Assembly (NCBI RefSeq): GCF_003721565.1
Contig: NZ_RJJE01000003.1
Coordinates: 62,001 to 126,000, forward strand
From: Rufibacter immobilis
GTDB taxonomy: Bacteria; Bacteroidota; Bacteroidia; Cytophagales; Hymenobacteraceae
Direction: 5' to 3'
Length of the DNA stretch: 64,000 nucleotides
In this document: piece by piece, positions 1 to 64,000 of the stretch
How positions within the stretch are numbered: the stretch's first letter is position 1
Layout: every line of letters begins with the position of its first letter
Notes under the pieces: model-generated
Databases searched by the model: none
What the model was told of the DNA's origin: nothing
Seen by the model: the letters and a program-made list of their open reading frames with translations, nothing else
Translations under genes and position numbers: made by a program

Positions 1-940
1 CATTGAGGTTACCACCGTGGCAGGAGCGTATTTGGTTCAGCACCTTATTGGCCCGGTCTGGGAAGGCTTTGTGAATCCAGTCTTCAAAGGTCTCGCCCAC
101 CGCCCCGTTCAGCCGCACAATGGTGTACGCCGCAGACAAGGCTCCCGCGGCAGCGGAGGCCGCCAGAATAGCCGGCACTTCCTGGTCGTTGAGCCCCGGA
201 ATAATGGGCGCCACCATCACGTTCACCGGAATACCCGCCTCAGACAAAGCCTTCACTACCTGCAACCGCTTTGCCCCGGTGGCGGTGCGGGGCTCCAGCT
301 TCTGCCTTAGTTCCTCTTGCAGGGTAGTGATGGAAACATTGACGTGCACTAGTTGGTGCTGGTTCAGTTGGGTGAGCAAATCAAGGTCGCGCAGGATCAA
401 GGCATTCTTGGTGATGATGCTGACCGGGTGCCGGTACTGCAACAGTACTTCCAGAAGTTGGCGGGTGATTTTCTTCTTCGCTTCTATGGGTTGGTAGCAG
501 TCTGTGTTACCCGCCAGCATGATGGGCCGCACCACCCATTTAGGGTGCTCCAGCTGCGCCCGCAGTACCTGAGGCGCGTTCTCTTTTACAATGATCTTCT
601 GCTCAAAATCCAGTCCGGCCCCTAGCCCCCAATAGGGGTGGGTATTGCGGGCGTAGCAATAAACACAGCCATGCTCGCAGCCCTGGTACGGGTTCATGGA
701 ATACATCAAACCCAGGTCTGGGGAGTCTACCTCGTTCACTATCGTTTTAGGGTATTCCAGGAAAAATTGAGTAACAGACTTCTGCTCCCAGGGCTCATCC
801 AGGCCTTCCAGATGCTCTACTACATATTCGTTTTTGAGGTAAGGGTTGGTGGGGTTGTATTGGGCTCCCCTACCCTTGGCCAACTCCCTGTCTTGGAAGG
901 GCCGGTTTCTCTGCCGGTCTTTTGAAGCGCCTGTTTCCAT
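1..940 (-). CDS. PA0069-family radical SAM protein (3' end outside window)
   Basis: Reading leftwards from the ATG at 940 gives an open frame of 313 codons that runs off the window edge. Around residue 91 it carries GCEHGCVYCYAR, the CxxxCxxC site that holds the radical SAM 4Fe-4S cluster in the form typical of PA0069/Rv2578c proteins (spore photolyase-like superfamily). The N-terminus (residues 1-60) is charged and contains NPTNPYLKNEY, as in that family. Substrate is unknown. A short palindrome AGCTAA-N5-TTAGCT (941-957) lies directly before the start and might be an operator. It is transcribed away from the lipoprotein gene at 1231. Confidence 0.88.
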   Translation of the reverse strand, partial: METGASKDRQRNRPFQDRELAKGRGAQYNPTNPYLKNEYVVEHLEGLDEPWEQKSVTQFFLEYPKTIVNEVDSPDLGLMYSMNPYQGCEHGCVYCYARNTHPYWGLGAGLDFEQKIIVKENAPQVLRAQLEHPKWVVRPIMLAGNTDCYQPIEAKKKITRQLLEVLLQYRHPVSIITKNALILRDLDLLTQLNQHQLVHVNVSITTLQEELRQKLEPRTATGAKRLQVVKALSEAGIPVNVMVAPIIPGLNDQEVPAILAASAAAGALSAAYTIVRLNGAVGETFEDWIHKAFPDRANKVLNQIRSCHGGNLN

Positions 941-1230
941 AGCTAAAAATATTAGCTATTTTATTATTCTGCAAGAAAAGCTATAAATTTTAGCAATAGT
1001 TATCCGGTACGTTTCTCCTCCAAAAGCCTATGCTTTTGTTTTCACCAGAGGGTAGAAACCGGCTTAAACCAGAAGGAGAGCATCAGCAGATTCCCTTAGG
1101 GCGGCGTACGTGTTTATACGTATTTTTTAATTTTTACCTTGATTATTCACAACTGAGGCAGACTAAATAAATTGCAATCTCGTAGGAAGAGGCATGTATT
1201 TATACTTCACACTTAACCTTTCACTTAGCT

Positions 1231-1662
1231 ATGAAAATTAACGCATTAAATTGGAGTGCTGCGTGCGCTCTGGCGGCAATGATGGCTTTCTCTTCCTGCG
1301 GCGGTAGCGGCAACCAAGAAGACCAGGCCAATGGCACTACCACAGACAACACTTCAGTTGACAGTGGCACCATGAACGATGGCACCAGCACAACCACTGA
1401 CATGGGTGGCGGCACAGACACCATGGGCACTACCGGCGGAGGCATGGGTACTACGGGTACTACCGCTGGCACCACCACTGGCGGTGGAACTACCGGTGGC
1501 GGAACTACCGGCACCACAGGTACTACCGGAACTACCGGAGGTGGCACCACTGGCACTACCGCTGGCGGAACTACCGGCACTACTGGTACTACCGGAACCA
1601 CTGGAACCACGGGTGGCGGCACTACTGGTGGAACAACCGGCGGCGGAACCACTGGCCGTTAA
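1231..1662 (+). CDS. Gly/Thr-repeat lipoprotein of unknown function
   Basis: 143 aa. The N-terminus has Lys at residue 3, a hydrophobic stretch and a Cys near residue 23 (AFSSC), so it is probably a lipoprotein exported by Sec. From about residue 60 the protein consists almost only of Gly and Thr in GTT, GGT and GTTG units, encoded by a short tandem repeat (about 1430-1660). Such tracts are flexible and prone to length change. The reverse strand is also open here because of the simple repeat, but that frame has no start context or recognisable product. It ends at a strong bidirectional terminator shared with the cytochrome gene. Function unknown. Confidence 0.7.
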   Translation: MKINALNWSAACALAAMMAFSSCGGSGNQEDQANGTTTDNTSVDSGTMNDGTSTTTDMGGGTDTMGTTGGGMGTTGTTAGTTTGGGTTGGGTTGTTGTTGTTGGGTTGTTAGGTTGTTGTTGTTGTTGGGTTGGTTGGGTTGR

Positions 1663-1702
1663 TCTGGCAGGCTGAGCTTTCAAGGCATCAGCCTGAGATA
1701 AC

Positions 1703-1748
1703 AAAAAAGGAGCGCCACCCTGGCATTAGGGTCGCGCTCCTTTTTTTT
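1703..1748. terminator. Bidirectional terminator
   Basis: Stem AAAAAAGGAGCGC paired with GCGCTCC followed by eight T. It has A/T runs on both sides and lies between the convergent lipoprotein (+) and cytochrome c (-) genes. Confidence 0.85.
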
Positions 1749-1772
1749 AGTGCCTGTTGCCTTTTAAAACAT

Positions 1773-2174
1773 CTACGGGCAGTTCTTCACTTGTTCCCGT
1801 ATTTCGCCAAAGGATACCCGCTGCTGCGGCGACTTGAATTCTTTGTGCAGGTAGTTGATGATATTGGTAAGGTCTGCCTCCGTTAGCTGCGGATTTCCCG
1901 GCATGGCCTGGTTGTACTGCTTCCCGTTGACCAGGATAGGCCCCTGGATTCCCTTCTTGATTAGGCAAGCCAACAGATCACGGTTTTTCTCCACGTAATC
2001 TGAATTCACCAGCGGCGGAATTACCCCCCGCAGCCCTTCGCCGTTCTCCAGGTGGCAACTGGCGCAGTGGCGGCCATACAGTAACTCCCCCTCCTGGCCC
2101 CGTTCCGTAAAACAGGCCGAGAGCAGAATCCCCAAAAAACAGGCCAACAAAATACTCTTGGCAGGTAAAGACAT
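1773..2174 (-). CDS. Membrane-anchored c-type cytochrome
   Basis: 133 aa. A lipobox LLSAC (Cys21) points to a lipoprotein outside the inner membrane. CASCH at residues 37-41 is the covalent heme c site, and Met91 in QAMPG is the likely distal ligand, so this is a single-heme class I cytochrome of normal length. It is the last gene of a three-gene operon: start codon 3 bp after the stop of the SCO gene, which itself overlaps the gene before it. The context suggests electron transfer next to a copper-handling SCO protein. The redox partner is not in the window. Confidence 0.9.
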   Translation of the reverse strand: MSLPAKSILLACFLGILLSACFTERGQEGELLYGRHCASCHLENGEGLRGVIPPLVNSDYVEKNRDLLACLIKKGIQGPILVNGKQYNQAMPGNPQLTEADLTNIINYLHKEFKSPQQRVSFGEIREQVKNCP

Positions 2175-2177
2175 AGG

Positions 2178-2825
2178 CTATTTCTCTTTCTCGGCGAGCA
2201 GCACGTCCATATCGCGCAGCAGTTTGTCTACGTCTTCGGCATTGGTGCCGTCATAATGCCCACGTATGCGGCGTTGCCCGTCCACGAGCAGGAAGGCACC
2301 GCTGTGCTCAAAGCCGCCGGGCACCGTGTTGTCTACCATGGCACTGGTAAAGTAGTGCTTCTGGGCCATGTCTAAAATAGTGTCGCGGTTGCCCGTCAGG
2401 AAATGCCAGGTGCTGCTCTTCACCCCCAGGCGCTGGGCATAGTCGCGCAGCACGGCCACGGTGTCATGGGTGGGGTCTATGGAGTGCGACAGCAGCGCCA
2501 CCTTTGGGTTGTCTTTGTATTTCTCATACACCCGCAGCATCTGGCTCTTCATTTTGGGGCAGATAGACGGGCAAGACGTGAAAAAGAAATCTGCGACGTA
2601 GATTTTGCCGGCCACCGTCTGCTGGGTCACCATCTGGCTGTCCTGGTCCAGGAACGCGAAGTCTGGGATGGAATGGTACAGCGTGTCTACCTGCGGTTTG
2701 CCGTCTACGGTGGTTACCTGCGGCTCCCGGGGCCCCAGAATAGGCAGTTTCTTCTGCTCCGTTGATGAAGTACAGCCATAGGCCAAGGCCAGGCCCAACC
2801 CAATGGCTACAAATGTGTTTCTCAT
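2178..2825 (-). CDS. SCO1/SenC family copper chaperone or thiol-disulfide protein
   Basis: 215 aa. Probable lipoprotein (LAYGC, Cys18) with a thioredoxin-like fold after residue 50. It keeps the three SCO copper ligands: Cys85 and Cys89 in CPSIC and His174 in FEHSG. SCO proteins deliver copper to cytochrome oxidase CuA or act as periplasmic thiol reductases. Its ATG overlaps the stop of the upstream lipoprotein gene (ATGA at 2822-2825), so translation is probably coupled. The downstream gene is a cytochrome c. Confidence 0.93.
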   Translation of the reverse strand: MRNTFVAIGLGLALAYGCTSSTEQKKLPILGPREPQVTTVDGKPQVDTLYHSIPDFAFLDQDSQMVTQQTVAGKIYVADFFFTSCPSICPKMKSQMLRVYEKYKDNPKVALLSHSIDPTHDTVAVLRDYAQRLGVKSSTWHFLTGNRDTILDMAQKHYFTSAMVDNTVPGGFEHSGAFLLVDGQRRIRGHYDGTNAEDVDKLLRDMDVLLAEKEK

Positions 2826-3247
2826 TTACTCGTATTTCTATAGTGGGCTTTAAGGGAATCTGCTGCCCGCAGGCTCTGCGCGATTTCCTGGCGCACCTTT
2901 TCAATTTTCACTTTCTCCTCCTCCAGGTAACGCAAGGCCTCTTCGGGAGCTTGGTCGTCTGGGTTGCGGTAGGCCCGCATCCATTGCATCATGCCTTCAT
3001 CGGCGCGCGCCAGGTGGTCTATACCTGTGGTTAAACTCCGCTGCGCCAGGGTGTCCTGCACCAACACAGAGTCTTTCAGATAGGCAAGATCTTTTCTGCC
3101 AGCGTACAAGGCTCCCATTTTGGCCATGGCCGAATCATGGAGGGCCAGCACTTCCTGTTGCAGCGTATCTACTTTCTGCTGCGGCGAGGGAGAGCAGGCG
3201 CTCCCCAGCAACGCAAAGCCAAACAGCGCAAGCCGAAGGTTCTTCAT
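2822..3247 (-). CDS. Coiled-coil lipoprotein, first gene of SCO operon
   Basis: 141 aa. Signal peptide with lipobox LLGSAC, then mostly helical, charged sequence (KVDTLQQEVLALHD, YLEEEKVKIEKVRQEI) that looks like a coiled coil. No enzyme motif is visible. Similar small helical lipoproteins accompany SCO genes in related bacteria, but I cannot name a function. It leads the operon, and a -7 box TACCTTTG lies 23 bp upstream. Confidence 0.75.
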   Translation of the reverse strand: MKNLRLALFGFALLGSACSPSPQQKVDTLQQEVLALHDSAMAKMGALYAGRKDLAYLKDSVLVQDTLAQRSLTTGIDHLARADEGMMQWMRAYRNPDDQAPEEALRYLEEEKVKIEKVRQEIAQSLRAADSLKAHYRNTSK

Positions 3248-3269
3248 GAGCGTATTCTTGATTTGGGTG

Positions 3270-3277
3270 CAAAGGTA
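3270..3277 (-). promoter_or_regulatory. Candidate -7 box of the SCO operon
   Basis: On the minus strand this reads TACCTTTG, matching the Bacteroidota -7 consensus TAnnTTTG, 23 bp before the start at 3247. I see no clear TTTG at -33. Confidence 0.5.
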
Positions 3278-3347
3278 GCCGCTACAGCGTTAGAACGCAC
3301 GGCTTTGGCCCAGATTATGCACGGTCTTGGAGACAAGGCTCCATCTA

Positions 3348-3384
3348 GTTTTGGCTTTATTCTGGAAAAACGGCCGCTAAACGC
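3348..3384. repeat. Palindromic repeat copy 1 (degenerate)
   Basis: Left arm GTTTTGGCTTTATTC is decayed. Right arm GGAAAAACGGCCGCTAAACGC is better kept. It lies in the gap upstream of the SCO operon. Confidence 0.6.
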
Positions 3385-3452
3385 AACCATAGCAAATTAT
3401 AGACCTACCCTGATCTGACCACTTCTCATTCACTTATTCAGACTAGCTTCCT

Positions 3453-3490
3453 GGTTTTTGCCCGTTTTTGAGAAAAGAGCCGCTAAACGG
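3453..3490. repeat. Palindromic repeat copy 2 (degenerate)
   Basis: The right arm AAAAGAGCCGCTAAACGG is clear and the left arm is largely lost. It is about 70 bp from copy 1 and close to the terminator at 3518. Confidence 0.6.
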
Positions 3491-3517
3491 CCATGCAACC
3501 GTTAGCCCGTAAAACAA

Positions 3518-3544
3518 AAGAGGCTGCCCTAAGGGCAGCCTCTT
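3518..3544 (-). terminator. Terminator of the Arg/Asp/Tyr-rich gene
   Basis: Perfect stem AAGAGGCTGCCC / GGGCAGCCTCTT with a 3-nt loop. On the minus strand it is followed by TTTGTTTT, 23 bp after the stop of the gene at 3567. Confidence 0.8.
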
Positions 3545-3566
3545 CTAAAACATCAACGTTACCAGT

Positions 3567-4556
3567 TTACCAACTGAAGTCATCGCCGGAAGGCGGTTGG
3601 GAGCCTTGGGTTCTCACGTGGCCACTCATGGGATCATAGCGGCGCTCGCGGTCATCTTTGGCTTTGAAGTTTCCGCCGTAGCCCCAGCTCAGGGAACCGG
3701 CCGTATTGCCGTAGTCTTCACTGCGGGTTCCTTCGCCCTGCTGGTTGTAGTGGTCGCGGGGGGCTTGGTTGTAATCCAGCTGGTTGCTGTACTCTGAGCG
3801 GGTGCGGCGGTCATAACCGCTGCTGTCCAGGTTGCCCAACTGCCGGCCGCGCTCGTACTCGCCGCGGTTGTAGTGCGACTGGGAATCGTCGTAGATCTCG
3901 TAGCGGCTGTCATCGCCCCGGCGGGAGATGTCGTTGGTGCCAATGTCGCGCACGCCGCCTCTGGAGCCGGCGCGGTCTGAGGGTTGCCAGCCTCTGGTAT
4001 TGTCGGCGCCGCGGCTTCCCGGACGGCCAGAGCCATCGTACTGCTCGCGTTCGCCGGGGGCGAAGCTGTTATGGTCGCGGTAGGCGCCGTACACCTGGCG
4101 GTTCACGTGGCGGTTTTCATCGCGGCCGTGGCCGCTGGCCCATTTAGACCCGTCTGAATTGTTGCCATGGTAGCCGTTGCTGGAAGAACCCCAGCCTTGC
4201 GCGCCGCCGTAGCTGCCCATGTTACCGTAGTTGCGGGTAGAGCCTTCCAGACCGTTGTTGTCTTCATGGGCGCCCATATTGTCAAAGCGTTCGCCGCGGC
4301 GGTTGGGGTCTCTGCCGTAGTCGCGGGGGAGCTCATGGTCTCTCTCGCGGCGTCTGTCTTCGGCGGAACCGCGGTATTGGTTGCTGCGGTAGTCGCGGCT
4401 TATGTCACGGTCATTGAAGTTCTGGCGGTTGAGGCGGTCATATTCGTTTCGGCGGTCGTTGTCCTGGCGGTAGGCGCCGCGGTACTGGTCCTCGTCTGCG
4501 CGCTGGTTATGTGAACGGCCGCGGCCGTAGTCCTGTGATCTATCGTTTCTGTTCAT
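3567..4556 (-). CDS. Low-complexity Arg/Asp/Tyr/Gly-rich protein
   Basis: 329 aa from the ATG at 4556 (an in-frame extension to 4580 lacks support). The whole protein is built of R, D, Y, N, G, S and Q with many RDY, DRR and YRG triplets, and no hydrophobic core, signal peptide or membrane segment is visible. It should be intrinsically disordered and may bind nucleic acid or phase-separate; this is inferred from composition only. It ends in SGDDFSW. The next gene upstream on the same strand encodes another disordered protein. No family recognised. Confidence 0.7.
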   Translation of the reverse strand: MNRNDRSQDYGRGRSHNQRADEDQYRGAYRQDNDRRNEYDRLNRQNFNDRDISRDYRSNQYRGSAEDRRRERDHELPRDYGRDPNRRGERFDNMGAHEDNNGLEGSTRNYGNMGSYGGAQGWGSSSNGYHGNNSDGSKWASGHGRDENRHVNRQVYGAYRDHNSFAPGEREQYDGSGRPGSRGADNTRGWQPSDRAGSRGGVRDIGTNDISRRGDDSRYEIYDDSQSHYNRGEYERGRQLGNLDSSGYDRRTRSEYSNQLDYNQAPRDHYNQQGEGTRSEDYGNTAGSLSWGYGGNFKAKDDRERRYDPMSGHVRTQGSQPPSGDDFSW

Positions 4557-4610
4557 GGTGTTAAACGTTAAGTGCAACAAACAGCTTCTGTTAACGGCAA
4601 GTGAGGGGTT

Positions 4611-4649
4611 GCGGTTTTGGGGCCGATTTTCCGAAAAAAGGCAAAAACC
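4611..4649. repeat. Palindromic repeat copy 3 (very degenerate)
   Basis: GCGGTTTTGGGGCCGATTTT then CCGAAAAAAGGCAAAAACC. It keeps the spacing and A/T centre of the repeat between two disordered-protein genes. Confidence 0.45.
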
Positions 4650-4670
4650 AGGTTTGCCGCGCCGCGTGCC

Positions 4671-4937
4671 TTATTTGGTGCGCAGGTTGTTGGCGTTGCT
4701 GCCGTCCAGTTCTGTGGTGTCTTCCTCGTCTTCGGCGGCCACGTTGCCTTCTGAGAATTTCCCCTCGGGCTCCTGGTCCAGGTAATCTGACTCTATTGCT
4801 TGCAGTTTGCTGCCGCCCATGTCTGGCTTGGCGGTTTGGTCATACTCAGAATTTCCGCCGGTGGTGGGCTGGGGATTCTCGTCGGGCAGTTTTTTGCTCT
4901 CGTCTGAGTTGGTGATGATGTCTTTCTCAATGGGCAT
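4671..4937 (-). CDS. Small acidic disordered protein
   Basis: 88 aa. Very acidic, with runs such as AAEDEEDTTELDG, and rich in Asp, Glu, Asn, Pro and Gly. No signal peptide or membrane segment. Probably cytosolic and unstructured. It precedes the Arg-rich protein at 3567-4556 on the same strand, with a degenerate palindromic repeat between them. An acidic/basic pair could interact, but nothing in the sequence proves it. Function unknown. Confidence 0.6.
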   Translation of the reverse strand: MPIEKDIITNSDESKKLPDENPQPTTGGNSEYDQTAKPDMGGSKLQAIESDYLDQEPEGKFSEGNVAAEDEEDTTELDGSNANNLRTK

Positions 4938-5025
4938 GGTTGTGTGCGTTAGGGCAAGCAGCCACTGTAGCCGCTTACGTGTTTGTACGCACCCCGCCAG
5001 AAAGGTTTATTACCAAATAATGAAG

Positions 5026-5073
5026 AAACCCGTTTAGGGGCTGTTTTTGGAAAAACGGCCCCTAAACGGGTTT
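5026..5073. repeat. Palindromic repeat copy 4, extended stem
   Basis: Arms of 23 bp (AAACCCGTTTAGGGGC on the left, mirrored on the right) with one G/A difference. The AAACC/GGTTT ends are specific to this copy. It sits just after the stop of the zinc-ribbon gene and may end its transcript. Confidence 0.9.
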
Positions 5074-5094
5074 TGCCTAAAAAATGGAGTTGGC

Positions 5095-5727
5095 TTAGTT
5101 CTCGCTGAAGGGCTCCAGCTTGATCTTCTCAATCATGAGGTATTTCTTGAACTCATGCAGCATGCGGGCCATCTCTTTGTCCTGCTCCTCCATCTGCTGC
5201 TTCTCTGCGTCTGCCGACTGGATGGCGGCCCGCAACTGCTCCAGGCTCACGGCCATGTGATCACGCGCCTCCTGGGCCCGGGTCTGCAAACCTTCCTCCA
5301 TCTGCTGAGACGCCAGGTTGGTATCCAGCTCCTGCAGGCAAAGCTCCAGAAACGGAATCATATCCCAGGGGTTGTTGGGGCGGTTCCAGGTGAACTCAAT
5401 ATTGCAGCGGCGGCATTTGTAGCGGTTCATTTTCCAGCCCAGTTCATTGCTCACCACCCCTGCCCGCTTGAGTAGATCCACTTTGCCACAGGTAGGGCAC
5501 TGGGCGTTGTCATCAATGATCCCTTTCAGGGTCTCGTGTTTTTCCAGGACCTGCTCCCTGAAGTCGGCGTGGTGGTATATTTTCTGGGTAAGGCGCTCAC
5601 AGGCGGCGTTCAGGTCTTCATGCTCCTGGGTAAGGGTTCCCTCGGCGGCCAGGCGTTCGCCTCTCTTCTTGAAGAACTGAATGAGCTTGATGACCTCCCT
5701 CTCGTTCTCGGTGATATTCTGCTTCAT
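5095..5727 (-). CDS. Coiled-coil protein with central zinc ribbon
   Basis: 210 aa. Helical, highly charged N-terminal part (1-75), a CPTCG...CRRC zinc ribbon around residues 80-110, then a long helical C-terminal part rich in Glu, Gln and Met (130-200) likely to be a coiled coil. No signal peptide. The four cysteines suggest a structural zinc or nucleic-acid contact. No named family recognised. A -7 box lies 23 bp upstream and palindromic repeat copy 4 lies directly downstream, so it is probably monocistronic. Confidence 0.75.
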   Translation of the reverse strand: MKQNITENEREVIKLIQFFKKRGERLAAEGTLTQEHEDLNAACERLTQKIYHHADFREQVLEKHETLKGIIDDNAQCPTCGKVDLLKRAGVVSNELGWKMNRYKCRRCNIEFTWNRPNNPWDMIPFLELCLQELDTNLASQQMEEGLQTRAQEARDHMAVSLEQLRAAIQSADAEKQQMEEQDKEMARMLHEFKKYLMIEKIKLEPFSEN

Positions 5728-5749
5728 GTAGCTTCTGCGTTATAGCCAT

Positions 5750-5757
5750 CAAAGGTA
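5750..5757 (-). promoter_or_regulatory. Candidate -7 box of the zinc-ribbon gene
   Basis: TACCTTTG on the minus strand, 23 bp before the start at 5727, the same spacing as for the SCO operon. No convincing -33 box. Confidence 0.5.
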
Positions 5758-5845
5758 CAAAAAAGCCGCCGCACCCGTACCCCGCTACACCTAAATAAGA
5801 TACACTCTGGTGGGGCGTTCAATTTCCCGTTTAGCACCCCAGTGC

Positions 5846-5884
5846 ACGGTTTGGCGCTGTTTTCAGAAAAAGAGCCGCTAAACG
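5846..5884. repeat. Palindromic repeat copy 5 (degenerate left arm)
   Basis: ACGGTTTGGCGCTGTTTTC paired imperfectly with GAAAAAGAGCCGCTAAACGC. A further half-copy (CCGTTTAGCACCCC) precedes it at 5827-5840. Confidence 0.65.
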
Positions 5885-6053
5885 CACAGAGCGGGCAGCG
5901 CCAAAACCGGCAACAGTGAAAAAATGAATGGAAGATGAGTGTTCAAAAGCCTACAAAAGAAGAGTTCTCCCCTTTACTTGCTGGCTGTCTCAGCAGACGA
6001 TGCGCATTCCTTAGCCAGGGAGTGACTTGTGCAAAAAGGGAATTGTACGGGAA

Positions 6054-6091
6054 CAAAAAAAGCCTCTCCTTCCATTGGAAGAAGAGGCTTT
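6054..6091 (-). terminator. Orphan minus-strand terminator
   Basis: Stem AAAGCCTCT/AGAGGCTTT plus inner CTTCC/GGAAG, ending in a seven-T run on the minus strand only. No protein gene upstream uses it, which is the main argument for the small RNA. Confidence 0.7.
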
Positions 6092-6250
6092 ACATAAGGT
6101 AGGGGCGGGCGGGGCAAAATGTCATTAGCATCTGTAGCATATCCCCCAATAAGCACCAGCACTTTTGACGCTCCTGCAATGCAGGAGTGACCCGCCGCCC
6201 CTTGATATTTTCCTAACCCTCACACAACAAACTGTCTTTGTTGTTTTAAC
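6054..6250 (-). ncRNA. Candidate structured small RNA of about 195 nt
   Basis: On the minus strand a -7 box (TACCTTTG, 6256-6263) is followed within about 10 nt by a hairpin ACAACAAA/TTTGTTGT (6224-6244), then a hairpin built on CTCCTGCA/TGCAGGAG (6171-6187), and finally a strong stem AAAGCCTCT/AGAGGCTTT with seven T (6054-6091), which is a normal intrinsic terminator. No credible protein gene lies between promoter and terminator: the 62-codon frame at 5974-6162 runs through the terminator hairpin and has no family features. The size fits a regulatory RNA. I cannot assign a known RNA family. Confidence 0.45.
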
Positions 6251-6263
6251 TGCGTCAAAGGTA

Positions 6264-6932
6264 ATAGCTATTTTTTTTCCTGCATGATTAATTCGGTGAG
6301 TTGGTCATTTTTCCAGTTAAACTTACCGCACCGCCAGTTGAACATTCTCAACTTACGGATTAATCTTCAGCGTTGGATTTTACAAGCTTTTCAGAAACTC
6401 AGAATAATTTTTTGAAAGCCAGAATATTGTCTGCGCCTTCATTATAGTACAATAATAAAAAATAGTAAGACAAAAAGCACTCATATTACTTAACTACAAT
6501 CAGATTATTGAAAAGTTTATATTTTAAATCTTTAATTATAAATCTACCTTTGACGTAATTATTGAACTAAAGTTTCAAAATTTAATGTTACTGCCCACAA
6601 ATACCCCCTTGTAACATTATTTTTCCTGTATTCAGGCTCAAGAGTGCTTACAAGAGACAAAGATCAAAATACCCAGTAAGTACAATTAAAAAAAGCTATA
6701 TATGAAACAGCCATACACTCTCTTTAGTCAATCAGTTTCTTTTTCTGATACCTACTGCTACCTCCAGCCTATAGCAGGCGCTGCCGTTTATCATTCCCCC
6801 GTGATTATAGGCCAGACGTCACCGCTCGCGGTTTAACCTTTTAAAGAATGGACACCTTAACCGCATAACCCTGCACCGTTGGTTTCCCCTCTTTCAAATA
6901 AAACTATAACCAAACATTTCTTAGCTGGCACC
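6264..6932. other. AT-rich leader and promoter region of the giant surface protein
   Basis: No protein gene is visible. The segment is clearly richer in A/T than its surroundings (especially 6400-6620). It holds a candidate promoter: TTTT at 6522, 19 bp, then TACCTTTG at 6545-6552. If used, the transcript of the gene at 6933 would carry a leader of about 370 nt. Confidence 0.4.
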
Positions 6933-9900
6933 ATGGCGCCTATAAAACAGTTCTTTCAATCACTGGGCTTTCTGCTCCTGTTGAGCTACGCTTCCTACGC
7001 CCAAACCTGCCCAGACCAACCTGATGCCTCCCTGGCCGACGCCAATGAGGAGAACTTCACCCGGTGTAGCTCGGTGGGCGGATCTGTCAACTACCAATTG
7101 GTGGTGACAAACGAATCTAAAACCTCATCTACCAACCGCCAATACACCATTGAGTGGGGAGACGGCAGTTCCAACACCTATCCGGCAAATTTTACCGGTG
7201 CCACCCACACGTACACCAGCCAGGGTAGCTTCAACTTGAAGTACACCGTGACCAGCGCAAGCGGGTGTACGGAGACTAAAACCTATTCTGTTTTCAATGG
7301 AAGCACGCCGGGCATTGGTATCCAAAGCCCTAACAACACGTCTGAATGCGCCCCGGCAGCCTTCACCTTCGGTATTACCGGTACTGAAGCCAATGCCACC
7401 AACACCACTTATAAAATCTGGTTTGATGACGGAACTGATACACTGAGATTCACACAGGAGACTATACCCTCTTCTATTACCCATGCCTTCACCAAATCTT
7501 CAGAAGGCAAGCCGAAGGGCTTCACGATGTACGCGGTGGCCTACGGCTGTATTCCCAAGCAAGCCGAGGTTAGCGGTATCATTATCTCCACCAAACCAAT
7601 TCCGGCTTTCTCTATCTCCCCAGAAGGCGCAATCTGCCCTAACCAAACGGTGAAACTGAACGACCAGACCAAAGGCGGCTTTAACGGGAACAACGTGGGT
7701 GGTAACACCAGCGGCTACCGCCGACTCTGGACTATTTCTCCTAGCACCGGCTGGGAATTCACAAACTCCACCAACGCCTCTTCCATAAGCCCTTCCATCC
7801 TTTTCAAGGAGAAAGGATCTTATAAAATCACGTTGGCGGTAACCCCTTCCGGAACCAGCTCCACCTGCTTGGGCGACTCTATTATCAAAACTATTGTGGT
7901 GCAAGACCTTCCTGCGGCAGCCACCGCAGCCCCAGCCACTATCTGCTCCGGCACCACCGCTACCTTAACGGCTGAGGGAGACGCGCCTATCTACAGATGG
8001 TTCGCCACCGCCACTGCCACCACGCCATTATTTACCGGTGCTACTTTCACCACCCCGACACTTACCAAAACCACTACTTATTATATTGAGGCCGCGCTTA
8101 ACGGCGGTTGCGCCAACCCTACCCGTACCCCGGTTACTGTAACAGTGCAGCCCTTACCGGCTATCCCATCAGCTCCCGGTGTGGCTACCTGCGTGGGCAG
8201 CCCCGCTACCCTGAAAGCGACCACCTCTGCGGGCAAAGTATACTGGTACGCCACTGCCACCGGCGGTGATACGCTGGCCACCGGCAACACTTTTGTTACG
8301 CCGGCCCTTACCGCTACCACTACCTATTATGCGGCTACTCTTTCCCCGCAAGGCTGTTTCTCTTCTTCCCGCAGGGCAGTAAAAGTAACCGTACAACCCG
8401 TGATCAGTGGAAACACCATCAGCGCCCCCCAAATCCTGTGCGAAACAGAACCTGCGGCTACCTTAACGGGCGGAACCCCGAAAGGCGGCTCCGGCAACTA
8501 TACGTATCTCTGGGAAAGCAGCCAGGATGGCGTTACTTTCATAGATGCCAATAAAGATGTAGAAGGCGGTAACAATGGGGCTAATTATAACCCGGGGGTT
8601 CTTGGCAAGACTACTTGGTTCAGACGCACTGTCATCTCCGGCACCTGTTCAGATATTTCTGACCCTGTTCAGATCACAGTAGTACCTCAGGTTACGAATA
8701 ACATTGTTCTTGCGGCAGCTCCAACCATCTGCTATGACGCCACTACTACCATTGCTGGCTCTGTGCCTGCCGGGGGAAACGGAGGAACTCCTGCGTACCT
8801 CTGGGAAACCAGCACCACCAGCGCCACCGAAGGTTTTACCTCAGCAGCAGGAGATAACAATAAACAGTCTTATGAAACCGCAGAACTGAAGGAGAATACT
8901 TGGTTCCGTCGCAAAGTGACCATTGATGGCTGCGTTCAAACGTCAACAGCCGTGTTGGTTTCCATCAATATGATCTCCTTCCCTCCCAAGGCAGCCAGTG
9001 TTACCATCTGCTCCGGCGCTACGGCTACTTTAACTGCCACGGCTCCCGGCGGACCATATGAGTGGTATATCAGCGCCACCGCAAAAGCCCCTATCTTCAC
9101 TGGTGATACCTTTACCACAGAAGTGCTTTTTGCCTCTACTTCTTTCTTTGTGCAAAGCAAAGCCACCGGCAACTGCTCTGAGGCCCGTACTGAGGTAAAA
9201 GTAACCGTACAGCCTCCTATTGCCAACAACACCATTGCTGGCGTACAGGAGATCTGCACTGGCAGCACTCCCACTTCTCTTACCGGCACAAGACCTACCG
9301 GTGGCGATGACACCCCTATCTATGTATGGGAAAGCAGAGTGGACAAGGAAGGCACAGTGTTCGGTCTGGCAGCCGGCACCAGAACAAACCAGAATTATGC
9401 TCCTACTGCCTTGACGGAAACCACCTTGTTCCGCCGCAAAGTGACCATGGGCACCTGCGTGGAATATTCTAACGAGATCAGAGTAGTAGTGACTCCGGCC
9501 CTGACCAAAGTAACCATGCCTGCTGACATGATGGTGTGCGAGGGAGCTTCTGCCCCCATTATTAATGCCCCGGTTGCTCAAGGCGGAAACGGCAAGTACA
9601 TCTATAAGTGGGAGGTTAGCTATTCAAGCGCCACCACTGGTTTTGACACTGCCCCTGGCACTTCCAATGAGGCTACCTACGCCCCTAATATCCTGAAAAA
9701 CAATGCCTGGTTCCGCAGAATTACCATCTCTGGCAGTTGCCAAATAGTAAGCTCAGCGGTAAAAATAAGCGTATTGCCTTTGCCAGCTCTGCCAATTGCC
9801 AAAGACGTTGTGGTTTGCCAGAACGCCGTGGCCACCCTTACCGCCACTCCGGCCTCTTCCAACCAGAAAATTCAATGGTTTGATGTAGCCACTGGTGGCA

Positions 9901-12161
9901 ATCTGTTAGCCGAAGGGAATACTTTCACCACTCCTCAAGCCTTACAGCAAAATACTTCTTACTACGCCCAGGCGGTTACGTCAAACGGCTGTCTTTCTTC
10001 TGCCAGAGTAGAGGTGAAAGTAACTGTGACTCCACTTCCAGCCGCTCCTGATACCATTGCCACCACGGTATGCCACTCAGAAAAGGCCATTGTACAGGTG
10101 AAGAACCCTGCTGCGAACACCAGCTACGAGTGGTTCAGCGGTGCCACCGGCGGAACAGCTCTTTTCAGAGGCCCGGTTTATACCACTGGTGCTCTTTTAC
10201 AAACCACTACCTTCTATGTACAGGCTGTAACCGGCGGCTGCCCCGGACCAAGAGCCGCGGTACAAGTTACAGTACAAGACCCCATTGGGAACAATGTAGT
10301 GTCTGGTGCCCAGGAAATCTGCGCCGGAACCAACGCTGCTACTTTAACGGCCACACTTCCTACTGGCGGATTAGGTACTGACACCTACACATGGGTATGG
10401 GAAACCAGCACAGACGGCATCACCTACACAACTGCCTCCGGAGCTAGCAAATTAGACTCCTACACGCCAAGTAAACTCTATGAAACCACTTGGATCAGAC
10501 GTGTGATAAGATCTGGGAACTGCGTACCTAGCGTGAGTGAACCAGTGAAGATTCTGGTGAGCCCTTCCATCATCAACAACTACATCCAGGACAACCAGGT
10601 AATCTTCATCAACACCAAACCGGCCGCTTTCACGGGCACTACGCCAACCGGCGGCACCGGAACATTCACGTACCGTTGGGAAAGCAGCTTAGATGGCAAA
10701 AATTTCAAAGCGATCACAGAGAATGGAACTTCTAAAACCTACGCTTCTGTTGCGTTGACTGAAACCACCTGGTTCAGAAGGGTAGTCATTTCATCAGGCT
10801 GCCAGGCACCAAGCAACGTGGTGAAAGTAACGGTAAATTCAGCCATTTCACAAAACACCATCTCTGCAGACCAGTCCATTTGCGTGGGCACTGCCCCTAA
10901 CCTGCTGGTAGGTTCACAGCCCACCGGAGGCGACGGCAACTACAACTTTGTCTGGGAAATGAGCACCAGTGGTTCTTCTTCCAGCTTTGTGACCGCTCCT
11001 TATAATCCTGCCGCTACTAACGGCAACCCTACAGGCCAAAGCTATGCTCCTGCCGCTGTTAACCAAACTACCTGGTTCCGCAGAAAAGTTAGCTCCGGCA
11101 ATACTACTCACATCTCCAACCTGGTGAAAGTGACAGTATTCTCTGCCATAACCAACAACACCATCTCCACTGACCAGACGGTGTGCGTGGGCTCAGCACC
11201 TGCCCGCTTAACGGGTACGGCTCCCGCCGGTGGAAACAGATCTTACGGTTATGTGTGGGAAAGCAGCACCAGCGGCCCAGATTCTGGCTTCGGGACAGCG
11301 TTTGGCACCAACTCAGAGCAACACTACACTCCGGGTAATTTACAGCGCACCACCTGGTTCCGCAGAAGAGTGATCTCTGGCGGATGTACTTCAGCAGAAA
11401 GTAACGTGGTAAAAATCACAGTTACCGTGCCTCAACCGCCTACTGTGCAGGATGTATCTATCTGCGGTGGCAACAGCGCTACTTTGACGGCCGTGACCAA
11501 TGATGCTTCTACCGTGGTAGAGTGGTATGGACAAGCCGAAGGAGGCAGACAGTTAGGCTCAGGCCATAGCTTCACCACTCCAATATTGAAAGAAACCACT
11601 ACCTACTATGTTCGGTCTGTCACCCAGAATTGCACCAGCGTACGGGTACCGGTAACGGTGCATATCCCAGCCCCAACCGCCAATGCCGGAGAAGACCAGA
11701 CAGTGGTGAGCGGCGACTTCGTGACGCTTTCAGCCAGCGGCGGACTTTCTTACAGCTGGTCCCCTAGCACTGGAATGAACAACTCCAACATTGCCAATCC
11801 GGTGGTGAAACCTACACAGGACACAGAGTACACCGTGACTGTCACCACGCAAGATGGCTGTACTTCAACAGACAAAGTGTTTGTGAAAGTATTGGAGAAA
11901 GTAAAAGTATACAACGGCTTTACCCCTAACGGCGACGGTGCCAATGATGTGTGGGAGATCCCGCACCTGCAGAAGTATCCTAACTGCCAGGTGGAAGTGT
12001 TCAACCGCTGGGGTAACAAAGTATTTGAATCACGTGGCTATGAAAAACCTTGGGATGGCCGCATGAACGGTCAGCCACTGCCAGCCGCCACCTATTATTA
12101 CATCATCCACCTGGGTGAAAAAGAGAATCCATTAACAGGTAACGTCACTATTATCAAGTAA
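6933..12161 (+). CDS. Giant multi-Ig/PKD surface protein with T9SS type-B sorting domain
   Basis: 1743 aa from the ATG at 6933, which begins a normal signal peptide ending in SYASYA; the 18 codons before it would need a TTG start. A PKD-like part (about 50-300) is followed by two module types. Six are short Ig-like modules (CSGTTATLTA...YRWF...TTYY); eight are longer modules beginning near NNTISxxQxxC and ending TTWFRRxVxSG. A further PKD-like stretch (SYSWSPSTGM) precedes the C-terminal CHU_C/gliding-associated domain (GFTPNGDGANDVWEI...VFNRWGNKVF), the signal for type IX secretion. It is probably an adhesin or gliding/cell-surface fibre. A PorP/SprF gene starts 5 bp after its stop, as is usual for type-B cargo. 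Confidence 0.93.
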   Translation: MAPIKQFFQSLGFLLLLSYASYAQTCPDQPDASLADANEENFTRCSSVGGSVNYQLVVTNESKTSSTNRQYTIEWGDGSSNTYPANFTGATHTYTSQGSFNLKYTVTSASGCTETKTYSVFNGSTPGIGIQSPNNTSECAPAAFTFGITGTEANATNTTYKIWFDDGTDTLRFTQETIPSSITHAFTKSSEGKPKGFTMYAVAYGCIPKQAEVSGIIISTKPIPAFSISPEGAICPNQTVKLNDQTKGGFNGNNVGGNTSGYRRLWTISPSTGWEFTNSTNASSISPSILFKEKGSYKITLAVTPSGTSSTCLGDSIIKTIVVQDLPAAATAAPATICSGTTATLTAEGDAPIYRWFATATATTPLFTGATFTTPTLTKTTTYYIEAALNGGCANPTRTPVTVTVQPLPAIPSAPGVATCVGSPATLKATTSAGKVYWYATATGGDTLATGNTFVTPALTATTTYYAATLSPQGCFSSSRRAVKVTVQPVISGNTISAPQILCETEPAATLTGGTPKGGSGNYTYLWESSQDGVTFIDANKDVEGGNNGANYNPGVLGKTTWFRRTVISGTCSDISDPVQITVVPQVTNNIVLAAAPTICYDATTTIAGSVPAGGNGGTPAYLWETSTTSATEGFTSAAGDNNKQSYETAELKENTWFRRKVTIDGCVQTSTAVLVSINMISFPPKAASVTICSGATATLTATAPGGPYEWYISATAKAPIFTGDTFTTEVLFASTSFFVQSKATGNCSEARTEVKVTVQPPIANNTIAGVQEICTGSTPTSLTGTRPTGGDDTPIYVWESRVDKEGTVFGLAAGTRTNQNYAPTALTETTLFRRKVTMGTCVEYSNEIRVVVTPALTKVTMPADMMVCEGASAPIINAPVAQGGNGKYIYKWEVSYSSATTGFDTAPGTSNEATYAPNILKNNAWFRRITISGSCQIVSSAVKISVLPLPALPIAKDVVVCQNAVATLTATPASSNQKIQWFDVATGGNLLAEGNTFTTPQALQQNTSYYAQAVTSNGCLSSARVEVKVTVTPLPAAPDTIATTVCHSEKAIVQVKNPAANTSYEWFSGATGGTALFRGPVYTTGALLQTTTFYVQAVTGGCPGPRAAVQVTVQDPIGNNVVSGAQEICAGTNAATLTATLPTGGLGTDTYTWVWETSTDGITYTTASGASKLDSYTPSKLYETTWIRRVIRSGNCVPSVSEPVKILVSPSIINNYIQDNQVIFINTKPAAFTGTTPTGGTGTFTYRWESSLDGKNFKAITENGTSKTYASVALTETTWFRRVVISSGCQAPSNVVKVTVNSAISQNTISADQSICVGTAPNLLVGSQPTGGDGNYNFVWEMSTSGSSSSFVTAPYNPAATNGNPTGQSYAPAAVNQTTWFRRKVSSGNTTHISNLVKVTVFSAITNNTISTDQTVCVGSAPARLTGTAPAGGNRSYGYVWESSTSGPDSGFGTAFGTNSEQHYTPGNLQRTTWFRRRVISGGCTSAESNVVKITVTVPQPPTVQDVSICGGNSATLTAVTNDASTVVEWYGQAEGGRQLGSGHSFTTPILKETTTYYVRSVTQNCTSVRVPVTVHIPAPTANAGEDQTVVSGDFVTLSASGGLSYSWSPSTGMNNSNIANPVVKPTQDTEYTVTVTTQDGCTSTDKVFVKVLEKVKVYNGFTPNGDGANDVWEIPHLQKYPNCQVEVFNRWGNKVFESRGYEKPWDGRMNGQPLPAATYYYIIHLGEKENPLTGNVTIIK

Positions 12162-12166
12162 GCAAA

Positions 12167-13186
12167 ATGAAAAAGCTTGCCACCATTTTATTCTTCTTCG
12201 TATTGCTTTCACCGGCCATGGCGCAGCAGAAGGCTCAATACAGCCAGTACCTGTTCAACAACTTCCTGTTGAACCCTGCCCTCTCCGGCATTGAGAGCTA
12301 TACGGATGTACGCATGGGTACCCGCCGGCAGTGGGTAGGCGTGGAAGGTGCCCCGGTGACGTATTACGTGAGTGGACACTCTTCCTTCGGGATGAGCGAC
12401 CGGAACTCGCCCACGGGTCCGGGCGCCGGAAAGGGATACATCTCCAGAAGACCATCTAAAAACCCAAGCTCTACTAAATTCCACAAGTCGCGTCCGCACC
12501 ACGGGTTTGGCGCCATTGCCCAGGTAGACAAGACGGGCCCGTTGAGTACTACCAACCTGAACCTGACTTACGCCTACCACCACCCCATCTCCAGAAAGGT
12601 GAACATGTCGGTGGGTTTGGCCGGGGGATTGGTGCAGAGCCGCCTGAACGGGAACGCCATTCAAATGGTGAACGGCAACGACCCGCTCCTGCGCCCTACC
12701 ACCATGAGTAGAACCAACTTTGACTTAGGCCTGGGCACCTGGATTTACTCAGACTACTTCTATGTGGGCGCCTCTGCCTCCCAGCTCCTCACCACGCAGG
12801 TGTCGCAGCCGGAGGGTGGCAGAACCCCTGAGCAGAAGCTACAGCCGCACTATTTCCTTACCGGCGGGTACCGCATTAGAGTAAGATATGACTTGTCATT
12901 TGAGCCGTCTGTGATGCTGAAGTTGGCCAGCCCTAGCCCTTTGTCAGTGGATGTGAACTTCAAAGCCACCTACGCCGACAGATTCTGGGCTGGTATGTCC
13001 TACAGACATGAAGACGCCGTTGCTGCCATCGCAGGGGTTAACGTGAACCACTTCCTGGACTTTGGTTATTCCTATGACTTAACCACCTCTGGCCTGAACG
13101 CCGCCAGCGCAGGCAGCCATGAGTTCATTGTGGGCATCAAGCTCAGAAACAAAGCCCGCATGCTTTGTCCTGAGTGGCTCTGGTAA
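12167..13186 (+). CDS. PorP/SprF family type IX secretion membrane protein
   Basis: 339 aa. Signal peptide ending in AMAQQ, then QYSQYLFNNFLLNPALSG, the N-terminal signature of the PorP/SprF family, followed by outer-membrane barrel sequence with alternating hydrophobic strands. Family members assist in the surface delivery or anchoring of type-B cargo such as SprB. It is co-transcribed with the giant surface protein and ends at a 68-bp palindromic repeat that should act as the operon terminator. Length is normal for the family. Confidence 0.92.
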   Translation: MKKLATILFFFVLLSPAMAQQKAQYSQYLFNNFLLNPALSGIESYTDVRMGTRRQWVGVEGAPVTYYVSGHSSFGMSDRNSPTGPGAGKGYISRRPSKNPSSTKFHKSRPHHGFGAIAQVDKTGPLSTTNLNLTYAYHHPISRKVNMSVGLAGGLVQSRLNGNAIQMVNGNDPLLRPTTMSRTNFDLGLGTWIYSDYFYVGASASQLLTTQVSQPEGGRTPEQKLQPHYFLTGGYRIRVRYDLSFEPSVMLKLASPSPLSVDVNFKATYADRFWAGMSYRHEDAVAAIAGVNVNHFLDFGYSYDLTTSGLNAASAGSHEFIVGIKLRNKARMLCPEWLW

Positions 13187-13200
13187 CCGGAAGGTTTCTC

Positions 13201-13268
13201 TTAAAGCAGTAGTGCCGTTTAGGGGCTCTTTTTAGAAAAAGAGCCCCTAAACGGCACTACTGCTTTAA
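13201..13268. repeat. Palindromic repeat copy 6, longest perfect stem (terminator-like)
   Basis: Two perfect 33-bp arms around a 2-nt centre (AG). The inner 19 bp are the family core with GGGGCTC/GAGCCCC. The outer 14 bp (TTAAAGCAGTAGTG and its complement) occur only here. It lies 14 bp after the PorP/SprF stop. Confidence 0.97.
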
Positions 13269-13681
13269 ACCCATTTTAAATGCTTAAGGTGCTTGCACTA
13301 CTTGTGTAAGGACACTTCCCCTCATCACCGGCCGTCGCTTTCCTCTTCCAAACCCGCCAGCTAATCAACTCACGCTCCTCCTTCCTTTTCTACAATCTGC
13401 TTCTGTGCCTTTTAAAGTAGGAAGGCCCCCAAACAGACAAGCTTTAACTCAATATTAATAATATTATATATACAATATTAAACAAAGCATCTTTTGAATC
13501 TCAAAGCAATATCACTCATTTAATATTATAGTTTAAACTTTCTAATAAAAGCCAATTAACCACACCTTTACAGTAACTCAAATAGCACTTCACCGTAAAA
13601 AACACAAAAACAGAGAATAGATATTTCCAAGCTCCTACAACCATACTAACAAAAACCTCCACCTCCTAAAATTCAAAATCC
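13269..13681. other. Gene-free AT-rich interval
   Basis: No reading frame with gene features. The part from 13440 to 13640 is strongly A/T-rich, with runs of ATATTA, and probably contains the promoter of the secreted 131-aa protein. I could not fix a -33/-7 pair. Confidence 0.5.
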
Positions 13682-14077
13682 ATGAAAAACTTTACTCTCT
13701 CTCTTTGCCTTTTTGCAGCGGTGGCCTTTAACGCTTCGGCACAGAATGCCCCTAAAAACGATGCGGTGGAGAAAACCTCTACTTCCATTTCCCGGCTCAT
13801 GCTTTCCTCTATGGGCATGAATGAGAATGAATATATTCAGGTGCGCGCCCTTAACATTGAACGACTGTCAAAAGCCGCTGAGGTAGCCAAAACCTATGAA
13901 AACGACGCGGAAATGAAAGAAGCCCGTCTGCGGGAGATTGACGAAGAGTTTGAGAACAAGCTTTTCCGGATTCTGACCAGCCGCCAGGTAGAGGCCTACG
14001 CTGAGTTCAAAACCAGACCAGAAGCTAACTTTCTTTCATTGGTGCAGGAGGTAACGCCTGGCACCAGAAAGAAATAG
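13682..14077 (+). CDS. Small secreted helical protein
   Basis: 131 aa with a clear signal peptide (cleavage after NASAQ). The mature part is helical and charged and ends in ...FRILTSRQVEAYAEFK, a pattern seen in small periplasmic helical proteins of the Spy/CpxP-like kind (LTxxQxxxYxxF). That link is only a weak resemblance. Monocistronic, with a strong terminator 30 bp downstream. Function unknown. Confidence 0.75.
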   Translation: MKNFTLSLCLFAAVAFNASAQNAPKNDAVEKTSTSISRLMLSSMGMNENEYIQVRALNIERLSKAAEVAKTYENDAEMKEARLREIDEEFENKLFRILTSRQVEAYAEFKTRPEANFLSLVQEVTPGTRKK

Positions 14078-14107
14078 AAGATATAAGATAGATTGATTTG
14101 ATTTGTG

Positions 14108-14146
14108 AACAAGAAGAGGCCCCACCAAGTGGGGCCTCTTCTTGTT
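14108..14146 (+). terminator. Terminator with 18-bp perfect stem
   Basis: AACAAGAAGAGGCCCCAC and its exact complement around a CAA loop, ending in TTGTT, after the secreted protein gene. Confidence 0.75.
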
Positions 14147-14341
14147 AGGGCATCCTTCTAATTACGGAAACCATTTTTCTGAACCGATGAAAGAAACCGC
14201 TACCTTCGCGGTGTGTATGCCCGCATGAGCAAAGGCGCTCCTCTCCCCTTTTGCCTCCCATGCCCGTTTCACGTATAGTAATGTAATACCAAGAATTTCT
14301 TCCGAGTTTATAACCGGAAGAAACCATCAAAACCTTTGCCT

Positions 14342-14578
14342 ATGGAATGGTACAAGCTCTATAATCCCAAAGCGATGAACTCCTTCCAGTTCATTGCGGT
14401 CACCGGCCTCATCATGTCTTCCTTGGCGCACCTGCTGCTGCACCTGTGGGGCAAAGAGATCGCCTCTTTCAATTACCTGTACCTCTGCTGGGGCACCCTT
14501 TTCGTGTTTGGGTCTATCCAGAACCTGCGCCATAAACCTGAGGACGACGATCACCATCATCATCACCACCATCATTAA
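14342..14578 (+). CDS. Small two-helix membrane protein with His8 tail
   Basis: 78 aa from the ATG at 14342. Two hydrophobic segments (about 15-37 and 43-60) are linked by a short loop, and the C-terminus is RHKPEDDD followed by eight histidines. The acidic-plus-histidine tail should bind divalent metal such as Ni, Zn or Cu. No family recognised. Neighbours give no functional hint; a palindromic repeat follows at 14613. Confidence 0.65.
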   Translation: MEWYKLYNPKAMNSFQFIAVTGLIMSSLAHLLLHLWGKEIASFNYLYLCWGTLFVFGSIQNLRHKPEDDDHHHHHHHH

Positions 14579-14612
14579 AAACACAGCTTACAGGGCTGAG
14601 GCACGCACCTAT

Positions 14613-14650
14613 CGTTTAGCGGCCGTTTTTCTAAAAATAGGCCCTAAACG
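14613..14650. repeat. Palindromic repeat copy 7 (degenerate)
   Basis: CGTTTAGCGGCCGTTTTT then CTAAAAATAGGCCCTAAACG. Several stem mismatches. It lies between the His-tailed membrane protein and the HD-domain gene. Confidence 0.8.
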
Positions 14651-14722
14651 CAGAGCGGTCTATGTCTGGCTTGCACCGTAAGGGCGCAGGAAGTAACTTA
14701 TCGGTTTTAAACGCACACATCC

Positions 14723-15292
14723 ATGACCAGAGAAGAAGCGCTTCAGCTTTTGCAGGAATATACCAAAGGCGAGAGCCTTTTACGCCATGCCCGCACCGTT
14801 GAACTGGTTATGCGCGCCTATGCCCAGAAGTTGAACCAGGACGAAGAACTCTGGGGCAACACCGGCCTCTTGCATGACGCCGACTATGAAGCGCACCCTA
14901 CGCAACATCCCCAGGTGATCGTGAACCTGCTGCGCGAACGCGGCGAGGAAGAAATGGCCCATGCCATCTCGGCGCATTACAGCCACTGGGGCGTGCCGCA
15001 CGAGAGCCTGCTGGACAAAGCCTTGCTGGGCTGCGATGAGATCACGGGCTTTGTGGTGGCCTGCGCCCAGGTACGTCCGCAACGGCTGGAGGGGCTGGAA
15101 GCGAAATCGGTGCTGAAGAAACTGAAACAGGCCAGTTTCGCGGCTTAAGTTGACCGGCAGGAAGTGAGGCTGGGCGCCGAATTGCTTCAGGTAGATCTGG
15201 CGGAGCACATCACGTTCATTATTCAGGCCCTGGCCCCTCATGCGCAGGAGTTACAGCTAACGCCGGTTTCCTCCCAAACCCCGCAAGAATAA
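14723..15292 (+). pseudogene. HD-domain phosphohydrolase interrupted by an in-frame TAA
   Basis: The first 141 codons encode an HD-domain hydrolase of the small bacterial type: HARTVE, then GLLHDADYE with the HD pair, and AHAISAHYSHWG. TAA at 15146-15148 stops it, but the same frame continues for 47 codons (VDRQEVRLGAELLQ...HITFIIQAL) to a second TAA at 15290-15292. Family members are about 185-190 aa and have exactly this C-terminal helix (VDREDVxxGAExL...HIxFII). The ancestral codon was probably AAA (Lys), changed to TAA by one base. The truncated protein keeps the HD residues but lacks the last helices. Possible causes are a real nonsense mutation or a sequencing error. The conserved tail suggests the change is recent. 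Confidence 0.75.
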
Positions 15293-15425
15293 GCATCTGG
15301 GCATCAGTAATGTCAAAACACCAGGTCAGCACGAAACACCAACAGGTTCCATTTTCCATAGGGTATCCATCCCCTCTCAAATCCGGAAAACCATCCACAG
15401 GCAAAAGGTCTTCCCTCGTAAATAT

Positions 15426-16409
15426 ATGATGTTTCTTAAAGTTGCAGGAATTAGCAAGCAGGGCGAAGACGAGGCGGTAGTACAAGACATCAGCTTTACC
15501 CAGCGGGAGTTTGAGCGAATTGCCATAGCTGGCGAAACCGGTTCTGGCAAAAGTACCCTGCTCAAGATCATTGCCGGGCTTATACAGCCAGACGCAGGAC
15601 AAGTCTTTTTTGAGGAGGAACGGGTGCTGGGCCCCGCCGAGAAACTGGTGGCTGGCCATCCGGGTATTGCGTACCTTTCGCAGCAGTATGAACTGCCCGA
15701 ATTTCTGCGGGTAGAACAGGTCTTGCGCTATGCCAACTCTCTGGAGCAGGAAGCCGCAGACGCGCTCTATGCCCTTTGCCGCATCACGCACCTGCTCCAC
15801 CGCCGTACCGACCAACTCTCCGGCGGAGAGCGGCAACGCATTGCCCTGGCCCGGCTGCTGCTCACCTCGCCCCGGCTCCTGCTCCTGGATGAACCGTTCT
15901 CCAACCTGGACACCGGCCATAAGAACCTGCTCAAAACCATCATCAGAGACATTGGCGAGCAACTGGAGATCACGTGCCTGCTTATTTCCCATGATCCGCT
16001 GGATACGCTTTCCTGGGCGCAGCAAATTCTGGTCATGCAGAACGGGAAGCTGCTCCAAGCCGGAACCCCGGAGCAGATTTACCGCCAACCCATCAATGAG
16101 TACGTGGCCAGCCTCTTCGGGAAATACAACCTGCTTTCTCCGGAGCTGGCGCAGGTATTGAAGGGCGTTCCGGCCCCTGAGCACCAACACAAGAGGCTGC
16201 TGGTACGGCCCGAGGCATTTACCATCACCTCAGCAAGCAGTCAGGCGGTACAGGCCCAGGTTCGTAGTGTCACATTTTATGGCAGCTACTATGAGCTGGA
16301 AGTGCAGTGGGCAGACACAGTTCTGTTAATCAAAACCACCGCCACCCAAGCCACCCCCGGCGATAAGATTTACTTATCCTTGGCTCCGGAGGCTGGTTGG
16401 TATCTGTAA
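15426..16409 (+). CDS. ABC transporter ATP-binding protein (PotA/FbpC-like) without permease
   Basis: 327 aa. Walker A GETGSGKST (36-44), signature LSGGERQRIALARLL (about 136-150), Walker B LLLLDEP followed by FSNLD, and an H-loop in LISHDPLD. Residues 230-327 form a TOBE-like regulatory domain (RPEAF...VTFYGSYYELEV), which marks importers of the spermidine/iron/sulfate/molybdate type. No permease or binding protein is adjacent, so it may serve a transporter encoded elsewhere. Two Met codons start the frame. A palindromic repeat follows 9 bp after the stop. Confidence 0.88.
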   Translation: MMFLKVAGISKQGEDEAVVQDISFTQREFERIAIAGETGSGKSTLLKIIAGLIQPDAGQVFFEEERVLGPAEKLVAGHPGIAYLSQQYELPEFLRVEQVLRYANSLEQEAADALYALCRITHLLHRRTDQLSGGERQRIALARLLLTSPRLLLLDEPFSNLDTGHKNLLKTIIRDIGEQLEITCLLISHDPLDTLSWAQQILVMQNGKLLQAGTPEQIYRQPINEYVASLFGKYNLLSPELAQVLKGVPAPEHQHKRLLVRPEAFTITSASSQAVQAQVRSVTFYGSYYELEVQWADTVLLIKTTATQATPGDKIYLSLAPEAGWYL

Positions 16410-16417
16410 GACATAAC

Positions 16418-16459
16418 TGCGTTTAGGGGCTCTTTTCTGAAAAAGAGCCCCTAAACGCA
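16418..16459. repeat. Palindromic repeat copy 8 (intact), terminator position
   Basis: TGCGTTTAGGGGCTCTTTTC and GAAAAAGAGCCCCTAAACGC arms, only 9 bp after the ABC ATPase stop and before the converging YciI gene. Confidence 0.95.
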
Positions 16460-16507
16460 ATACGGCCGAATTTAAGAGAGCCTGAGAAGGTCCCCTGAAA
16501 AGGAAGA

Positions 16508-16798
16508 TTAGATATTGGCTACCTTAAACGTGGTGACCTCTACTTTCTCCCAGACTTTCTGGAGCATATAGGGTTCATGCGCCAACCACTGGTCAATCTG
16601 CTCTCGGCTGTCAAACTCCAGCACCAGCGTGGACCCAATCATTTTCTCTTCTTCATTGAGCATGGCACCGCCCAGCAGAAAGTTGCCGGACTCTTTCAGC
16701 TTTTTGGCCATCTCCAGGTGCGCCGGGCGGGTAGCCATGCGGCGGTCCAGAGCTTGGGCATCGGTGTAATCTAGGGCGGTAATCAGGAATTGTGGCAC
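16508..16798 (-). CDS. YciI family protein
   Basis: 96 aa, a typical length. It has the ferredoxin-like alpha/beta pattern of the YCII family: RPAHLEMAKKLKESGNFLLGGAML, then STLVLEF and an IDQWLAHEPYM region with the conserved Asp/Glu-Pro-Tyr. The predicted start is a GTG at 16798. YciI-like proteins act as small dehydrochlorinase-like or accessory enzymes; the substrate here is unknown. It converges on the ABC ATPase gene. Confidence 0.85.
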   Translation of the reverse strand: MPQFLITALDYTDAQALDRRMATRPAHLEMAKKLKESGNFLLGGAMLNEEEKMIGSTLVLEFDSREQIDQWLAHEPYMLQKVWEKVEVTTFKVANI

Positions 16799-16902
16799 GG
16801 GGAATAACGTTGGTTGAAGTTCCTAAAGTAAGGAATTTACTCAGATTTATCGGTTTGGGTTTTGGTAGCGGTTCTTCTGCCCTTTTCTGTTTTCCCGGCT
16901 CC

Positions 16903-16940
16903 AGTTTTGGCCTCTTTTCCAAAAAAGAGCCCCTAAACGC
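16903..16940. repeat. Palindromic repeat copy 9 (decayed left arm)
   Basis: The right arm AAAAAAGAGCCCCTAAACGC is intact; the left arm GTTTTGGCCTCTTTTCC is altered. It lies between the divergent YciI and phosphoesterase genes, so it is not a terminator here. Confidence 0.8.
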
Positions 16941-17037
16941 AATTTCCTGGCAAAAAAAGGCGCCTCCCGCTGTGAAGTTTGGAATATCCATGACCTTTTG
17001 CGGATATTAGCCCGCTTAAATCATTCTTACCTTACCC

Positions 17038-18885
17038 ATGAAAAAAATTCCCCTCCTGCTCCTGCTGTTCTGCGCCTGGCTTGCCACGCAGCCCGGCCTG
17101 GCGCAGTCGTTCAAATTCGCGTTTGTCACAGACACCCACATTGGTTCGCCCAGCGGCGGGGCCGAAGAAGACCTGGAGCGCACCATCGCCGACATTAACC
17201 AACTGCCCGGCATTGACTTCGTGCTGCTCACCGGCGACATCACCGAGATGGGCACCAACAAAGAACTCAAGCATGCCAAACAGATCATCAGCAAGCTGAA
17301 AATACCCTATTACATTGTGCCTGGTAACCATGACACCGGCTGGTCAGAGTCTGGTGGGGTGAGTTTCATCCGGGAGTTTGGGTCAGACAAATTTGTATTT
17401 GAGCATAAAGGCATCAAGTTTATTGGCTGCGCCTCGGGCCCATACGTGCGCATGTCAGACGGCCATATTCCGCGTGATGCCACCGTTTGGTTAGACAGCG
17501 TACTGGCTGCCACGTCCAAAACGCAGCCCATTGTGTTTGTAAACCACTACCCCCTGGACAATGGCCTGGACAACTGGTATGACGCCATTGACCGCCTCAA
17601 GAAGTATAACACCCAGTACACCATCTGCGGCCACGGCCACCAGAACACCGTGGTAGATTCTGAGGGCCTGCCGGGCACCATGGGCCGCTCTAACCTGCGG
17701 GCCAAAGAAGCCATTGGCGGGTACAACCTGGTGGAGATGCGCGCAGACTCCGTGCTGTTCTCAGAAAGAACCCCGGGCGTGGGCACCAAACCCGTATGGC
17801 GCCGCCTGGCCCTGGGCACCCGCAACTACAATGACGGCAAAACCTATGACCGTCCTTCCTTTGACGTGAACACCACCTACGCCGCCACCAAAAAAGCCTG
17901 GAGCTACCACTCAGACGCCAACGTGATCTCCACGCCCGTGAACGCGCAAGGTCTGGTGATCTTTGGCAACAGCGTGGGCAAAGTGGAAGCGCTTTCTGAG
18001 AAAGACGGAAAACTGAAATGGTCCTTCCAGACCGGCGGCGGTATCTTCTCTTCCCCGGCGGTGTACAAAGATCTCATCATCTTCGGGTCCGGCGACGGGA
18101 ACATCTACGCCTTGAAAGCCAAAACCGGCAAACTCGCCTGGAAAGCCGCTACCGGTGCCTCAGTGTTGGGTTCTCCGCTGGTGCAAAACAAAACGGTCTA
18201 CATTGGCGGCAGCGACGGGAAGTTCAGAGCCCTGGAGGCGGCCAACGGTAAGCCCGTTTGGGAGTTTGCCGGGCTGGAAGGAGCCGTGGTGAGCACACCA
18301 TTGGCCTATGAAGGGAAAATCATCTTCGGGGCTTGGGACCGCCATCTGTACGCGGTAAACCAGAAAGACGGCTCCCTGGCCTGGAAATGGAACAACGGTT
18401 CCCCTAACCGCATGTTCTCCCCGGCCATGTGTATTCCAGTGGCCCATGACGGCGTGGTGTACATTGTGGCGCCAGACCGTTTCATCACCGCCCTGAACAG
18501 CCAAACCGGAGAAGCCCTCTGGCGCAGCAAAGAAGCCACCGTGCGCGAATCCCTTGGCCTGTCGGCCGATAAAAAACTGGTGTACGGCAAAACCATGCAA
18601 GACCAGGTAGTGGCGTTTGAGACAAACAAAACCGCTCCCAAACTGGCCTGGAAAATGAACGCCGGTTTCGGGTATGAGCACGTGCCTTCCATGCTGATTG
18701 AGAAAGACGGGGCCGTGTTCTTCGGGACCAAGAGCGGCGTGGTGTACAGCATCAATCCGCAGACCCAGCAGGTAAACTGGGCCCATAAAATTGACAACTC
18801 CATGGTGAATACCGTGAATGTGCTGCCCAAGCGGCGCCTCATTGCCGCCACCATGGACGGTAAAGTGGAAATGCTCACCTATTAG
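17038..18885 (+). CDS. Secreted metallophosphoesterase fused to PQQ-type beta-propeller
   Basis: 615 aa. Signal peptide (1-22). Residues 25-250 are a calcineurin-like phosphoesterase with the metal motifs TDTHIG (Asp32, His34), LTGDITE, GNHD, the HYPL histidine and CGHGH. Residues 290-615 contain repeated blades such as GNIYALKAKTGKLAWKA and HLYAVNQKDGSLAWKW, the PQQ/BamB-like propeller. Both halves are complete, so this is one extracytoplasmic protein joining hydrolysis of a phosphoester with a propeller that may bind a partner or polymer. Substrate unknown. A clear terminator follows. Confidence 0.9.
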   Translation: MKKIPLLLLLFCAWLATQPGLAQSFKFAFVTDTHIGSPSGGAEEDLERTIADINQLPGIDFVLLTGDITEMGTNKELKHAKQIISKLKIPYYIVPGNHDTGWSESGGVSFIREFGSDKFVFEHKGIKFIGCASGPYVRMSDGHIPRDATVWLDSVLAATSKTQPIVFVNHYPLDNGLDNWYDAIDRLKKYNTQYTICGHGHQNTVVDSEGLPGTMGRSNLRAKEAIGGYNLVEMRADSVLFSERTPGVGTKPVWRRLALGTRNYNDGKTYDRPSFDVNTTYAATKKAWSYHSDANVISTPVNAQGLVIFGNSVGKVEALSEKDGKLKWSFQTGGGIFSSPAVYKDLIIFGSGDGNIYALKAKTGKLAWKAATGASVLGSPLVQNKTVYIGGSDGKFRALEAANGKPVWEFAGLEGAVVSTPLAYEGKIIFGAWDRHLYAVNQKDGSLAWKWNNGSPNRMFSPAMCIPVAHDGVVYIVAPDRFITALNSQTGEALWRSKEATVRESLGLSADKKLVYGKTMQDQVVAFETNKTAPKLAWKMNAGFGYEHVPSMLIEKDGAVFFGTKSGVVYSINPQTQQVNWAHKIDNSMVNTVNVLPKRRLIAATMDGKVEMLTY

Positions 18886-18905
18886 AACCATAAAAAGTCC
18901 TACCT

Positions 18906-18945
18906 AAAAAGGAGCCAGGCTAAAATGTCTGGCTCCTCTTTTTTT
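18906..18945 (+). terminator. Terminator of the phosphoesterase-propeller gene
   Basis: AAAAAGGAGCCAG / CTGGCTCCT stem with a 10-nt loop and a seven-T tail, 21 bp after the stop. The 260 bp that follow, to the next gene, show nothing I recognise. Confidence 0.85.
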
Positions 18946-19207
18946 AAGCCCCAACTTGATCCAACAGCACTTGTTCCTCAATGCTACTACCACAGCTGGC
19001 TGTTATATTTTCACAGAATTCAACTATTTGTTAGTTTTTTAAACCTTAAAGCAAGCCTCGGCCAATAATATTTTTAATAAATTTAAAGTCAGGGATTAAA
19101 CCTATGGATTTATTCTTTGTCTATAGGATTCAGCCAGAGGTAGACTGCGTGCACGTTGTGTAAATAGTCCATTTCTGTTCATTGTCCACAACTGCCGCCC
19201 CTGTTCC

Positions 19208-21715
19208 ATGAAACACATGCTACAGCTTATGATTCTGCGCTTACCTACGCTCCTTCTGATCCTGTTGCTGTTCATTGGCTGGAGCCTGCCCTCCCGCGCG
19301 GAACGTAGGGCAATTATAATTCAGCGAGCGGGTGTTTCTGTAACGGGTACAGTAGTAGATGCCCTCACCAAAGCCCCGGTAGAATTTGCCACGGTGGCCC
19401 TTCAGGACAAAAGCGGCAAACCTATTGGCGGCGCCCCCTGTGATGCCACCGGTACGTTCACGCTCCCCAACGTGGCGCCCGGCGCCTATGACCTGGCCAT
19501 CAGTTTCATCGGGTACCAAACCAAGCTGCACCCCATTACCGTTACCGCCGCTGAGAAAACCCTGCAACTGGGCCAGATCCCATTGCAGACCGACAGCAAA
19601 GCCCTGGAGGAAGTGGTGGTGACCGGAGAAAAGAACCTCATTCAGGAAACCGATGACGGGCTGGTGTACAACGCCGAAAACGACATCACCAACATTGGCG
19701 GTACGGCCGCCGACGTGCTGAAGAAAGTACCGTCGCTGGCTGTGGACATAGACGGGAACGTGGAGATGCGCGGCAGCCCCAAGATCAAGATCCTGATCAA
19801 CGGCAAGCCTTCCACCATGCTTTCAGACAACCTGGCCGAAGCCCTGCAACAGATCCCTTCAGACATGATCAAGAGCGTGGAAGTCATTTCCAGCCCATCG
19901 GCTAAGTATGAGGCAGAGGGCACGGCGGGCGTGGTCAATATCATCACCAAACAGAGCTCCATGGAAGGCATGACCGGCCAAGTGACCGCCACCACCGGCA
20001 ACCGCACCAATAACCTGAACACCAACCTCAATTACCGCAAGAATAAACTAGGCCTGAGAGCGAGCGTGGGCGGCAACTTCAATGACCGCAACGGCGATTC
20101 TGAATCTGACCAGGTCTATTTTCGGGAGGAGAACCTCATCCAGACGCCCTCCAAGCTTATTAGACAGAGCAGCACGTTTGAGAACAACGGCCGGTCCATC
20201 TTCAGCCAGCTGGGCGGCGATTATGACTTTGACGAGAACAACAACCTGAGCGTGAACGTGCGCCTGAACGGTTCACGCAACCTCACCGACCGCACCTTGT
20301 CCACCCGCCAGTACACTCCTTCCGGGGAGGAGCAACTGGCCAACTTCCGCTTCCGAGATATTGACAACTCCAACAAAGGCCAGGGCTTTGAAACCAATCT
20401 GCACTACAAGAAACGGTTCCGGCAAAAAGGACGGGAACTGGATTTTATCTCCAGCTTTAACACCAACCAACACCGCAGCGATTACGCGCTGGCCGAGGAA
20501 AACGGACAGGAAACCGTCACCCGCCTGGAGAAAAGCGATAACCACAGCCAGAACCGGGAAGTGAATCTGCAACTGGACTACAGCCACCCCTTAGAGAAAC
20601 TGGGTAGGCTGGAGGCGGGGATGCGGGCAGTGCTGCGTAACTCCGGCAGTGACTATGACTTCCGTTTCTCCCGCTCAGAAACCGCCCCGCTGGCCGAAGA
20701 CCCCGCCCGCTCCAACGAGTTTCAATACAACCAGAACGTGTACTCCTCTTACCTTTCCTATACCCTTCGGCTTAAAAAGATCTATACCATACGGGTAGGC
20801 GGGCGCTATGAGTATACCCACGTAGCCGGTGACTTCGCCACCAACAACATCACCACCAACCTGCAGAAGCCTTTCCATAATTTCATGCCCAACGTGATGT
20901 TCATGAAAATTCTCCCGCATAACCAGCGGCTGCGGTTGTCATATGCCACCCGCATCCAGCGGCCCGGCATTTCGCAGCTCAATCCCTACCGCAACGAGAG
21001 CAACCAGCTGAACATCCGGTACGGGAACCCTAACCTGGAGGCCGAACTCACCCACAACACTGAGATCAACTATAGCTGGCTCTATAAAAGCACCAGCCTC
21101 AATGTTTCGGCTTACTGGCGGCAAACCAATAATGACATTGCCCAGTACCAGTTTCCGGTCTCGCTCAACAATGACACGCTCAACACCACTTTTGACAATT
21201 TGGGCAAGAATGCCACCTACGGCACCAGCCTTTCTGCCAATACCCGTTTCAACCAGAAAGGGCAGGTTGGCTTAAACCTGAACCTTTTCTACAATGACCT
21301 CAACAGCTTTGTGGGGCAGCGAGCTATTCAGCGGTCGGGGTTTATGTACAACCTCAGCGGAAACGCGTCTTACCGTTTCGTGAATGATTTTAGTGTGCAG
21401 ACAGCCGGTTCGTTTACTTCGCCGCGCCTGTCTCTGCAAAGCCGCAGCACCTACCAGTACTCGTACAGCCTGGGCTTGCGCAAGGAATTCTGGAAACGCA
21501 AAGGCGGGGTGAGTCTCAATGTGGAGAACTTCCTGTTCGGCAATAACTCCATAAGAACCACCGTGAACAACGCCAACTCCAACAACGTGAACCTCAACAA
21601 CACTTACAACCGCATTGTGCGGCTGAGCGTGAACTACCGGTTTGGGAAAATGGAATTCAAGCGGAACAAAGCCTTGGAGAAATTCACTACGCCAGATCCT
21701 AAAAAGAAGGGTTGA
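19208..21715 (+). CDS. Outer membrane TonB-dependent receptor-like protein (OMP_b-brl_3 type)
   Basis: 835 aa. Signal peptide (to about residue 35), then a carboxypeptidase-like regulatory beta-sandwich (VTGTVVDALTKAPVEFATV, about 45-130), a plug domain (DVLKKVPSLAVDIDGNVEMRG...INGKPS, about 150-245) and a long barrel made of aromatic-rich strands. It belongs to the class of Bacteroidota outer-membrane receptors that lack a SusD partner. Its ligand is unknown. It appears monocistronic; the next gene is 74 bp away and has its own promoter. Confidence 0.9.
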   Translation: MKHMLQLMILRLPTLLLILLLFIGWSLPSRAERRAIIIQRAGVSVTGTVVDALTKAPVEFATVALQDKSGKPIGGAPCDATGTFTLPNVAPGAYDLAISFIGYQTKLHPITVTAAEKTLQLGQIPLQTDSKALEEVVVTGEKNLIQETDDGLVYNAENDITNIGGTAADVLKKVPSLAVDIDGNVEMRGSPKIKILINGKPSTMLSDNLAEALQQIPSDMIKSVEVISSPSAKYEAEGTAGVVNIITKQSSMEGMTGQVTATTGNRTNNLNTNLNYRKNKLGLRASVGGNFNDRNGDSESDQVYFREENLIQTPSKLIRQSSTFENNGRSIFSQLGGDYDFDENNNLSVNVRLNGSRNLTDRTLSTRQYTPSGEEQLANFRFRDIDNSNKGQGFETNLHYKKRFRQKGRELDFISSFNTNQHRSDYALAEENGQETVTRLEKSDNHSQNREVNLQLDYSHPLEKLGRLEAGMRAVLRNSGSDYDFRFSRSETAPLAEDPARSNEFQYNQNVYSSYLSYTLRLKKIYTIRVGGRYEYTHVAGDFATNNITTNLQKPFHNFMPNVMFMKILPHNQRLRLSYATRIQRPGISQLNPYRNESNQLNIRYGNPNLEAELTHNTEINYSWLYKSTSLNVSAYWRQTNNDIAQYQFPVSLNNDTLNTTFDNLGKNATYGTSLSANTRFNQKGQVGLNLNLFYNDLNSFVGQRAIQRSGFMYNLSGNASYRFVNDFSVQTAGSFTSPRLSLQSRSTYQYSYSLGLRKEFWKRKGGVSLNVENFLFGNNSIRTTVNNANSNNVNLNNTYNRIVRLSVNYRFGKMEFKRNKALEKFTTPDPKKKG

Positions 21716-21738
21716 TCTATTCAACTCCCATGGCTGGC

Positions 21739-21768
21739 TTGCTTTTTTGCTGCGTATACGTACTTTCG
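21739..21768 (+). promoter_or_regulatory. Candidate promoter of the DUF1456 gene
   Basis: TTG at 21739-21741, exactly 19 bp, then TACTTTCG at 21761-21768: the Bacteroidota spacing with one mismatch to TAnnTTTG, 21 bp before the ATG. Confidence 0.5.
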
Positions 21769-21789
21769 TGCACCATTTAAGGCAAGGCT

Positions 21790-22167
21790 ATGACCAATAA
21801 CGATATCATGAAGAAACTGCGCGTGGCGCTCCAACTCCGGGACGATGACATTATCAGTATCCTGAAGCTGGTGGATTTCAACGTGACCAAGAGCGAGCTG
21901 GGCGCTATTTTCCGGCAGGAAGACCACCCTAACTACAAACCCTGCGGCGATCAGCTGCTGCGCAATTTCCTTAATGGCTTGGTCATTCACCTGCGCGGCC
22001 CGCAGGCCCCGGCCAAGCCCGCAGTTCCCAAGCAGAATTCAGGCCCTTCCGCTGGCGCCCCCAGAGGTGACAAAAACTTCGGACCCAGAAATGACAGGAA
22101 CAGAGATCAGGAGAGAGGCAGCCGGGACCGCCGGGAGGACAATCGTCCGCCCAGAGGTAAACGGTAA
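21790..22167 (+). CDS. DUF1456 (YehS-like) protein, single repeat with basic tail
   Basis: 125 aa. Residues 1-70 match one DUF1456 unit (MTNNDIMKKLRVALQLRDDD...FRQEDHPNYKPCGDQLLRNFLNGL). Classical YehS proteins have two such units in about 150 aa. Here the second is replaced by a low-complexity tail rich in Arg, Asp, Gly and Pro (GDKNFGPRNDRNRDQERG), which suggests nucleic-acid contact. Function of the family is unknown. No damage is visible, so the one-unit form may be the normal state in this lineage. Confidence 0.85.
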   Translation: MTNNDIMKKLRVALQLRDDDIISILKLVDFNVTKSELGAIFRQEDHPNYKPCGDQLLRNFLNGLVIHLRGPQAPAKPAVPKQNSGPSAGAPRGDKNFGPRNDRNRDQERGSRDRREDNRPPRGKR

Positions 22168-22347
22168 ATACCACAGCAGAACTCCTTCGGTCACCTAAGC
22201 AAGTGCAGGGCAAGAAAACTTGCCTCTAATAGAAGTTGTCAAGGTGGGCGTACCATTTTATTCTGCCTGAGTTCAGCGCATATATCTCACTAGCAGATGG
22301 CTCTTTTCAACTTGCCTGTTGCTGACCAGATTCCTCTTTCTTCTTTT

Positions 22348-22430
22348 AGCCCCTAAACAGAAACTCCACGGTTCTTGCTCATGGAGTTTCTGTTTAGGGG
22401 CTCTTTTTCTAAAAAGAGCCCCTAAACGCA
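22348..22430. repeat. Palindromic repeat copy 10, compound of three half-arms
   Basis: An outer hairpin pairs CCCCTAAACAGAAACTCCA (22350-22368) with TGGAGTTTCTGTTTAGGGG (22382-22400). The same GTTTAGGGG then pairs with CCCCTAAAC at 22419-22427 in a normal repeat hairpin. The middle arm can therefore pair left or right. Confidence 0.92.
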
Positions 22431-22930
22431 TTTACTGTTGGTACATATTTTTCTACCAATAATAGCATTAATTCAAAATTACTTTTACTTTTACCAACAA
22501 CAAAAGCAATCTTCATACTGTAAACCAGCAGATAGGGCGCACAAAATGCCTGTAGCTGCAAATCTTGGCTCCTCTCCTCTTTCCTAAGAGCGTATGATTT
22601 AGTTTTGGCCGTTTCCTGTTCCAGCACATATTCAGCCAACCCAACTCTGCAAGAAATATGGTCTTGTGAGCACATCGCTTCCCCTTTTTCCATCCTCTGC
22701 ACCCCATCTGGCAAAGCGGCTTTTCGGCTTTGTTTTCTGATTTGCGAATGACCTCTTTCTAGCCTTTTCACAGTACTTCTCTTCTTACCAGCGTACTCTT
22801 TGGCCCCAAGGCCGAAGGAACAGTTCTACTTCATGGTCTCCGGCGGGCTTACCAACTTCTTTAACCGGGTAAGCCTTTGTTCCTGTGCATCTGCATTCAA
22901 ATGAAACCCAATGTCACAAAACCAAATCTC
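22431..22930. other. Gene-free interval before the sugar dehydrogenase
   Basis: Open frames here either include the repeat arms or lack gene features. A hairpin GGCTTACC/GGTAAGCC (22846-22875) lies about 55 bp before the start of the dehydrogenase and could be a leader structure. Nothing else recognised. Confidence 0.4.
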
Positions 22931-24343
22931 ATGAAGATTACCTTTACAGCTCCTAAAGCTAGATTCACCTTTGCCTCCCTCCTGCTCCTGGTGCTTACCA
23001 GCATGGCCCTCACCTTGCCCGGCTGCGAAGAAATTGAGGAAATTCTGGAAGACAGAGCCCGTCCCCAAACCGGCGGCGCTCCCCTGGACCTCCAGCTGGT
23101 CGCCGATAGCTTGGCCTCCCCGCTGGGCGTAGTGGCCGTCCCGGACCAAACCAACCGGCTCTTCGTGATTGACCAGGTGGGCAAAGTCTGGGTCATTGAC
23201 CAGAACGGGCGCAAACTCTCCCGGCCGTTCATAGACGTGAGCAGCAAAATGGTGCCCCTTTCCCCCAACTATGATGAGCGCGGACTGCTGGGATTGGCCT
23301 TCCATCCGCAGTATGCCCAAAACGGCCGGTTCTACATTTACTACACGCTTCCGCCACGAGCGGGCGGGCCCACGCCCACTACTACCTGGAACAACCTGAG
23401 CCGCATCTCAGAATTCAGGGTTTCCTCGTCTAACCCCAACCAAGCCGACATAGGTACTGAACGCGTCATTCTCCAGCTAGACGATCCGCAGACGAACCAC
23501 AACGGCGGCACCATTGCCTTTGGGCCAGACGGGTACCTCTACATTGCCATTGGTGATGGCGGCGGGGCCAATGACGTAGCTCCCGGCCACGTGGAAGACT
23601 GGTACAAAGCCAACGCCGGCGGCAACGGCCAGGACATTGAAGCCAACCTGTTCGGGGATATTCTGCGGCTGGACGTGGACCGCGGCGCCCCGTACGCCAT
23701 TCCCAGAGACAACCCGCTGGTGGGCCGCCCGGGCCGCGACGAGATTTACGCCTACGGGTTCCGGAACCCTTACCGTTTCTCCTTTGACATGGCCGGGGGC
23801 CGCCAGCTCTTCGTGGGCGATGCCGGGCAGCTGCTCTACGAGGAGGTTAGCATTGTGAAAAGCGGCGGCAACTACGGCTGGAACGTGAAGGAAGGCACCC
23901 ACTGCTTTGACGCCGCCAACCCTTTGCAGGAGCTTGCCAACTGCCCCACCGTAGATGCTTACGGCGTGCCGCTCTCAGACCCGGTCATTGAGATGAACAA
24001 CTACCGCAACCCCAAAGGCGGAAGGGCCACCACCATCATTGGCGGCAACGTGTACCGCGGCATTACTTTGCCGGGCTACCACGGCAAATACTTCTTCGGG
24101 ACGTTCTCCCAGGGCCCCGGCACTCCCAACGGGGAGCTGTTCATGGCCACTCCCATGGGCGAACGCAGCCTATGGTCTTACCAGGAAGTCAACCTGAAAG
24201 GCCGCCCCAATGACCTGGGTTATTATCTTAAAGGCTTCGGGCAAGACAACCAGGGCGAACTCTACCTGACCGTTTCCAGCCTCACCGGCCCCACAGGCAC
24301 TACCGGCAAGGTCTACAAGCTGGTGCCCGGCTGGCGCCGATAG
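22931..24343 (+). CDS. PQQ-dependent sugar dehydrogenase (glucose/sorbosone dehydrogenase) lipoprotein
   Basis: 470 aa from the ATG at 22931, which opens a signal peptide with lipobox LTLPGC. The mature protein shows the soluble-GDH propeller pattern: LGVVAVPDQTNRLFVIDQ, RGLLGLAFHPQYAQNGRFYIYYT, TNHNGGTIAFGPDGYLYIAIGDGG, and YGFRNPYRFSFD. The family oxidises aldose sugars in the periplasm or at the cell surface, using PQQ and calcium. No PQQ synthesis genes are in the window. It stands alone and ends before palindromic repeat copy 11. Confidence 0.92.
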   Translation: MKITFTAPKARFTFASLLLLVLTSMALTLPGCEEIEEILEDRARPQTGGAPLDLQLVADSLASPLGVVAVPDQTNRLFVIDQVGKVWVIDQNGRKLSRPFIDVSSKMVPLSPNYDERGLLGLAFHPQYAQNGRFYIYYTLPPRAGGPTPTTTWNNLSRISEFRVSSSNPNQADIGTERVILQLDDPQTNHNGGTIAFGPDGYLYIAIGDGGGANDVAPGHVEDWYKANAGGNGQDIEANLFGDILRLDVDRGAPYAIPRDNPLVGRPGRDEIYAYGFRNPYRFSFDMAGGRQLFVGDAGQLLYEEVSIVKSGGNYGWNVKEGTHCFDAANPLQELANCPTVDAYGVPLSDPVIEMNNYRNPKGGRATTIIGGNVYRGITLPGYHGKYFFGTFSQGPGTPNGELFMATPMGERSLWSYQEVNLKGRPNDLGYYLKGFGQDNQGELYLTVSSLTGPTGTTGKVYKLVPGWRR

Positions 24344-24427
24344 GTTCAACCGTACAAAGTAGTGAACAGAAAAGGCATGTCTGCAGAAGGAAAACACTTC
24401 TACAGACATGCCTTTTACTTTGACTGC

Positions 24428-24467
24428 GCGTTTAGGGGCCGTTTTTGGAAAAAGAGCCCCTAAACGC
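24428..24467. repeat. Palindromic repeat copy 11 (intact, mismatched neck)
   Basis: GCGTTTAGGGGCCGTTTTT and AAAAAGAGCCCCTAAACGC. The CCG/GAG neck does not pair. It lies between two converging genes (sugar dehydrogenase and the 82-aa protein). Confidence 0.95.
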
Positions 24468-24481
24468 AAGTGGGGCAACAG

Positions 24482-24730
24482 TTAACAGTCACAGGTGAAA
24501 TCGCGGCTGTTGTATTTGTTGGAGGGCGTGTCTCCTACCTTTACCAGTTGGTCAAACTTAATCTCTTCGCCGGTGGCCAGCTCCAGGTAAATACCGTCTT
24601 CCCGTTCCTGCACCTGTTTAATCAGGGCCGTCACGGTGAGGTATTCCTGCAGGTTAGTCACGTACTGTATCTTGGTGAATTTCTTCTTTTGCGCGGCCTC
24701 CTGCACAGCCGCTAATAATTGCTCATCCAT
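24482..24730 (-). CDS. Small conserved-looking protein, function unknown
   Basis: 82 aa without signal peptide. Helical N-terminus (QLLAAVQEAAQKKKFTKIQY), then beta-rich sequence (YLTVTALIKQVQEREDGIYLELATGEEIKFDQLVKV) typical of a small barrel or RNA-binding fold, and a Cys-x-Cys end (TCDC). A fold like that of small Rho- or RNA-binding proteins is possible, but I cannot support it. It follows the SulP gene in the opposite orientation of the dehydrogenase and may be read with SulP (126 bp gap). Confidence 0.7.
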   Translation of the reverse strand: MDEQLLAAVQEAAQKKKFTKIQYVTNLQEYLTVTALIKQVQEREDGIYLELATGEEIKFDQLVKVGDTPSNKYNSRDFTCDC

Positions 24731-24855
24731 TGTTTCTGTGGTTGGGTAAAAAGCCGCTGCCGCTTCTTGGTTTCATTCCGCAGGCGGGGCTGTCTAGGGT
24801 GTACGTAAAGAAGGGACCATTCTATGTCCTGCCTCCACCCAAAGAACAACCGGCC

Positions 24856-26394
24856 CTAGATTTTATCTGTGACGATGTGATAAGTGGGGTCTTCCAGAAT
24901 GTTGACTTCAATCACGGCATCGGCGTTTTGCAGGAGCAGGCGGCAGTCGGGGCTCAGGTGGCGGAGCAGCAGTTTCTTTCCGGCTTTCTGGTACCGCTCC
25001 GTGAGTTTGTTCAGGGCGTCAATCCCAGACATATCGGCCACGCGGCTGTCTTTGAAATCAATGATCACGGTATTTGGGTCATCGGCAACGTCAAATTTCT
25101 CGGTGAACACCGCGGTTGACCCGAAGAACAACGGACCGTAGACCTCGTAGTGCTTCACCCCGTCAGCATCCAGGTGCTTGCGCACGCGTATGCGTTTGGC
25201 GCTTTCCCAGGCAAACACCAAGGCCGAGATAATTACGCCAATGAGCACCGCCAGCGCCAGGTTGTGCAGCCAGATGGTGATTACCGCCACCAACATGCCC
25301 ACAAACACGTCTTGCCGCGGCATTTTATTGATGATTCTAAAGCTGATCCACTCAAACGTACCCACAGACACCATCACCATCACGCCCACCAGCGCCGCCA
25401 TGGGCACCAGCTCAATGAGGGGCGCACCCAGCAAAATCACGAGCAGAATGGTGAAGGCTGCAATGATACCCGCCAGCCGGGCGCGGGCTCCCGCCGAGAG
25501 GTTCACCAGCGTCTGGGCAATCATGGCGCACCCGCCCATGCCAAAGAAAAAGCCGTTGAGCACATTGGCCGTGCCTTGCGCCACGCTTTCACGGTTTCCG
25601 TTGCCGCGGGTGCCCGTAATCTCATCCACCAGGTTGAGCGTGAGCAGACTTTCGGTTAAGCCCACCCCGGCCATAATGAGCGCGTACGGGAAGATGATCT
25701 GCAGGGTCTCCAGCGTGAACGGCACCGCCGGAATATGCAAAGGCGGCAAGCCCCCGCCCACCTCGGCAATGTCCCGTACGGTTTTGGTGTCTATGTCAAA
25801 GCCCAGCACCACGGCAAACACCACCACAATGGCTACCAGGGAGGCCGGTACGACTTTCGTGATTCTGGGGAAAATGAGAATAATGGCAATGGTGAGGGCC
25901 ACCAAACCCGCCATAGTGAGGAGCGGTGCCCCAGACAGCCAGGTTACCTCGCCGTTCACCACGGTCTTGAACTGCTCTATCTGCGACATGAAGATGATGA
26001 CGGCCAGTCCGTTCACAAACCCGTACATGACCGGTTGCGGCACCAGCCGGATGAACTTACCCAGCTTGAACACGCCCACCAGCACCTGCAACACGCCCGC
26101 CAGCGCCACGGCCGCAAACACATACTCCAGCCCATGGCTCTGCATGAGCGCGATGAGCACCACCGCCGTGGCCCCCGCCCCACCAGACACCATACCGGGT
26201 CTTCCGCCCAGCACCGCCGTCACCAGGCCCATGATAAAGGCCGCGTACAACCCCACCAACGGCGGAAAACCGGCCAGAATTGCAAACGACAAAGACTCCG
26301 GAATCATGGTCATGGCCACGGTGAGCCCGGCCAGAATCTCCGCGCGGTAATTCACTTTCTGGCTAAAATCAAATAAACGTACATATGGCTTCAT
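24856..26394 (-). CDS. SulP family inorganic anion transporter with STAS domain
   Basis: 512 aa. Ten or more membrane segments starting at about residue 20, with the SulP signature AGLTVAMTMIPESLSFAILAGFPPLVGLYAAF near the N-terminus and GMGGCAMIAQTLVNL at mid-length. The C-terminal 115 residues form a STAS domain (TVIIDFKDSRVADMSGIDALN). The family moves sulfate, bicarbonate or other anions in the inner membrane. No carbonic anhydrase or sulfate genes are adjacent, so the substrate stays open. A promoter lies about 160 bp upstream. Confidence 0.94.
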   Translation of the reverse strand: MKPYVRLFDFSQKVNYRAEILAGLTVAMTMIPESLSFAILAGFPPLVGLYAAFIMGLVTAVLGGRPGMVSGGAGATAVVLIALMQSHGLEYVFAAVALAGVLQVLVGVFKLGKFIRLVPQPVMYGFVNGLAVIIFMSQIEQFKTVVNGEVTWLSGAPLLTMAGLVALTIAIILIFPRITKVVPASLVAIVVVFAVVLGFDIDTKTVRDIAEVGGGLPPLHIPAVPFTLETLQIIFPYALIMAGVGLTESLLTLNLVDEITGTRGNGNRESVAQGTANVLNGFFFGMGGCAMIAQTLVNLSAGARARLAGIIAAFTILLVILLGAPLIELVPMAALVGVMVMVSVGTFEWISFRIINKMPRQDVFVGMLVAVITIWLHNLALAVLIGVIISALVFAWESAKRIRVRKHLDADGVKHYEVYGPLFFGSTAVFTEKFDVADDPNTVIIDFKDSRVADMSGIDALNKLTERYQKAGKKLLLRHLSPDCRLLLQNADAVIEVNILEDPTYHIVTDKI

Positions 26395-26554
26395 CCTTTA
26401 AAGATCAAGGTTACAAGTAAAGTATAGAAAGGAGGTTCCGGCGGCAAAGAAGGCCCGCCGAATTAAAACGAAAAGGAAACAGGAAAGGCGCTGCCCCGCC
26501 TCACGGTGGAGTAACTGGGCTTTGCGGAAGGAAGGTGTTTCTCATAAGGAGCCG

Positions 26555-26585
26555 CAAAAGTACGGAAAAGTGCCCAGCCCTGAAA
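26555..26585 (-). promoter_or_regulatory. Candidate promoter of the SulP gene
   Basis: On the minus strand TTTC, 19 bp, TACTTTTG: one mismatch to the TTTG-N19-TAnnTTTG pattern. The leader would be about 150 nt. Confidence 0.5.
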
Positions 26586-26631
26586 CCTGAGTTCCCCACA
26601 CCGGCTGCGCCATCGCGCCATAAAAAAACTG

Positions 26632-26681
26632 CGTCTGCGTTTAGGGGCTGTTTTTCAAAAAACAGCCCCTAAACGCAGACG
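26632..26681. repeat. Palindromic repeat copy 12, perfect 24-bp arms
   Basis: Core with GGGGCTG/CAGCCCC, extended by a copy-specific CGTCT/AGACG. It is 20 bp after the stop of the glutathione peroxidase gene (read leftwards) and fits as its terminator. Confidence 0.96.
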
Positions 26682-26701
26682 TGCGTAATAAAAACCAGAA
26701 C

Positions 26702-27289
26702 TTATTTCTTCAGCGCCTGTTGCATTTCCTCGCCCAGCGGCGAAATGGCCGGCCCGAAGTAGTGCGTGAGCACCCCGTTCTCGTCTAGCAGGTATTTGCT
26801 GAAGTTCCAGTCTGGGGCGTGGCCGTTCCAGCCATTCTGGTTGGGTTGGGTGAGCCAGCGGTACACCGGGTTCTGGTTCTGGTCTTTCACCACCACGCTT
26901 TTCTTCGCCAGCGGGAAGGTCACCCCAAAGTTAACCTGGCAGAACTGCGAGATAGTCTGGTCATCGTCTTTCTCCTGCTCTTTGAAGTCATTGGCCGGGA
27001 ACCCGATGATGGCCAGCTGGTCTTTGTGCTGCTCATGCAGCTGCTGGAGCTCTTCATATTGGCCGGTGTAGCCGCAGTTGGAGGCCGTGTTCACCAGTAG
27101 CACCTTCTTGCCTTTGAACTGGCCCATGTCCAGCGGCTGGCCGTTGCTGAGCACCGCGCTGAGGTTGTAGAACGGCTGGGCCGGAGAGGCTTTTTTCTCG
27201 TTCTGCAACACCCGGCCCTTGCTGGTGCCTTTGCTCAGCCGCATGATGAGCGGGTAGAGCCATTTCATGATCTTTTTCCGTAGGTCCAT
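26702..27289 (-). CDS. Glutathione peroxidase-family thiol peroxidase
   Basis: 195 aa. NTASNCGYTGQYEELQQL contains the peroxidatic Cys72 (Cys, not selenocysteine). Trp161 and Asn162 of the catalytic set are present in PDWNFSKYLL. The usual Gln in FPCNQF is Asp101 here (FPANDF). Such bacterial enzymes normally reduce peroxides with thioredoxin. Residues 1-35 form an extra N-terminal segment with a weakly hydrophobic stretch (KWLYPLIM), which may be a membrane-associating end. Between a terminator-like repeat and a further repeat copy, so probably a single-gene unit. Confidence 0.88.
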   Translation of the reverse strand: MDLRKKIMKWLYPLIMRLSKGTSKGRVLQNEKKASPAQPFYNLSAVLSNGQPLDMGQFKGKKVLLVNTASNCGYTGQYEELQQLHEQHKDQLAIIGFPANDFKEQEKDDDQTISQFCQVNFGVTFPLAKKSVVVKDQNQNPVYRWLTQPNQNGWNGHAPDWNFSKYLLDENGVLTHYFGPAISPLGEEMQQALKK

Positions 27290-27350
27290 ATGGGGCTAAA
27301 CAAGTTTAATGCGTCTGGGGTTTTACGCGCAGGAGAGTTTCTGGGTGATT

Positions 27351-27388
27351 CCGTTTAGGGGCTGTTTTTCAAAAAACGGCACTAAACC
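27351..27388. repeat. Palindromic repeat copy 13
   Basis: CGTTTAGGGGCTGTTTTTC with AAAAAACGGCACTAAACC. The right arm has drifted. It lies between glutathione peroxidase and the end of the efflux operon. Confidence 0.85.
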
Positions 27389-27447
27389 AGCGAAGGAGCC
27401 AATGGGCAAACCTTTCCTGAAACCCCACAACATTACGCAAACGCGGC

Positions 27448-28122
27448 TTAGGAAGCAGTACTCCCCGTACTATCCTCTGAGATACCTTTGGCCTTCTTTT
27501 GCTTCTTGAACAGGATCTTCTGCAGGATCAGGTCCAGGTGGCGGCTGAGTTCGCGCTGCAGGTGGTGCAGGAACTCGGCCTCGGGCAAATCCTGTAACTG
27601 GTTCATCTTCCTGAAGTAGGCCTGATTGAGGATGTAGTGGTTCACCGTACCCGAGATGGTACTCATAAGCAACGGCACGTCCAGCTTCTTCCGGAACACC
27701 CCGTTGGCCTGCCCCGCCCTAATGATGGTTTGCACCCAGCGCACGTTGCGGTCGCGCAGGGCGTAGAAATGCGCCAGCGCCTGAGAATCGCTCTCCAGCA
27801 TCTGCACCTGAATGAGCAGCGCGAAGAAATACCGCCGCTCAATGCATTTCTGCACGTAGACCTTCACCGCCTGCTGCATCCGTTTGCGGGCCGAGAGATG
27901 GCGGTGCACAATCTCGTTCAGGAACTGGCTCAGGTTGGTGGTGCGGTAGTCCAGAATAGCCTGCAGCAGGTTTTCCTTGGAGCCGAAATAATACGAGATC
28001 ATAGCCGAATTAGCTTTGCTTTCCCGGCCAATGTCCCGGATGGAAGTAGCGGCGTAGCCTTTGGTGGCAAACAGGCGCTCGGCTGTTTCCATCAATTGGA
28101 TTTGCTTATAGTTGTACTCCAT
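27448..28122 (-). CDS. TetR family transcriptional regulator
   Basis: 224 aa. N-terminal helix-turn-helix of TetR type (IQLMETAERLFATKGYAATSIRDIGRESKANSAMISYYFGSKENLL, residues 8-55) followed by an all-helical ligand domain; the C-terminus is very basic (KKQKKAKG). It is the last gene of the efflux cluster, 12 bp after the MFS stop, so it probably senses a substrate or feeds back on efflux. A second regulator (MarR) opens the cluster. Confidence 0.92.
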   Translation of the reverse strand: MEYNYKQIQLMETAERLFATKGYAATSIRDIGRESKANSAMISYYFGSKENLLQAILDYRTTNLSQFLNEIVHRHLSARKRMQQAVKVYVQKCIERRYFFALLIQVQMLESDSQALAHFYALRDRNVRWVQTIIRAGQANGVFRKKLDVPLLMSTISGTVNHYILNQAYFRKMNQLQDLPEAEFLHHLQRELSRHLDLILQKILFKKQKKAKGISEDSTGSTAS

Positions 28123-28134
28123 CTGGTCTGGTTT

Positions 28135-29709
28135 TTAAGAGGTAATGGTCTGGAACGCCACCGCGGCCCGCCACTTTTTACGCCAGTTCACTAGTTTGCG
28201 GCGGTTTATTTTGCCAAACCGGAACACGGCAACTCCCGCTAAGATAGCACCGCCCGCCAGAATTACATAACCTAACATTTCCTGCACGGTCAGGAGCACG
28301 GCCTGTACCGTCACAGAACCGTACAGCCCCTGCACCCCAGACGCCAAGGCCCGGGCCGCCACGGCGGGATGGAGCGCGTCCATGTTCTGGGCCAGTTGGT
28401 TCAGGTTGTCTATCTGCCCGTGGTACATGCCATAAGACACCAGCGCCGAGAAAAATGCCGGCCCCACAAACGAGCGGAAGATGATGAGAAACGTGGAGGC
28501 CGTGAACATTTCCTGCATCTGCAATTTATCGGCGGCGTAAACCCCCAGGGTGGCAAACAGCACCACCATGCCAAAGCCTTTCATGGCCGAGGCCAGGTAA
28601 AAATCCTGCACACCCGCCCCGGGATGCACGTTCACGTACATGACCACATGCGCCAGGGTATACACCCCAAACCCCACCAGCACCATCTCCTTGAGCCTCC
28701 GCTGATACTTGTTCCAGAAGAACAGGAAAAAACCACCCGCCACAATGCCTGGCACCATCCAGAGGTTGATCTGCGCGTTGGTCACCGGGTTGAACTTGAG
28801 AATTCCCACGGTGAGCGCACTCTGGATTGAACCAGTGCCCATGAACAGCCCCACCAGAAAGACCATGAGCAGCGCGCCCCACACGTTGCGGCGCTTAAGG
28901 ATGGCCAGGTTCAGCAGCGGCTGCGCCAAGGTAAACTGACGCCGGATAAACCACAGCACCAGTACCACAAACGCCAGACAGGCCCCCTGGATGTAGAGCG
29001 AGTTGAAGTAGTCCTCCACTTTGGCAAAACAGAGAATGTAGTTGAGCAGCATCAGGAAACCACTCAGTTGCAGCAGGCTCAGCCAGTCTACCCCGGTCCA
29101 GGGCGCTTTGGGGATGGACCGCTCATTGTGGTAAAAGACAGTTACCAGCGCCAAGCTCAGCAGCAGCCCCGGCAGCATGAAGTAGTACACCAGCTGCCAG
29201 TTATAGTCATAGGCCAACTGGGCCGTAAAGTACGCCGAAGCCTGCCCCGCTATGATGCTGATGGGGTAAAACACCGCGTAGAAACGGCCCCGGTTCCCGT
29301 CTGGGCTAATCATGCCCATCACCGGGATGATTACCTCCATCATGGCGAACATCTTGAACGTACCCAGCAGGAAATTGGCCAGAATCATTACCTGGGGGCT
29401 GGTGGTGTGGGCGCAGAGCAGCGTTAGGGCTGCCGTGGCGCTCAGGCAGATGAGGAGAATGTGCCGCGTCCTTACCTGCGATTTTACCTTCAACAGCAGC
29501 GGGAACGCCACCACCATGCCAATAGATGAGGCAAAGTTGGCCATGGTCAGGTATTCGGCCAGGGTGCCCAGCCCGCCTACCATGTCTGTGATATTGGCAG
29601 TGTACAGGCCGTTGGTGGTAAGCACGGTTAAGGTAAGCACCAACAGGACCAACAGCCCCACCGGCTTGGGTACCCAATCATGGAACAACCCTTTTTTCAC
29701 TTCAGACAT
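28135..29709 (-). CDS. MFS drug efflux transporter (DHA2/EmrB-like)
   Basis: 524 aa from the ATG at 29709, which has a purine-rich AAGGAAG before it. Upstream in-frame codons run through a palindromic repeat and are not coding. About 14 membrane segments, with DWVPKPVGLLVLLVLTLTVL first, and FHDWVPK as cytosolic N-terminus. The partner HlyD and TolC genes come before it, so the product is the inner-membrane pump of a tripartite exporter. Substrate unknown. Two palindromic repeats separate it from the HlyD gene. Confidence 0.9.
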   Translation of the reverse strand: MSEVKKGLFHDWVPKPVGLLVLLVLTLTVLTTNGLYTANITDMVGGLGTLAEYLTMANFASSIGMVVAFPLLLKVKSQVRTRHILLICLSATAALTLLCAHTTSPQVMILANFLLGTFKMFAMMEVIIPVMGMISPDGNRGRFYAVFYPISIIAGQASAYFTAQLAYDYNWQLVYYFMLPGLLLSLALVTVFYHNERSIPKAPWTGVDWLSLLQLSGFLMLLNYILCFAKVEDYFNSLYIQGACLAFVVLVLWFIRRQFTLAQPLLNLAILKRRNVWGALLMVFLVGLFMGTGSIQSALTVGILKFNPVTNAQINLWMVPGIVAGGFFLFFWNKYQRRLKEMVLVGFGVYTLAHVVMYVNVHPGAGVQDFYLASAMKGFGMVVLFATLGVYAADKLQMQEMFTASTFLIIFRSFVGPAFFSALVSYGMYHGQIDNLNQLAQNMDALHPAVAARALASGVQGLYGSVTVQAVLLTVQEMLGYVILAGGAILAGVAVFRFGKINRRKLVNWRKKWRAAVAFQTITS

Positions 29710-29770
29710 TTTATACTTCCTTTCTTTGGTGGCTCTGCGGGGGCAGAGCCAATAGTTCTTTTCTTCTTCC

Positions 29771-29808
29771 CGTTTAGGGGCTCTTTTTCTCAAATTAGCC
29801 GCTAAACG
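29771..29808. repeat. Palindromic repeat copy 14 inside the efflux operon
   Basis: CGTTTAGGGGCTCTTTTT with CTCAAATTAGCCGCTAAACG (imperfect right arm), between the HlyD and MFS genes. Confidence 0.85.
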
Positions 29809-29894
29809 CAGTAGTATGTGATTGAGGTGAATCCACCAGCGGCTTCGCCGAAATGCGGAGCGCACCCCGGGTTGCTAGTCCTGAGCACCTCTTG

Positions 29895-29934
29895 GCGTTT
29901 AGGGGCCGTTTTTGGAAAAAGAGCCCCTAAACGC
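29895..29934. repeat. Palindromic repeat copy 15 inside the efflux operon
   Basis: GCGTTTAGGGGCCGTTTTT / AAAAAGAGCCCCTAAACGC, 9 bp after the HlyD stop. It may lower MFS expression relative to HlyD if it ends some transcripts. Confidence 0.94.
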
Positions 29935-29943
29935 AGGCGCAGG

Positions 29944-31020
29944 TTACAGCAGCGCCTTCACTTCCACGTTCATGCCGGCGCGGAGCTTGTCCAGATCGGT
30001 TGGGCTGTTGGCGGAGGTAAAGTCAATGCGCACGGGAATCCGCTGCTGGATTTTCACGAAGTTACCGGTGGAGTTATCTGTAGGCACGGCGGAGTATTTA
30101 GCCCCGGTGGCCTCAGAGATAGCGGTGATTTGGCCGGTAAACACTTTCCCTTTGATGGCGTCTACCTCCACCTCCACTTTCTGCCCTATGGACAGGTGGC
30201 CGGTTTGGGTTTCTTTGTAGTTGGCCACCACCCAGATTTGTCCGGCGCGCACAATAGACACCAAAGCCTGTCCGGGCTGAATCAGCTGCCCTTCCTGGAT
30301 GGTGCGGCGGCCTACCACTCCGTCATACGGCGCGGTGATCACGGTATACTTCAGGTTCAGTTTGGCCATGTCCAGGGCGGCGGCGGCGCGTTTGATGTTG
30401 GCGTCGTTCACGGCCAGTCTGGACTTCACCTCCTGGGTAGAGAGCTGGGTGGTCTGCTTTTGCTTTAAAAGTCCGCGGTAACGGGCGCGGGCGGCATCAT
30501 ACTCGGTTTTCACCTGTTCGTACTGCTGGCGTGTCACGGCCTCATCTTGCAGGAGACTCTCATAGCGTCTGTAGTTCACTTCCAGGTTCTCCAGGCGGGC
30601 TTTGGCCTCCGCGATGTTGGCTTCAGACACCCCCACGTTGTTGCTCACGGTGTTCACGCTGGAGCTGGTCACGTTCCGGTTGGCCACGGCGTCCAGATAG
30701 GCAGCTTCGGCCTGGGCCAACTGTATCCTGATCTCGTTGTCATTGATGACCACCAGAGTGTCTCCTTTCTTCACGGGTTGGTGCTCTGTGAAACGGATCT
30801 GGTCTATGTAGCCTCCCACGCGCGCGTTGATGGGCGTGATGAACTGCTCCACCTGGGCATCGTTGGTGACTTCGTGATGGCTAAAATCAAAGAAGAGGCT
30901 GGCCACCCAAAGCAACCCACCGGCTACCGCCAGCAGCAACAGTGTGTTGAGGACCATTGGCCCCACTTTCCGTTTCTTAGGCTGTGCTTGCGCTTCTGTT
31001 TGTTCTTTCTGCTGTGACAT
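29944..31020 (-). CDS. HlyD/EmrA family membrane fusion protein
   Basis: 358 aa. A single membrane helix (about 22-45), then the biotinyl-lipoyl-like strand (NARVGGYIDQIRFTEHQPVKKGDTLVVIND), a long alpha-hairpin (about 95-210), the second lipoyl half (YTVITAPYDGVVGRRTIQEGQLIQPGQ) and a beta-barrel. It connects the inner-membrane MFS pump with the TolC channel. It starts 18 bp after the TolC gene stop. Confidence 0.94.
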   Translation of the reverse strand: MSQQKEQTEAQAQPKKRKVGPMVLNTLLLLAVAGGLLWVASLFFDFSHHEVTNDAQVEQFITPINARVGGYIDQIRFTEHQPVKKGDTLVVINDNEIRIQLAQAEAAYLDAVANRNVTSSSVNTVSNNVGVSEANIAEAKARLENLEVNYRRYESLLQDEAVTRQQYEQVKTEYDAARARYRGLLKQKQTTQLSTQEVKSRLAVNDANIKRAAAALDMAKLNLKYTVITAPYDGVVGRRTIQEGQLIQPGQALVSIVRAGQIWVVANYKETQTGHLSIGQKVEVEVDAIKGKVFTGQITAISEATGAKYSAVPTDNSTGNFVKIQQRIPVRIDFTSANSPTDLDKLRAGMNVEVKALL

Positions 31021-31038
31021 GATGATGAATGATTTCTA

Positions 31039-32358
31039 TTAAAGGTTTCCGGCTAAGCGTTGTAATTGGTAATAGGTGTAGAAGATGTTGGCGTCTGCAT
31101 TGGCTTTCTGCAGTTCAGCGTCCAGCTTGGCATTGGTGGCATCCAGCAGGTCCACAATAAGGGCCAGGTTGCCGTAGTACTTCTTCTCCACAATGCGGTA
31201 GTTCTCGTTGGCCAGGCGTACGCCCTGGGCAAAGCTCCGGCTCCGGTCCCGGGCCTCGTTATGTTTGATGAAAGCGCTGTTCACTTCGTTCTCAATGTTC
31301 TGCCGCTGCAGCGCGAGCATCTGCTGTTGCTGGATTACGGCAGTGTTAGCCACGGCTATGCTGTGGCGGGCATTGTACAAAGAAGACAGGTTATAGCTGA
31401 TGCCTACCCCCATGTTCCAGCCCTGCGAGTACATGTCTATGGCCGGACTCACGTTGGTAAGCGGCCGTGACAGCGAGTTACCCGCCTGCAGCGAGACGGT
31501 GGGCAATTTATCTGCCTTGGCAATCTGCAGGTTCTTACGGGCGATGTCTACATTCACTTGCCCCGCCTTCAGGTCTGGGAAGTTTTGGAGGGCCAGGTCT
31601 AGGTAAGTGTGGTAGTCACGGGTTTCCAGTTGGGTCTGCAGGAACGAGGAGTCTGGCACAATCTGGATGTTGGCGGGCAAGCCCACAATCTGCCGCAGCT
31701 GGTGGTTGGAGATAGCCAGATTGTTGCTCACTTCCTGCACCGCCATGCTCAGGTTGGTGATCTGAAGCTCACTGCGGAGCAAGTCATTGCGCGTGACCAT
31801 GCCCTGCTTGTACAGATTCTGGATGTTCTTCATGCGCAGCTGGGCCAGCTCAATGTTGCGTTGGTAGACCTCACGCTGGCGGGCCAGCCGGTACAGATCT
31901 ACGTAGCGGGCCACCAGCAGCAATTTTATGTCGGCGCGGTTCTTATCAAAGTTCAGTTGGGCTACTTCCTGGCTCAGCTGGGCGCGTTCAATACTGTTTA
32001 GGATGGCTCCGCCCTTGAACACCACCTGGCTAGCCTGCACCGAGAAGGAGTTCCCGAAGTGCGGCATCTCCACGCTTCTAGCCTCCGACAGGTCTGGGTT
32101 GAGGATCTTCACGTCGCCCAGGTAACTACCCGACGCGCTCACACTCAGGCTGGGACGCTGCTGGGTTTCGGCTACGGCGCGCTGCTGGCCGGCCAGCTCA
32201 ATGCCGGTACGCGACACCTGCAGCTGCTGGCTGTTCTGCTCGGCCAAGGTGAAAAGTTCGTCTAGCGTAAGCACCTGCGGCACCAGTTCCTGGGCCTGTA
32301 CGCCCAGACAAACCAGCAGCCACAGCAGCAGACTCAAAACGATTGGTTCCTTAATCAT
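31039..32358 (-). CDS. TolC family outer membrane efflux channel
   Basis: 439 aa. Signal peptide ending in GVQAQ. The protein is mostly alpha-helical with the duplicated TolC pattern: LTLDELFTLAEQNSQQLQVSR at the N-terminus and DIARKNLQIAKADKLPTVSLQAG opening the second half. It supplies the outer-membrane duct for the HlyD/MFS pair. A palindrome that matches the MarR-promoter palindrome lies 13 bp before the start. Confidence 0.94.
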   Translation of the reverse strand: MIKEPIVLSLLLWLLVCLGVQAQELVPQVLTLDELFTLAEQNSQQLQVSRTGIELAGQQRAVAETQQRPSLSVSASGSYLGDVKILNPDLSEARSVEMPHFGNSFSVQASQVVFKGGAILNSIERAQLSQEVAQLNFDKNRADIKLLLVARYVDLYRLARQREVYQRNIELAQLRMKNIQNLYKQGMVTRNDLLRSELQITNLSMAVQEVSNNLAISNHQLRQIVGLPANIQIVPDSSFLQTQLETRDYHTYLDLALQNFPDLKAGQVNVDIARKNLQIAKADKLPTVSLQAGNSLSRPLTNVSPAIDMYSQGWNMGVGISYNLSSLYNARHSIAVANTAVIQQQQMLALQRQNIENEVNSAFIKHNEARDRSRSFAQGVRLANENYRIVEKKYYGNLALIVDLLDATNAKLDAELQKANADANIFYTYYQLQRLAGNL

Positions 32359-32370
32359 AAAATTCTTTAC

Positions 32371-32388
32371 AGTTAAATGTTTAACTAT
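32371..32388. promoter_or_regulatory. Candidate MarR operator between marR-like and TolC genes
   Basis: AGTTAAATGTTTAACTAT, an inverted repeat AGTTAAA-TG-TTTAACT. It matches the palindrome at 32878-32895 at 15 of 18 positions. Confidence 0.55.
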
Positions 32389-32402
32389 TACTACAAAAAA
32401 AT

Positions 32403-32855
32403 TTACTCAGCAGTTTCCTGCACGCTTTTATAGATGCTGTCAAAAATGCGCAATCCGTTTTCCAGCGTCTCCTCAGAGATGTTCTTGGCTACCAGTCCGT
32501 ACATTTCCTCCAGCCAGGGCGTGACCAAACTTTGCAGGTTCCGGCCCTCCGGGGTGAGGGTAATTAACTTGTTGCGGCGGTCTTGCCCGTCTTCGGTACG
32601 TTGCACCAGCTTACGGCGTACCAGATTGTCTATGAGGTACGTGAGGCTGGCCTTGTCTTTGATGATGGCGTTGGCAATCTCCTGCTGGTTCACATTGTCT
32701 TTCGCCCACAGGAAACGCAGGACCTGTAGCATTTCAAAGGTGATGTCCAGGTTATGCGCCTTGAACTTCTGACGCATGAACCCCTTCAACGCTAAAGTCA
32801 CTTTAGACATCTGCTGCAGGAAAAGGATGGCGTTTTCACGGTGGTTCTCGTTCAT
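32403..32855 (-). CDS. MarR family transcriptional regulator
   Basis: 150 aa, normal length. Winged helix with FLWAKDNVNQQEIANAIIKDKASLTYLIDNLVRRKLVQRTEDGQDRRNKLITLTPEGR; the DRR-N wing is typical of MarR. First gene of the cluster MarR-TolC-HlyD-MFS-TetR, so it should repress the exporter until a toxic ligand is present. Palindromes in front of it and in front of TolC share one motif, consistent with autoregulation. Confidence 0.93.
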   Translation of the reverse strand: MNENHRENAILFLQQMSKVTLALKGFMRQKFKAHNLDITFEMLQVLRFLWAKDNVNQQEIANAIIKDKASLTYLIDNLVRRKLVQRTEDGQDRRNKLITLTPEGRNLQSLVTPWLEEMYGLVAKNISEETLENGLRIFDSIYKSVQETAE

Positions 32856-32859
32856 GGCA

Positions 32860-32895
32860 CAAAGTTAAGTATACAATAGTTAAACGTGCAACTAT
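32860..32895 (-). promoter_or_regulatory. Efflux operon promoter with overlapping palindromic operator
   Basis: Minus-strand -7 box TAACTTTG at 32860-32867, and a -33-like TTG at 32889-32891 (21-bp spacer). The inverted repeat AGTTAAACGTGCAACTAT (32878-32895) covers the -33 region, where a bound repressor would block transcription. Confidence 0.55.
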
Positions 32896-32935
32896 TATGA
32901 AAGATTCCAGTCTTTGCAAAGAATTCCACTACTCC

Positions 32936-32975
32936 TGTTTAGGGGCCGTTTTTGGAAAAAGAGCCTCTAAACGCA
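32936..32975. repeat. Palindromic repeat copy 16
   Basis: TGTTTAGGGGCCGTTTTT / AAAAAGAGCCTCTAAACGCA. It lies between the divergent efflux operon and the Lys-rich protein gene. Confidence 0.92.
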
Positions 32976-33058
32976 TTTCTTTCATTACAGAGAGCAACCC
33001 TCCCGCACGCGCACCGTTTTAAGGAAGGCAACAGATATTCTCACTTAACTGAAGCAAA

Positions 33059-33364
33059 ATGAAAAAGATAACATTTTTAGCGGCCCTGTTTGTGGCAGCC
33101 AACCTCCAGATAACTACCGCCTCAGCCACTGATCTTCCCGTGCAACCTGTGCAGGACACCACCCAGGTGAAACAGACCAACAAGGAAAGAGCCAAGGAAG
33201 GAGCTCACCAGGTGGGCCACGGTGCCAAATCGGTGGGGAAAGGAACCAAGAACCTGGCCGTGAGCGGTGCCAAGGCTACGGGCAAAGGCGCCAAGAAAGC
33301 CGGTAAAGCCGTAAAGAACACCACTAAGAAAGGGGTTCAGAAGGTAGGGGAGAAAGTAGATTAA
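33059..33364 (+). CDS. Secreted Lys/Gly/Ala-rich repeat protein
   Basis: 101 aa. Signal peptide ending around SATD, then a basic low-complexity region (GHGAKSVGKGTKNLAVSGAKATGKGAKKAGKAVKN) with a loose 11-residue rhythm that resembles LEA-like or histone H1-like tails. Probably extracytoplasmic and extended or amphipathic. Function unknown; a stress-protection role would be a guess. A perfect terminator follows 17 bp downstream. Confidence 0.7.
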   Translation: MKKITFLAALFVAANLQITTASATDLPVQPVQDTTQVKQTNKERAKEGAHQVGHGAKSVGKGTKNLAVSGAKATGKGAKKAGKAVKNTTKKGVQKVGEKVD

Positions 33365-33381
33365 CGGCCCCCGCTCTTAAT

Positions 33382-33418
33382 AAAAAAGCCCTACCTATTT
33401 TCAGGTAGGGCTTTTTTT
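33382..33418. terminator. Terminator after the Lys-rich protein
   Basis: AAAAAAGCCCTACCT and AGGTAGGGC followed by seven T, with a 6-nt loop. Confidence 0.88.
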
Positions 33419-33732
33419 ATGCTTTCTGTTTACCAGCCCCTCCTGCCTGACATGGGTGGAAGGTTAGTTTCAGGAATAATCCCAATTCTGCCGTTTCTCC
33501 CCGCCACGCAGAAGTATATTTCCCTTATTTGACTTTTTCATAGAGCATTCGCCTTAAATCCCCAGATAATTTGTAATTTTGCAGCATTCCCCCATTATTT
33601 TTTATTTAGAAGCTGTTTTAGTGGCAGCCAGCTTTTTGGCGTTTCTTTCCTTCTGGAGTAAGCGTTTATCTGCCCGCTGGCCCAATAGAACACGCAAGAT
33701 TTTTACCTGAATCAGGTGTACGTGCACGAGTA
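33419..33732. other. Gene-free interval before the PAS kinase
   Basis: No gene seen. TAATTTTG at 33574-33581 fits a -7 box, but no TTTG lies at the right distance upstream and it is 150 bp from the start codon. Confidence 0.35.
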
Positions 33733-35934
33733 ATGGAGGAGCCGGAGAAGCAAAAAATCAATTTACAGAATTTCATCCATCTTTCCCGTGAGATGAGTTG
33801 TGCCTTTGACGCAGAAGGCACCTTCCTGTTCGTGAGTAATTCTTGCCAGCAAATTTTAGGCTACCTCCCTGCTGAGCTCATCGGCCGAAAGTTTCTGGAG
33901 ATAATTTACTTTCCAGATTACCAGAAAGTACAGTCTGCCTGGGAGGAAAAATTCTTTTTGGGGGAGGTAGTGGAAACCAGTTACCACTACCTCCGGAAAG
34001 ACGGTAGCCTGGTGCACCTGGAATGGGTCTTGCACTGGGACCGGGAGGAAAGAATCTCTTATTGCGTGGCCCGCGAGCGCACCCAACTGGACCTGACTAC
34101 CCAAAAGCTGCTGGCCGCCGAAGCCCGCTACCGCGCCCTGGCCGACAATGGCTATGACATGGTCAATATTGTGTCTACGGAGGGGGAGTACAAATTTGTC
34201 AGTGATTCTATTACCCGTATTCTGGGCTATCCGCAGGAAGACCTGCTGGGGAAAACCTGCTTTGAGTTTGTGCACCCAGAGGATATTGATTTTGTGAAAC
34301 ACCTCTTTTACCAGTACCTGACCAAGATCAACTCTACAATTGAGAATGTACCTTTCCGGTTCAGGGCCGCCAACGGGAGATGGCATTGGCTGGAGACGGT
34401 GGTCACCAACCAGACCGACAACCATGCCATCAAGGGAGTAGTGCTCAAGTCCAGAGACATCACAGACAGAATTGAGGCCGAACAAAAGTTGAAGGAAAGC
34501 GAGCAGCGCTATAAATCCCTGTTTGAGCACCACCCAGACGCCGTCTTCTCCCTGGACAGAACCGGCCGAATCCAGGGGGTGAACACCAGCGGGTGTCAGC
34601 TTTTGCAACAGGAGGAAAACACCATCCTTCACCACCATTTCAACCGTTTCATTCACCCCAGACAGCAGGCAAATTGCCGCCAGCTGTTCCAGAACAGCAT
34701 TTCCGGCACCTCTTATTACCTAGATACGGTCTTTCTTGATCACAGGGAGCGGAGAATAGACATCAGCCTCACGCTTATTCCTATTCTGGTAGACGGCCAG
34801 GTGGAAGGCATATACGCCATTGTACGGGACATTTCCGTAGCCAAAGAAACGGAACGCGAACTCCAGAAGCTTTCTGTAGTGGCCAGCAAAGTTAAAAACG
34901 GCATTGTGGTCACAGATAAGCATGGGAAGTTTGAATGGGTGAACGAGGCCTTCAGCCAGGAAACCGGCTTTACCCTGGAAGAAATCAAAGGGAAATACCC
35001 CGCAGATGTACTGAGTGGCCCCGAAACTGAAATGGAAGTGCACCGCCGCATCCACCAGAAAGTGAGCGTGGAGAAAGTGCTGGTACGCGAGGAGATTCTG
35101 CGTTACAACAAAGATGGCTCTACCACCTGGCTCCACCTAGAGTTCACGCCTATCTTAGACGAGGCCGGGGAACTGAAACGGGTGGTTTGCATCACCACAG
35201 ACATCACTGAGATAAAGGTGGCGCAGCAGGACCGCATCATGCTCACCGAAGACCTCCTGCGCCAGAACAAAGACCTCCAGCAGTTCGCCTACATTGTCTC
35301 CCATAACCTGCGGGCTCCGGTAGCCAACATTCTGGGCCTGGTGCAGTTGTTGCCCCGCAACCTGGAACACAAGGAAACGGCCGCCAAAATCATCAAGAAC
35401 CTGCACGGAGCGTCTGAACGGCTAGACGGCGTGATTAGAGACCTGAACCAGATCCTCACCATCAGGAGCCAAATGGTGGAACTGAAGGAACCCATTGACC
35501 TGAAGACAGAGCTGCTGGGAGTTATTTCGGGTATTCAGCAGCAGGTGGAAGCCTGCCGGGCCGCCATTTACACCGATTTTTCCGGGGGAAAGGAGATTTT
35601 CTCGGTGCGCAGCTACGTGACCAGCATTTTGCAGAATCTGCTCACCAACGCCCTCAAGTACCGTTCCCCAGACCGGCCGCTGGAGATCAACATCCAGACC
35701 GAAAAAGAGGAAGAGTACCTCTGCTTCCAGATCAAAGACAACGGCTTGGGCATTAACCTGAAGAAAGAGAAAGACAACCTTTTTAAGCTCTACAAGCGGT
35801 TCCACTTCCACACCGAAGGCAAGGGACTGGGCCTGCACCTGGTGAAAACCCAGATGGAAAGCCTGGGCGGCAAGATCTCCGTGGAAAGTACCCCGCAGGT
35901 GGGCACTACCTTCAAACTCTGCTTCCCTCACTAA
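33733..35934 (+). CDS. Cytosolic multi-PAS sensor histidine kinase
   Basis: 733 aa without signal peptide or membrane helices. Four PAS domains: about 15-120 (FLFVSNSCQQILGYLPAEL), 130-250 (YKFVSDSITRILGYPQEDL, with a PAC end TDRIEAEQKL), 255-380 and 385-505 (FEWVNEAFSQETGFTLEEI). Then a HisKA dimer domain with the phospho-acceptor His in YIVSHNLRAPVANIL (about 525) and a HATPase domain (DNGLGI, GKGLGLHLVK). No response regulator is adjacent. It probably senses small ligands or redox state in the cytoplasm. It ends 8 bp before a 52-bp palindromic repeat. Confidence 0.93.
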   Translation: MEEPEKQKINLQNFIHLSREMSCAFDAEGTFLFVSNSCQQILGYLPAELIGRKFLEIIYFPDYQKVQSAWEEKFFLGEVVETSYHYLRKDGSLVHLEWVLHWDREERISYCVARERTQLDLTTQKLLAAEARYRALADNGYDMVNIVSTEGEYKFVSDSITRILGYPQEDLLGKTCFEFVHPEDIDFVKHLFYQYLTKINSTIENVPFRFRAANGRWHWLETVVTNQTDNHAIKGVVLKSRDITDRIEAEQKLKESEQRYKSLFEHHPDAVFSLDRTGRIQGVNTSGCQLLQQEENTILHHHFNRFIHPRQQANCRQLFQNSISGTSYYLDTVFLDHRERRIDISLTLIPILVDGQVEGIYAIVRDISVAKETERELQKLSVVASKVKNGIVVTDKHGKFEWVNEAFSQETGFTLEEIKGKYPADVLSGPETEMEVHRRIHQKVSVEKVLVREEILRYNKDGSTTWLHLEFTPILDEAGELKRVVCITTDITEIKVAQQDRIMLTEDLLRQNKDLQQFAYIVSHNLRAPVANILGLVQLLPRNLEHKETAAKIIKNLHGASERLDGVIRDLNQILTIRSQMVELKEPIDLKTELLGVISGIQQQVEACRAAIYTDFSGGKEIFSVRSYVTSILQNLLTNALKYRSPDRPLEINIQTEKEEEYLCFQIKDNGLGINLKKEKDNLFKLYKRFHFHTEGKGLGLHLVKTQMESLGGKISVESTPQVGTTFKLCFPH

Positions 35935-35942
35935 TTCTGTCA

Positions 35943-35994
35943 TTCTTTGCGTTTAGGGGCTCTTTTTACAAAAAGAGCCCCTAAACGCAAAGAA
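35943..35994. repeat. Palindromic repeat copy 17, perfect 25-bp arms (bidirectional terminator)
   Basis: TTCTTTGCGTTTAGGGGCTC and its complement around AC. The TTCTTT/AAAGAA ends are specific to this copy. It fills almost the whole 68-bp gap between two converging genes. Confidence 0.97.
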
Positions 35995-36002
35995 GGGTTT
36001 GG

Positions 36003-36974
36003 TCATTCTTCGCCATCCTGCCCGTTGGGAAGGGGCAATTCCCGTACGGGCATCACCACAAACTCCTGAATTCGCCAGCTTAGCCCTTCCACTTTCTGGG
36101 TGAGCTGCTCAATCTTGTCTACCAAATCTTGTTCCTGTTTGGGCACCACAAAACCTTCGCCCAGGTAAATGTGGCCTTCCTCGCGCATCCTGAAAGCGTG
36201 TTCTTTGATCCAGGTCTCCCGTTCCAGCACCTCTTTGACTTCCTGGAGCAGCGGATCGTCCTGTTGGTCGTTCACGGTTTTGGGCCGCTCGTCCATGATA
36301 TCAAACACGGCTTGTTTCAGGTTGGTGTACCCGTCTTTGATGATGTCAAACGCAATGATGAGCGCCGCTACTGAATCTGCCCACCACCAGCCCATGCCTA
36401 TGCCGGCCACGCCCAGAATGGCCGCCGCGGCGGTCATCCAGTCGGCTTTGTTCATGTCGGCGTCGGTGTAGAGGTTTTTCTCGTGCAGCTTTTCGGCCAG
36501 GGGCAGCTTCATTCGGCCTAAGATGAGCGCCGGAATGGTGCCATACACCATCACGGCCATCATGAGGTAGCCCAGCCAGACCTGGTGCCCAAAGATCACT
36601 TTCATGCCAATGGTGGGGTGCTCCTGCTTCACCAGGGTGCTGGCGGAGTCAAAGATGAGGAAAGCCCCTACCCCAAACAGGGCCACGGCGCTGCACAGAT
36701 ACGCCACACTCACCACCCGGTGGTACCCGTACGGGAAGTTCTTGTTGGGCGCTTTATGGAACACCCGGGAGGCCACCAGAAATGAAATGGCCGGGGTAAG
36801 GCTCAGGATGTCTTCAAACCAGGCGGTTTTCATGGCCTGGGAGTTGCCCATGGTGGCCATGACCAGCGCCGCCGTTGACAGCAGGTAGAAAATGGTGATC
36901 CACTCCAGCCGCTTGGCTTTCCTGAAATCTTCCTGCAACTCTTTAGGGTACTCAAATCTGTCTATGGGTTTCAT
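36003..36974 (-). CDS. Cation diffusion facilitator family transporter
   Basis: 323 aa. Six membrane segments (first at about 28-45), with the CDF layout including FEDILSLTPAISFLVASRVFHK in helix 2 and NLYTDADMNKADWMTAAAAILG in helix 5, then a C-terminal cytosolic domain (DERPKTVND...). CDF exporters remove Zn, Mn, Fe or Co in exchange for protons. The helix-2 site is not the common HxxxD/DxxxD, so metal choice is open. Its ATG overlaps the stop of the upstream frameshifted binding-protein gene (36971-36974). Confidence 0.85.
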   Translation of the reverse strand: MKPIDRFEYPKELQEDFRKAKRLEWITIFYLLSTAALVMATMGNSQAMKTAWFEDILSLTPAISFLVASRVFHKAPNKNFPYGYHRVVSVAYLCSAVALFGVGAFLIFDSASTLVKQEHPTIGMKVIFGHQVWLGYLMMAVMVYGTIPALILGRMKLPLAEKLHEKNLYTDADMNKADWMTAAAAILGVAGIGMGWWWADSVAALIIAFDIIKDGYTNLKQAVFDIMDERPKTVNDQQDDPLLQEVKEVLERETWIKEHAFRMREEGHIYLGEGFVVPKQEQDLVDKIEQLTQKVEGLSWRIQEFVVMPVRELPLPNGQDGEE

Positions 36975-37454
36975 GGCGTGGCGAGGGTTTTAAGGAAAGG
37001 CTCCTGCTGGTGCAGAAATTTCTCCAGGGCAAGCACAAACGCGTTCTCCCCTTTTATGACTCCCAGCACGTGTTTCTTCTTGCCCTGCTCCAGGTAAGGC
37101 CGGGTGAAGGCTATTTTCTTTTTCCAGGGGGTGTCATGGGTGATGCCGGCCATGACCAGGTGCAGCTTGTTTTGCTCCAGTTCCTCCAGCAGGTTCTGCT
37201 CCGTGTCGTTGCGCCACCTAATGTCGGCCTGCAGGGTTTGGGCGAAGGCTTTCACCAGATCGGGCTCAATGCCGGTGGGGCCGTTGGGGCCTTTCACTAC
37301 CCAGGGCGGGTTCTCTGAGTAGCCCACAATGAGGGTGCCCCCCCGTCACTTGGTCCAAGGTATGCCGAGGATCTTTGGGGTATTGGCCGCACGCTGAAAG
37401 CAGGAACAGCACAAAGGCCAGGAGCGGGATCTTATAGATGGGCGGGTGCATCAT
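36971..37454 (-). pseudogene. Substrate-binding (SBP_bac_3-like) lipoprotein with poly-G frameshift
   Basis: The frame from 37454 gives MMHPPIYKIPLLAFVLFLLSAC, a lipoprotein signal, and runs to DPRHTLDQVTGG. At seven consecutive G (plus-strand C7, 37338-37344) it leaves the frame in which the rest is encoded: TLIVGYSENPPWVVKGPNG, then GIEPDLVKAFAQTL and DTPWKKKIAFTRPYLEQGKK, typical of family 3 solute-binding proteins. Removing one G joins both parts into about 160 aa. That is shorter than full binding proteins (about 250 aa), so it may have been a reduced form already. It overlaps the CDF start, so both are one operon. Confidence 0.8.
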
Positions 37455-37613
37455 GGAGATAAGGGGTCTGGTGGTGAGGCGCTTGTGAAGCGGCAGGAAA
37501 CAGGGCAACCGGATGCCGCCCAATGTCAGCTTTCTGAAATTGCTGTTAATACGGAAGGCTGCGCCCGATGTTTAATCTCCCGCTGCCCCGCGGTGCCCTT
37601 TGGGAGCAGGTTT

Positions 37614-37653
37614 CCGTTTAGCGCCTCTTTTTGGAAAAACAGCCCCTAAACGC
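37614..37653. repeat. Palindromic repeat copy 18
   Basis: CCGTTTAGCGCCTCTTTTT / GGAAAAACAGCCCCTAAACG, with mismatches in the neck. It lies between the binding-protein and LEA-2 genes (divergent). Confidence 0.88.
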
Positions 37654-37833
37654 CCCAGACACCGGTGAAGCCCTCCCCTCCCGCCCGGCGGCACCTCGCT
37701 CTCTTTCTGTTGCTAACCGCAGCCCACACAGGATAAATACTTAATTATCAAACCGTAACCAACTAGTAGCAACTGGTTCCGTTAGCCTTAAGAGCGCTTA
37801 TTTCTGCTTACTTCATCGCCATATTCCCTGCTC

Positions 37834-38781
37834 ATGAAAAAAGGACTCAAAATCACGTTACTGGTGCTTCTGGTACTCTTGGTGGCCGGCGGTATATTCT
37901 TCGCGCTTACGCCCACCCGCAAACTGATCTCGTTCCTGGCCCCGGACATAGACCACCTGCGGGTCACCGATGCGCGGATAAACGAGCAGACAGCCACCAT
38001 GAACCTACTGGCCGAAGTGAAGCCTTCGCTCCTCTCTGGTTTTGTGGACAGCGTGGAATATGAGTTCAGCCTCTACGGCACCCCCATCGCGAAGGGCAAG
38101 AAGACGTTTAGCCGGGCAGAGCAGGAAGGGAAAGCCCAGGTCCTCAAACTCCCCATGACCATGAACCACAACGTGACCCGTGAGCTGGTGCGGAGGCAAG
38201 TGCGGGAAGGCGGCAAGGTACAGGCGCACCTGGAGGCGTACAGTGACCTGCCACTGGTGGGCCCCAGGGAATTTGACATAAACCAGGACCTGGACCTGAT
38301 CATCCCGGCCCTGCCCGGCCAGGAACTGATAGACGTGAAGATCAACGATTTTGGGCTGGACAACATGGCAATGACCATGACGCTGCTCATAGACAACCCC
38401 AACCACTTTGACTTTTACGTGCGGCGCTATGATGTGAAGATGCAGCTCAAAGACCACATGTTCACCTCCGGTAAGCTCAAAAAAGACTACCTCATCAAAG
38501 CCCAAAGCAAAACCCCCATTGACATAGTGGCCACCTCAGACATCCAGAAACCCGTGAAAACCGCGTTCAAAACCATCTTCGGGGACAAAGACTGGCCCTA
38601 CCGCATGGTCACGTACTCGGTGCTGGAACCTAAAAGCGACGTGGTGGGCACCGTGGCCATGGACAACGTGAAAACGGGCTCCATCAACGTGATGCAGCAG
38701 ATGAAGAAAATCATGAAAACGAACAAGGCCCAGAAAAAGGCGGAGAAAGAACAGAAGAAACAGGAAAAGAAAGAAAGTTGA
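37834..38781 (+). CDS. LEA type 2 family protein
   Basis: 315 aa. An N-terminal membrane anchor (LKITLLVLLVLLVAGGIFFAL), then two beta-sandwich LEA-2 units: about 40-150 (DIDHLRVTDARINEQTATMNLLAEVKPS) and about 165-280 (VKINDFGLDNMAMTMTLLIDNPNHFDFYV, with the D/NPN turn typical of the WHy/LEA-2 fold). The last 30 residues are Lys/Gln/Glu-rich. Bacterial members are tied to stress or envelope functions. Monocistronic, with palindromic repeat copy 19 six bases after the stop. Confidence 0.87.
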   Translation: MKKGLKITLLVLLVLLVAGGIFFALTPTRKLISFLAPDIDHLRVTDARINEQTATMNLLAEVKPSLLSGFVDSVEYEFSLYGTPIAKGKKTFSRAEQEGKAQVLKLPMTMNHNVTRELVRRQVREGGKVQAHLEAYSDLPLVGPREFDINQDLDLIIPALPGQELIDVKINDFGLDNMAMTMTLLIDNPNHFDFYVRRYDVKMQLKDHMFTSGKLKKDYLIKAQSKTPIDIVATSDIQKPVKTAFKTIFGDKDWPYRMVTYSVLEPKSDVVGTVAMDNVKTGSINVMQQMKKIMKTNKAQKKAEKEQKKQEKKES

Positions 38782-38786
38782 TTATC

Positions 38787-38824
38787 TGTTTAGCGCCTCT
38801 TTTTGGAAAAACAGCCCCTAAACG
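38787..38824. repeat. Palindromic repeat copy 19, supplies a stop codon
   Basis: TGTTTAGCGCCTCTTTTT / GGAAAAACAGCCCCTAAACG. The right arm overlaps the 3' end of the response regulator gene: its TAG stop (38818-38820 on the minus strand) is the TAG of the repeat motif. Confidence 0.9.
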
Positions 38825-39534
38825 TCCGGCCCGGTTACTTCCAGTTTGTACCCCCGGCCATGCACGGTGGTGATCTTTAGGTGGGCATCTGGTTGCAGGT
38901 ATTTCCGCAGGCGCGAGATGAACACATCCAGGCTTCGGCCCACAAAATAGCCATCATCCTGCCAGAGGCGCTGTAGAATGTCCTCCCTTTTGAGCAGTTG
39001 CTGCGGGTGCTGGGCGAAGAGCCGAAGCAGCTCGGCTTCCCGGTGGGTGAGCGTGTGGGTATGGCCGCCCACGTGCAACAATAAGTTCTGGAACTCTAAC
39101 ACCGATGCCCCAAATCTGATGGTCTCTGCCGGAGCGGGAAGTTTTTCTAAGGGTGCGGGCTGCGGTACCTGGGCGGTGCGGCGCAAGATGGCCTTTACGC
39201 GGTATACCAGTTCCTCCAGCCCGAAGGGTTTGGTAAGGTAATCGTCGCAGCCCAGTTCAAAGCCCTGCAAACGGTCGGCTTTGAGCGCTTTGGCGGTCAG
39301 GAACATGAAGGGCACGTCTACCTGCCGTTGGCGCATTTGCCGGGCCACGGAGAAACCATCCAGCTTGGGCAGCATGACATCCAGCACGCAGAGGTCATAA
39401 CGCGCGGCGGACAGGGCGTTCAGGCCGGCTTCGCCATCGGGGCAGAGGGTCACGGTGTAGCCCGCGCTCTCCAGGCTGTCTTGCAGCAGGAAGCCCAGAT
39501 TGGGATCGTCTTCTACAAGGAGGAGGTGCGCCAT
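38818..39534 (-). CDS. OmpR/PhoB-type response regulator
   Basis: 238 aa. Receiver domain with the acidic pair EDD (8-10), phospho-acceptor Asp52 in LCVLDVMLPK and Lys in FLTAKA; C-terminal winged helix (LTHREAELLRLFAQHPQQLLKREDILQRLW...VFISRLRKYL). It starts 3 bp after the AlkC stop. The likely partner kinase (42112-43392) lies two genes upstream on the same strand. The stop codon comes from a palindromic repeat, so the original C-terminus may have been altered. Confidence 0.95.
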   Translation of the reverse strand: MAHLLLVEDDPNLGFLLQDSLESAGYTVTLCPDGEAGLNALSAARYDLCVLDVMLPKLDGFSVARQMRQRQVDVPFMFLTAKALKADRLQGFELGCDDYLTKPFGLEELVYRVKAILRRTAQVPQPAPLEKLPAPAETIRFGASVLEFQNLLLHVGGHTHTLTHREAELLRLFAQHPQQLLKREDILQRLWQDDGYFVGRSLDVFISRLRKYLQPDAHLKITTVHGRGYKLEVTGPDV

Positions 39535-39537
39535 GGG

Positions 39538-40644
39538 TTACTGAGTTACCGTGAAGTCCAGAGTTTCCCTTTCCTGTCCGTTCACAATCAGTGACAAGCG
39601 GTGCGCCCCCGGGTAATATTTGCGGGTGGTGATGAACCGGAAACTTTGCCTGCGGCTGATGGTCACTTCCTCCACGGGCGCATATTCGCGCTCACTGATC
39701 TTGAACACTTTGCGGGCGAGCGACGCATTGGCTTTCCGGTAGTACACGCCGTACTCCAGTCTAATTTTCTGGGGCAGCGGCGCCAGGTTTTTCAGCACGA
39801 AAGAGAATTGCAGCTCGTTGCCCAGAGCCACCTCCGGGGTGTGCACCTGAAAATTCTGCAAAGCCAGCGGCGCTTCTTTTTCATACCCGAAGTACTGCAA
39901 GACCTGTGTATGCCCCTGTTTGAGTAAGGTGCGGCAACCGTGTTTCACCACCCAATCGGTGTGGGGGCTCTGCCCTTTCCAGCGAGCCAGCAGTTGCAGC
40001 ACCAGTTCCGGGTTGTCTTTGGAGATATCGTTGAGGTTATTAGCCACGCTGCGGCGCACAAATTCTGAGGGATCATTTTTGAGGTTCTCCAGAATGGGCA
40101 ATATGGGTGCCGGGTTCTTCTTCAGAAACGGCAAAGCCATGGCCCAGGGCAGGCGCGGCCGGCATCCTTCGCTGGCCAACCGCCGCACGGTGTGCTGTGG
40201 GTGCGTAGACCAGGCCACCATCTGCTCCATCATCGGTTCGGGGTATTTCAGGAGAAACGGCCTCACCGCAAATTCAGCGCTGATGAACTGCGTGATGTGT
40301 TCCAGCGCGTGGATGGACGTTTGCAGGTCTTCCAACCCAAAAAGCTCCACGTAATCTGGAAAGAACATGAACTCCACGTGCCTCACGGGAAACTGGTCGG
40401 CTTTGAGCTGTTCAATGGTCTGTAGCAGCACCGGCACGGCCTCCGCAAAGGCAGAGGGCAGAAAATGGTGCAGCACCAGGGTCGTGTGCCGCATGCGCGC
40501 TTTCAGTTCTTTGGCTTCCCAGTCTGGGGTAAAAATACGACGGCTGAACTCCTCCGGGTCTACCGCTGGCACCACTTTTTGCAACACCCGCGCGAAAGCA
40601 GAGAAGAACTGGGGCAAGTAGACATCTTTCAGGAGGGAGGCCAT
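39538..40644 (-). CDS. AlkC-like DNA alkylation repair protein
   Basis: 368 aa from the ATG at 40644; a longer form would need a TTG. Residues 1-260 are HEAT-like helical repeats (HTVRRLASEGCRPRLPWAM, DPSEFVRRSVANNLNDISKDNP), as in the AlkC/AlkD DNA glycosylases, and residues 265-368 form an Ig-like beta domain (LGNELQFSFVLKNLAPLPQKIRLEYGVYY), which is characteristic of AlkC. These enzymes remove 3-methyladenine from DNA. It is followed immediately by the response regulator (3 bp), so both are probably translated from one mRNA. Confidence 0.88.
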   Translation of the reverse strand: MASLLKDVYLPQFFSAFARVLQKVVPAVDPEEFSRRIFTPDWEAKELKARMRHTTLVLHHFLPSAFAEAVPVLLQTIEQLKADQFPVRHVEFMFFPDYVELFGLEDLQTSIHALEHITQFISAEFAVRPFLLKYPEPMMEQMVAWSTHPQHTVRRLASEGCRPRLPWAMALPFLKKNPAPILPILENLKNDPSEFVRRSVANNLNDISKDNPELVLQLLARWKGQSPHTDWVVKHGCRTLLKQGHTQVLQYFGYEKEAPLALQNFQVHTPEVALGNELQFSFVLKNLAPLPQKIRLEYGVYYRKANASLARKVFKISEREYAPVEEVTISRRQSFRFITTRKYYPGAHRLSLIVNGQERETLDFTVTQ

Positions 40645-40659
40645 AAGCAGGGGCAATTG

Positions 40660-40698
40660 CGTTTAGGGGCTAATTTCTGGAAAACAGGCGTAAAACGC
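40660..40698. repeat. Palindromic repeat copy 20 (degenerate right arm)
   Basis: GCGTTTAGGGGCTAATTTC then GGAAAACAGGCGTAAAACGC. It lies 15 bp before the AlkC start codon, where it could form a hairpin in the leader. Confidence 0.75.
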
Positions 40699-40731
40699 TA
40701 TTCCTTTTTCCGGTCCCGAATCTGAGGCGGA

Positions 40732-41934
40732 CTACTGGTTCAGGGACGCAAACCACGGCAGCACGTCCAGCATCATGGGTTCAATACTGGTTCTGTGCGT
40801 ACCGCCCTGGATAGGCGTAAACGTGACATTAGTGGCCCCCGCTGACAGAAACTGGTTATACGTGGTCACCGAGGTCTGGTAGAAAACGGCTTCGTCTTCG
40901 GTACCGTGGTACAGGCGGGTACGGGTTTTAGGCACCCAGTCCAGCAGACTGTTCTGGATGAGCGCCTGCTTGAGCACCGGCTCACCGGCAGATACGTTCA
41001 GGTTGGCGTAGAACGTAGGGTTAAACAAATCCGATGGCGAGGTAGTAAGCTCCGCGTTGATCTGCTCCCGGTCTTTGGTGCCGTCCAACAACCCCGGAAT
41101 TTTACCCGCGTACGGCTGCTGAAAGAAATCTGAGTAAGGGCGGTTCCAGTTGTAGGTCACGTTATAGCCGTGTAGGATAAGGGGCAGAAAGGACGGTTCT
41201 GCATAGGTGGGCACGGTGGCAATGGTGCTCATCATCCCCGTCAGATCATAGCCTCCGGCCCCGGCGGCCACCGCCGTTAAGTCTAGGCCATTCGAGGGAT
41301 TTGCCTCAATCTCTTTCTGGGCGGCCAGGGTCACATAACCGCCTTCAGAATAGCCTATCAGGAACAGGTTGTCGTTGGTGGCTACTTTCTCCCGCTCCAG
41401 ATAGAATTTTGCCGCCTTGAGCATGTCTACCACCGCTGCCGCCGAGTGTTCCTCGTCGTAATAAGGGTGCACCAGGTTTTTGGTGGTGCCGTAGCCAATA
41501 AAGTCGGGGATTACGGTCACATACCCAATCGCGGCTAACATCTCAAAGCCTGAGAACCCTCCGGGGAAATTGGAAGGAGCATCGGCATCGGCGAAAATGG
41601 TACCGTGCTGGGCACTTACCACGGCTGGCGGCGACGGGGTGCCCTGCGGAAGGCATAAGAGCCCAGAGGCCTGCACCGGCGTGCCTTTGTACGTGGTGTT
41701 GTACACCACTTGATAGAACGCCACATCATAATTCAGGTACGGTACAAACTGGGAGAAGCCGCCCGTTGCGGCGTACACCTGCAAGGCTGCCTTGGGTAGG
41801 ATACCCAGCGACTTAGCCGAAACAAAATACTGGCTCCCGGCGGGTTGCGGATCTTCCTCATTGGAGGAAGTACAGCTGCTGAATACAAAAAGCGCCAGTA
41901 CAACCCAGCGCAGGGCTAGTAAATTTTTCTTCAT
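40732..41934 (-). CDS. Secretory lipase-like alpha/beta hydrolase (lipoprotein)
   Basis: 400 aa from the ATG at 41934 (MKKNLLALRWVVLALFVFSSC, lipobox Cys near 21). Alpha/beta hydrolase with nucleophile elbow GYSEGG, an oxyanion region SAQHGTIF, and a C-terminal TPIQGGTHRTS that provides the catalytic His. An Asp in the LYHGTEDEAV segment completes the triad. It resembles the secretory lipase/prolyl oligopeptidase group; substrate unknown. It lies between the sensor kinase and the AlkC-response regulator pair. Confidence 0.87.
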   Translation of the reverse strand: MKKNLLALRWVVLALFVFSSCTSSNEEDPQPAGSQYFVSAKSLGILPKAALQVYAATGGFSQFVPYLNYDVAFYQVVYNTTYKGTPVQASGLLCLPQGTPSPPAVVSAQHGTIFADADAPSNFPGGFSGFEMLAAIGYVTVIPDFIGYGTTKNLVHPYYDEEHSAAAVVDMLKAAKFYLEREKVATNDNLFLIGYSEGGYVTLAAQKEIEANPSNGLDLTAVAAGAGGYDLTGMMSTIATVPTYAEPSFLPLILHGYNVTYNWNRPYSDFFQQPYAGKIPGLLDGTKDREQINAELTTSPSDLFNPTFYANLNVSAGEPVLKQALIQNSLLDWVPKTRTRLYHGTEDEAVFYQTSVTTYNQFLSAGATNVTFTPIQGGTHRTSIEPMMLDVLPWFASLNQ

Positions 41935-42111
41935 GGTTACTCCTAATTTATGTTGCTTATGTGACCCAACCACCGCCTCAAGCCTCCCCTACAATCAAGT
42001 TATTCAATAATAACTGAATCAGGCCTTTCAAGCCCACCTTATTTATCTGTTCACAGCTAAATAGTAGCCTTAACCTTAACTGGCAAGACACAAATATGCC
42101 CAGTTGCTGGT

Positions 42112-43392
42112 TTACCTCACCGGCAGGACTAACCGGAAACAGGTGCCCTGCTGCTCGGTGCTCTCTACGGTCACCTGCCCGTGGTGCGCCTCCATGATGG
42201 CCTTCACGTAACTCAACCCCAACCCGAAGCCTTTCACGTTGTGCACGTTGCCCTGCGGCACGCGGTAAAACTTGTCAAACAGAAACTTCTGGAACTCCTG
42301 CTTTATCCCGATGCCCCGGTCCCGGATGCTGATCAAAATACCCTGGTCGGTGTTCTGGGTGCTTACCTCAATCTCGGGGGCCTGGGCAGAATATTTCTCG
42401 GCGTTGTCCAGCAAACTGTAGAGGGCGTTGGCCACGTGCAAGCCATCGGCGTGGATGAGGGGATTGGTAGCTTGCAGGTCTAATCTTAAATGGCCGGCGC
42501 GTTGCTGCAGCCGCGGGGTCAGGTTCTGACCGGTCTCCTCCAGCAGCGCGTGCAGGTCAATGGTTTCTTTCTTCAGCGCCAGTTCCTGCCGTTCCAGAGT
42601 GGCCATCTGCAGCACCCGCTCCACCTGCGCCCGCAAGCGCTCGTTCTCGGAATAAATGAGGTCATGGTAGCGGGTCAACCGGTCCGGGGAAAGCGTCTCG
42701 GAGCGTTTGCGGAGCACCTCGCTGGCCAACCCGATGTTGGTGATGGGCGTCTGCAGTTCGTGGGTGAGGTTGTTGATGAAATCGGTTTTGAGCTCAGCCA
42801 GACGTTTCTCGCGCAGAATCTGGAACATGGTGTACGCGAAGAACAGCACCACCAGCAGCAGCGCGCCGGTTGAATACCACCAGAACTCCATCTCCTTCAG
42901 GATAAACGACGTCTTGCCCGGAAACACCACCGCCAGGTTATACATCGGCACCGCTCCCGCTACTTCATGCCGAATCACCGGGGCTTTGTCCGTGGCGAGT
43001 TGCCGCTGCGGAGCCGCGATGTACTTCCCAAACATGAGCGTGTCATCCAGGCTGTTGTAGAGGCCAAACTCGTAACGGTCGTGCAGCTGGCGCTTGGCCA
43101 GTTCCTGCTGCAACAACTGACTCGCCAGGGCAGGGTCTACGTCGGCATTCAGCTCGGCCACGAAGAAATTGGAGGCCACCTGCTGCACCGGCTCCGCCGA
43201 AGTAAGGTTTTCCTTTCCGGCCTTGGTCAGCAACTGGTCAGAGACGCTGGTCAGCGCCACCTGCACGCTGTGGTTGAAGGCGCGTTCCTGGGCATTGTAG
43301 GCTTTGTTCAGCCACACCAACTGCACACTCAGCAGCGCCACCAGTGCCACGCACGCCAGCACCAAAATCCTTTGAATCTTTTGACGGCTCAT
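42112..43392 (-). CDS. Membrane sensor histidine kinase
   Basis: 426 aa. Two membrane helices (about 9-28 and 170-190) enclose a periplasmic sensing region. The HisKA domain has the phospho-acceptor His in FINNLTHELQTPITN, and the HATPase has DNAEKYS (N box), DRGIGI and GFGLGLSYVK. No HAMP domain is obvious. It is divergent from the GT117 gene. The response regulator expected next to it is found two genes further on (38818). Confidence 0.94.
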   Translation of the reverse strand: MSRQKIQRILVLACVALVALLSVQLVWLNKAYNAQERAFNHSVQVALTSVSDQLLTKAGKENLTSAEPVQQVASNFFVAELNADVDPALASQLLQQELAKRQLHDRYEFGLYNSLDDTLMFGKYIAAPQRQLATDKAPVIRHEVAGAVPMYNLAVVFPGKTSFILKEMEFWWYSTGALLLVVLFFAYTMFQILREKRLAELKTDFINNLTHELQTPITNIGLASEVLRKRSETLSPDRLTRYHDLIYSENERLRAQVERVLQMATLERQELALKKETIDLHALLEETGQNLTPRLQQRAGHLRLDLQATNPLIHADGLHVANALYSLLDNAEKYSAQAPEIEVSTQNTDQGILISIRDRGIGIKQEFQKFLFDKFYRVPQGNVHNVKGFGLGLSYVKAIMEAHHGQVTVESTEQQGTCFRLVLPVR

Positions 43393-43490
43393 GGGGCTAA
43401 AGTACAGAATTTCTGCGTGCTTCCCGGGTCATTAACATCTCATTAACATCTTTTTACAAACCGTTAACCAGAGTGCGTTGCCCCAGCCGA

Positions 43491-43498
43491 TAAGTTTG
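43491..43498 (+). promoter_or_regulatory. Candidate -7 box of the GT117 gene
   Basis: TAAGTTTG fits TAnnTTTG and lies 23 bp before the ATG. No TTTG at the expected -33 distance. Confidence 0.42.
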
Positions 43499-43521
43499 CA
43501 CCAGACTTACTTCTGCTACCT

Positions 43522-46500
43522 ATGGCCCTCAAAATCAGCCCAACTCAGTCGCCTAAACCTGTCATTTTGCCCATTGCTCCCCTCCTCTTCACCAGACGGC
43601 AGTTCATTCCTCTGTTAGCGGGCATTGGCGTCATTGCCCTGGGTTTCCTCTTGATGGCCACGGATAGCACCCCGCACGGCTACGGCTTTCTGGGGCTCAC
43701 GCTGGGTCCGGCACTGGTGGTGTTGGGCTTGCTGGTGCCGTTTTGGGCCATTTTCAGGAAAAACAGCCCGGAAACGCAAACCCCAGCTCTTCTGCCCGCC
43801 TGGCGGGTGTACCGGCGGAGCAACACGCTGTTGGGCTGGGGCACGGCCTTCATGGCGCTGGCGGTGTACGTGCGCACGCTGGAGCCCAGCACCAGTTTCT
43901 GGGATACCGGCGAGTTCATTGCCGCAGCCTATAAACTGCAGGTTCCGCATCCGCCGGGGGCGCCGCTGTTCCTGCTCATCGGGCGGCTGTTCACGCTGTT
44001 GAGCTTCGGCGATGCCACCCAAGTGGCCTGGTGCATGAACTTCCTCTCGGCGCTGAGCAGTGCGGGCACGGTGCTGTTTCTGTTCTGGAGCATCACACTG
44101 CTGGCCCAGCGCCTGCTTCCGCTTTCGGCCGAAGGCCCTACCTTCCACCAACGCCTGCTGCTGCTCAGTAGCGGGGCCGTGGGGGCGCTGGGCTTCGCGT
44201 TCACTGATTCGTTCTGGTTTAGCGCGGTAGAGGCCGAGGTGTACGGCATGTCTTCTTTTTTCACGGCGGCGGTGGTATGGGCGGCGCTGAGGTGGCAAGC
44301 CGAGGCAGACCAACCCGAGGCGAACCGCTGGCTGCTGTTCCTGGCGTACCTGGTGGGTTTGTCTATTGGGGTGCACCTGCTCAACCTGGTGGCTATACCG
44401 GCCATTGCCCTGCTGGTGTACCTGCGCCGCCGCACACCTTCCAAATGGGGCATTATAGCGGCTTTAGCCGTGGGCGCGGCCATTGTGCTGGCCGTGATGG
44501 AAGGCGTTATTACCGGTTTGCCCTCCGTAGCCGGGGCGTTTGAAGTATTCTTCGTGAACAGCCTGGGCTTGCCTTACGGGGGCGGGGCCGTTATTTTTCT
44601 GGTGCTTCTGGTGGCCGGGCTGGTCTACGGGCTGCGCTGGGCGAAGAGAACCGGAAAGGTGCTGTGGCACCAGGCGCTGGTGGCGGTGGTGCTGGTACTG
44701 GTGGGCTACTCCTCTTACCTTATGGTGCCTATCCGGAGCGGCTACAACCCGCCCATTGACGAGAACAACCCCGAGAACATCCTCAGCTTTGTGAGTTACC
44801 TCAAGCGCGAACAATACGGCAGCCGGCCGCTGCTGTACGGGCCGCAGTTTCAGGGGCAGGCGCAGCGTTTTGACCAAGCCGGGTCCATTTACGCGCCCAA
44901 AAACCGCAGATACGAGGCAGTAGATGCCAAATACGATCCGGTGTACGCTGACCAGGACAAGTCGCTGCTGCCCCGCCTGTACTCCGACCAGCCCGTGCAT
45001 TTGCGGGCTTACCAGCACTGGGTGAACGTGCAGGCGGGGCAGAAACCCACTTTTGGGCAGAACCTGAGTTTTCTGTGGCACTACCAGCTGGGACACATGT
45101 ACTGGCGGTACTTCGGGTGGAATTTCATTGGCCGGGAGCATGACACGCAGCACGCCGGGGTGCTCTGGCCCTGGGAACGGAAGCACGATGTGCCCGCGCC
45201 GCTCTCCTCCAGCAAAGCCCGGAACCAGTTTTTCCTGCTGCCGCTGCTACTGGGCGTTTCGGGGCTGTTTTTCCAATTTAGGCGCCAAACCAGCGATGCC
45301 TGGACCGTAGCCCTGCTGTTCTTTTTCACAGGCATCGCCATTGTGCTGTACCTGAACCAGCCGCCCGTAGAACCCCGCGAACGCGACTACACCTTTGCCG
45401 GGTCATACTACGCCTTCAGCCTCTGGATGGGCCTTGGGGTCCTGGCTTTGGCCGAAGGGTTACGGAAACTCCTGAAACAGGCAGCGCCGGCCACGGGCTT
45501 GGCAATTGGGCTTTCGGTTCTGGTGCCGGTCCTCATTCTGGCCGAAGGCTATGACGACCATGACCGCTCCGGCCGGTCCCACGCCCTTGATTCGGCGAAG
45601 AACCTGCTGAGCTCCGTGGCCCCCAACGCCATTCTGTTCACCAACGGCGACAACGACACCTTCCCGCTGTGGTACGCGCAGGAGGTGGAAGGTTTCAGGA
45701 CCGATGTGCGCGTGCTGGTCATGACCTACCTCAACACCGATTGGTACCTTGAGCAAGCCAAACGACAGGTAAACGCTTCGGCCGCCTTGCCTTCCACACT
45801 GGAAATGCCGCACTATGCCTACAGCACGAACAATTACCTGCCCTACGTGCCCAACCCCAGCGTGCAGGACAGCGGCATGGACCTGAACCAGTACCTGCAC
45901 CTGCTCCAACAGCGCCACCCGGCCCTTCAGGTACAGACCCAGGACGGCCGAACCCTCAGCATCTTGCCCACCAAAAAGCTACAGTTGCAGGTGCATAGAA
46001 ACGCGGTGCTGCAAAACCGGACGGTAGCTCAGGAAAGGGCCACCCAGGTGCCAGATGTAATGCAGTGGGAACTACAGGCCGAGGCCCTGGAAAAGAAACA
46101 CCTGTTCCTGCTGGATATCATGGCCTCTAACCAGTGGCGGCGCCCCATTTATTTCGCCTCTACCGGCAGCGAAACGGCCGAGCTGGGTCTGCAACCGTTC
46201 CTGCAACTGGAGGGCATGGCCTTGCGCCTGACACCCGCCCGCAACCCAGACCCCGAGAGCGAAGCCTTCGTGGACCGCGTGCGCACCTACCGCAACCTCA
46301 TGCAGCAGTTCCGGTTCACCGGCCTTTCCAAGCCAGACAATTATTATGAGGAGAATTTTGTGAACCAGATAGTGCCCGTTTACCGCCGTAACTTCGCAGC
46401 CTTGGCCCTGGCGTATCTGCACCACGGCGAGCCCGAAAACGCCCGCAAAGTGCTCCAGAAATGCTTACGGATCCTGCCAGACGCCGGGGCACCGCACAAC

Positions 46501-46770
46501 TTTGAGAGTGTGGCCTTGGTGTGGCCGTTGGCGCAGGCGGGCATGCAAAAGGAAGCCCAGGAACTCGCCCAACTGCTGGGCCAGCGCTTTGACCAACTCC
46601 TGACTTACTACCAAACCCAGCCGGCTTATGATGATCGGGAAAAGCAACTGAACCTGTACGGCCTGCAAAACCTGGTACAGGCCACCCACGCGGCCAACCT
46701 GCCACAAGCCAAAGGACTGGAGGAGAAATTCAGGCGGCACTACGCCGCGCTGCGGGGAGAAGGAAAATGA
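43522..46770 (+). CDS. Glycosyltransferase family 117 / DUF2723 membrane protein
   Basis: 1082 aa. A hydrophobic N-terminal region (20-75), then the DUF2723 signature YVRTLEPSTSFWDTGEFIAAAYKLQVPHPPGAPLF (Asp/Glu residues of a GT-C first loop) and ten or more membrane helices to about residue 640; a soluble C-terminal part carries TNGDNDTFPLWYAQEVEG and TPR-like helices at the end. GT117 (TMEM260-like) proteins transfer mannose to serine or threonine of exported proteins. Two segments of the reading frame (residues about 72-86 and 578-590) look derived from the genome's palindromic repeat. Monocistronic. Confidence 0.9.
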   Translation: MALKISPTQSPKPVILPIAPLLFTRRQFIPLLAGIGVIALGFLLMATDSTPHGYGFLGLTLGPALVVLGLLVPFWAIFRKNSPETQTPALLPAWRVYRRSNTLLGWGTAFMALAVYVRTLEPSTSFWDTGEFIAAAYKLQVPHPPGAPLFLLIGRLFTLLSFGDATQVAWCMNFLSALSSAGTVLFLFWSITLLAQRLLPLSAEGPTFHQRLLLLSSGAVGALGFAFTDSFWFSAVEAEVYGMSSFFTAAVVWAALRWQAEADQPEANRWLLFLAYLVGLSIGVHLLNLVAIPAIALLVYLRRRTPSKWGIIAALAVGAAIVLAVMEGVITGLPSVAGAFEVFFVNSLGLPYGGGAVIFLVLLVAGLVYGLRWAKRTGKVLWHQALVAVVLVLVGYSSYLMVPIRSGYNPPIDENNPENILSFVSYLKREQYGSRPLLYGPQFQGQAQRFDQAGSIYAPKNRRYEAVDAKYDPVYADQDKSLLPRLYSDQPVHLRAYQHWVNVQAGQKPTFGQNLSFLWHYQLGHMYWRYFGWNFIGREHDTQHAGVLWPWERKHDVPAPLSSSKARNQFFLLPLLLGVSGLFFQFRRQTSDAWTVALLFFFTGIAIVLYLNQPPVEPRERDYTFAGSYYAFSLWMGLGVLALAEGLRKLLKQAAPATGLAIGLSVLVPVLILAEGYDDHDRSGRSHALDSAKNLLSSVAPNAILFTNGDNDTFPLWYAQEVEGFRTDVRVLVMTYLNTDWYLEQAKRQVNASAALPSTLEMPHYAYSTNNYLPYVPNPSVQDSGMDLNQYLHLLQQRHPALQVQTQDGRTLSILPTKKLQLQVHRNAVLQNRTVAQERATQVPDVMQWELQAEALEKKHLFLLDIMASNQWRRPIYFASTGSETAELGLQPFLQLEGMALRLTPARNPDPESEAFVDRVRTYRNLMQQFRFTGLSKPDNYYEENFVNQIVPVYRRNFAALALAYLHHGEPENARKVLQKCLRILPDAGAPHNFESVALVWPLAQAGMQKEAQELAQLLGQRFDQLLTYYQTQPAYDDREKQLNLYGLQNLVQATHAANLPQAKGLEEKFRRHYAALRGEGK
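43738..43778. repeat. Palindromic repeat copy 21, inside the GT117 reading frame
   Basis: CCGTTTTGGGCCATTTTC then AGGAAAAACAGCCCGGAAACG. It encodes FWAIFRKNSPET; the usual TAA of the right arm is GAA here, keeping the frame open. Confidence 0.65.
45254..45291. repeat. Palindromic repeat copy 22, inside the GT117 reading frame
   Basis: Left arm GCGTTTCGGGGCTGTTTTTC differs from the core by one base. The right arm CAATTTAGGCGCCAAACC has decayed. It encodes VSGLFFQFRRQT. Confidence 0.6.
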
Positions 46771-46779
46771 TGTGACGCC

Positions 46780-47421
46780 CTAAAAAGGAATCTGCAGGGC
46801 CTGCAGCAGACGGTCCTCCAACTCGGGGAGTTGGCAGAAACCGCGGGAGATAAGGCGGGGGCCGCTGGCATGGTCTAGGTACACACTGGGCAGCGTGCTC
46901 ACTCCCAGGCGCTCCACCAATTCAAACTCCTGCTGCGTCTGCTGGTAGATTTCCTCGGTTTCAAAAACGGCCAGGAACAGGTTCTCCGTGATCCCGAACG
47001 GCTGCACCACCTTCACCAGCACCTCGGTTTGGCTAATGTCCAGCCCATCGGCGTAAAACGCTGAGTGCAGCGCGCGCAGTACCTCCAGGATTAAGCCTGG
47101 CCGCAAGTGGCGCACCGTGAGCAGGGCGCGGCAGGCCGGCTCAGTGTTGTACACCGCCTGGGGCTGCAGAAAGAAGCCGTAGTCAAAGGGTAACTGTGAT
47201 TTTTCCTGGGCCCGGTGCCAGCTCACAGCCAGCTTGTCCTTGTCTGAAGAAGTCAGAGGCTCCTGGGCGTACGGCCGCAAACCACCCACCAGCACCTGCA
47301 CCGAAATCCGCCCGAACCAAAGCGCCTTCAGCCTCCTCACGATGGGCGTAAACCCGTAGCACCAGGCGCACATTGGATCAGTAACGTACATCAGAACAGG
47401 GTTTTCGGGCAGCTTTTGCAT
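46780..47421 (-). CDS. DsbA/FrnE-like thioredoxin-fold protein
   Basis: 213 aa from the ATG at 47421. DPMCAWCYGF carries a CxxC site (Cys18, Cys21) at the start of a thioredoxin fold with a helical insertion (70-160), and GVSTLPSVYLD has the cis-Pro. No signal peptide, so it is probably cytosolic like FrnE-type oxidoreductases. It converges on the GT117 gene. A palindromic repeat lies upstream. Confidence 0.88.
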   Translation of the reverse strand: MQKLPENPVLMYVTDPMCAWCYGFTPIVRRLKALWFGRISVQVLVGGLRPYAQEPLTSSDKDKLAVSWHRAQEKSQLPFDYGFFLQPQAVYNTEPACRALLTVRHLRPGLILEVLRALHSAFYADGLDISQTEVLVKVVQPFGITENLFLAVFETEEIYQQTQQEFELVERLGVSTLPSVYLDHASGPRLISRGFCQLPELEDRLLQALQIPF

Positions 47422-47519
47422 AGGCAGTTGAGTTGGGTTCTTAGCAATGTACCGCAAAAGAAAGGAGAAAGGTTTGTATTTGGGAGTAAAATCCAAAATA
47501 ACTGCCGCCAAGCTGCTTT

Positions 47520-47559
47520 GCGTTTAGGGGCTGTTTTTGGAAAAAGAGCCCCTAAACGG
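47520..47559. repeat. Palindromic repeat copy 23 (intact)
   Basis: GCGTTTAGGGGCTGTTTTT / AAAAAGAGCCCCTAAACGG. It ends one base before the stop codon of the SDR remnant. Confidence 0.95.
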
Positions 47560-48191
47560 CTATTCGTGGTAAATCATTTTCACGGTCATGCCGCCGTCTA
47601 TGGTGAGGCTCTGGCCCGTGATCAACCCGGACTGATGGCATTGACCCTGATGCGCTGCGGCCCCAAACTCACCGCCAACGAATGCGTGAGCGCCTCCAGC
47701 CCACCCTTGGAGGCCGAGTACCCGAACGTATCTGGTTCAGACATGAAGGCGCGGGTTGAGGTAATGTTCAGGATAGCCGGGTACTGGGCTTTCTCCAGCA
47801 AGGGCAACGCGTACTTGGCGCACAGGAACGGTCCGCGCAGGTTCACGCCCAGCACCTGGTCAAACTCTGCCGTGGGTAACGCGTGCAGCGGCTTGCGGGC
47901 TGGGGAGGCAATGCCAGCGTTGTTGATGAGTACATCCAACTTCCCGTACTGTTCGGCCACCTGCCGGAAAAGCGCTTGCACCTGCGGCTCCTGGCGTACG
48001 TCACAGGCCACAAAGTGCGCTTTCAGGTATTGGCTGTCCAGCCAGGTCAGGGCATCGGCGCCCGCCTCGGGGTCCAGATCGGTGAGGATGACCTGGGCGC
48101 CTTCGCGGGCAAACGCCTGGGCCATGCCCCGCCCAATGCCTTGGGCACCTCCGGTAATCAGGATAACTCTTGATGTATAGTAGGGATTCAT
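47560..48191 (-). pseudogene. SDR family oxidoreductase with internal deletion
   Basis: From the ATG at 48191 there is a normal short-chain dehydrogenase: Rossmann motif TGGAQGIGRG, DxD, NNAGIA, catalytic Ser in ITST and YSASKGG (Tyr/Lys). It continues to RVNAISPG and then stops at a TGA (47622-47624). Directly after this, in another frame, follows LITGQSLTIDGGMTVKMIYHE, the normal SDR C-terminus. In full-length relatives about 45 residues lie between SPG and ITGQ. A deletion of roughly 130 bp thus removed the substrate-loop region and shifted the frame. The catalytic residues remain, but the fold should be incomplete. Confidence 0.8.
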
Positions 48192-48340
48192 TTTGTCTTG
48201 GGTTTCTCTGGTGTATTCGGGGAAAGCGCAAAGGAAGTTGGGCTTTGGCAGAAGCTCAATGGCGCGGAAAGACTTACTTTTTCCAGACGGTTCCGTTAAA
48301 GAAAGCAAATACCGCGCAACGCTTCACTTAAGATAAACCT

Positions 48341-49960
48341 ATGAAAACAGACTCAATCTGGCGGCAAGACGCCGATCAAACCTTCTACCCCACCTTACAA
48401 ACGGAGATGGAGACCGATGTCGTGATTATCGGGGGCGGCATCACCGGCATGACCGCCGCGCATCTGCTGGCCACGGCGGGCAAACGGGTGGTGGTTCTGG
48501 AAGCCCTGAAGGTAGCCGAAAGCACCACCGGGTACTCCACCGGAAACCTGTACGCGCCCGTGGGCTCCTACCTCAACGTGCTGGAAAAGAAGTACGACCC
48601 TGAAACGGTGAAGGCTCTGGTAGCCTCCCGCAGCGCGGCCATTGACCAGATTGAGCGCCTGACCCAGCAGTTCGGGATTGACTGTCATTTCAAGCGCATC
48701 CCGTTTTACCTGCTCACCGAGCACGAGGCAGAAGACGCCTTCATCCGCGCCGAGACGGAGACCGCCCAGGCGGCGGGTTTGCCCGCTTATCTGGACGAAA
48801 GCAAATCGGCGCTGCCTTTCCCCATCAGTTCGGCTATGCGGGTAGAAAACCAGGCGCAGTTTAACCCCATGGCATACGTCAAAGGCCTGGCCGCCCACAC
48901 CGCGGGGCCCAACTGCCAGATTTTTGAGAATTCACAGGTCACGTATGTGGAGGAAGGCTCGCCCAATGTGGTGCACACCGAGCACGGGAAAGTACGCGCC
49001 AAACAGGTCATCCACGCCACCCACACACCCAAGGGCATCTGGTTCCTGCACACGCTGCTGGGGCCCTACCGCGAGTACGCGCTGGCAGTGTCATTGAACT
49101 CGCCCTACCCCGAGGGCACCTTCTGGGATTTCCACGCCATGCACCACCACTCCATGCGCACCTACGTGAACGATGCCGGGGAGCCGTTTCTGCTCATTCT
49201 GGGCGAACCACACAAAGTGGGGCACCAAGAAGACAACGAAGCCTCTTTCCGGAAACTGGAGGAGTTCGCGCGCGAGCGGTTTGATGTGAAGAATGTGGAA
49301 TACCGCTGGGCCGCCCAACATTACAAACCCGCCGACAGTCTGCCGTACATTGGCCGCCGGGACAAAAACTCAGAGATTTACGTGGGCACCGGTTACGAGG
49401 CCGATGGCCTCACCTTCGGGACTCTGGCGGGCATGATCATCAGCGACCTCATTCTGGGCAAGGAAAACCAGTGGGCCGAGATGTACTCCCCTACCCGCCA
49501 TAACCCCAAGAAAGCGGCTGGCAAGTTTATCAAGGAAAACGTAGACGTGATGGCCCAATACCTCAAAGACCTGCCGTACCGCAGCCAGGTAGAGGAACTA
49601 GCCGATATTAAGCCGGGCGACGGGAAGAACATTGAGATGGACGGCAAGAACTACGGCGCGTACCGCGATGATACCGGCAAACTGCACGTGGTGTCGGCGG
49701 TGTGTACGCACATGGCCTGCCTGGTGCATTTCAACAAAGCCGAGAAAAGCTGGGATTGCCCCTGCCACGGCAGCCGCTTCGGGGTAGACGGAAAGGTGCT
49801 GGAAGGCCCGGCTTATCTTGACCTCTCCAGAATGGAAGACAAACCCGCTTCTACCAATCGGTACAAAAAGATCACCTCGGCTTTTTTCTTTGCCGCATCT
49901 GCCTTGGTTGGTGCATACTTTTTAAGAAAGGCGCTCTGGGAGAAAGGCCCAGTTCAGTAG
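48341..49960 (+). CDS. FAD-dependent oxidoreductase with C-terminal Rieske domain
   Basis: 539 aa. N-terminal FAD-binding motif VVIIGGGITGMTAAHLL (about 27-43) of the DAO/glycine oxidase type, and a second FAD segment near YIGRRDKNSEIYVGTGYEADG. Residues 440-510 are a Rieske 2Fe-2S domain: CTHMACLVHF and CPCHGSRF provide two Cys and two His. The C-terminus ends with a hydrophobic helix (FFFAASALVGAYFL), which may anchor it in the membrane. Such fusions are common in Bacteroidota; substrate unknown. It is divergent from the SDR remnant. Confidence 0.92.
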   Translation: MKTDSIWRQDADQTFYPTLQTEMETDVVIIGGGITGMTAAHLLATAGKRVVVLEALKVAESTTGYSTGNLYAPVGSYLNVLEKKYDPETVKALVASRSAAIDQIERLTQQFGIDCHFKRIPFYLLTEHEAEDAFIRAETETAQAAGLPAYLDESKSALPFPISSAMRVENQAQFNPMAYVKGLAAHTAGPNCQIFENSQVTYVEEGSPNVVHTEHGKVRAKQVIHATHTPKGIWFLHTLLGPYREYALAVSLNSPYPEGTFWDFHAMHHHSMRTYVNDAGEPFLLILGEPHKVGHQEDNEASFRKLEEFARERFDVKNVEYRWAAQHYKPADSLPYIGRRDKNSEIYVGTGYEADGLTFGTLAGMIISDLILGKENQWAEMYSPTRHNPKKAAGKFIKENVDVMAQYLKDLPYRSQVEELADIKPGDGKNIEMDGKNYGAYRDDTGKLHVVSAVCTHMACLVHFNKAEKSWDCPCHGSRFGVDGKVLEGPAYLDLSRMEDKPASTNRYKKITSAFFFAASALVGAYFLRKALWEKGPVQ

Positions 49961-50276
49961 CACAGTAAACCACAGAGAAACAAGTCCATACCTAAACTGT
50001 TTAGCAGAGGAACTCAGGTGCCACCCTTGGTCTTTCATATATTTAGAGGAAATACTAGACCGAGGGTGGCACTAATACCGTAGTAGTAGCGTTGTACAAA
50101 TACGATTACCTCCTATCTGTCGCCACCGGAAACTGCACCTTTGTGTATATTCAGATAGATCACCATTCTTCAAGAGCAGTTTCCAATTCTTTCCTCCTTT
50201 CTGATTTGTTTTTGCAGCGCTTGAGGCACTGGGATAACCACATCAAGAAGTTTATTCCAGTTTTTATCAAGCACAC
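49961..50276. other. Interval with long inverted repeat
   Basis: No gene seen. GTGCCACCCTTGGTCT (50018-50033) pairs with AGACCGAGGGTGGCAC (50057-50072) with one G-T pair, loop 23 nt. There is no T run, so it is not a standard terminator. The rest probably holds the desaturase promoter, which I could not place. Confidence 0.6.
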
Positions 50277-51464
50277 ATGTCACAAAAATTAAAATTCATC
50301 AATACCAATCAGTCTGCGTTCTTCGGCACAGCCCGAAAAAACGTAGATGCTTATTTCCAGGAACACGGGCTCTCTAAACACGCCAACACTTTCATGTGGA
50401 TCAAGACTGCTTTCTTTCTGGCGGGCTTCTTCTCCCTTTACTTTCTGATTCTCTCCGGCTGGTTTGGCATGGGGGTAATGGTAGGCTTAACCTTGGCCCT
50501 GGGCGCCTTTGCGGCGTTCATTGGCTTTAATATCTGCCATGATGCCATACACGGTTCCTTCTCCAAGAGCAGCAAGGTAAACAAAGGCCTTAGCTACCTC
50601 TTTTACCTCATTGGGGCAAATCCTTATCTGTGGGGTATCTCACACAATGTGGTGCACCATACCTACACCAACATACCCGGCCACGACGAAGACATTGAAG
50701 TAGCTCCAGGCCTTATTAGGTTAGATGAAAGCGAGAAGGTTAATAAAGTGCAGCGTTTCCAGCACGTATATGCCTTCTGGCTGTACGGCTTAGCCTCGCT
50801 GTCTTGGGCGCTGCGGAAAGACTACGTGAAATTCTTCCAGAAGCAGATTGGCCAGCACCGTAACCAACACCCTAAACGGGAGTATTTCAACCTGTTCTTC
50901 TACAAGTTTGTCCACTACTTCGTATTTATTGGGGTGCCCCTCTTGGTACTGGATCTTGCCTGGTGGCAGGCGGCTCTTGGGTTCCTGATCATGCACCTGG
51001 CCGAAGGGGCCGTCATGGGGTTGGTATTCCAGCTGGCCCACGTGGTGGAAGGCACAGATTTTCCGGTTCCTAATGAGCAGGGCAACGTGGAAGAAGCCTG
51101 GGCAAACCACCAGATGCGCACTACCGCCAATTTCGCCCCTCAAAGCGTGGTGGCCAGTTTTCTGCTGGGCGGCCTGAACCGGCAGATAGAGCACCACTTG
51201 TTCCCTAAGGTATGCCATGTGCATTACCCGGCTATATCCAGAATTGTGAAACAAACCGCCGAGGAGTTTCATCTGCCTTATCTGGAGATTAAAAGTTTCA
51301 GGGCGGCCCTGGCCTCACATTACCGCATGCTCAGAAAGTTGGGCAAAGAAGCCTATGAGGCGCAGGCAAAAGAACCGCTAGAAGCCGGTCCAGAAAGAGA
51401 AGGCATTCTAAGCCCGCTACCCCAGGCAACTGCGCACCCGCTGGACAAACCTGTTCTGGTATAA
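50277..51464 (+). CDS. Membrane fatty acid desaturase
   Basis: 395 aa. Three histidine boxes: HDAIHG (about 85), HNVVHHT (about 122) and QIEHHLF (about 305), the last in the Q-x-x-HH form of front-end and acyl-lipid desaturases. Four membrane helices surround them. It introduces double bonds into membrane lipid acyl chains using di-iron and oxygen. The C-terminal 35 residues are Pro/Glu-rich. The gene ends inside a bidirectional terminator shared with the next, converging gene. Confidence 0.93.
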   Translation: MSQKLKFINTNQSAFFGTARKNVDAYFQEHGLSKHANTFMWIKTAFFLAGFFSLYFLILSGWFGMGVMVGLTLALGAFAAFIGFNICHDAIHGSFSKSSKVNKGLSYLFYLIGANPYLWGISHNVVHHTYTNIPGHDEDIEVAPGLIRLDESEKVNKVQRFQHVYAFWLYGLASLSWALRKDYVKFFQKQIGQHRNQHPKREYFNLFFYKFVHYFVFIGVPLLVLDLAWWQAALGFLIMHLAEGAVMGLVFQLAHVVEGTDFPVPNEQGNVEEAWANHQMRTTANFAPQSVVASFLLGGLNRQIEHHLFPKVCHVHYPAISRIVKQTAEEFHLPYLEIKSFRAALASHYRMLRKLGKEAYEAQAKEPLEAGPEREGILSPLPQATAHPLDKPVLV

Positions 51465-51523
51465 ACCAACTAAAAAGGAGAAGGCCACAGATAATCCTGT
51501 GGCCTTCTCCTTTTTAGTTGGTT
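51464..51523. terminator. Bidirectional terminator overlapping both stop codons
   Basis: Perfect 27-bp arms beginning AACCAACTAAAAAGGAGAAG around ATAATC. The last base of the desaturase TAA and the stop of the converging 61-aa gene lie at its edges. Confidence 0.9.
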
Positions 51524-51707
51524 ATTGCTTGGCCCTATCTGGGCCAAAGCTGAGTTCACGTCCGTAATACACCAGTTCCCGTTGGTTGGGCTGGTCCTGC
51601 ACGGTGCAGTAATAAACGCGTTTCGCGTAGCGCCTTACGGTTAGTTTCTGTTCGGGCTGTTCGTTTGCATATACGGTTGATCCTTCGGGATATTGGCTTT
51701 CCATCAT
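51522..51707 (-). CDS. Small protein of unknown function
   Basis: 61 aa (or 60 from the second Met). Beta-rich and charged, with LTVRRYAKRVYYCTVQDQPNQRELVYYGREL and no signal peptide. The pattern of alternating hydrophobic residues suggests a small beta-barrel. It shares a bidirectional terminator with the desaturase, which supports that it is expressed. Not a family I can name. Confidence 0.65.
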   Translation of the reverse strand: MMESQYPEGSTVYANEQPEQKLTVRRYAKRVYYCTVQDQPNQRELVYYGRELSFGPDRAKQ

Positions 51708-51898
51708 ACTTAAGGTATACGGCTGCCCTCTACTTTTAAATGGATATATCTCCCCTATTTACTCCACGGCTAAATCTTGCGCCTCTATGCAGAAAAGGAG
51801 GTACAGCTCACGGTGGTTCCTTCAAGTATTCTACCTGTTCTGCTGAAACCAATTTCTCTGCCAAATGTAACTCCGCCTGTACAACTTGCTGTCTCCTG

Positions 51899-51940
51899 TG
51901 TGTTTAGGGGCTGTTTTTGGAAAAAGAGCCCCTAAACACA
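51899..51940. repeat. Palindromic repeat copy 24 with compensated ends
   Basis: TGTGTTTAGGGGCTGTTTTT / AAAAAGAGCCCCTAAACACA. The usual CG of the outer stem is T/A here on both sides, so pairing is kept. It lies 13 bp after the stop of the TonB receptor. Confidence 0.95.
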
Positions 51941-51952
51941 GAATGCCATTTC

Positions 51953-54214
51953 CTATTGAAACAAATTATACCGCACGCCCAGAAATCCGCGCATGCCCTG
52001 CAAGGAAGCGTAGTTGTAGCTTGGATCAAAGGTGTAGCCGTGGGGGTTGGAGATGGGGTCAGCCGCCATGCGGTCAAACGGATCAAAGGGGCGCATGATG
52101 GGGTCTTTCGGTACGAAGTTGAAGAGGTTCTTCACGCCGCCAAACACCTCCAGCCCGTTCTGCCATTTCTTGGTGAGTTGCACGTTCACCAGACTGAACC
52201 ACGGCGAGTACTCGGGGCGGTAATCATTAGGGAGGATGGGCAGTCGCATGGGGCCGTAGAAGGTGCCGGTGAGGTCTACCGTAAAACTCCCGGCAAAGGT
52301 GTAGCCCGCCAGGAAATTCCCCGACCATTCCGGGGCGTGCAGTTGCACCCGCTTCACCAGCGGCCCCTCGCCTTCGGCCTCTTTCTGGTACACCTGCATG
52401 TAGGTGACGCCCGCCGAAAGTTTCAGGGGGTTGTAGAACGAGAACTCGGTGTTCACGGTAATGCCTTTGGAAACGGCATGGCCGCGCAAGTTGGAATAGA
52501 TGATTTTCTGCGGATCAGTGTCAAAGTCGCCGATGATCTTGTTGCTGAAGCGCGAGTAAAAGCCGGTCACGTCTACGGTCACCAGAAAGGCATCCAGCGG
52601 GGCTTGCCAAATGTAGTTGAGGTTGCTGTTGATGGATTGCTCCGGCTTCAGTTCCTCGGTGATGACCACCTCGCGGGCCCCGGTGAGGGCGGCGTGGTCC
52701 TCGGTGAAAAGGCTCACCACCCGGTAGCCTGTCCCGAAACTCGCGCGAACCGTATGCTGCGGCCCCGGCGACCACTTGTACGCTACCCTGGGCGACTGGA
52801 TGTGCCCGTGCCGTTTGTCATAGTCATAGCGGTAGCCCAGCAGCAGCTTGTGCTTCTCGGTGAGGGTCCATTCGTCCTGCACAAACACGCCGGGCAAGGG
52901 CGTGGTCACAGGGGTATTTTGAGGGCTGGCGGCATCACTGGAGGCCGTGGCGGGGGTGTTGTCATCATAGTGGGTGTAGCGGAACGAGGTGCCCAGCAGC
53001 AGGTTGTGGCGGGGCGTGAGCGGCTTGTCCCAGTACAGCTGCCCGAAGGCCACGGTCTGGTCGGCGTGGAAGGGCGTGGTGCCGTAGAAGGAGTTCTGCT
53101 GGTGCCGGTTCACCGACAGCTGAGCCATAATTTTCTCTGACACCGGCAGTTGGTACTGCCCAATCAGTTCCCACCGTTTGGTGTAGATGCTTTCGCCGTA
53201 GCGTTGGTCAGAGCCGCGGTGTTCCTTGGTCCAGTCCATCTGTCCGCCCCAACGGTCTTCGTACACGTAGCGCGCAGCCATGCTGGCTAATCGGTTCTCC
53301 CTCCGCTCAAAGTCCCACTTGTTGAACACAGAGACGCGCTGCTGCAAGGTGACATCGGTGAAGCCGTCCTGGTTTTTATCCAACGGGTTCTGGTAGTTGA
53401 AGTAGTTAATACCCAGCAGCCCGTGCGCCTGACCAGCCTTAAACTTCACGCCCACATCTGAGCTTACCTCGCCCCACGTAGTGCCAAACACTTCGGCACT
53501 CACCCGCGGCGCCTTCAGCGGACTTTTGGTGATCACGTTAATGATGCCGCCCATTGCCTCAGAGCCATATAAAGAAGCCGCCGGCCCCTTCACCACCTCC
53601 AGCCGCTCCACCAGACTGTTAGGGATTCCGTTGAGGCCGTACACCGTGGAGAGGCTGCTCACAATGGGCATGCCGTCAATGAGAATGAGCGTGTACGGGC
53701 CTTCCATGCCGTTGATGTGGATGTCACCGGTGTTGCAGACATTGCAGTTAAGCTGCGGCTGCACCCCATTGATCATGCCCACGGCCTCAAACAAACTGGG
53801 CGTGGGGTTCTTCTTGAAATACGCAGGCGTGTACACCTCCACCGGCACCGGACTCTCCAGCCTACTCATCTCCTTCATGGTGCCCGTCACCACCACCTCG
53901 TTCAGTTTCCCGGCCGTGGGCCGAAGGTTGATTTGGTAACTGGTTTTCCCCGCCTGCAAAGAGAGGGTATCGTTCTGGTAGCCCAGAAAGGAAACTACCA
54001 GTTGGCTGCTCAGTTGAGTTTGCGGGAGCTTCAGGGTGAATTTCCCTTTCTCATCGGCCATGGTGCCGAGGGTGCTATTCACTACACTAATGTTGCAGAA
54101 ACCCAGCGGCTCCCGCGTCTGCGCGTCGCGCACGCTTCCAGTGATGGTCACCTGTTGGGCAGCGGCGGCAAGGGACAGCCAAAACCCAACTAGCAGAAGT
54201 AATTGTTTTCGCAT
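51953..54214 (-). CDS. TonB-dependent receptor with carboxypeptidase-like N-terminal domain
   Basis: 753 aa from the ATG at 54214 (signal peptide MRKQLLLLVGFWLSLAAAAQQ). Residues 22-110 are the beta-sandwich domain (ITGSVRDAQTREPLGFCNISV), 115-235 the plug (INGVQPQLNCNVCNTGDIHINGMEG...LIDGMPIVSS), with a CxxC inside, and the rest a 22-strand barrel ending in GVRYNLFQ. The CNVC plug motif recurs in Bacteroidota receptors; metal or metal-complex uptake is plausible but not shown. A palindrome 26 bp upstream could be a metal-regulator site. Confidence 0.93.
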   Translation of the reverse strand: MRKQLLLLVGFWLSLAAAAQQVTITGSVRDAQTREPLGFCNISVVNSTLGTMADEKGKFTLKLPQTQLSSQLVVSFLGYQNDTLSLQAGKTSYQINLRPTAGKLNEVVVTGTMKEMSRLESPVPVEVYTPAYFKKNPTPSLFEAVGMINGVQPQLNCNVCNTGDIHINGMEGPYTLILIDGMPIVSSLSTVYGLNGIPNSLVERLEVVKGPAASLYGSEAMGGIINVITKSPLKAPRVSAEVFGTTWGEVSSDVGVKFKAGQAHGLLGINYFNYQNPLDKNQDGFTDVTLQQRVSVFNKWDFERRENRLASMAARYVYEDRWGGQMDWTKEHRGSDQRYGESIYTKRWELIGQYQLPVSEKIMAQLSVNRHQQNSFYGTTPFHADQTVAFGQLYWDKPLTPRHNLLLGTSFRYTHYDDNTPATASSDAASPQNTPVTTPLPGVFVQDEWTLTEKHKLLLGYRYDYDKRHGHIQSPRVAYKWSPGPQHTVRASFGTGYRVVSLFTEDHAALTGAREVVITEELKPEQSINSNLNYIWQAPLDAFLVTVDVTGFYSRFSNKIIGDFDTDPQKIIYSNLRGHAVSKGITVNTEFSFYNPLKLSAGVTYMQVYQKEAEGEGPLVKRVQLHAPEWSGNFLAGYTFAGSFTVDLTGTFYGPMRLPILPNDYRPEYSPWFSLVNVQLTKKWQNGLEVFGGVKNLFNFVPKDPIMRPFDPFDRMAADPISNPHGYTFDPSYNYASLQGMRGFLGVRYNLFQ

Positions 54215-54239
54215 GTTCAATATTAAATGTACTAAAACA

Positions 54240-54263
54240 TATTTTTAGACAAACCTAAAAATA
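54240..54263. promoter_or_regulatory. Candidate operator of the TonB receptor gene
   Basis: Perfect palindrome TATTTTTAG-ACAAAC-CTAAAAATA, 26 bp before the start. The TTTAG...CTAAA shape resembles sites of DtxR/MntR-type metal regulators. This is inference. Confidence 0.45.
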
Positions 54264-54360
54264 AAATACGAAACTCTTTTACTAATGTTTAGACTTGTTT
54301 TATCACTTTGAATGTAAGTGGGATGGTGAGGAGCTTTTAGAAGGGCGGTGGCTGAGGTAG

Positions 54361-54389
54361 ACCTCACATGTTTTCAAAACCTGTGAGGT
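54361..54389. repeat. Short palindrome ACCTCACA...TGTGAGGT
   Basis: 8-bp arms around TGTTTTCAAAACC. Palindromes of this kind (AACCTGTGAGGT) are scattered through many Bacteroidota genomes. Not near a start codon. Confidence 0.5.
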
Positions 54390-54514
54390 ATTTAGGGCTG
54401 GCAAATTGGGGAGGCAAGCTTGATATAAGCTCTCAAAATCAGTAATTACTTTTTGGTACTCCCATAAAGGATTTCTAAACGAGAGTTTGAGGCACCAATC
54501 GCAGTTCTAAAAAA

Positions 54515-54538
54515 GGGTGTTTACACCTGCCGGGCATG
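54515..54538. repeat. Left direct repeat flanking the DUF559 gene
   Basis: GGGTGTTTACACCTGC plus CGGGCATG, repeated with 2 mismatches at 55053-55076 in the same orientation. Confidence 0.7.
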
Positions 54539-54557
54539 CATTTCGTAAATAGCTCGA

Positions 54558-54932
54558 ATGCCCAACAGAATCATACCATATCGCCAAGATTTAAGGGAGA
54601 AGGCCAGATACCTTCGCCAGAACAGCACCTTGGCAGAGGTGTTGCTGTGGGAAGAAATCAAAGACAGAAAATTAGGCTTTCAATTCCACCGGCAGGTGCC
54701 AATGCTCCACTACATCGTTGACTTTTACAGCCATGAATTGCAACTCGCCATAGAAGTTGACGGGGATAGCCATGATGATAAGGTAGCGTATGACCAACAG
54801 AGGGAGCAAGAGTTAAAAGCGTATGGAGTGAAGTTCCTCCGGTTTGAAGACATTGATGTGAAGCGGAATATCAGATATGTGGTGGAGGAGATTTACCACT
54901 GGATAGAGGAGCATAAGAACCAGCAGAAGTGA
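54558..54932 (+). CDS. DUF559 endonuclease-like protein (Vsr/PD-(D/E)XK fold)
   Basis: 124 aa. RQNSTLAEVLLWEEIKDRKLGFQFHRQVPMLHYIVDFYSHELQLAIEVDGDSH is the DUF559 signature, with the predicted nuclease residues Glu (AEVLLWEEI), Asp in VDFY, Glu and Asp in IEVDG. These proteins resemble very-short-patch-repair endonucleases and are typical of mobile or accessory DNA. It is complete. Direct repeats of 24 bp flank it and a long inverted repeat follows, so it may sit in a small mobile cassette. Confidence 0.88.
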   Translation: MPNRIIPYRQDLREKARYLRQNSTLAEVLLWEEIKDRKLGFQFHRQVPMLHYIVDFYSHELQLAIEVDGDSHDDKVAYDQQREQELKAYGVKFLRFEDIDVKRNIRYVVEEIYHWIEEHKNQQK

Positions 54933-54977
54933 CTCTCCTGTGTATATATTATCAGTATCTCAGCAAAATAATCTACC

Positions 54978-55039
54978 AAGCACAGATTCCCCCTTACAAG
55001 CATAGATCCTCCCCTTGCAAGCACAGATTCTCCCCTTGA
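54978..55039. repeat. Tandem repeat, three units of about 21 bp
   Basis: Units at 54978, 54998 and 55019 based on AAGCACAGATTCTCCCCTTG, with 2-4 differences. They lie directly after the DUF559 gene. Confidence 0.75.
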
Positions 55040-55194
55040 GGGGAGCGAAGAGGGGTGTTTACACCTGCAGGTCATGGCGTTCCCAACTATGGCGCGGAAA
55101 TTACTTCTGGGTCATAAAAGAAGAATATTTAACAATGCGTACTCTCCTGTGTAAACACCCCTCTTTATCTCCCCTCAAGGGGAGAATCTGCGCT
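55020..55194. repeat. Long inverted repeat downstream of DUF559
   Basis: Left arm 55020-55071 (AGCACAGATTCTCCCC...GTGTTTACACCTGCAGG) pairs with right arm 55146-55194, about 49 bp with few mismatches. Each arm also contains the small palindrome CTCCCCTTGAGGGGAG. Loop about 75 bp without a gene. The shape is that of a miniature element. Confidence 0.75.
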
Positions 55195-55300
55195 TAGAGA
55201 GAGTTATCGTTTACCTCTTACTTTCTTGATAAATACCTCTCATTTTTTATTAATAAAGGTTTCCTAAAAGGAAGCCCCTCTCCTACCCACCCATAAAACC

Positions 55301-55352
55301 CAAAAGCCGTTTAGGGGCTGTTTTTGGAAAAACAGCCCCTAAACGGCTTTTG
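55301..55352. repeat. Palindromic repeat copy 25, perfect 25-bp arms
   Basis: CAAAAGCCGTTTAGGGGCTG and complement around GG; the CAAAAGC/GCTTTTG ends are copy-specific and give T runs on both strands. It lies 17 bp after the DEAD-box gene stop and fits as its terminator. Confidence 0.97.
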
Positions 55353-55368
55353 CAAATGTACTTCGCTC

Positions 55369-56616
55369 CTACTTCTTCCCCTTCGGTTTTTTCTTGCCTT
55401 TCTTCTGGTTCTCAAACTCCTCTACTTCGCGCAGCAGAGATTTCAAGTCAGGTTTTACCTCGGCGGAGAAGTCAATGGTGGCGGTGTAGTCGCCTTTTTC
55501 TATTTCCAGCACTTTGATGGGTTTGCCCAGGTATTCTTCAATCTGGTCCAGGATGGGTTTTTCCTCGGGGCTGCAGAACGAGACGGATTTTCCTTTCTGG
55601 GTGCCGCGGCCGGTGCGGCCTACGCGGTGCACGTAGTTTTCGGGCACGTCAGGCAGGTCATAGTTCACCACGTACTCCACGCTGGGGATGTCAATGCCGC
55701 GGGAACTCACGTCGGTGGCGATGAGTACTTTCACGTCGCCGCGTTTGAAGCGGTTGAGGGAGTTGAGGCGGTCTTTCTGGTCTTTGTCGCCGTGCAGGGT
55801 TTCGGTGGTGATGCCCACGCGTTCCATGGCGCTGTGCACGCGCTCGGCCCGCACCTTGGTGCGCACGAACACCAGTATTTTGCTGCCTTCGTTCTCTTTC
55901 ACCACGCGCTCCAGGAAGAAGCGCTTGTCATCCATGCCCACATAGGCCACCGAGTGGTCCACGTTCTTAGATACGGGGTCTTTGGGCGAAATCTGGATTC
56001 TAATGGGCTTGGTCACGAGCGAGTACGCCAGGTCTTTGATGTGCTCATTGATGGTGGCCGAGAAGAACAGCGTCTGCCGCTTGCGGGGCAGGTGGCGCAG
56101 CACGTCGCGTATGTCTTTGATGAAGCCCAGGTCCAGCATGTGGTCGGCCTCGTCCAGGATGAGCATTTCTACGCGCTCCAGCCGGATGTGCCCTTGGCTC
56201 ACCAGGTCAAACATGCGGCCGGGCGTGGCCACCAGCACGTCTATGCCGTCTTGCAGTTTCTCAATCTGGGGGGCCTGCTCCACGCCGCCAAACACGGTCA
56301 TGGTCTCTACGCGGGTGTGCTTGCCCAGCGTGTGGAACACCTCGGTGATCTGGATGGCCAGCTCGCGGGTGGGCACCATGACCAGGCACTTGATGCCGTC
56401 TTGCCGGCCGTATTGCTTACGCTCATGCAGCAGGTGCAGCACGGGTATGGCAAACGCGGCGGTCTTGCCCGTGCCCGTCTGCGCGATGGCCAGCACGTCT
56501 TCGCCCTTCAAGATGGGCGGAATGGCTTTGAACTGGATATCGGTGGGTTTCTTGAAGCCCAGTTTGTCCAGGGCTTTCTTGATGGCGGGGTTGATATGGT
56601 AATCCTCGAATTTCAT
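55369..56616 (-). CDS. DEAD-box ATP-dependent RNA helicase (RhlE-like)
   Basis: 415 aa from the ATG at 56616 (MKFEDYHINPAIKKALDKLGF, the usual Q-motif start). AQTGTGKT (motif I), PTRELA (Ia), TPGR (Ib), LDEADHMLD (II), SATI (III), STTL-like region and HRVGRTGRGTQKG (VI) are all present. The C-terminal tail is Lys-rich (KKGKKKPKGKK) for RNA contact. It probably takes part in ribosome assembly or RNA turnover, often in the cold. Monocistronic, ended by repeat copy 25. Confidence 0.95.
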   Translation of the reverse strand: MKFEDYHINPAIKKALDKLGFKKPTDIQFKAIPPILKGEDVLAIAQTGTGKTAAFAIPVLHLLHERKQYGRQDGIKCLVMVPTRELAIQITEVFHTLGKHTRVETMTVFGGVEQAPQIEKLQDGIDVLVATPGRMFDLVSQGHIRLERVEMLILDEADHMLDLGFIKDIRDVLRHLPRKRQTLFFSATINEHIKDLAYSLVTKPIRIQISPKDPVSKNVDHSVAYVGMDDKRFFLERVVKENEGSKILVFVRTKVRAERVHSAMERVGITTETLHGDKDQKDRLNSLNRFKRGDVKVLIATDVSSRGIDIPSVEYVVNYDLPDVPENYVHRVGRTGRGTQKGKSVSFCSPEEKPILDQIEEYLGKPIKVLEIEKGDYTATIDFSAEVKPDLKSLLREVEEFENQKKGKKKPKGKK

Positions 56617-56739
56617 GGGCGCAAAGGTTCCGGCCGGCGGCCGAGGTGGTGGCGGTTCTCCCCTTTTACGGTTCCCCCGCCGAAACTTCTGCAAAGGTGC
56701 GATTTCTTTCTGGGTTTTGCAGGCGGAGGCGGTGGTTTT

Positions 56740-56778
56740 GCGTTTTGGGGCTGTTTTTGGGAAAAGAGGTGGGAAACA
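56740..56778. repeat. Palindromic repeat copy 26 (degenerate)
   Basis: GCGTTTTGGGGCTGTTTTTGG then GAAAAGAGGTGGGAAACAG. It lies exactly at the change from GC-rich sequence to the AT-rich island. Confidence 0.65.
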
Positions 56779-56938
56779 GAATGAAATACCTTATATTGTA
56801 TTTCGAAAACCATATATTATTTAAGTGCAGTTGATTCTTATTTTGAAAGGTTAACTGCATTGAACAAATTCAGTGTAACCAAAATGATTGTAGTGATGCA
56901 GTTATCAAAAAATTGATTTCTATTGAAAATCATCAACA

Positions 56939-57373
56939 ATGCCATATACAACAGATACCAAAATTGAAATTGAGTTAAAAGAAGAATCAAAGACAACATA
57001 TATTATTTCTTCTCAACATCGCGCAACAGGAAATCCAAAAAAAACTGTATGGACAATTGATTTCAATGAAGAAGTTGAATGCTTTAAACAATCAAAAATA
57101 TCGGAGTGGATACAAGATAATTATAGTTGGGGAGTAAAAGCAATAGATTCTGTTCTACAATATATTGGGCATAACTTTGAGAATGAAACCCTCAAACTAG
57201 CAAAATTTGTTGATGGGAACGAAAATGATATTTGGCATGGGTACCCAGCCGATTACCTAAGACGGTCTCAAGATAGACCGCCAACTTTTATACTCAAGAG
57301 TTGGGTAGACAAAGGATATTTGACTAAAGCAAAAATGAACAAAATAAGAAGAGGACAACCGTGCGACCTTTAA
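56939..57373 (+). CDS. AT-rich island protein A, unknown function
   Basis: 144 aa. No signal peptide. It contains IEIELKEESKTTYIISSQH, a beta-rich start, then ISEWIQDNYSWGVKAIDSVLQYIG and a basic end YLTKAKMNKIRRGQPCDL. I recognise no catalytic motif. Base composition (about 30% GC by eye) and codon use with many AAA, ATA and TTA differ sharply from all neighbours, which indicates recent transfer. It overlaps gene B by 13 bp, so both are translated as a pair and probably work together. Confidence 0.72.
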   Translation: MPYTTDTKIEIELKEESKTTYIISSQHRATGNPKKTVWTIDFNEEVECFKQSKISEWIQDNYSWGVKAIDSVLQYIGHNFENETLKLAKFVDGNENDIWHGYPADYLRRSQDRPPTFILKSWVDKGYLTKAKMNKIRRGQPCDL

Positions 57374-58677
57374 AAATAAGTATAAAAGGAGATTATTATG
57401 ACTGCCAAATATATCGTGGCAGGTTGTACCTATGGGATTTTGATGGTGGACTAAAAGTATACGATTGGACTTCCATTATTCAAAGTTTAATAAAAAAAGA
57501 AACAGACAAAATAGCTTTTACTTTCAGTTTTTTAGATGGTAACTATCTTTATAAATCTTCATTAATTGAACTATTTAAAGATAAAGATTTCAAACAGCTA
57601 TTGTTAAAAAAATTTCAGAGATTAGAAAATAAAATATTTGAAATCACACAAAACAAATTAGAAAAATTTTTAATTGGAGAACAAGAGACTCCAACAGGAA
57701 TTTTACCAACTGATACTGAAATTTATAGTAATCAATTATATTTTATTCATGATGAAGGACTTTTTTCAGGTTCCGTCCATCGAGCAAAATCTGAAAAGTA
57801 TCCTGTAAGTTCAAGACCTGTGAAACTTTGGGACTGTAATTTATTATCTATAAAAGCTAATAAATATCCTCAAATAGCATTGTCAGGTGGAGATGAAGGC
57901 CTATTTGAGCTTAATACTTCAAGAGCTCAACCAGAGAATTTAAAAAAAGTAGAGACTAAAAAACCGATTTATCAAGTTAGTAGCGAACATTCTTCTTTTT
58001 CTAACTATTCTTATCTTAACATCTACAATACCTCACTTATCAAAGAGTCTTTTTTAGCCACCTTCAAATGGAGTGCAAAGCTAAACCCCACAGGCCAAAA
58101 GGATATTTCAAGAAATTTTGAAGAAAAAATCACGGACAAATTTTTATTTAAAACAAATTCAAATCAACATTTTGTAAGCTGGGGAATTGCTGACAAAATT
58201 TACAAAGCAAGAAATGGTGGATTTGAAATTATTAAATTCAACAATTATGCTAATGAAGAAAAAGGTGAGGAAAAATTTCAAATATTAACTTCTTTGAATC
58301 TTCAAGCTTGGAAAGGAGAAGTCACAAACGGCGGAACAGCATACTTCGGAAATATTGTCGAATGCGAAAACGCATTAATTGTAATTTTAAGTAACAACCA
58401 GACAATAACAATCCCTGGACCAATTACGAGATGGAGAGTCTATCCTAGGTCGATTAATTATGAAAATCATTTACACGTTATTCTTGACGAATCCATAGAT
58501 ATCTATTCTTTCAATCAAGACTATTTTTTAAATCAAGAAGAGAAAGCAATTGGAATTCAATTTCGAAATGAGAGGTCTGCTAGTGCACCACGAGGAAGTT
58601 ATTTTGACGATACTGACGTAAGTTTTTTCAATGATACTGACGAAAGTTTATTTGATGACCCTGACTTGCCTTTTTAA
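57361..58677 (+). CDS. AT-rich island protein B, propeller-like, unknown function
   Basis: 438 aa beginning with GTG at 57361 inside the end of gene A. The sequence alternates short beta-like segments with turns (QIYRGRLYLWDFDGGLKVYDW, ALSGGDEGLFELN, NENHLHVIL-type repeats), as in a degenerate WD/propeller protein; this is a shape impression only. The C-terminus has three acidic units, YFDDTDVSF, FNDTDESLF and DDPDLPF. No signal peptide. Same foreign composition as gene A. No defence or toxin family recognised. Confidence 0.72.
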   Translation: MRPLKISIKGDYYDCQIYRGRLYLWDFDGGLKVYDWTSIIQSLIKKETDKIAFTFSFLDGNYLYKSSLIELFKDKDFKQLLLKKFQRLENKIFEITQNKLEKFLIGEQETPTGILPTDTEIYSNQLYFIHDEGLFSGSVHRAKSEKYPVSSRPVKLWDCNLLSIKANKYPQIALSGGDEGLFELNTSRAQPENLKKVETKKPIYQVSSEHSSFSNYSYLNIYNTSLIKESFLATFKWSAKLNPTGQKDISRNFEEKITDKFLFKTNSNQHFVSWGIADKIYKARNGGFEIIKFNNYANEEKGEEKFQILTSLNLQAWKGEVTNGGTAYFGNIVECENALIVILSNNQTITIPGPITRWRVYPRSINYENHLHVILDESIDIYSFNQDYFLNQEEKAIGIQFRNERSASAPRGSYFDDTDVSFFNDTDESLFDDPDLPF

Positions 58678-58824
58678 TAGTACTGGTGGCAGCAAGCAAA
58701 CATATTAATGAATATCAAAATATGATTCAAGTCAAAAAGCCTTTTTATGCTAAATAGCAATTTTTAATGTGCTAATAAATGCTCATCATTCAGTTTGCGG
58801 ACCATTTCCTCAACAAATAACAAA

Positions 58825-60396
58825 ATGAAACCCCTCCTCCTCACCCTCTTCCTCCTCATAACCACCACCCTCGGTTTCACCCAAGGGCTCACCAGCGCGC
58901 AGATAGACGAACTGGCGCAGCGCACCCTACAGGCGTTCAACGTGCCGGGCATTGCGGTGGGCGTGGTGAAAGACGGGAAAGTGGTACACGCGGCAGGCTA
59001 CGGGGTGCGGAGTTTGAACAGCCACGAGAAAACCGATGCGCACACGCGCTTCGGGATAGCCTCTAACACCAAGGCGTTTACGGCCGCGGCGCTGGGGCTG
59101 CTGGTAGACGAGAAAAAACTCACCTGGGATGCCAAGGTGCAGGACTATATTCCGGAGTTCAAGCTGTACAACCCCTACGTAACCGAGGAATTCACCATCA
59201 GGGACCTGCTCACCCACCGCAGCGGCCTGGGGCTGGGCGCGGGAGATTTAATGCTCTGGCCAGACTCTAACAGTTTCACGCTACAGGATATTATCTACAA
59301 CCTGCGCCACCTCATCAAGCCTACCTCCAGTTTCCGGAGCAGGTATGACTATGACAACAACCTTTACCTGGTAGCTGGCGAAGTGGTGGCCCGCGTGAGC
59401 GGCAAAAGCTGGGACCAATTTGTGGAGGAGCGCCTGCTACAGCCCCTGGGCATGACCGAGACCGCTGCCAGCTATGAGCGCCTGAAAGACCACACCAACG
59501 TGATAGACGGCCACGCGGTAGTAGACGGCAAGGTGCGCGTGATTCAACGCCACCGCTCTGCCGTAGACCACGCCGCCGCCAGCATTTACAGCAGCGTGGC
59601 AGATTTAAGCAAATGGGTGTTGGTGCACCTGAACCACGGCCGGTACGGAAACGGCCAGCGCCTGTTCTCTGAAGCCGTGAGCAAAGAACTCCAGACCCCG
59701 CAAACGCTTATCCCGGTAAATAACCCGGGGCCGTACAACACCCACTTTGCCGCGTACGGGCTGGGCTTCAACCTCTCAGACGTGAAAGGCTACAAACAGC
59801 TCAACCACACCGGCGGCCTGGAAGGCATGGTCACCCAAATCACCATGATTCCCGAACTGAACTTGGGCGTTATTGTCCTGACCAACCAGCAGGAAGGCGG
59901 TGCGTTCAGGGCCATCGCTGACCAAATCAAAGACAGCTACCTGGGCCTCACCGGCACAGACCGCGTAGCCCAGTACGCCAAAGCCCGGCAGGAGTCGCTG
60001 GCCAGCGCCGGCAACGTGACCGATGCCATCTGGAAACAAGTAGCCACCGCCCAGAAGCAGCAGAAAAAGAACCCTAACTACAGCGCCTTTCTGGGTACCT
60101 ACCGTGACCCGTGGCTGGGCGAGGCCTTGATTTCCCAGAAGAACGGCCAGCTCTGGTTTGCCGCTAAAAAGTCACCTAAACTTTCTGGCGCACTGTTTCC
60201 CTACAAAGGCACTACCTACGTGGTAAAATGGACCGAGCGCAGCATGGACGCCGATGCCTTCGTAAATTTCTCGTTGGACTTTGAGGGCCGCGCCCAGGGC
60301 ATAACCATGCAGCCCATTTCCCCGCTCACTGATTTCAGCTATGATTTTCAGGACCTGAATTTTACCCGGGTGCCGGAGCCTAAAGCAAACCTGTAA
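58825..60396 (+). CDS. Serine hydrolase, class C beta-lactamase/PBP-like
   Basis: 523 aa from the ATG at 58825 (signal peptide MKPLLLTLFLLITTTLGFTQG). SNTK (Ser80, Lys83) is the active-site SxxK, YDN in RYDYDNNLY is the YxN motif and HTGG replaces KTG. Residues 410-520 form the C-terminal DUF3471-like beta domain (YSAFLGTYRDPWLG...). The family includes peptidases and esterases of the periplasm; resistance activity is not implied. GC-rich again, so it is outside the island. It is the last gene before a shared terminator. Confidence 0.92.
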   Translation: MKPLLLTLFLLITTTLGFTQGLTSAQIDELAQRTLQAFNVPGIAVGVVKDGKVVHAAGYGVRSLNSHEKTDAHTRFGIASNTKAFTAAALGLLVDEKKLTWDAKVQDYIPEFKLYNPYVTEEFTIRDLLTHRSGLGLGAGDLMLWPDSNSFTLQDIIYNLRHLIKPTSSFRSRYDYDNNLYLVAGEVVARVSGKSWDQFVEERLLQPLGMTETAASYERLKDHTNVIDGHAVVDGKVRVIQRHRSAVDHAAASIYSSVADLSKWVLVHLNHGRYGNGQRLFSEAVSKELQTPQTLIPVNNPGPYNTHFAAYGLGFNLSDVKGYKQLNHTGGLEGMVTQITMIPELNLGVIVLTNQQEGGAFRAIADQIKDSYLGLTGTDRVAQYAKARQESLASAGNVTDAIWKQVATAQKQQKKNPNYSAFLGTYRDPWLGEALISQKNGQLWFAAKKSPKLSGALFPYKGTTYVVKWTERSMDADAFVNFSLDFEGRAQGITMQPISPLTDFSYDFQDLNFTRVPEPKANL

Positions 60397-60401
60397 AGCA
60401 T

Positions 60402-60450
60402 CTTGCGTTTAGGGGCTCTTTTTTGAAAAGAAGCCCAAAACCAGCGCAAG
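60402..60450. repeat. Palindromic repeat copy 27 (drifted)
   Basis: CTTGCGTTTAGGGGCTCTTT opposite a decayed arm AAAAGAAGCCCAAAACC; the outer CTTGCG/CGCAAG still pairs. Six bases after the serine hydrolase stop. Confidence 0.8.
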
Positions 60451-60476
60451 CGCTCTCCCCCCGTTCGTTCTTTCAT

Positions 60477-60526
60477 AAAAACAACTCGGCCTGCTTCCCA
60501 TCAGAGAAAGCAGGCCGAGTTGTTTT
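60477..60526. terminator. Bidirectional terminator
   Basis: Perfect 19-bp arms AAAACAACTCGGCCTGCTT and complement, loop of 12 nt, between the converging serine hydrolase and glycosidase genes. Confidence 0.88.
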
Positions 60527-60553
60527 GTAGCGCTATTGAAGCAACCCCCGAGG

Positions 60554-62110
60554 TTACATACCCGCTTCGGGCAGGGTGGCTTCCTGGCGGTCGCTTTCGT
60601 TGCCCATGCGGTCTACGGAGGTAACAGCCACTTTCTTAAGCGGAAGCGCGGCCCCGGCTTTATCGGTGAAGGAGCGCAGCAGCGTGAAGGAGCGGTCGTT
60701 GCGGTTCAGGACTTTGTAGTTCCAGGCGTTGCCGTACTGGTAGTATACCACCGTTCTGAACGCATCTTTGGCCTCTTTGGGCACCCACACCACGCGCACG
60801 CTGTCGCCCTGCAGTTCTGTGCTGATGGAAGGGGCGGCCGGGGCAACCCGGTCTAACCAGGGGCTGGTGGGCACCAGCGCGTCATTCTTATAAGGTCCGG
60901 CCAGCAGGGCTTTGGCCATGGGCGGGTTTTTGGTCACCGAGGAAAGGCTCCAGTGGATCACGCCTTTGCTGCTGGGCAACATGCCGCGCGTGATCATGAT
61001 CTGGCTCATGATCTCCTGCACGTTGAGCGCGCTGCTGTCGCGGCCCACACTGATGCCGGGCCACAGGTGGCGTTTCATGGTGTTCTCCTGAGACCACCAG
61101 CCCAGCAACACCGGGAAACTCTGGTTCATCTGGTTGATCTTCCAGTACAGCTGCGGCGAGAAATAGTCAACCCAGCCTTTGTTCAGCCACAGGCGGGCAT
61201 CGGCGTAGAGGACGTTGTGCTGGTCAAAGCCCTGCACCGAGGCCGGGTAACCGGGCCGCCAAATCCCGAAGGGGCTCAACCCGAATTTCACATGCGCTTT
61301 TTCGGCTTTAATTCCTTTGTAGAGGCGCTCAATGAACTGGTTCACGGCCTGCCGGCGCCAATCTCCCCTGGACAAGGTGCCGCCGCTTTTCTGGTACGCC
61401 GCCCAGCTAACATCATCCGGAAAATCCTGGTCGCCGTTGTAAGACGGGTACGGGTAGAAGTAATCGTCAAAGTGCACGCCGTCAATGTCATAGCGCTTCA
61501 CCAGGTCCATGACCACGTTGTAGGAGTGGTCCTGCGTGCCCTGTTGGGCGGGGTCCAGCCAGTAATAGCCTTCTTTCAGGTGCACCACCAGCTCGGGGCG
61601 CTTCTTCACAATAGACTGCTCGCTTACAGGGCCACCGGCCACGTGGTGGGCGCGGTATGGGTTGAGCCACACGTGCAGTTCCATGCCACGGTCATGGGCG
61701 GCTTCGGTCCAGAACTCCAGCGGGTCATAGTACGGGGCCGGGGCTTTGCCCTGCTCGCCGGTGAGGTAATAAGACCAGGGCTCCAGGTCACTCTTATAAA
61801 GCGCATCGGCCTGCGGCCGAACCTGGAAAATGACCGCGTTGTAGTGGTGCTGTTGCAGGAAATCCAGCAGTTCAATGGCTTCGCGCTGCTGCTCCTCAGT
61901 ACTGAGACCGGGTTTGCTGGGCCAGTTGATGTTGGCCACCGTGGCTACCCAGGCGGCCCTGAATTCAGTTTCGGCTTTGGAACCGGGGGCCGGGGGACTT
62001 GGCTGCGCCGCGACTGGCTCCTGCGGAGCGACGGGCTTGGAGGTGGAGCAGGCCTGCAGGAACGCGAGGCAACAGAGGCTCACAAGGGAGAACAGAAGGT
62101 TTCTGTGCAT
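60554..62110 (-). CDS. Family 10-like glycosyl hydrolase lipoprotein (GHL10/DUF187)
   Basis: 518 aa from the ATG at 62110 (lipobox LQAC, Cys near 20). The GHL10 core starts at EFRAAWVATVANINWPSKPG and runs through YNAVIFQVRPQADALY, MELHVWLNPYRAHH, YDIDGVHFDDYFYPYP and WVDYFSPQLYWKIN, a TIM barrel with conserved acidic residues. A C-terminal Ig/fibronectin-like part follows (VRVVWVPKEAKDAFRTVVYYQYG). Members cleave wall-derived glycans at the cell surface. Codons upstream of 62110 run into a palindromic repeat and are not coding. Confidence 0.92.
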   Translation of the reverse strand: MHRNLLFSLVSLCCLAFLQACSTSKPVAPQEPVAAQPSPPAPGSKAETEFRAAWVATVANINWPSKPGLSTEEQQREAIELLDFLQQHHYNAVIFQVRPQADALYKSDLEPWSYYLTGEQGKAPAPYYDPLEFWTEAAHDRGMELHVWLNPYRAHHVAGGPVSEQSIVKKRPELVVHLKEGYYWLDPAQQGTQDHSYNVVMDLVKRYDIDGVHFDDYFYPYPSYNGDQDFPDDVSWAAYQKSGGTLSRGDWRRQAVNQFIERLYKGIKAEKAHVKFGLSPFGIWRPGYPASVQGFDQHNVLYADARLWLNKGWVDYFSPQLYWKINQMNQSFPVLLGWWSQENTMKRHLWPGISVGRDSSALNVQEIMSQIMITRGMLPSSKGVIHWSLSSVTKNPPMAKALLAGPYKNDALVPTSPWLDRVAPAAPSISTELQGDSVRVVWVPKEAKDAFRTVVYYQYGNAWNYKVLNRNDRSFTLLRSFTDKAGAALPLKKVAVTSVDRMGNESDRQEATLPEAGM

Positions 62111-62214
62111 GGGGTTTAGGTTTGGTGAGAGTTTGGTGTGCTGCATGCCTGCAGGAACGGCGGCTAAATTATGCAGCAAACCTGGTGGGAAGCAACCTTT
62201 CTTGGGCTGTTCCA

Positions 62215-62255
62215 GCGTTTTAGGGCTAAATTCCAAAAAACGGCCCCTAAACGCC
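62215..62255. repeat. Palindromic repeat copy 28
   Basis: GCGTTTTAGGGCTAAATTCC / AAAAAACGGCCCCTAAACGC, with a mismatched centre, upstream of the glycosidase gene. Confidence 0.85.
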
Positions 62256-62386
62256 ACCCTCCCCGCACTGGTGACAGCAAACCCCGCCAAACCGAAAGCC
62301 CTTTCCTGTAGCGGAAAAGTATTGTTAAAATACAGTGAGGTGCAGCGGAATTACGCTAAGGTGACACGGATTGAGAGGGTGGTCTG

Positions 62387-62778
62387 TAACCCATCCCTGC
62401 CCCTCCCAGGAGGGGAGTTATCTACTAGCATAGGGTAAGTGAGGGGTTAAGCTGGTGGAGCTTGATTAAAGTATGAATAGGCTGATGTATATTTTTTTGT
62501 ACGCATTTCGTCCCCCTTGGAAGGGATTGGGGAATGATTTCTCGTCCTGGAAATGGCGTTCCCGTTGTAGGGGCAATCCCTTGTGGTTGCCCTTTATGTG
62601 AGAAACGAATCTGCTCTATAGCTAAAGACATAGGCTCTTCACCGGCCTTTGTCATCCCCCTACCCCCTTCCAAGGGGGACGGAATGCGTGCCTAATGCTA
62701 GGTATAAATTTTCCTCTGCCAATTTCCCCATTTCTACTACCATTACCGGAAACTCCCCTCCCGGGAGGGGCGGGTTTT
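62387..62778. repeat. Nested inverted-repeat element without gene
   Basis: Outer arms around CCCTCCCAGGAGGGGAGTT (62387-62422) and the inverted form at 62749-62778. Inner arms 62501-62525 and 62665-62689 match at 24 of 25 positions (start ACGCATTTCGTCCCCC). In the centre GGGGCAA/TTGCCC forms a further hairpin. A short open frame inside is built from these repeats and not credible as a gene. Confidence 0.65.
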
Positions 62779-62796
62779 CACAGATAGACGGTAAGC

Positions 62797-63717
62797 TTAT
62801 TTGATCAGTTTGGGGTCTACGTAGGTGCCGTAACGGGTGGCATTGCCCAGGCGCCAATAATACTGGTACAGCACCGCAGATACGTCTTCCAGCACCCGTT
62901 CGGCTTTGCCGGGCACCTTGTAGTTTTCCATGATGGCTACGGCGTAGGGCCGTTCGGGCAGCAGCACCAGCGCCCACTCCGTAGACACACCGTTCAGTAC
63001 CCCAGGCTTGAAGGCCAAAGGTACGGAGGCAGGCAGACCGGCGGCCAAACGGCTGGTCTCGCGGTTGGTTTTCTGCAGAATGGAGATGATCTCCGCGGAA
63101 GCAGCTTTATTGAGGAACTCGCCCTTGTAGAGCAACTGTAGCATTTTAGCGGCCTCTGCGGGGGTGGAGATGTTTTCCTCGCCCCTGCCTGAAGCGGCGG
63201 CCTGAATCATCTTGCGCTGCACCCGCGTCTGTTTCAGGCCCAGACGCTGCATAGTAGCATTGATAGAAGCCATGCTCACCAGATCTAGCAAGGTGTTGGT
63301 GGCGGTGTTGTCGCTGAGGGCAATCATGAGCACGGCCAGGTTCCGGATACTGAAGGAAGTGGTATCTGGCAAGTCTTTGATGATGCCCGTGCCGCCCACC
63401 CGGTTTTCCGGGGCAATGGCCCGCAGATCAGTGAGCTTGAATTTTCCCGCCTGCGCCTGTTGGTACACCTCCAGCAAAATAGGCACTTTAATGGCACTCG
63501 CCTGCGGAAACACCACATTAGGGTTAAAGGAAATGGTTTCGCCGGAGGTTAAGTCTACCGCCACCAGCCCCGTGAGTGCCGGCGATGCCTCCAGTATCTC
63601 CTTCAGTTGCTGCTCGGTTTTCTGGCGGAGCATTTCTCTGGGTTGCTGTCCGTGCGCGTTCATCATTCCGAAGACCAAAAAGAGACACAGCAAAAACAGG
63701 GAAAGGGCATTTTTCAT
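62797..63717 (-). CDS. Class A beta-lactamase-like serine hydrolase
   Basis: 306 aa with signal peptide ending in NAHGQ. SAIK (Ser74, Lys77) is the SxxK site, LSDN (135-137) the SDN motif, and FKPGVLNG holds a KPG in place of KTG. Overall length and order fit class A enzymes. The Glu of the omega loop is not obvious (KMIQAAASGRGEEN), so beta-lactam hydrolysis is uncertain and an ancestral peptidase role is possible. Transcribed away from the edge gene's 3' end; separated by 120 bp. Confidence 0.9.
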   Translation of the reverse strand: MKNALSLFLLCLFLVFGMMNAHGQQPREMLRQKTEQQLKEILEASPALTGLVAVDLTSGETISFNPNVVFPQASAIKVPILLEVYQQAQAGKFKLTDLRAIAPENRVGGTGIIKDLPDTTSFSIRNLAVLMIALSDNTATNTLLDLVSMASINATMQRLGLKQTRVQRKMIQAAASGRGEENISTPAEAAKMLQLLYKGEFLNKAASAEIISILQKTNRETSRLAAGLPASVPLAFKPGVLNGVSTEWALVLLPERPYAVAIMENYKVPGKAERVLEDVSAVLYQYYWRLGNATRYGTYVDPKLIK

Positions 63718-63837
63718 GGGGCAGGTTAGGCAGGCAACTATATCTGATGCCTCAAGGTAGGGGTTACCGCCCTAACTTCAAAAATGCCGGAGCTGTGCGA
63801 AGAAGTGAATGCCTTACCAGTGCGGCGACGGCCCGGG

Positions 63838-64000
63838 TTATGTGGGCGCTCCAATTACGGAGAGCACGCCGTTAGCCAGGCAGTCTTTCCAGTAAGCCAG
63901 AAAAGAACGCCCGTGTTTACGGGTCACCTGAATAGTGCCCTGCCGGGGCGCTTTGCCGTCTTGCTCGCTTTCAGATTTGAGCACCAGCTTGTTGGCCACC
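63838..64000 (-). CDS. 3' end of an unidentified gene (start outside window)
   Basis: An open frame enters from the right edge and ends at TAA (63838-63840). The visible 53 residues include GTIQVTRKHGRSFLAYWKDCLANGVLSV. Too little is present to recognise a family. The codon use is like that of neighbouring genes, which supports a real coding end. Confidence 0.55.
   Translation of the reverse strand, partial: VANKLVLKSESEQDGKAPRQGTIQVTRKHGRSFLAYWKDCLANGVLSVIGAPT

Follow-up and report, generated by a model that had tools for sequence, protein, structure and literature searches.

Palindromic elements with species-specific sequence at transcription-unit ends in Rufibacter

Palindrome copies in the window

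The window, a 64-kb stretch of the genome of Rufibacter immobilis (64,000 nucleotides), holds 28 distinct copies of a palindrome that score at least 26/38 against the consensus, matching the number given in the original prediction of a dense, dispersed family. Mononucleotide shuffles of the window (n = 3) reached a best score of 25/38, and the single-arm pattern with up to three mismatches matched 41 times, versus 0.06 matches expected from 100 dinucleotide shuffles. The predicted spacing of about 2.3 kb was reproduced (64000/28), as was the placement nearly always between genes, with 26 of the 28 copies being intergenic according to our own simple gene caller, which also underlies all context counts. 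A half-site matrix for the genus, whose training set took in the window itself, re-found 27 of the 28 copies. A genome-wide search had been proposed as a check, and it returned 942 near-perfect copies (at most three mismatches) and none with the reversed pattern. The observation of a palindrome family is thereby confirmed, including its REP-like layout with a sequence of its own: it is abundant and mostly intergenic. Among the papers listed by our literature searches, we saw no description of this family.

Full palindromes, which carry two species-type arms, were observed in all contexts between genes. Between tandem genes they lie at 5031..5068, 26638..26675, 29896..29933 and 47521..47558 (38/38 each), 22391..22428 (37/38) and 14613..14650 (35/38, with an orthologous element in the related genome G014). 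The copy at 47521..47558 has an orthologous element in five relatives, with different arms in each. A further full palindrome (13216..13253, 38/38) follows a PorP/SprF-family gene; its flanks pair for about 15 bp more, and its orthologous elements in G004 and G014 are of other dialects. Convergent genes enclose the copies at 24429..24466 and 35950..35987 (both 38/38), 55308..55345 (38/38, identical in G010 and with other arms in G001), 16420..16457 (37/38, orthologous elements in G004 and G014), 51901..51938 (36/38) and 38787..38824 (35/38). Two full palindromes stand between divergent genes, at 32936..32973 and 37615..37652 (both 36/38).

Hybrid elements combine one diverged arm with one species-type arm. 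In tandem context they were found at 3346..3383 (27/38, arms 8 + 16 of 17), the only copy missed by the genus matrix, and at 3452..3489 (30/38, arms 12 + 15), 4613..4650 (27/38, 15 + 10), 27352..27389 (33/38, 17 + 13), 29771..29808 (34/38, 17 + 13) and 62216..62253 (32/38, 11 + 17). Hybrids in divergent context lie at 5847..5884 (33/38, 13 + 16), 16902..16939 (32/38, 11 + 17) and 56741..56778 (30/38, orthologous elements in G001 and G007), and one between convergent genes at 60406..60443 (32/38) has an identical copy in G010. The tandem copy at 40660..40697 has two intermediate arms (30/38, 14 + 12) and orthologous elements in G010 and G014. Two weak copies, 43739..43776 (30/38, matrix score 29.3) and 45255..45292 (29/38, matrix score 26.2), are both located within a single ORF (43522-46770).

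Half-sites and species dialects

Each element is built from two half-sites, with a form of about GTTTTnGGCCTGTTTTC in the genus and GTTTAGGGGCYSTTTTT in R. immobilis, in mirror order around a centre that avoids self-complementarity. The span is nearly fixed: of the 226 pattern hits in 520 kb, 200 measure 36 bp and 21 measure 35 bp. In the same 520 kb, 188 of 190 copies of the half-site GTTTAGGGGC lie inside elements and both single copies sit in genes; in the window, 31 of 32 copies lie inside elements. The two arms combine like near-independent draws. Among 217 elements, the arm-class pairs seen, compared to independent draws, were AA 112 vs 108.6, Ai 37 vs 43.9, Ab 46 vs 46.0, ii 8 vs 4.4, bi 9 vs 9.3 and bb 5 vs 4.9. 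The same holds for the neck. In 127 strong copies, drawn from 520 kb of genome and the window, the numbers seen and expected at random were TC-TG 33 and 33.7, TG-TG 25 and 20.9, CG-TG 16 and 20.3, CG-TC 15 and 16.3, TC-TC 13 and 13.6, and CG-CG 7 and 4.9, and arm position 12 was paired in 51% of 112 elements versus 49% expected. Covariation of the neck, which had been predicted, is thus not borne out within the genome. This random combination of neck types also leaves the second proposal, a fold-back mechanism in which one arm is copied from the other, unsupported for the core. The description of copies as ranging from perfect to strongly decayed is not confirmed: the weaker copies are mostly hybrids of one species-type and one genus-type arm.

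The element is restricted to the genus Rufibacter. The half-site matrix detected 39-59 elements per 100 kb in ten Rufibacter genomes and 2 elements in 730 kb outside the genus, where a few single strong model matches occurred (best E 2.4e-8 in G035 and 6.6e-7 in G022). One genome of another family of the same order (G037) gave 70 model matches. These probably represent a different repeat, because over 246,296 bases, roughly 6% of the G037 genome, the genus matrix found 2 elements and the reversed control 5.

Comparing presence and absence in orthologous regions had been put forward as the test of whether the family has been spreading. Relatives largely carry elements at the same sites, with little gain or loss, which is largely the outcome that the original prediction had named as its refutation; spread is not visible because presence at orthologous sites is so largely conserved. 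In convergent regions alone, concordance between species was not above chance (Fisher p 0.15-0.52) because presence there is so common. Gene-pair comparisons covered intergenic regions of 45 to 1200 bp (lower limit 40 bp for the orthologs of the window copies). For synteny, a dnaE-like segment took the place of a poorly conserved MFS protein. The genome samples overlap in orthologous regions, so that pooled counts are not independent. At these shared sites the sequence of the element differs by species, each having its own dialect. The identity of core vs flank at orthologous sites was 0.83 vs 0.47 in 20 pairs between G006 and G013 and 0.79 vs 0.66 in 32 pairs between G004 and G014, with flanks compared ungapped and core conservation partly built in by the search matrix. 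These comparisons covered elements of exactly 36 bp and, like those of foot tags and likeness below, used sites with a single element on either side. Overall, the element gives the impression of a fixed functional component of gene ends rather than of a mobile repeat that is spreading.

Likeness between orthologous elements of exactly 36 bp was scored in 81 site pairs. These derive from 28 own sites, each set against as many as eight genomes, and the z values are inflated as a result. Where one arm was of the new type, that arm no longer resembled its orthologous counterpart (0.45 vs 0.47 shuffled, z -1.3), the other arm still did (0.67 vs 0.54, z 3.6) and the flanks kept little likeness (z 1.3 and 1.6). 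With two new-type arms, likeness was lost in both arms and the centre (z 0.3, -0.4 and 0.4, at low power where the own arms hardly vary) and kept in the flanks (z 3.4 and 2.3). These patterns suggest, as a possibility that we still consider doubtful, that roughly two thousand sites (extrapolated) at transcription-unit ends across the genome were rewritten in place, half-site by half-site, into a new dialect while the sites stayed where they were. If true, this would be a concerted evolution of half-sites, via copying or via co-evolution with a protein that reads them.

Position at transcription-unit ends and pairing

Elements mark transcription-unit ends. With regions of at least 45 bp scored, they were found in 154 of 193 convergent regions and also in 82 of 201 divergent regions. 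The density of 732 elements was 2.81 per kb in convergent, 2.00 in tandem and 1.03 in divergent regions and 0.03 in genes, and strong tandem copies begin a median of 29 bp past the stop codon (63 copies). This position might partly stem from an avoidance of genes and promoters. A substitution of the elements for classical terminators was not seen, as both co-occur in convergent regions: among the own convergent regions of 60-800 bp, 26 hold an element and a terminator, 20 an element only, 3 a terminator only and 5 neither.

We tentatively favour a reading in which each element is a DNA-level site of two half-sites, usually located where a transcription unit ends, that would be read by a putative protein and have a boundary function. 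The nearly independent half-sites and the nearly fixed span are only indirect hints of a putative dimeric binding site. The sequence-specific protein would bind the two half-sites independently, in a dimer-like manner, and the complex might act as a transcription boundary, be it a roadblock, an insulator or a topological anchor, alongside ordinary terminators. A minority of the elements has flanks that form an additional outer stem with a T-rich stretch behind it, which would place the element at the tip of a terminator-like hairpin. The dialect of a species would result either from changes in that protein or from some form of copying.

The next most likely reading, although it is doubtful, is that the element acts as an RNA hairpin at mRNA 3' ends, either as a terminator or as a block to exonucleases. 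The location after stop codons is in line with this, and pairing extends into the flanks chiefly at gene ends. Outer stems that reach 7 bp or more are concentrated in convergent (44/181) and tandem (35/391) contexts, compared to 3/88 in divergent context, 0/31 in genes, and 2.7%, 1.3% and 1.0% in shuffled controls. Extended stems of 57 tandem elements are followed by a T-rich stretch (3.39 T in 8, versus 1.54 for A in the same-side control), and 16 of these elements have 5 or more T in 8. In addition, outer stems of two species pair in both although their sequences differ, and among the 29 double changes that the outer stem shows at 36 sites, 13 preserve the pairing on both sides. An RNA role would also lead one to expect wobble pairs on the sense strand, and G-U was indeed commoner than A-C at positions 14-17 (77/50, p = 0.02), but not in the flanks (279/269), at positions 1-6 (67/68) or at positions 7-13 (149/172). 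Further points against the RNA hairpin are the co-occurrence with classical terminators in 26 convergent regions and the absence of any Rfam family at the gathering threshold in the window. A GC-rich stem with a sense-strand T-tract, as in intrinsic terminators, does not describe the family overall: five T in five were seen downstream at 24 of 252 elements and upstream at 19, and at least four T in five at 71 and 73, respectively.

Covariation likewise gave a divided picture. A pooled alignment of 80 elements from ten genomes contained 82 double-change cells, versus 43.4 after shuffling, and this covariation appears because each species has its own dialect. When nine pooled genomes were shuffled within species, using elements of exactly 36 bp as in the wobble and outer-stem counts, positions 7-17 showed no covariation (largest z 1.9), which also speaks against the RNA hairpin, while the flanks and position 6 did covary. 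Single inner positions covaried in subgroups (position 16, z 4.2, in G004 and G014; position 7, z 2.8, in G006 and G013). Within species, pairing exceeded expectation at the outer positions 2, 4, 5 and 6 and in the flanks, and in R. immobilis positions 12, 13 and 17 paired less than expected (z -2.3 to -3.6). Selection on pairing, as originally predicted, is not supported: the excess lies outside positions 7-17 of the pooled nine genomes, and there is little RNA signature. In general, covariation on species-pooled alignments can be a dialect effect and not a sign of RNA structure.

An RNA or hairpin role accounts for the flank pairing at gene ends no less well than a DNA-site reading does. Template switching as the source of the flank palindromes was considered and given less weight because these are tied to gene-end contexts. 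The occupied divergent regions (82/201), the G-U excess at positions 14-17 and the raised element density close to RAYT genes (see below) count against the DNA boundary reading.

Mobility, DNA uptake and comparison with known systems

An unlikely explanation is a REPIN-like mobile family that is kept by a REP-associated tyrosine transposase (RAYT) and now mostly resides at old sites. The transposase, which the original prediction suggested looking for, is indeed present: in R. immobilis, 8 sequences match the family with E <= 0.001, of which a single one exceeds the curated cut-off; one match lies between dnaE-like and thioredoxin-like genes, and all 16 of 16 Rufibacter genomes have matches. 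However, matches also occur in 34 of the 43 related genomes that do not belong to the genus and that lack the elements entirely or almost entirely. The surroundings of 14 RAYT genes, taken to about 500 bp, contain 13 elements in 13,580 bases. This density of 96 per 100 kb is about double the genome average, with at least one element at 9 of the 14 loci. These flanks are probably not special, because intergenic DNA generally holds 1.0-2.8 elements per kb, and the 22 elements over the 14 whole loci (about 3.5 kb each) correspond to the genome average. A different repeat, GGGATT..AATCC, occurs near 3 of the 14 loci. RAYT transposases are present with no clear link to the elements. The homogeneous species dialect would suit a REPIN-like family, and the lost local likeness of rewritten arms suggests copying. 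On the other hand, relatives carry the same sites, and the two arms are combined independently of each other instead of being copied jointly, which disagrees with movement as a unit to new sites; slow movement may still take place. The tags known from REPs were rare, with GTAG within 8 nt of 9 and CGTC of 2 of 540 feet (raw counts without chance control). A direct target-site duplication, as in a MITE or insertion-sequence remnant, was not seen: none of the 127 strong copies has a flank duplication of at least 4 bases. Flank identity over 3 bases (1 copy vs 0.16 expected) and over 2 bases (12 vs 4.4) was in excess, so that a 2-base duplication may exist.

Very improbable is a family resembling DNA uptake signals (DUS), whose dialects would be driven by biased recombination after uptake, as PMC3630211 describes for Neisseriaceae. 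In its species dialects and in its inverted pairs close to terminators, the family is similar to the DUS dialects described there. Moreover, parts of the window at 51.9-62.3 kb are 92-94% identical to R. sediminis (G010) and include two identical elements, so exchange does occur that carries elements with it. Uptake-type single motifs, however, were not found: GTTTAGGGGC alone stands at chance level (2 copies vs 1.0 expected in 520 kb) and is not overrepresented as single copies or in genes, whereas intragenic DUS are common according to PMC3630211. An origin by chance or base composition is refuted by the near-zero shuffled and reversed controls and has practically no probability.

Extragenic palindromes are commonly taken for mobile or parasitic repeats. 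Rufibacter contrasts with this, since the genus keeps a palindrome at most convergent gene ends, at largely stable sites and in a species-specific spelling. It offers a natural system for studying the role of gene-end elements and how very many sites change their sequence together. Compared with intrinsic terminators, the element shares the position at gene ends and, in a subset, an outer stem with a T-rich tail; it differs by a conserved core, the lack of a general T-tract, little RNA wobble signature and its co-occurrence with ordinary terminators. With the DUS of Neisseriaceae (PMC3630211), it has in common very many short motifs, species dialects and inverted pairs at terminators, but its half-sites do not occur alone above chance and coding DNA holds only 0.03 elements per kb. 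With REPIN/RAYT systems (PMC8049555), it shares a mirror pair of arms, a large intragenomic population around a common sequence and a RAYT in the genome; it differs in the lack of a clear RAYT linkage, in its independent arms and in sites that are largely common between species. There is also a likeness to the REP/BIME elements (GTAG and CGTC superfamilies), which PMC3733652 describes as palindromes of 20-40 bp that can number thousands in one genome and that lie for the most part between convergent or unidirectional genes, near the 3' end of the upstream ORF, with CGTC repeats reported without a flanking transposase gene in Bacteroidetes. The Rufibacter element, a short, intergenic palindrome of high copy number mainly between convergent or unidirectional genes, matches that size class, abundance and gene-end placement (PMC3733652). 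It differs from the REPs described there by the rarity of the GTAG or CGTC tag, a roughly fixed span of 36 bp, independent half-sites, and sites that are common to several species with a different dialect in each.

Copy number, range and species dialects

The 28 copies of the palindrome that had been claimed for the window were recovered: each matches the 38-bp consensus CGTTTAGGGGCYSTTTTTNNAAAAASRGCCCCTAAACG at 26 or more of 38 positions, and three shuffles of the sequence scored 25 at best. Single arms matched 41 times, compared with 0.06 expected. The proposed genome-wide search of the arms (4,769,276 bases, 17 contigs) gave 942 copies with at most three mismatches and none in the reversed control. 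Placement of this genome in Rufibacter was supported by a segment recognised as dnaE-like, for which the named matches include R. ruber (99%), R. roseus (98%) and R. sediminis (97%). Extrapolated from the element density of the R. immobilis genome and its size, the total is about 2,200 elements. With the same strict pattern, 0-114 copies were counted in 15 congeners and none in 43 genomes from elsewhere in the family and order; the contrast with the congeners arises mostly because arm spellings differ between species. With a half-site matrix for which several species, R. immobilis among them, served as the training set, 39-59 elements per 100 kb were found in ten sampled genomes of the genus; reversed controls, run for four genomes, gave 0-2 matches. 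The matrix also found 88 elements in about 198 kb of ten named loci (nine of Rufibacter and one of Sabulibacter ruber), the DNA of which partly overlaps the genome samples. In 36 loci of other genera, kept out of the training, 2 elements were found in 729,923 bases, and the reversed control yielded 1. Eighty elements were used to build a covariance model, which gave at least 116 matches in each of the 16 genomes of the genus, a palindrome being counted on both strands, and 0-5 matches (E ≤ 0.5) in 42 of 43 genomes outside it. In the exception (G037, of another family of the order), the matches are probably a different repeat; loci L189, L198 and L202 there show a dispersed hairpin whose arms resemble GGTTTAGATGAAAAAAG.

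The span of the element is nearly constant (36 bp in 200 of 226 pattern matches), and an isolated half-site is rare almost to absence. The commonest arm starts vary between species: GTTTAGGGGC in R. immobilis, GTTTTCGGGC in congener G012, GTTTTTGGCC in G013 and G006, and both GTTTTAAGCC and GTTTTGGGCC in G005. Arms with the R. immobilis spelling (species-type) make up 313 of 470 in its own genome and 0-19% in nine other genomes. Weaker copies, originally described as strongly decayed, are mostly hybrids of one species-type arm and one arm spelled as is general in the genus, and arm classes combine nearly as independent draws. Likewise, the covariation noted for the neck (GGGGCTC with GAGCCCC, GGGGCTG with CAGCCCC) was not upheld, as neck types pair about randomly. 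The two central bases shun self-complementarity, both in R. immobilis (0.06 complementary, 0.32 expected) and in the nine other genomes (0.14, 0.30 expected).

Position and stability of sites

Genes were predicted with a simple codon-usage caller. Among 127 strong copies in 520 kb and the window, 44 lie between convergent genes (25.5 kb of intergenic DNA), 71 between tandem genes (71.0 kb), 11 between divergent genes (39.7 kb) and 1 in genes. Over all samples (732 elements), the density per kb is 2.81 in convergent, 2.00 in tandem and 1.03 in divergent regions and 0.03 in coding DNA. Among intergenic regions 45 bp or longer, one or more elements occur in 154 of the 193 that are convergent, in 340 of the 603 that are tandem and in 82 of the 201 that are divergent. 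From the stop codon to a strong tandem copy, the median distance is 29 bp (63 copies, 520 kb). Two of the 28 window elements are intragenic, unlike the remaining 26: 43739-43776 and 45255-45292, both weak, lie within one 1082-aa ORF (TMEM260-like, PF11028). Elsewhere in the window, repeated GGTACTACC-like units occur inside short ORFs (1447-1660), and a 1760-aa ORF with internal repeats precedes a gene of the PorP/SprF family, which belongs to type IX secretion (6879-13186).

Presence of the element at orthologous intergenic regions is conserved, and the presence/absence comparison did not bear out a spread of the family. An element was present in both, neither or only one of the paired regions in 28, 19 and 1 cases for congeners G006 and G013, in 46, 34 and 10 for R. 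hautae and Rufibacter sp. SYSU D00344, and in 14, 13 and 2 for R. immobilis and G013. When tandem regions 80 bp or longer were compared between R. immobilis and eight genomes, 79 pairs had it on both sides (53.9 expected), 17 on one and 46 on neither. In convergent regions of the same genomes, concordance was no better than chance, because nearly all such regions hold an element. At some one-sided sites, a degenerate element is visible opposite, as judged by eye. For the window sites, 33 comparisons with five genomes gave 17 both, 13 neither, 3 in the relative only and 0 in the window only. Of 80 site pairs, 50% had distances from the stop codon that differed by no more than 10 bp, compared with 15% when shuffled.

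Three stretches of 1.5-3.4 kb in window 51902-62251 are 92-94% identical to R. sediminis, whereas matches to it in 30-50 kb are mostly 69-80% identical, and two elements in 51902-62251 are identical in both genomes. Taken together, these sequence identities suggest a recent exchange. The middle stretch, with a DEAD-box helicase gene, is a less clear sign of it because it is also 92-95% identical in R. ruber and R. roseus.

Possible replacement of arms at conserved sites

Species-type arms were counted at 93 site pairs from 32 R. immobilis sites. The numbers of such arms (R. immobilis, relative) were (2,0) in 36 pairs, (1,0) in 25, (0,0) in 26, (1,1) in 4, (2,1) in 1 and (0,1) in 1; for the window they were (2,0) in 10, (1,0) in 2, (0,0) in 2 and (2,2), (1,1) and (2,1) in 1 each. 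Five relatives carry an element at window site 47521, with different arms in each. Each part of the element was then scored for likeness to its orthologue and to shuffled orthologues. Where only one arm was species-type, it was no more like its orthologue than shuffled ones (0.45 vs 0.47, z -1.3), whereas the opposite arm was (0.67 vs 0.54, z 3.6); the centre gave z 2.5 and the flanks 1.3 and 1.6. Where both arms were species-type, z was -0.4 to 0.4 for the arms and the centre, and 3.4 and 2.3 for the flanks. Where neither was, z was 2.3-4.5 in every part, and core likeness was retained in pairs that do not involve R. immobilis. These comparisons (81 site pairs from 28 R. immobilis sites, the pairs being non-independent) suggest that arms are replaced singly, with loss of local history; stepwise selection stands as an alternative. 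The species dialect appears to have been rewritten without moving the sites.

Pairing, transposase genes and comparison with REP elements

In the nine other genomes, with shuffling within species, no covariation was observed at positions 7-17 (z -1.6 to 1.9). Positions 2, 4 and 5 covary (z 3.2-3.7), as do most positions of the flanks out to 9, and position 6 (paired at 0.54 vs 0.39, z 7.6). In 291 elements, G-U on the sense strand was no more frequent than A-C in the flanks or at positions 1-13, and exceeded it at positions 14-17 (77/50, p = 0.02). An outer stem of 7 bp or longer is present at 44 of 181 elements in convergent regions, 35 of 391 in tandem and 3 of 88 in divergent ones, and at none of the 31 inside genes. 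Extended stems are followed by a T-rich stretch; at some sites, judged by eye, the T-run of a separate terminator is directly followed by the element. Elements and terminators are found together. Orthologous outer stems can differ strongly in sequence, with pairing in both species. In the best-supported view, the element would be a DNA-level site of two independent half-sites at the ends of transcription units, and at a minority of sites it would form part of a terminator-like hairpin. We infer a protein that reads the elements, and a function for them.

The proposed search for a REP-associated tyrosine transposase (RAYT) did yield genes of this family, namely 8 matches at E ≤ 0.001 in R. immobilis, with 1 above the cut-off; a clear enrichment of elements at the 14 RAYT loci of the genus (one per genome for 14 genomes) was not seen. 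Altogether 22 elements were counted at these loci, a number equal to the genome average, and two of the loci had none. Closer to the RAYT genes (within about 500 bp), elements number 96 per 100 kb, roughly double the genome-wide figure and inside the range of intergenic DNA. The RAYT above the cut-off (181 aa, locus L005 1432-1977, contig C1 near 452.7 kb) is flanked by what we take, by recognition, to be a dnaE-like and a thioredoxin-like gene. Several congeners, namely R. roseus, R. sediminis, G005, G012, G013 and G015, likewise carry a RAYT no more than 2 kb from the dnaE-like segment. A different palindromic repeat, GGGATT..AATCC, lies within about 500 bp of the RAYT in 3 of 14 loci (L026 1311-1389, L017 and L019) and is a candidate for the own REP of the adjoining RAYT genes. 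At the elements themselves, GTAG and CGTC tags are rare, and no flank duplication of at least 4 bases was found. A link between the family and RAYT is putative. Although the family lacks the REP tag and visible mobility, its position is like that of REP elements.
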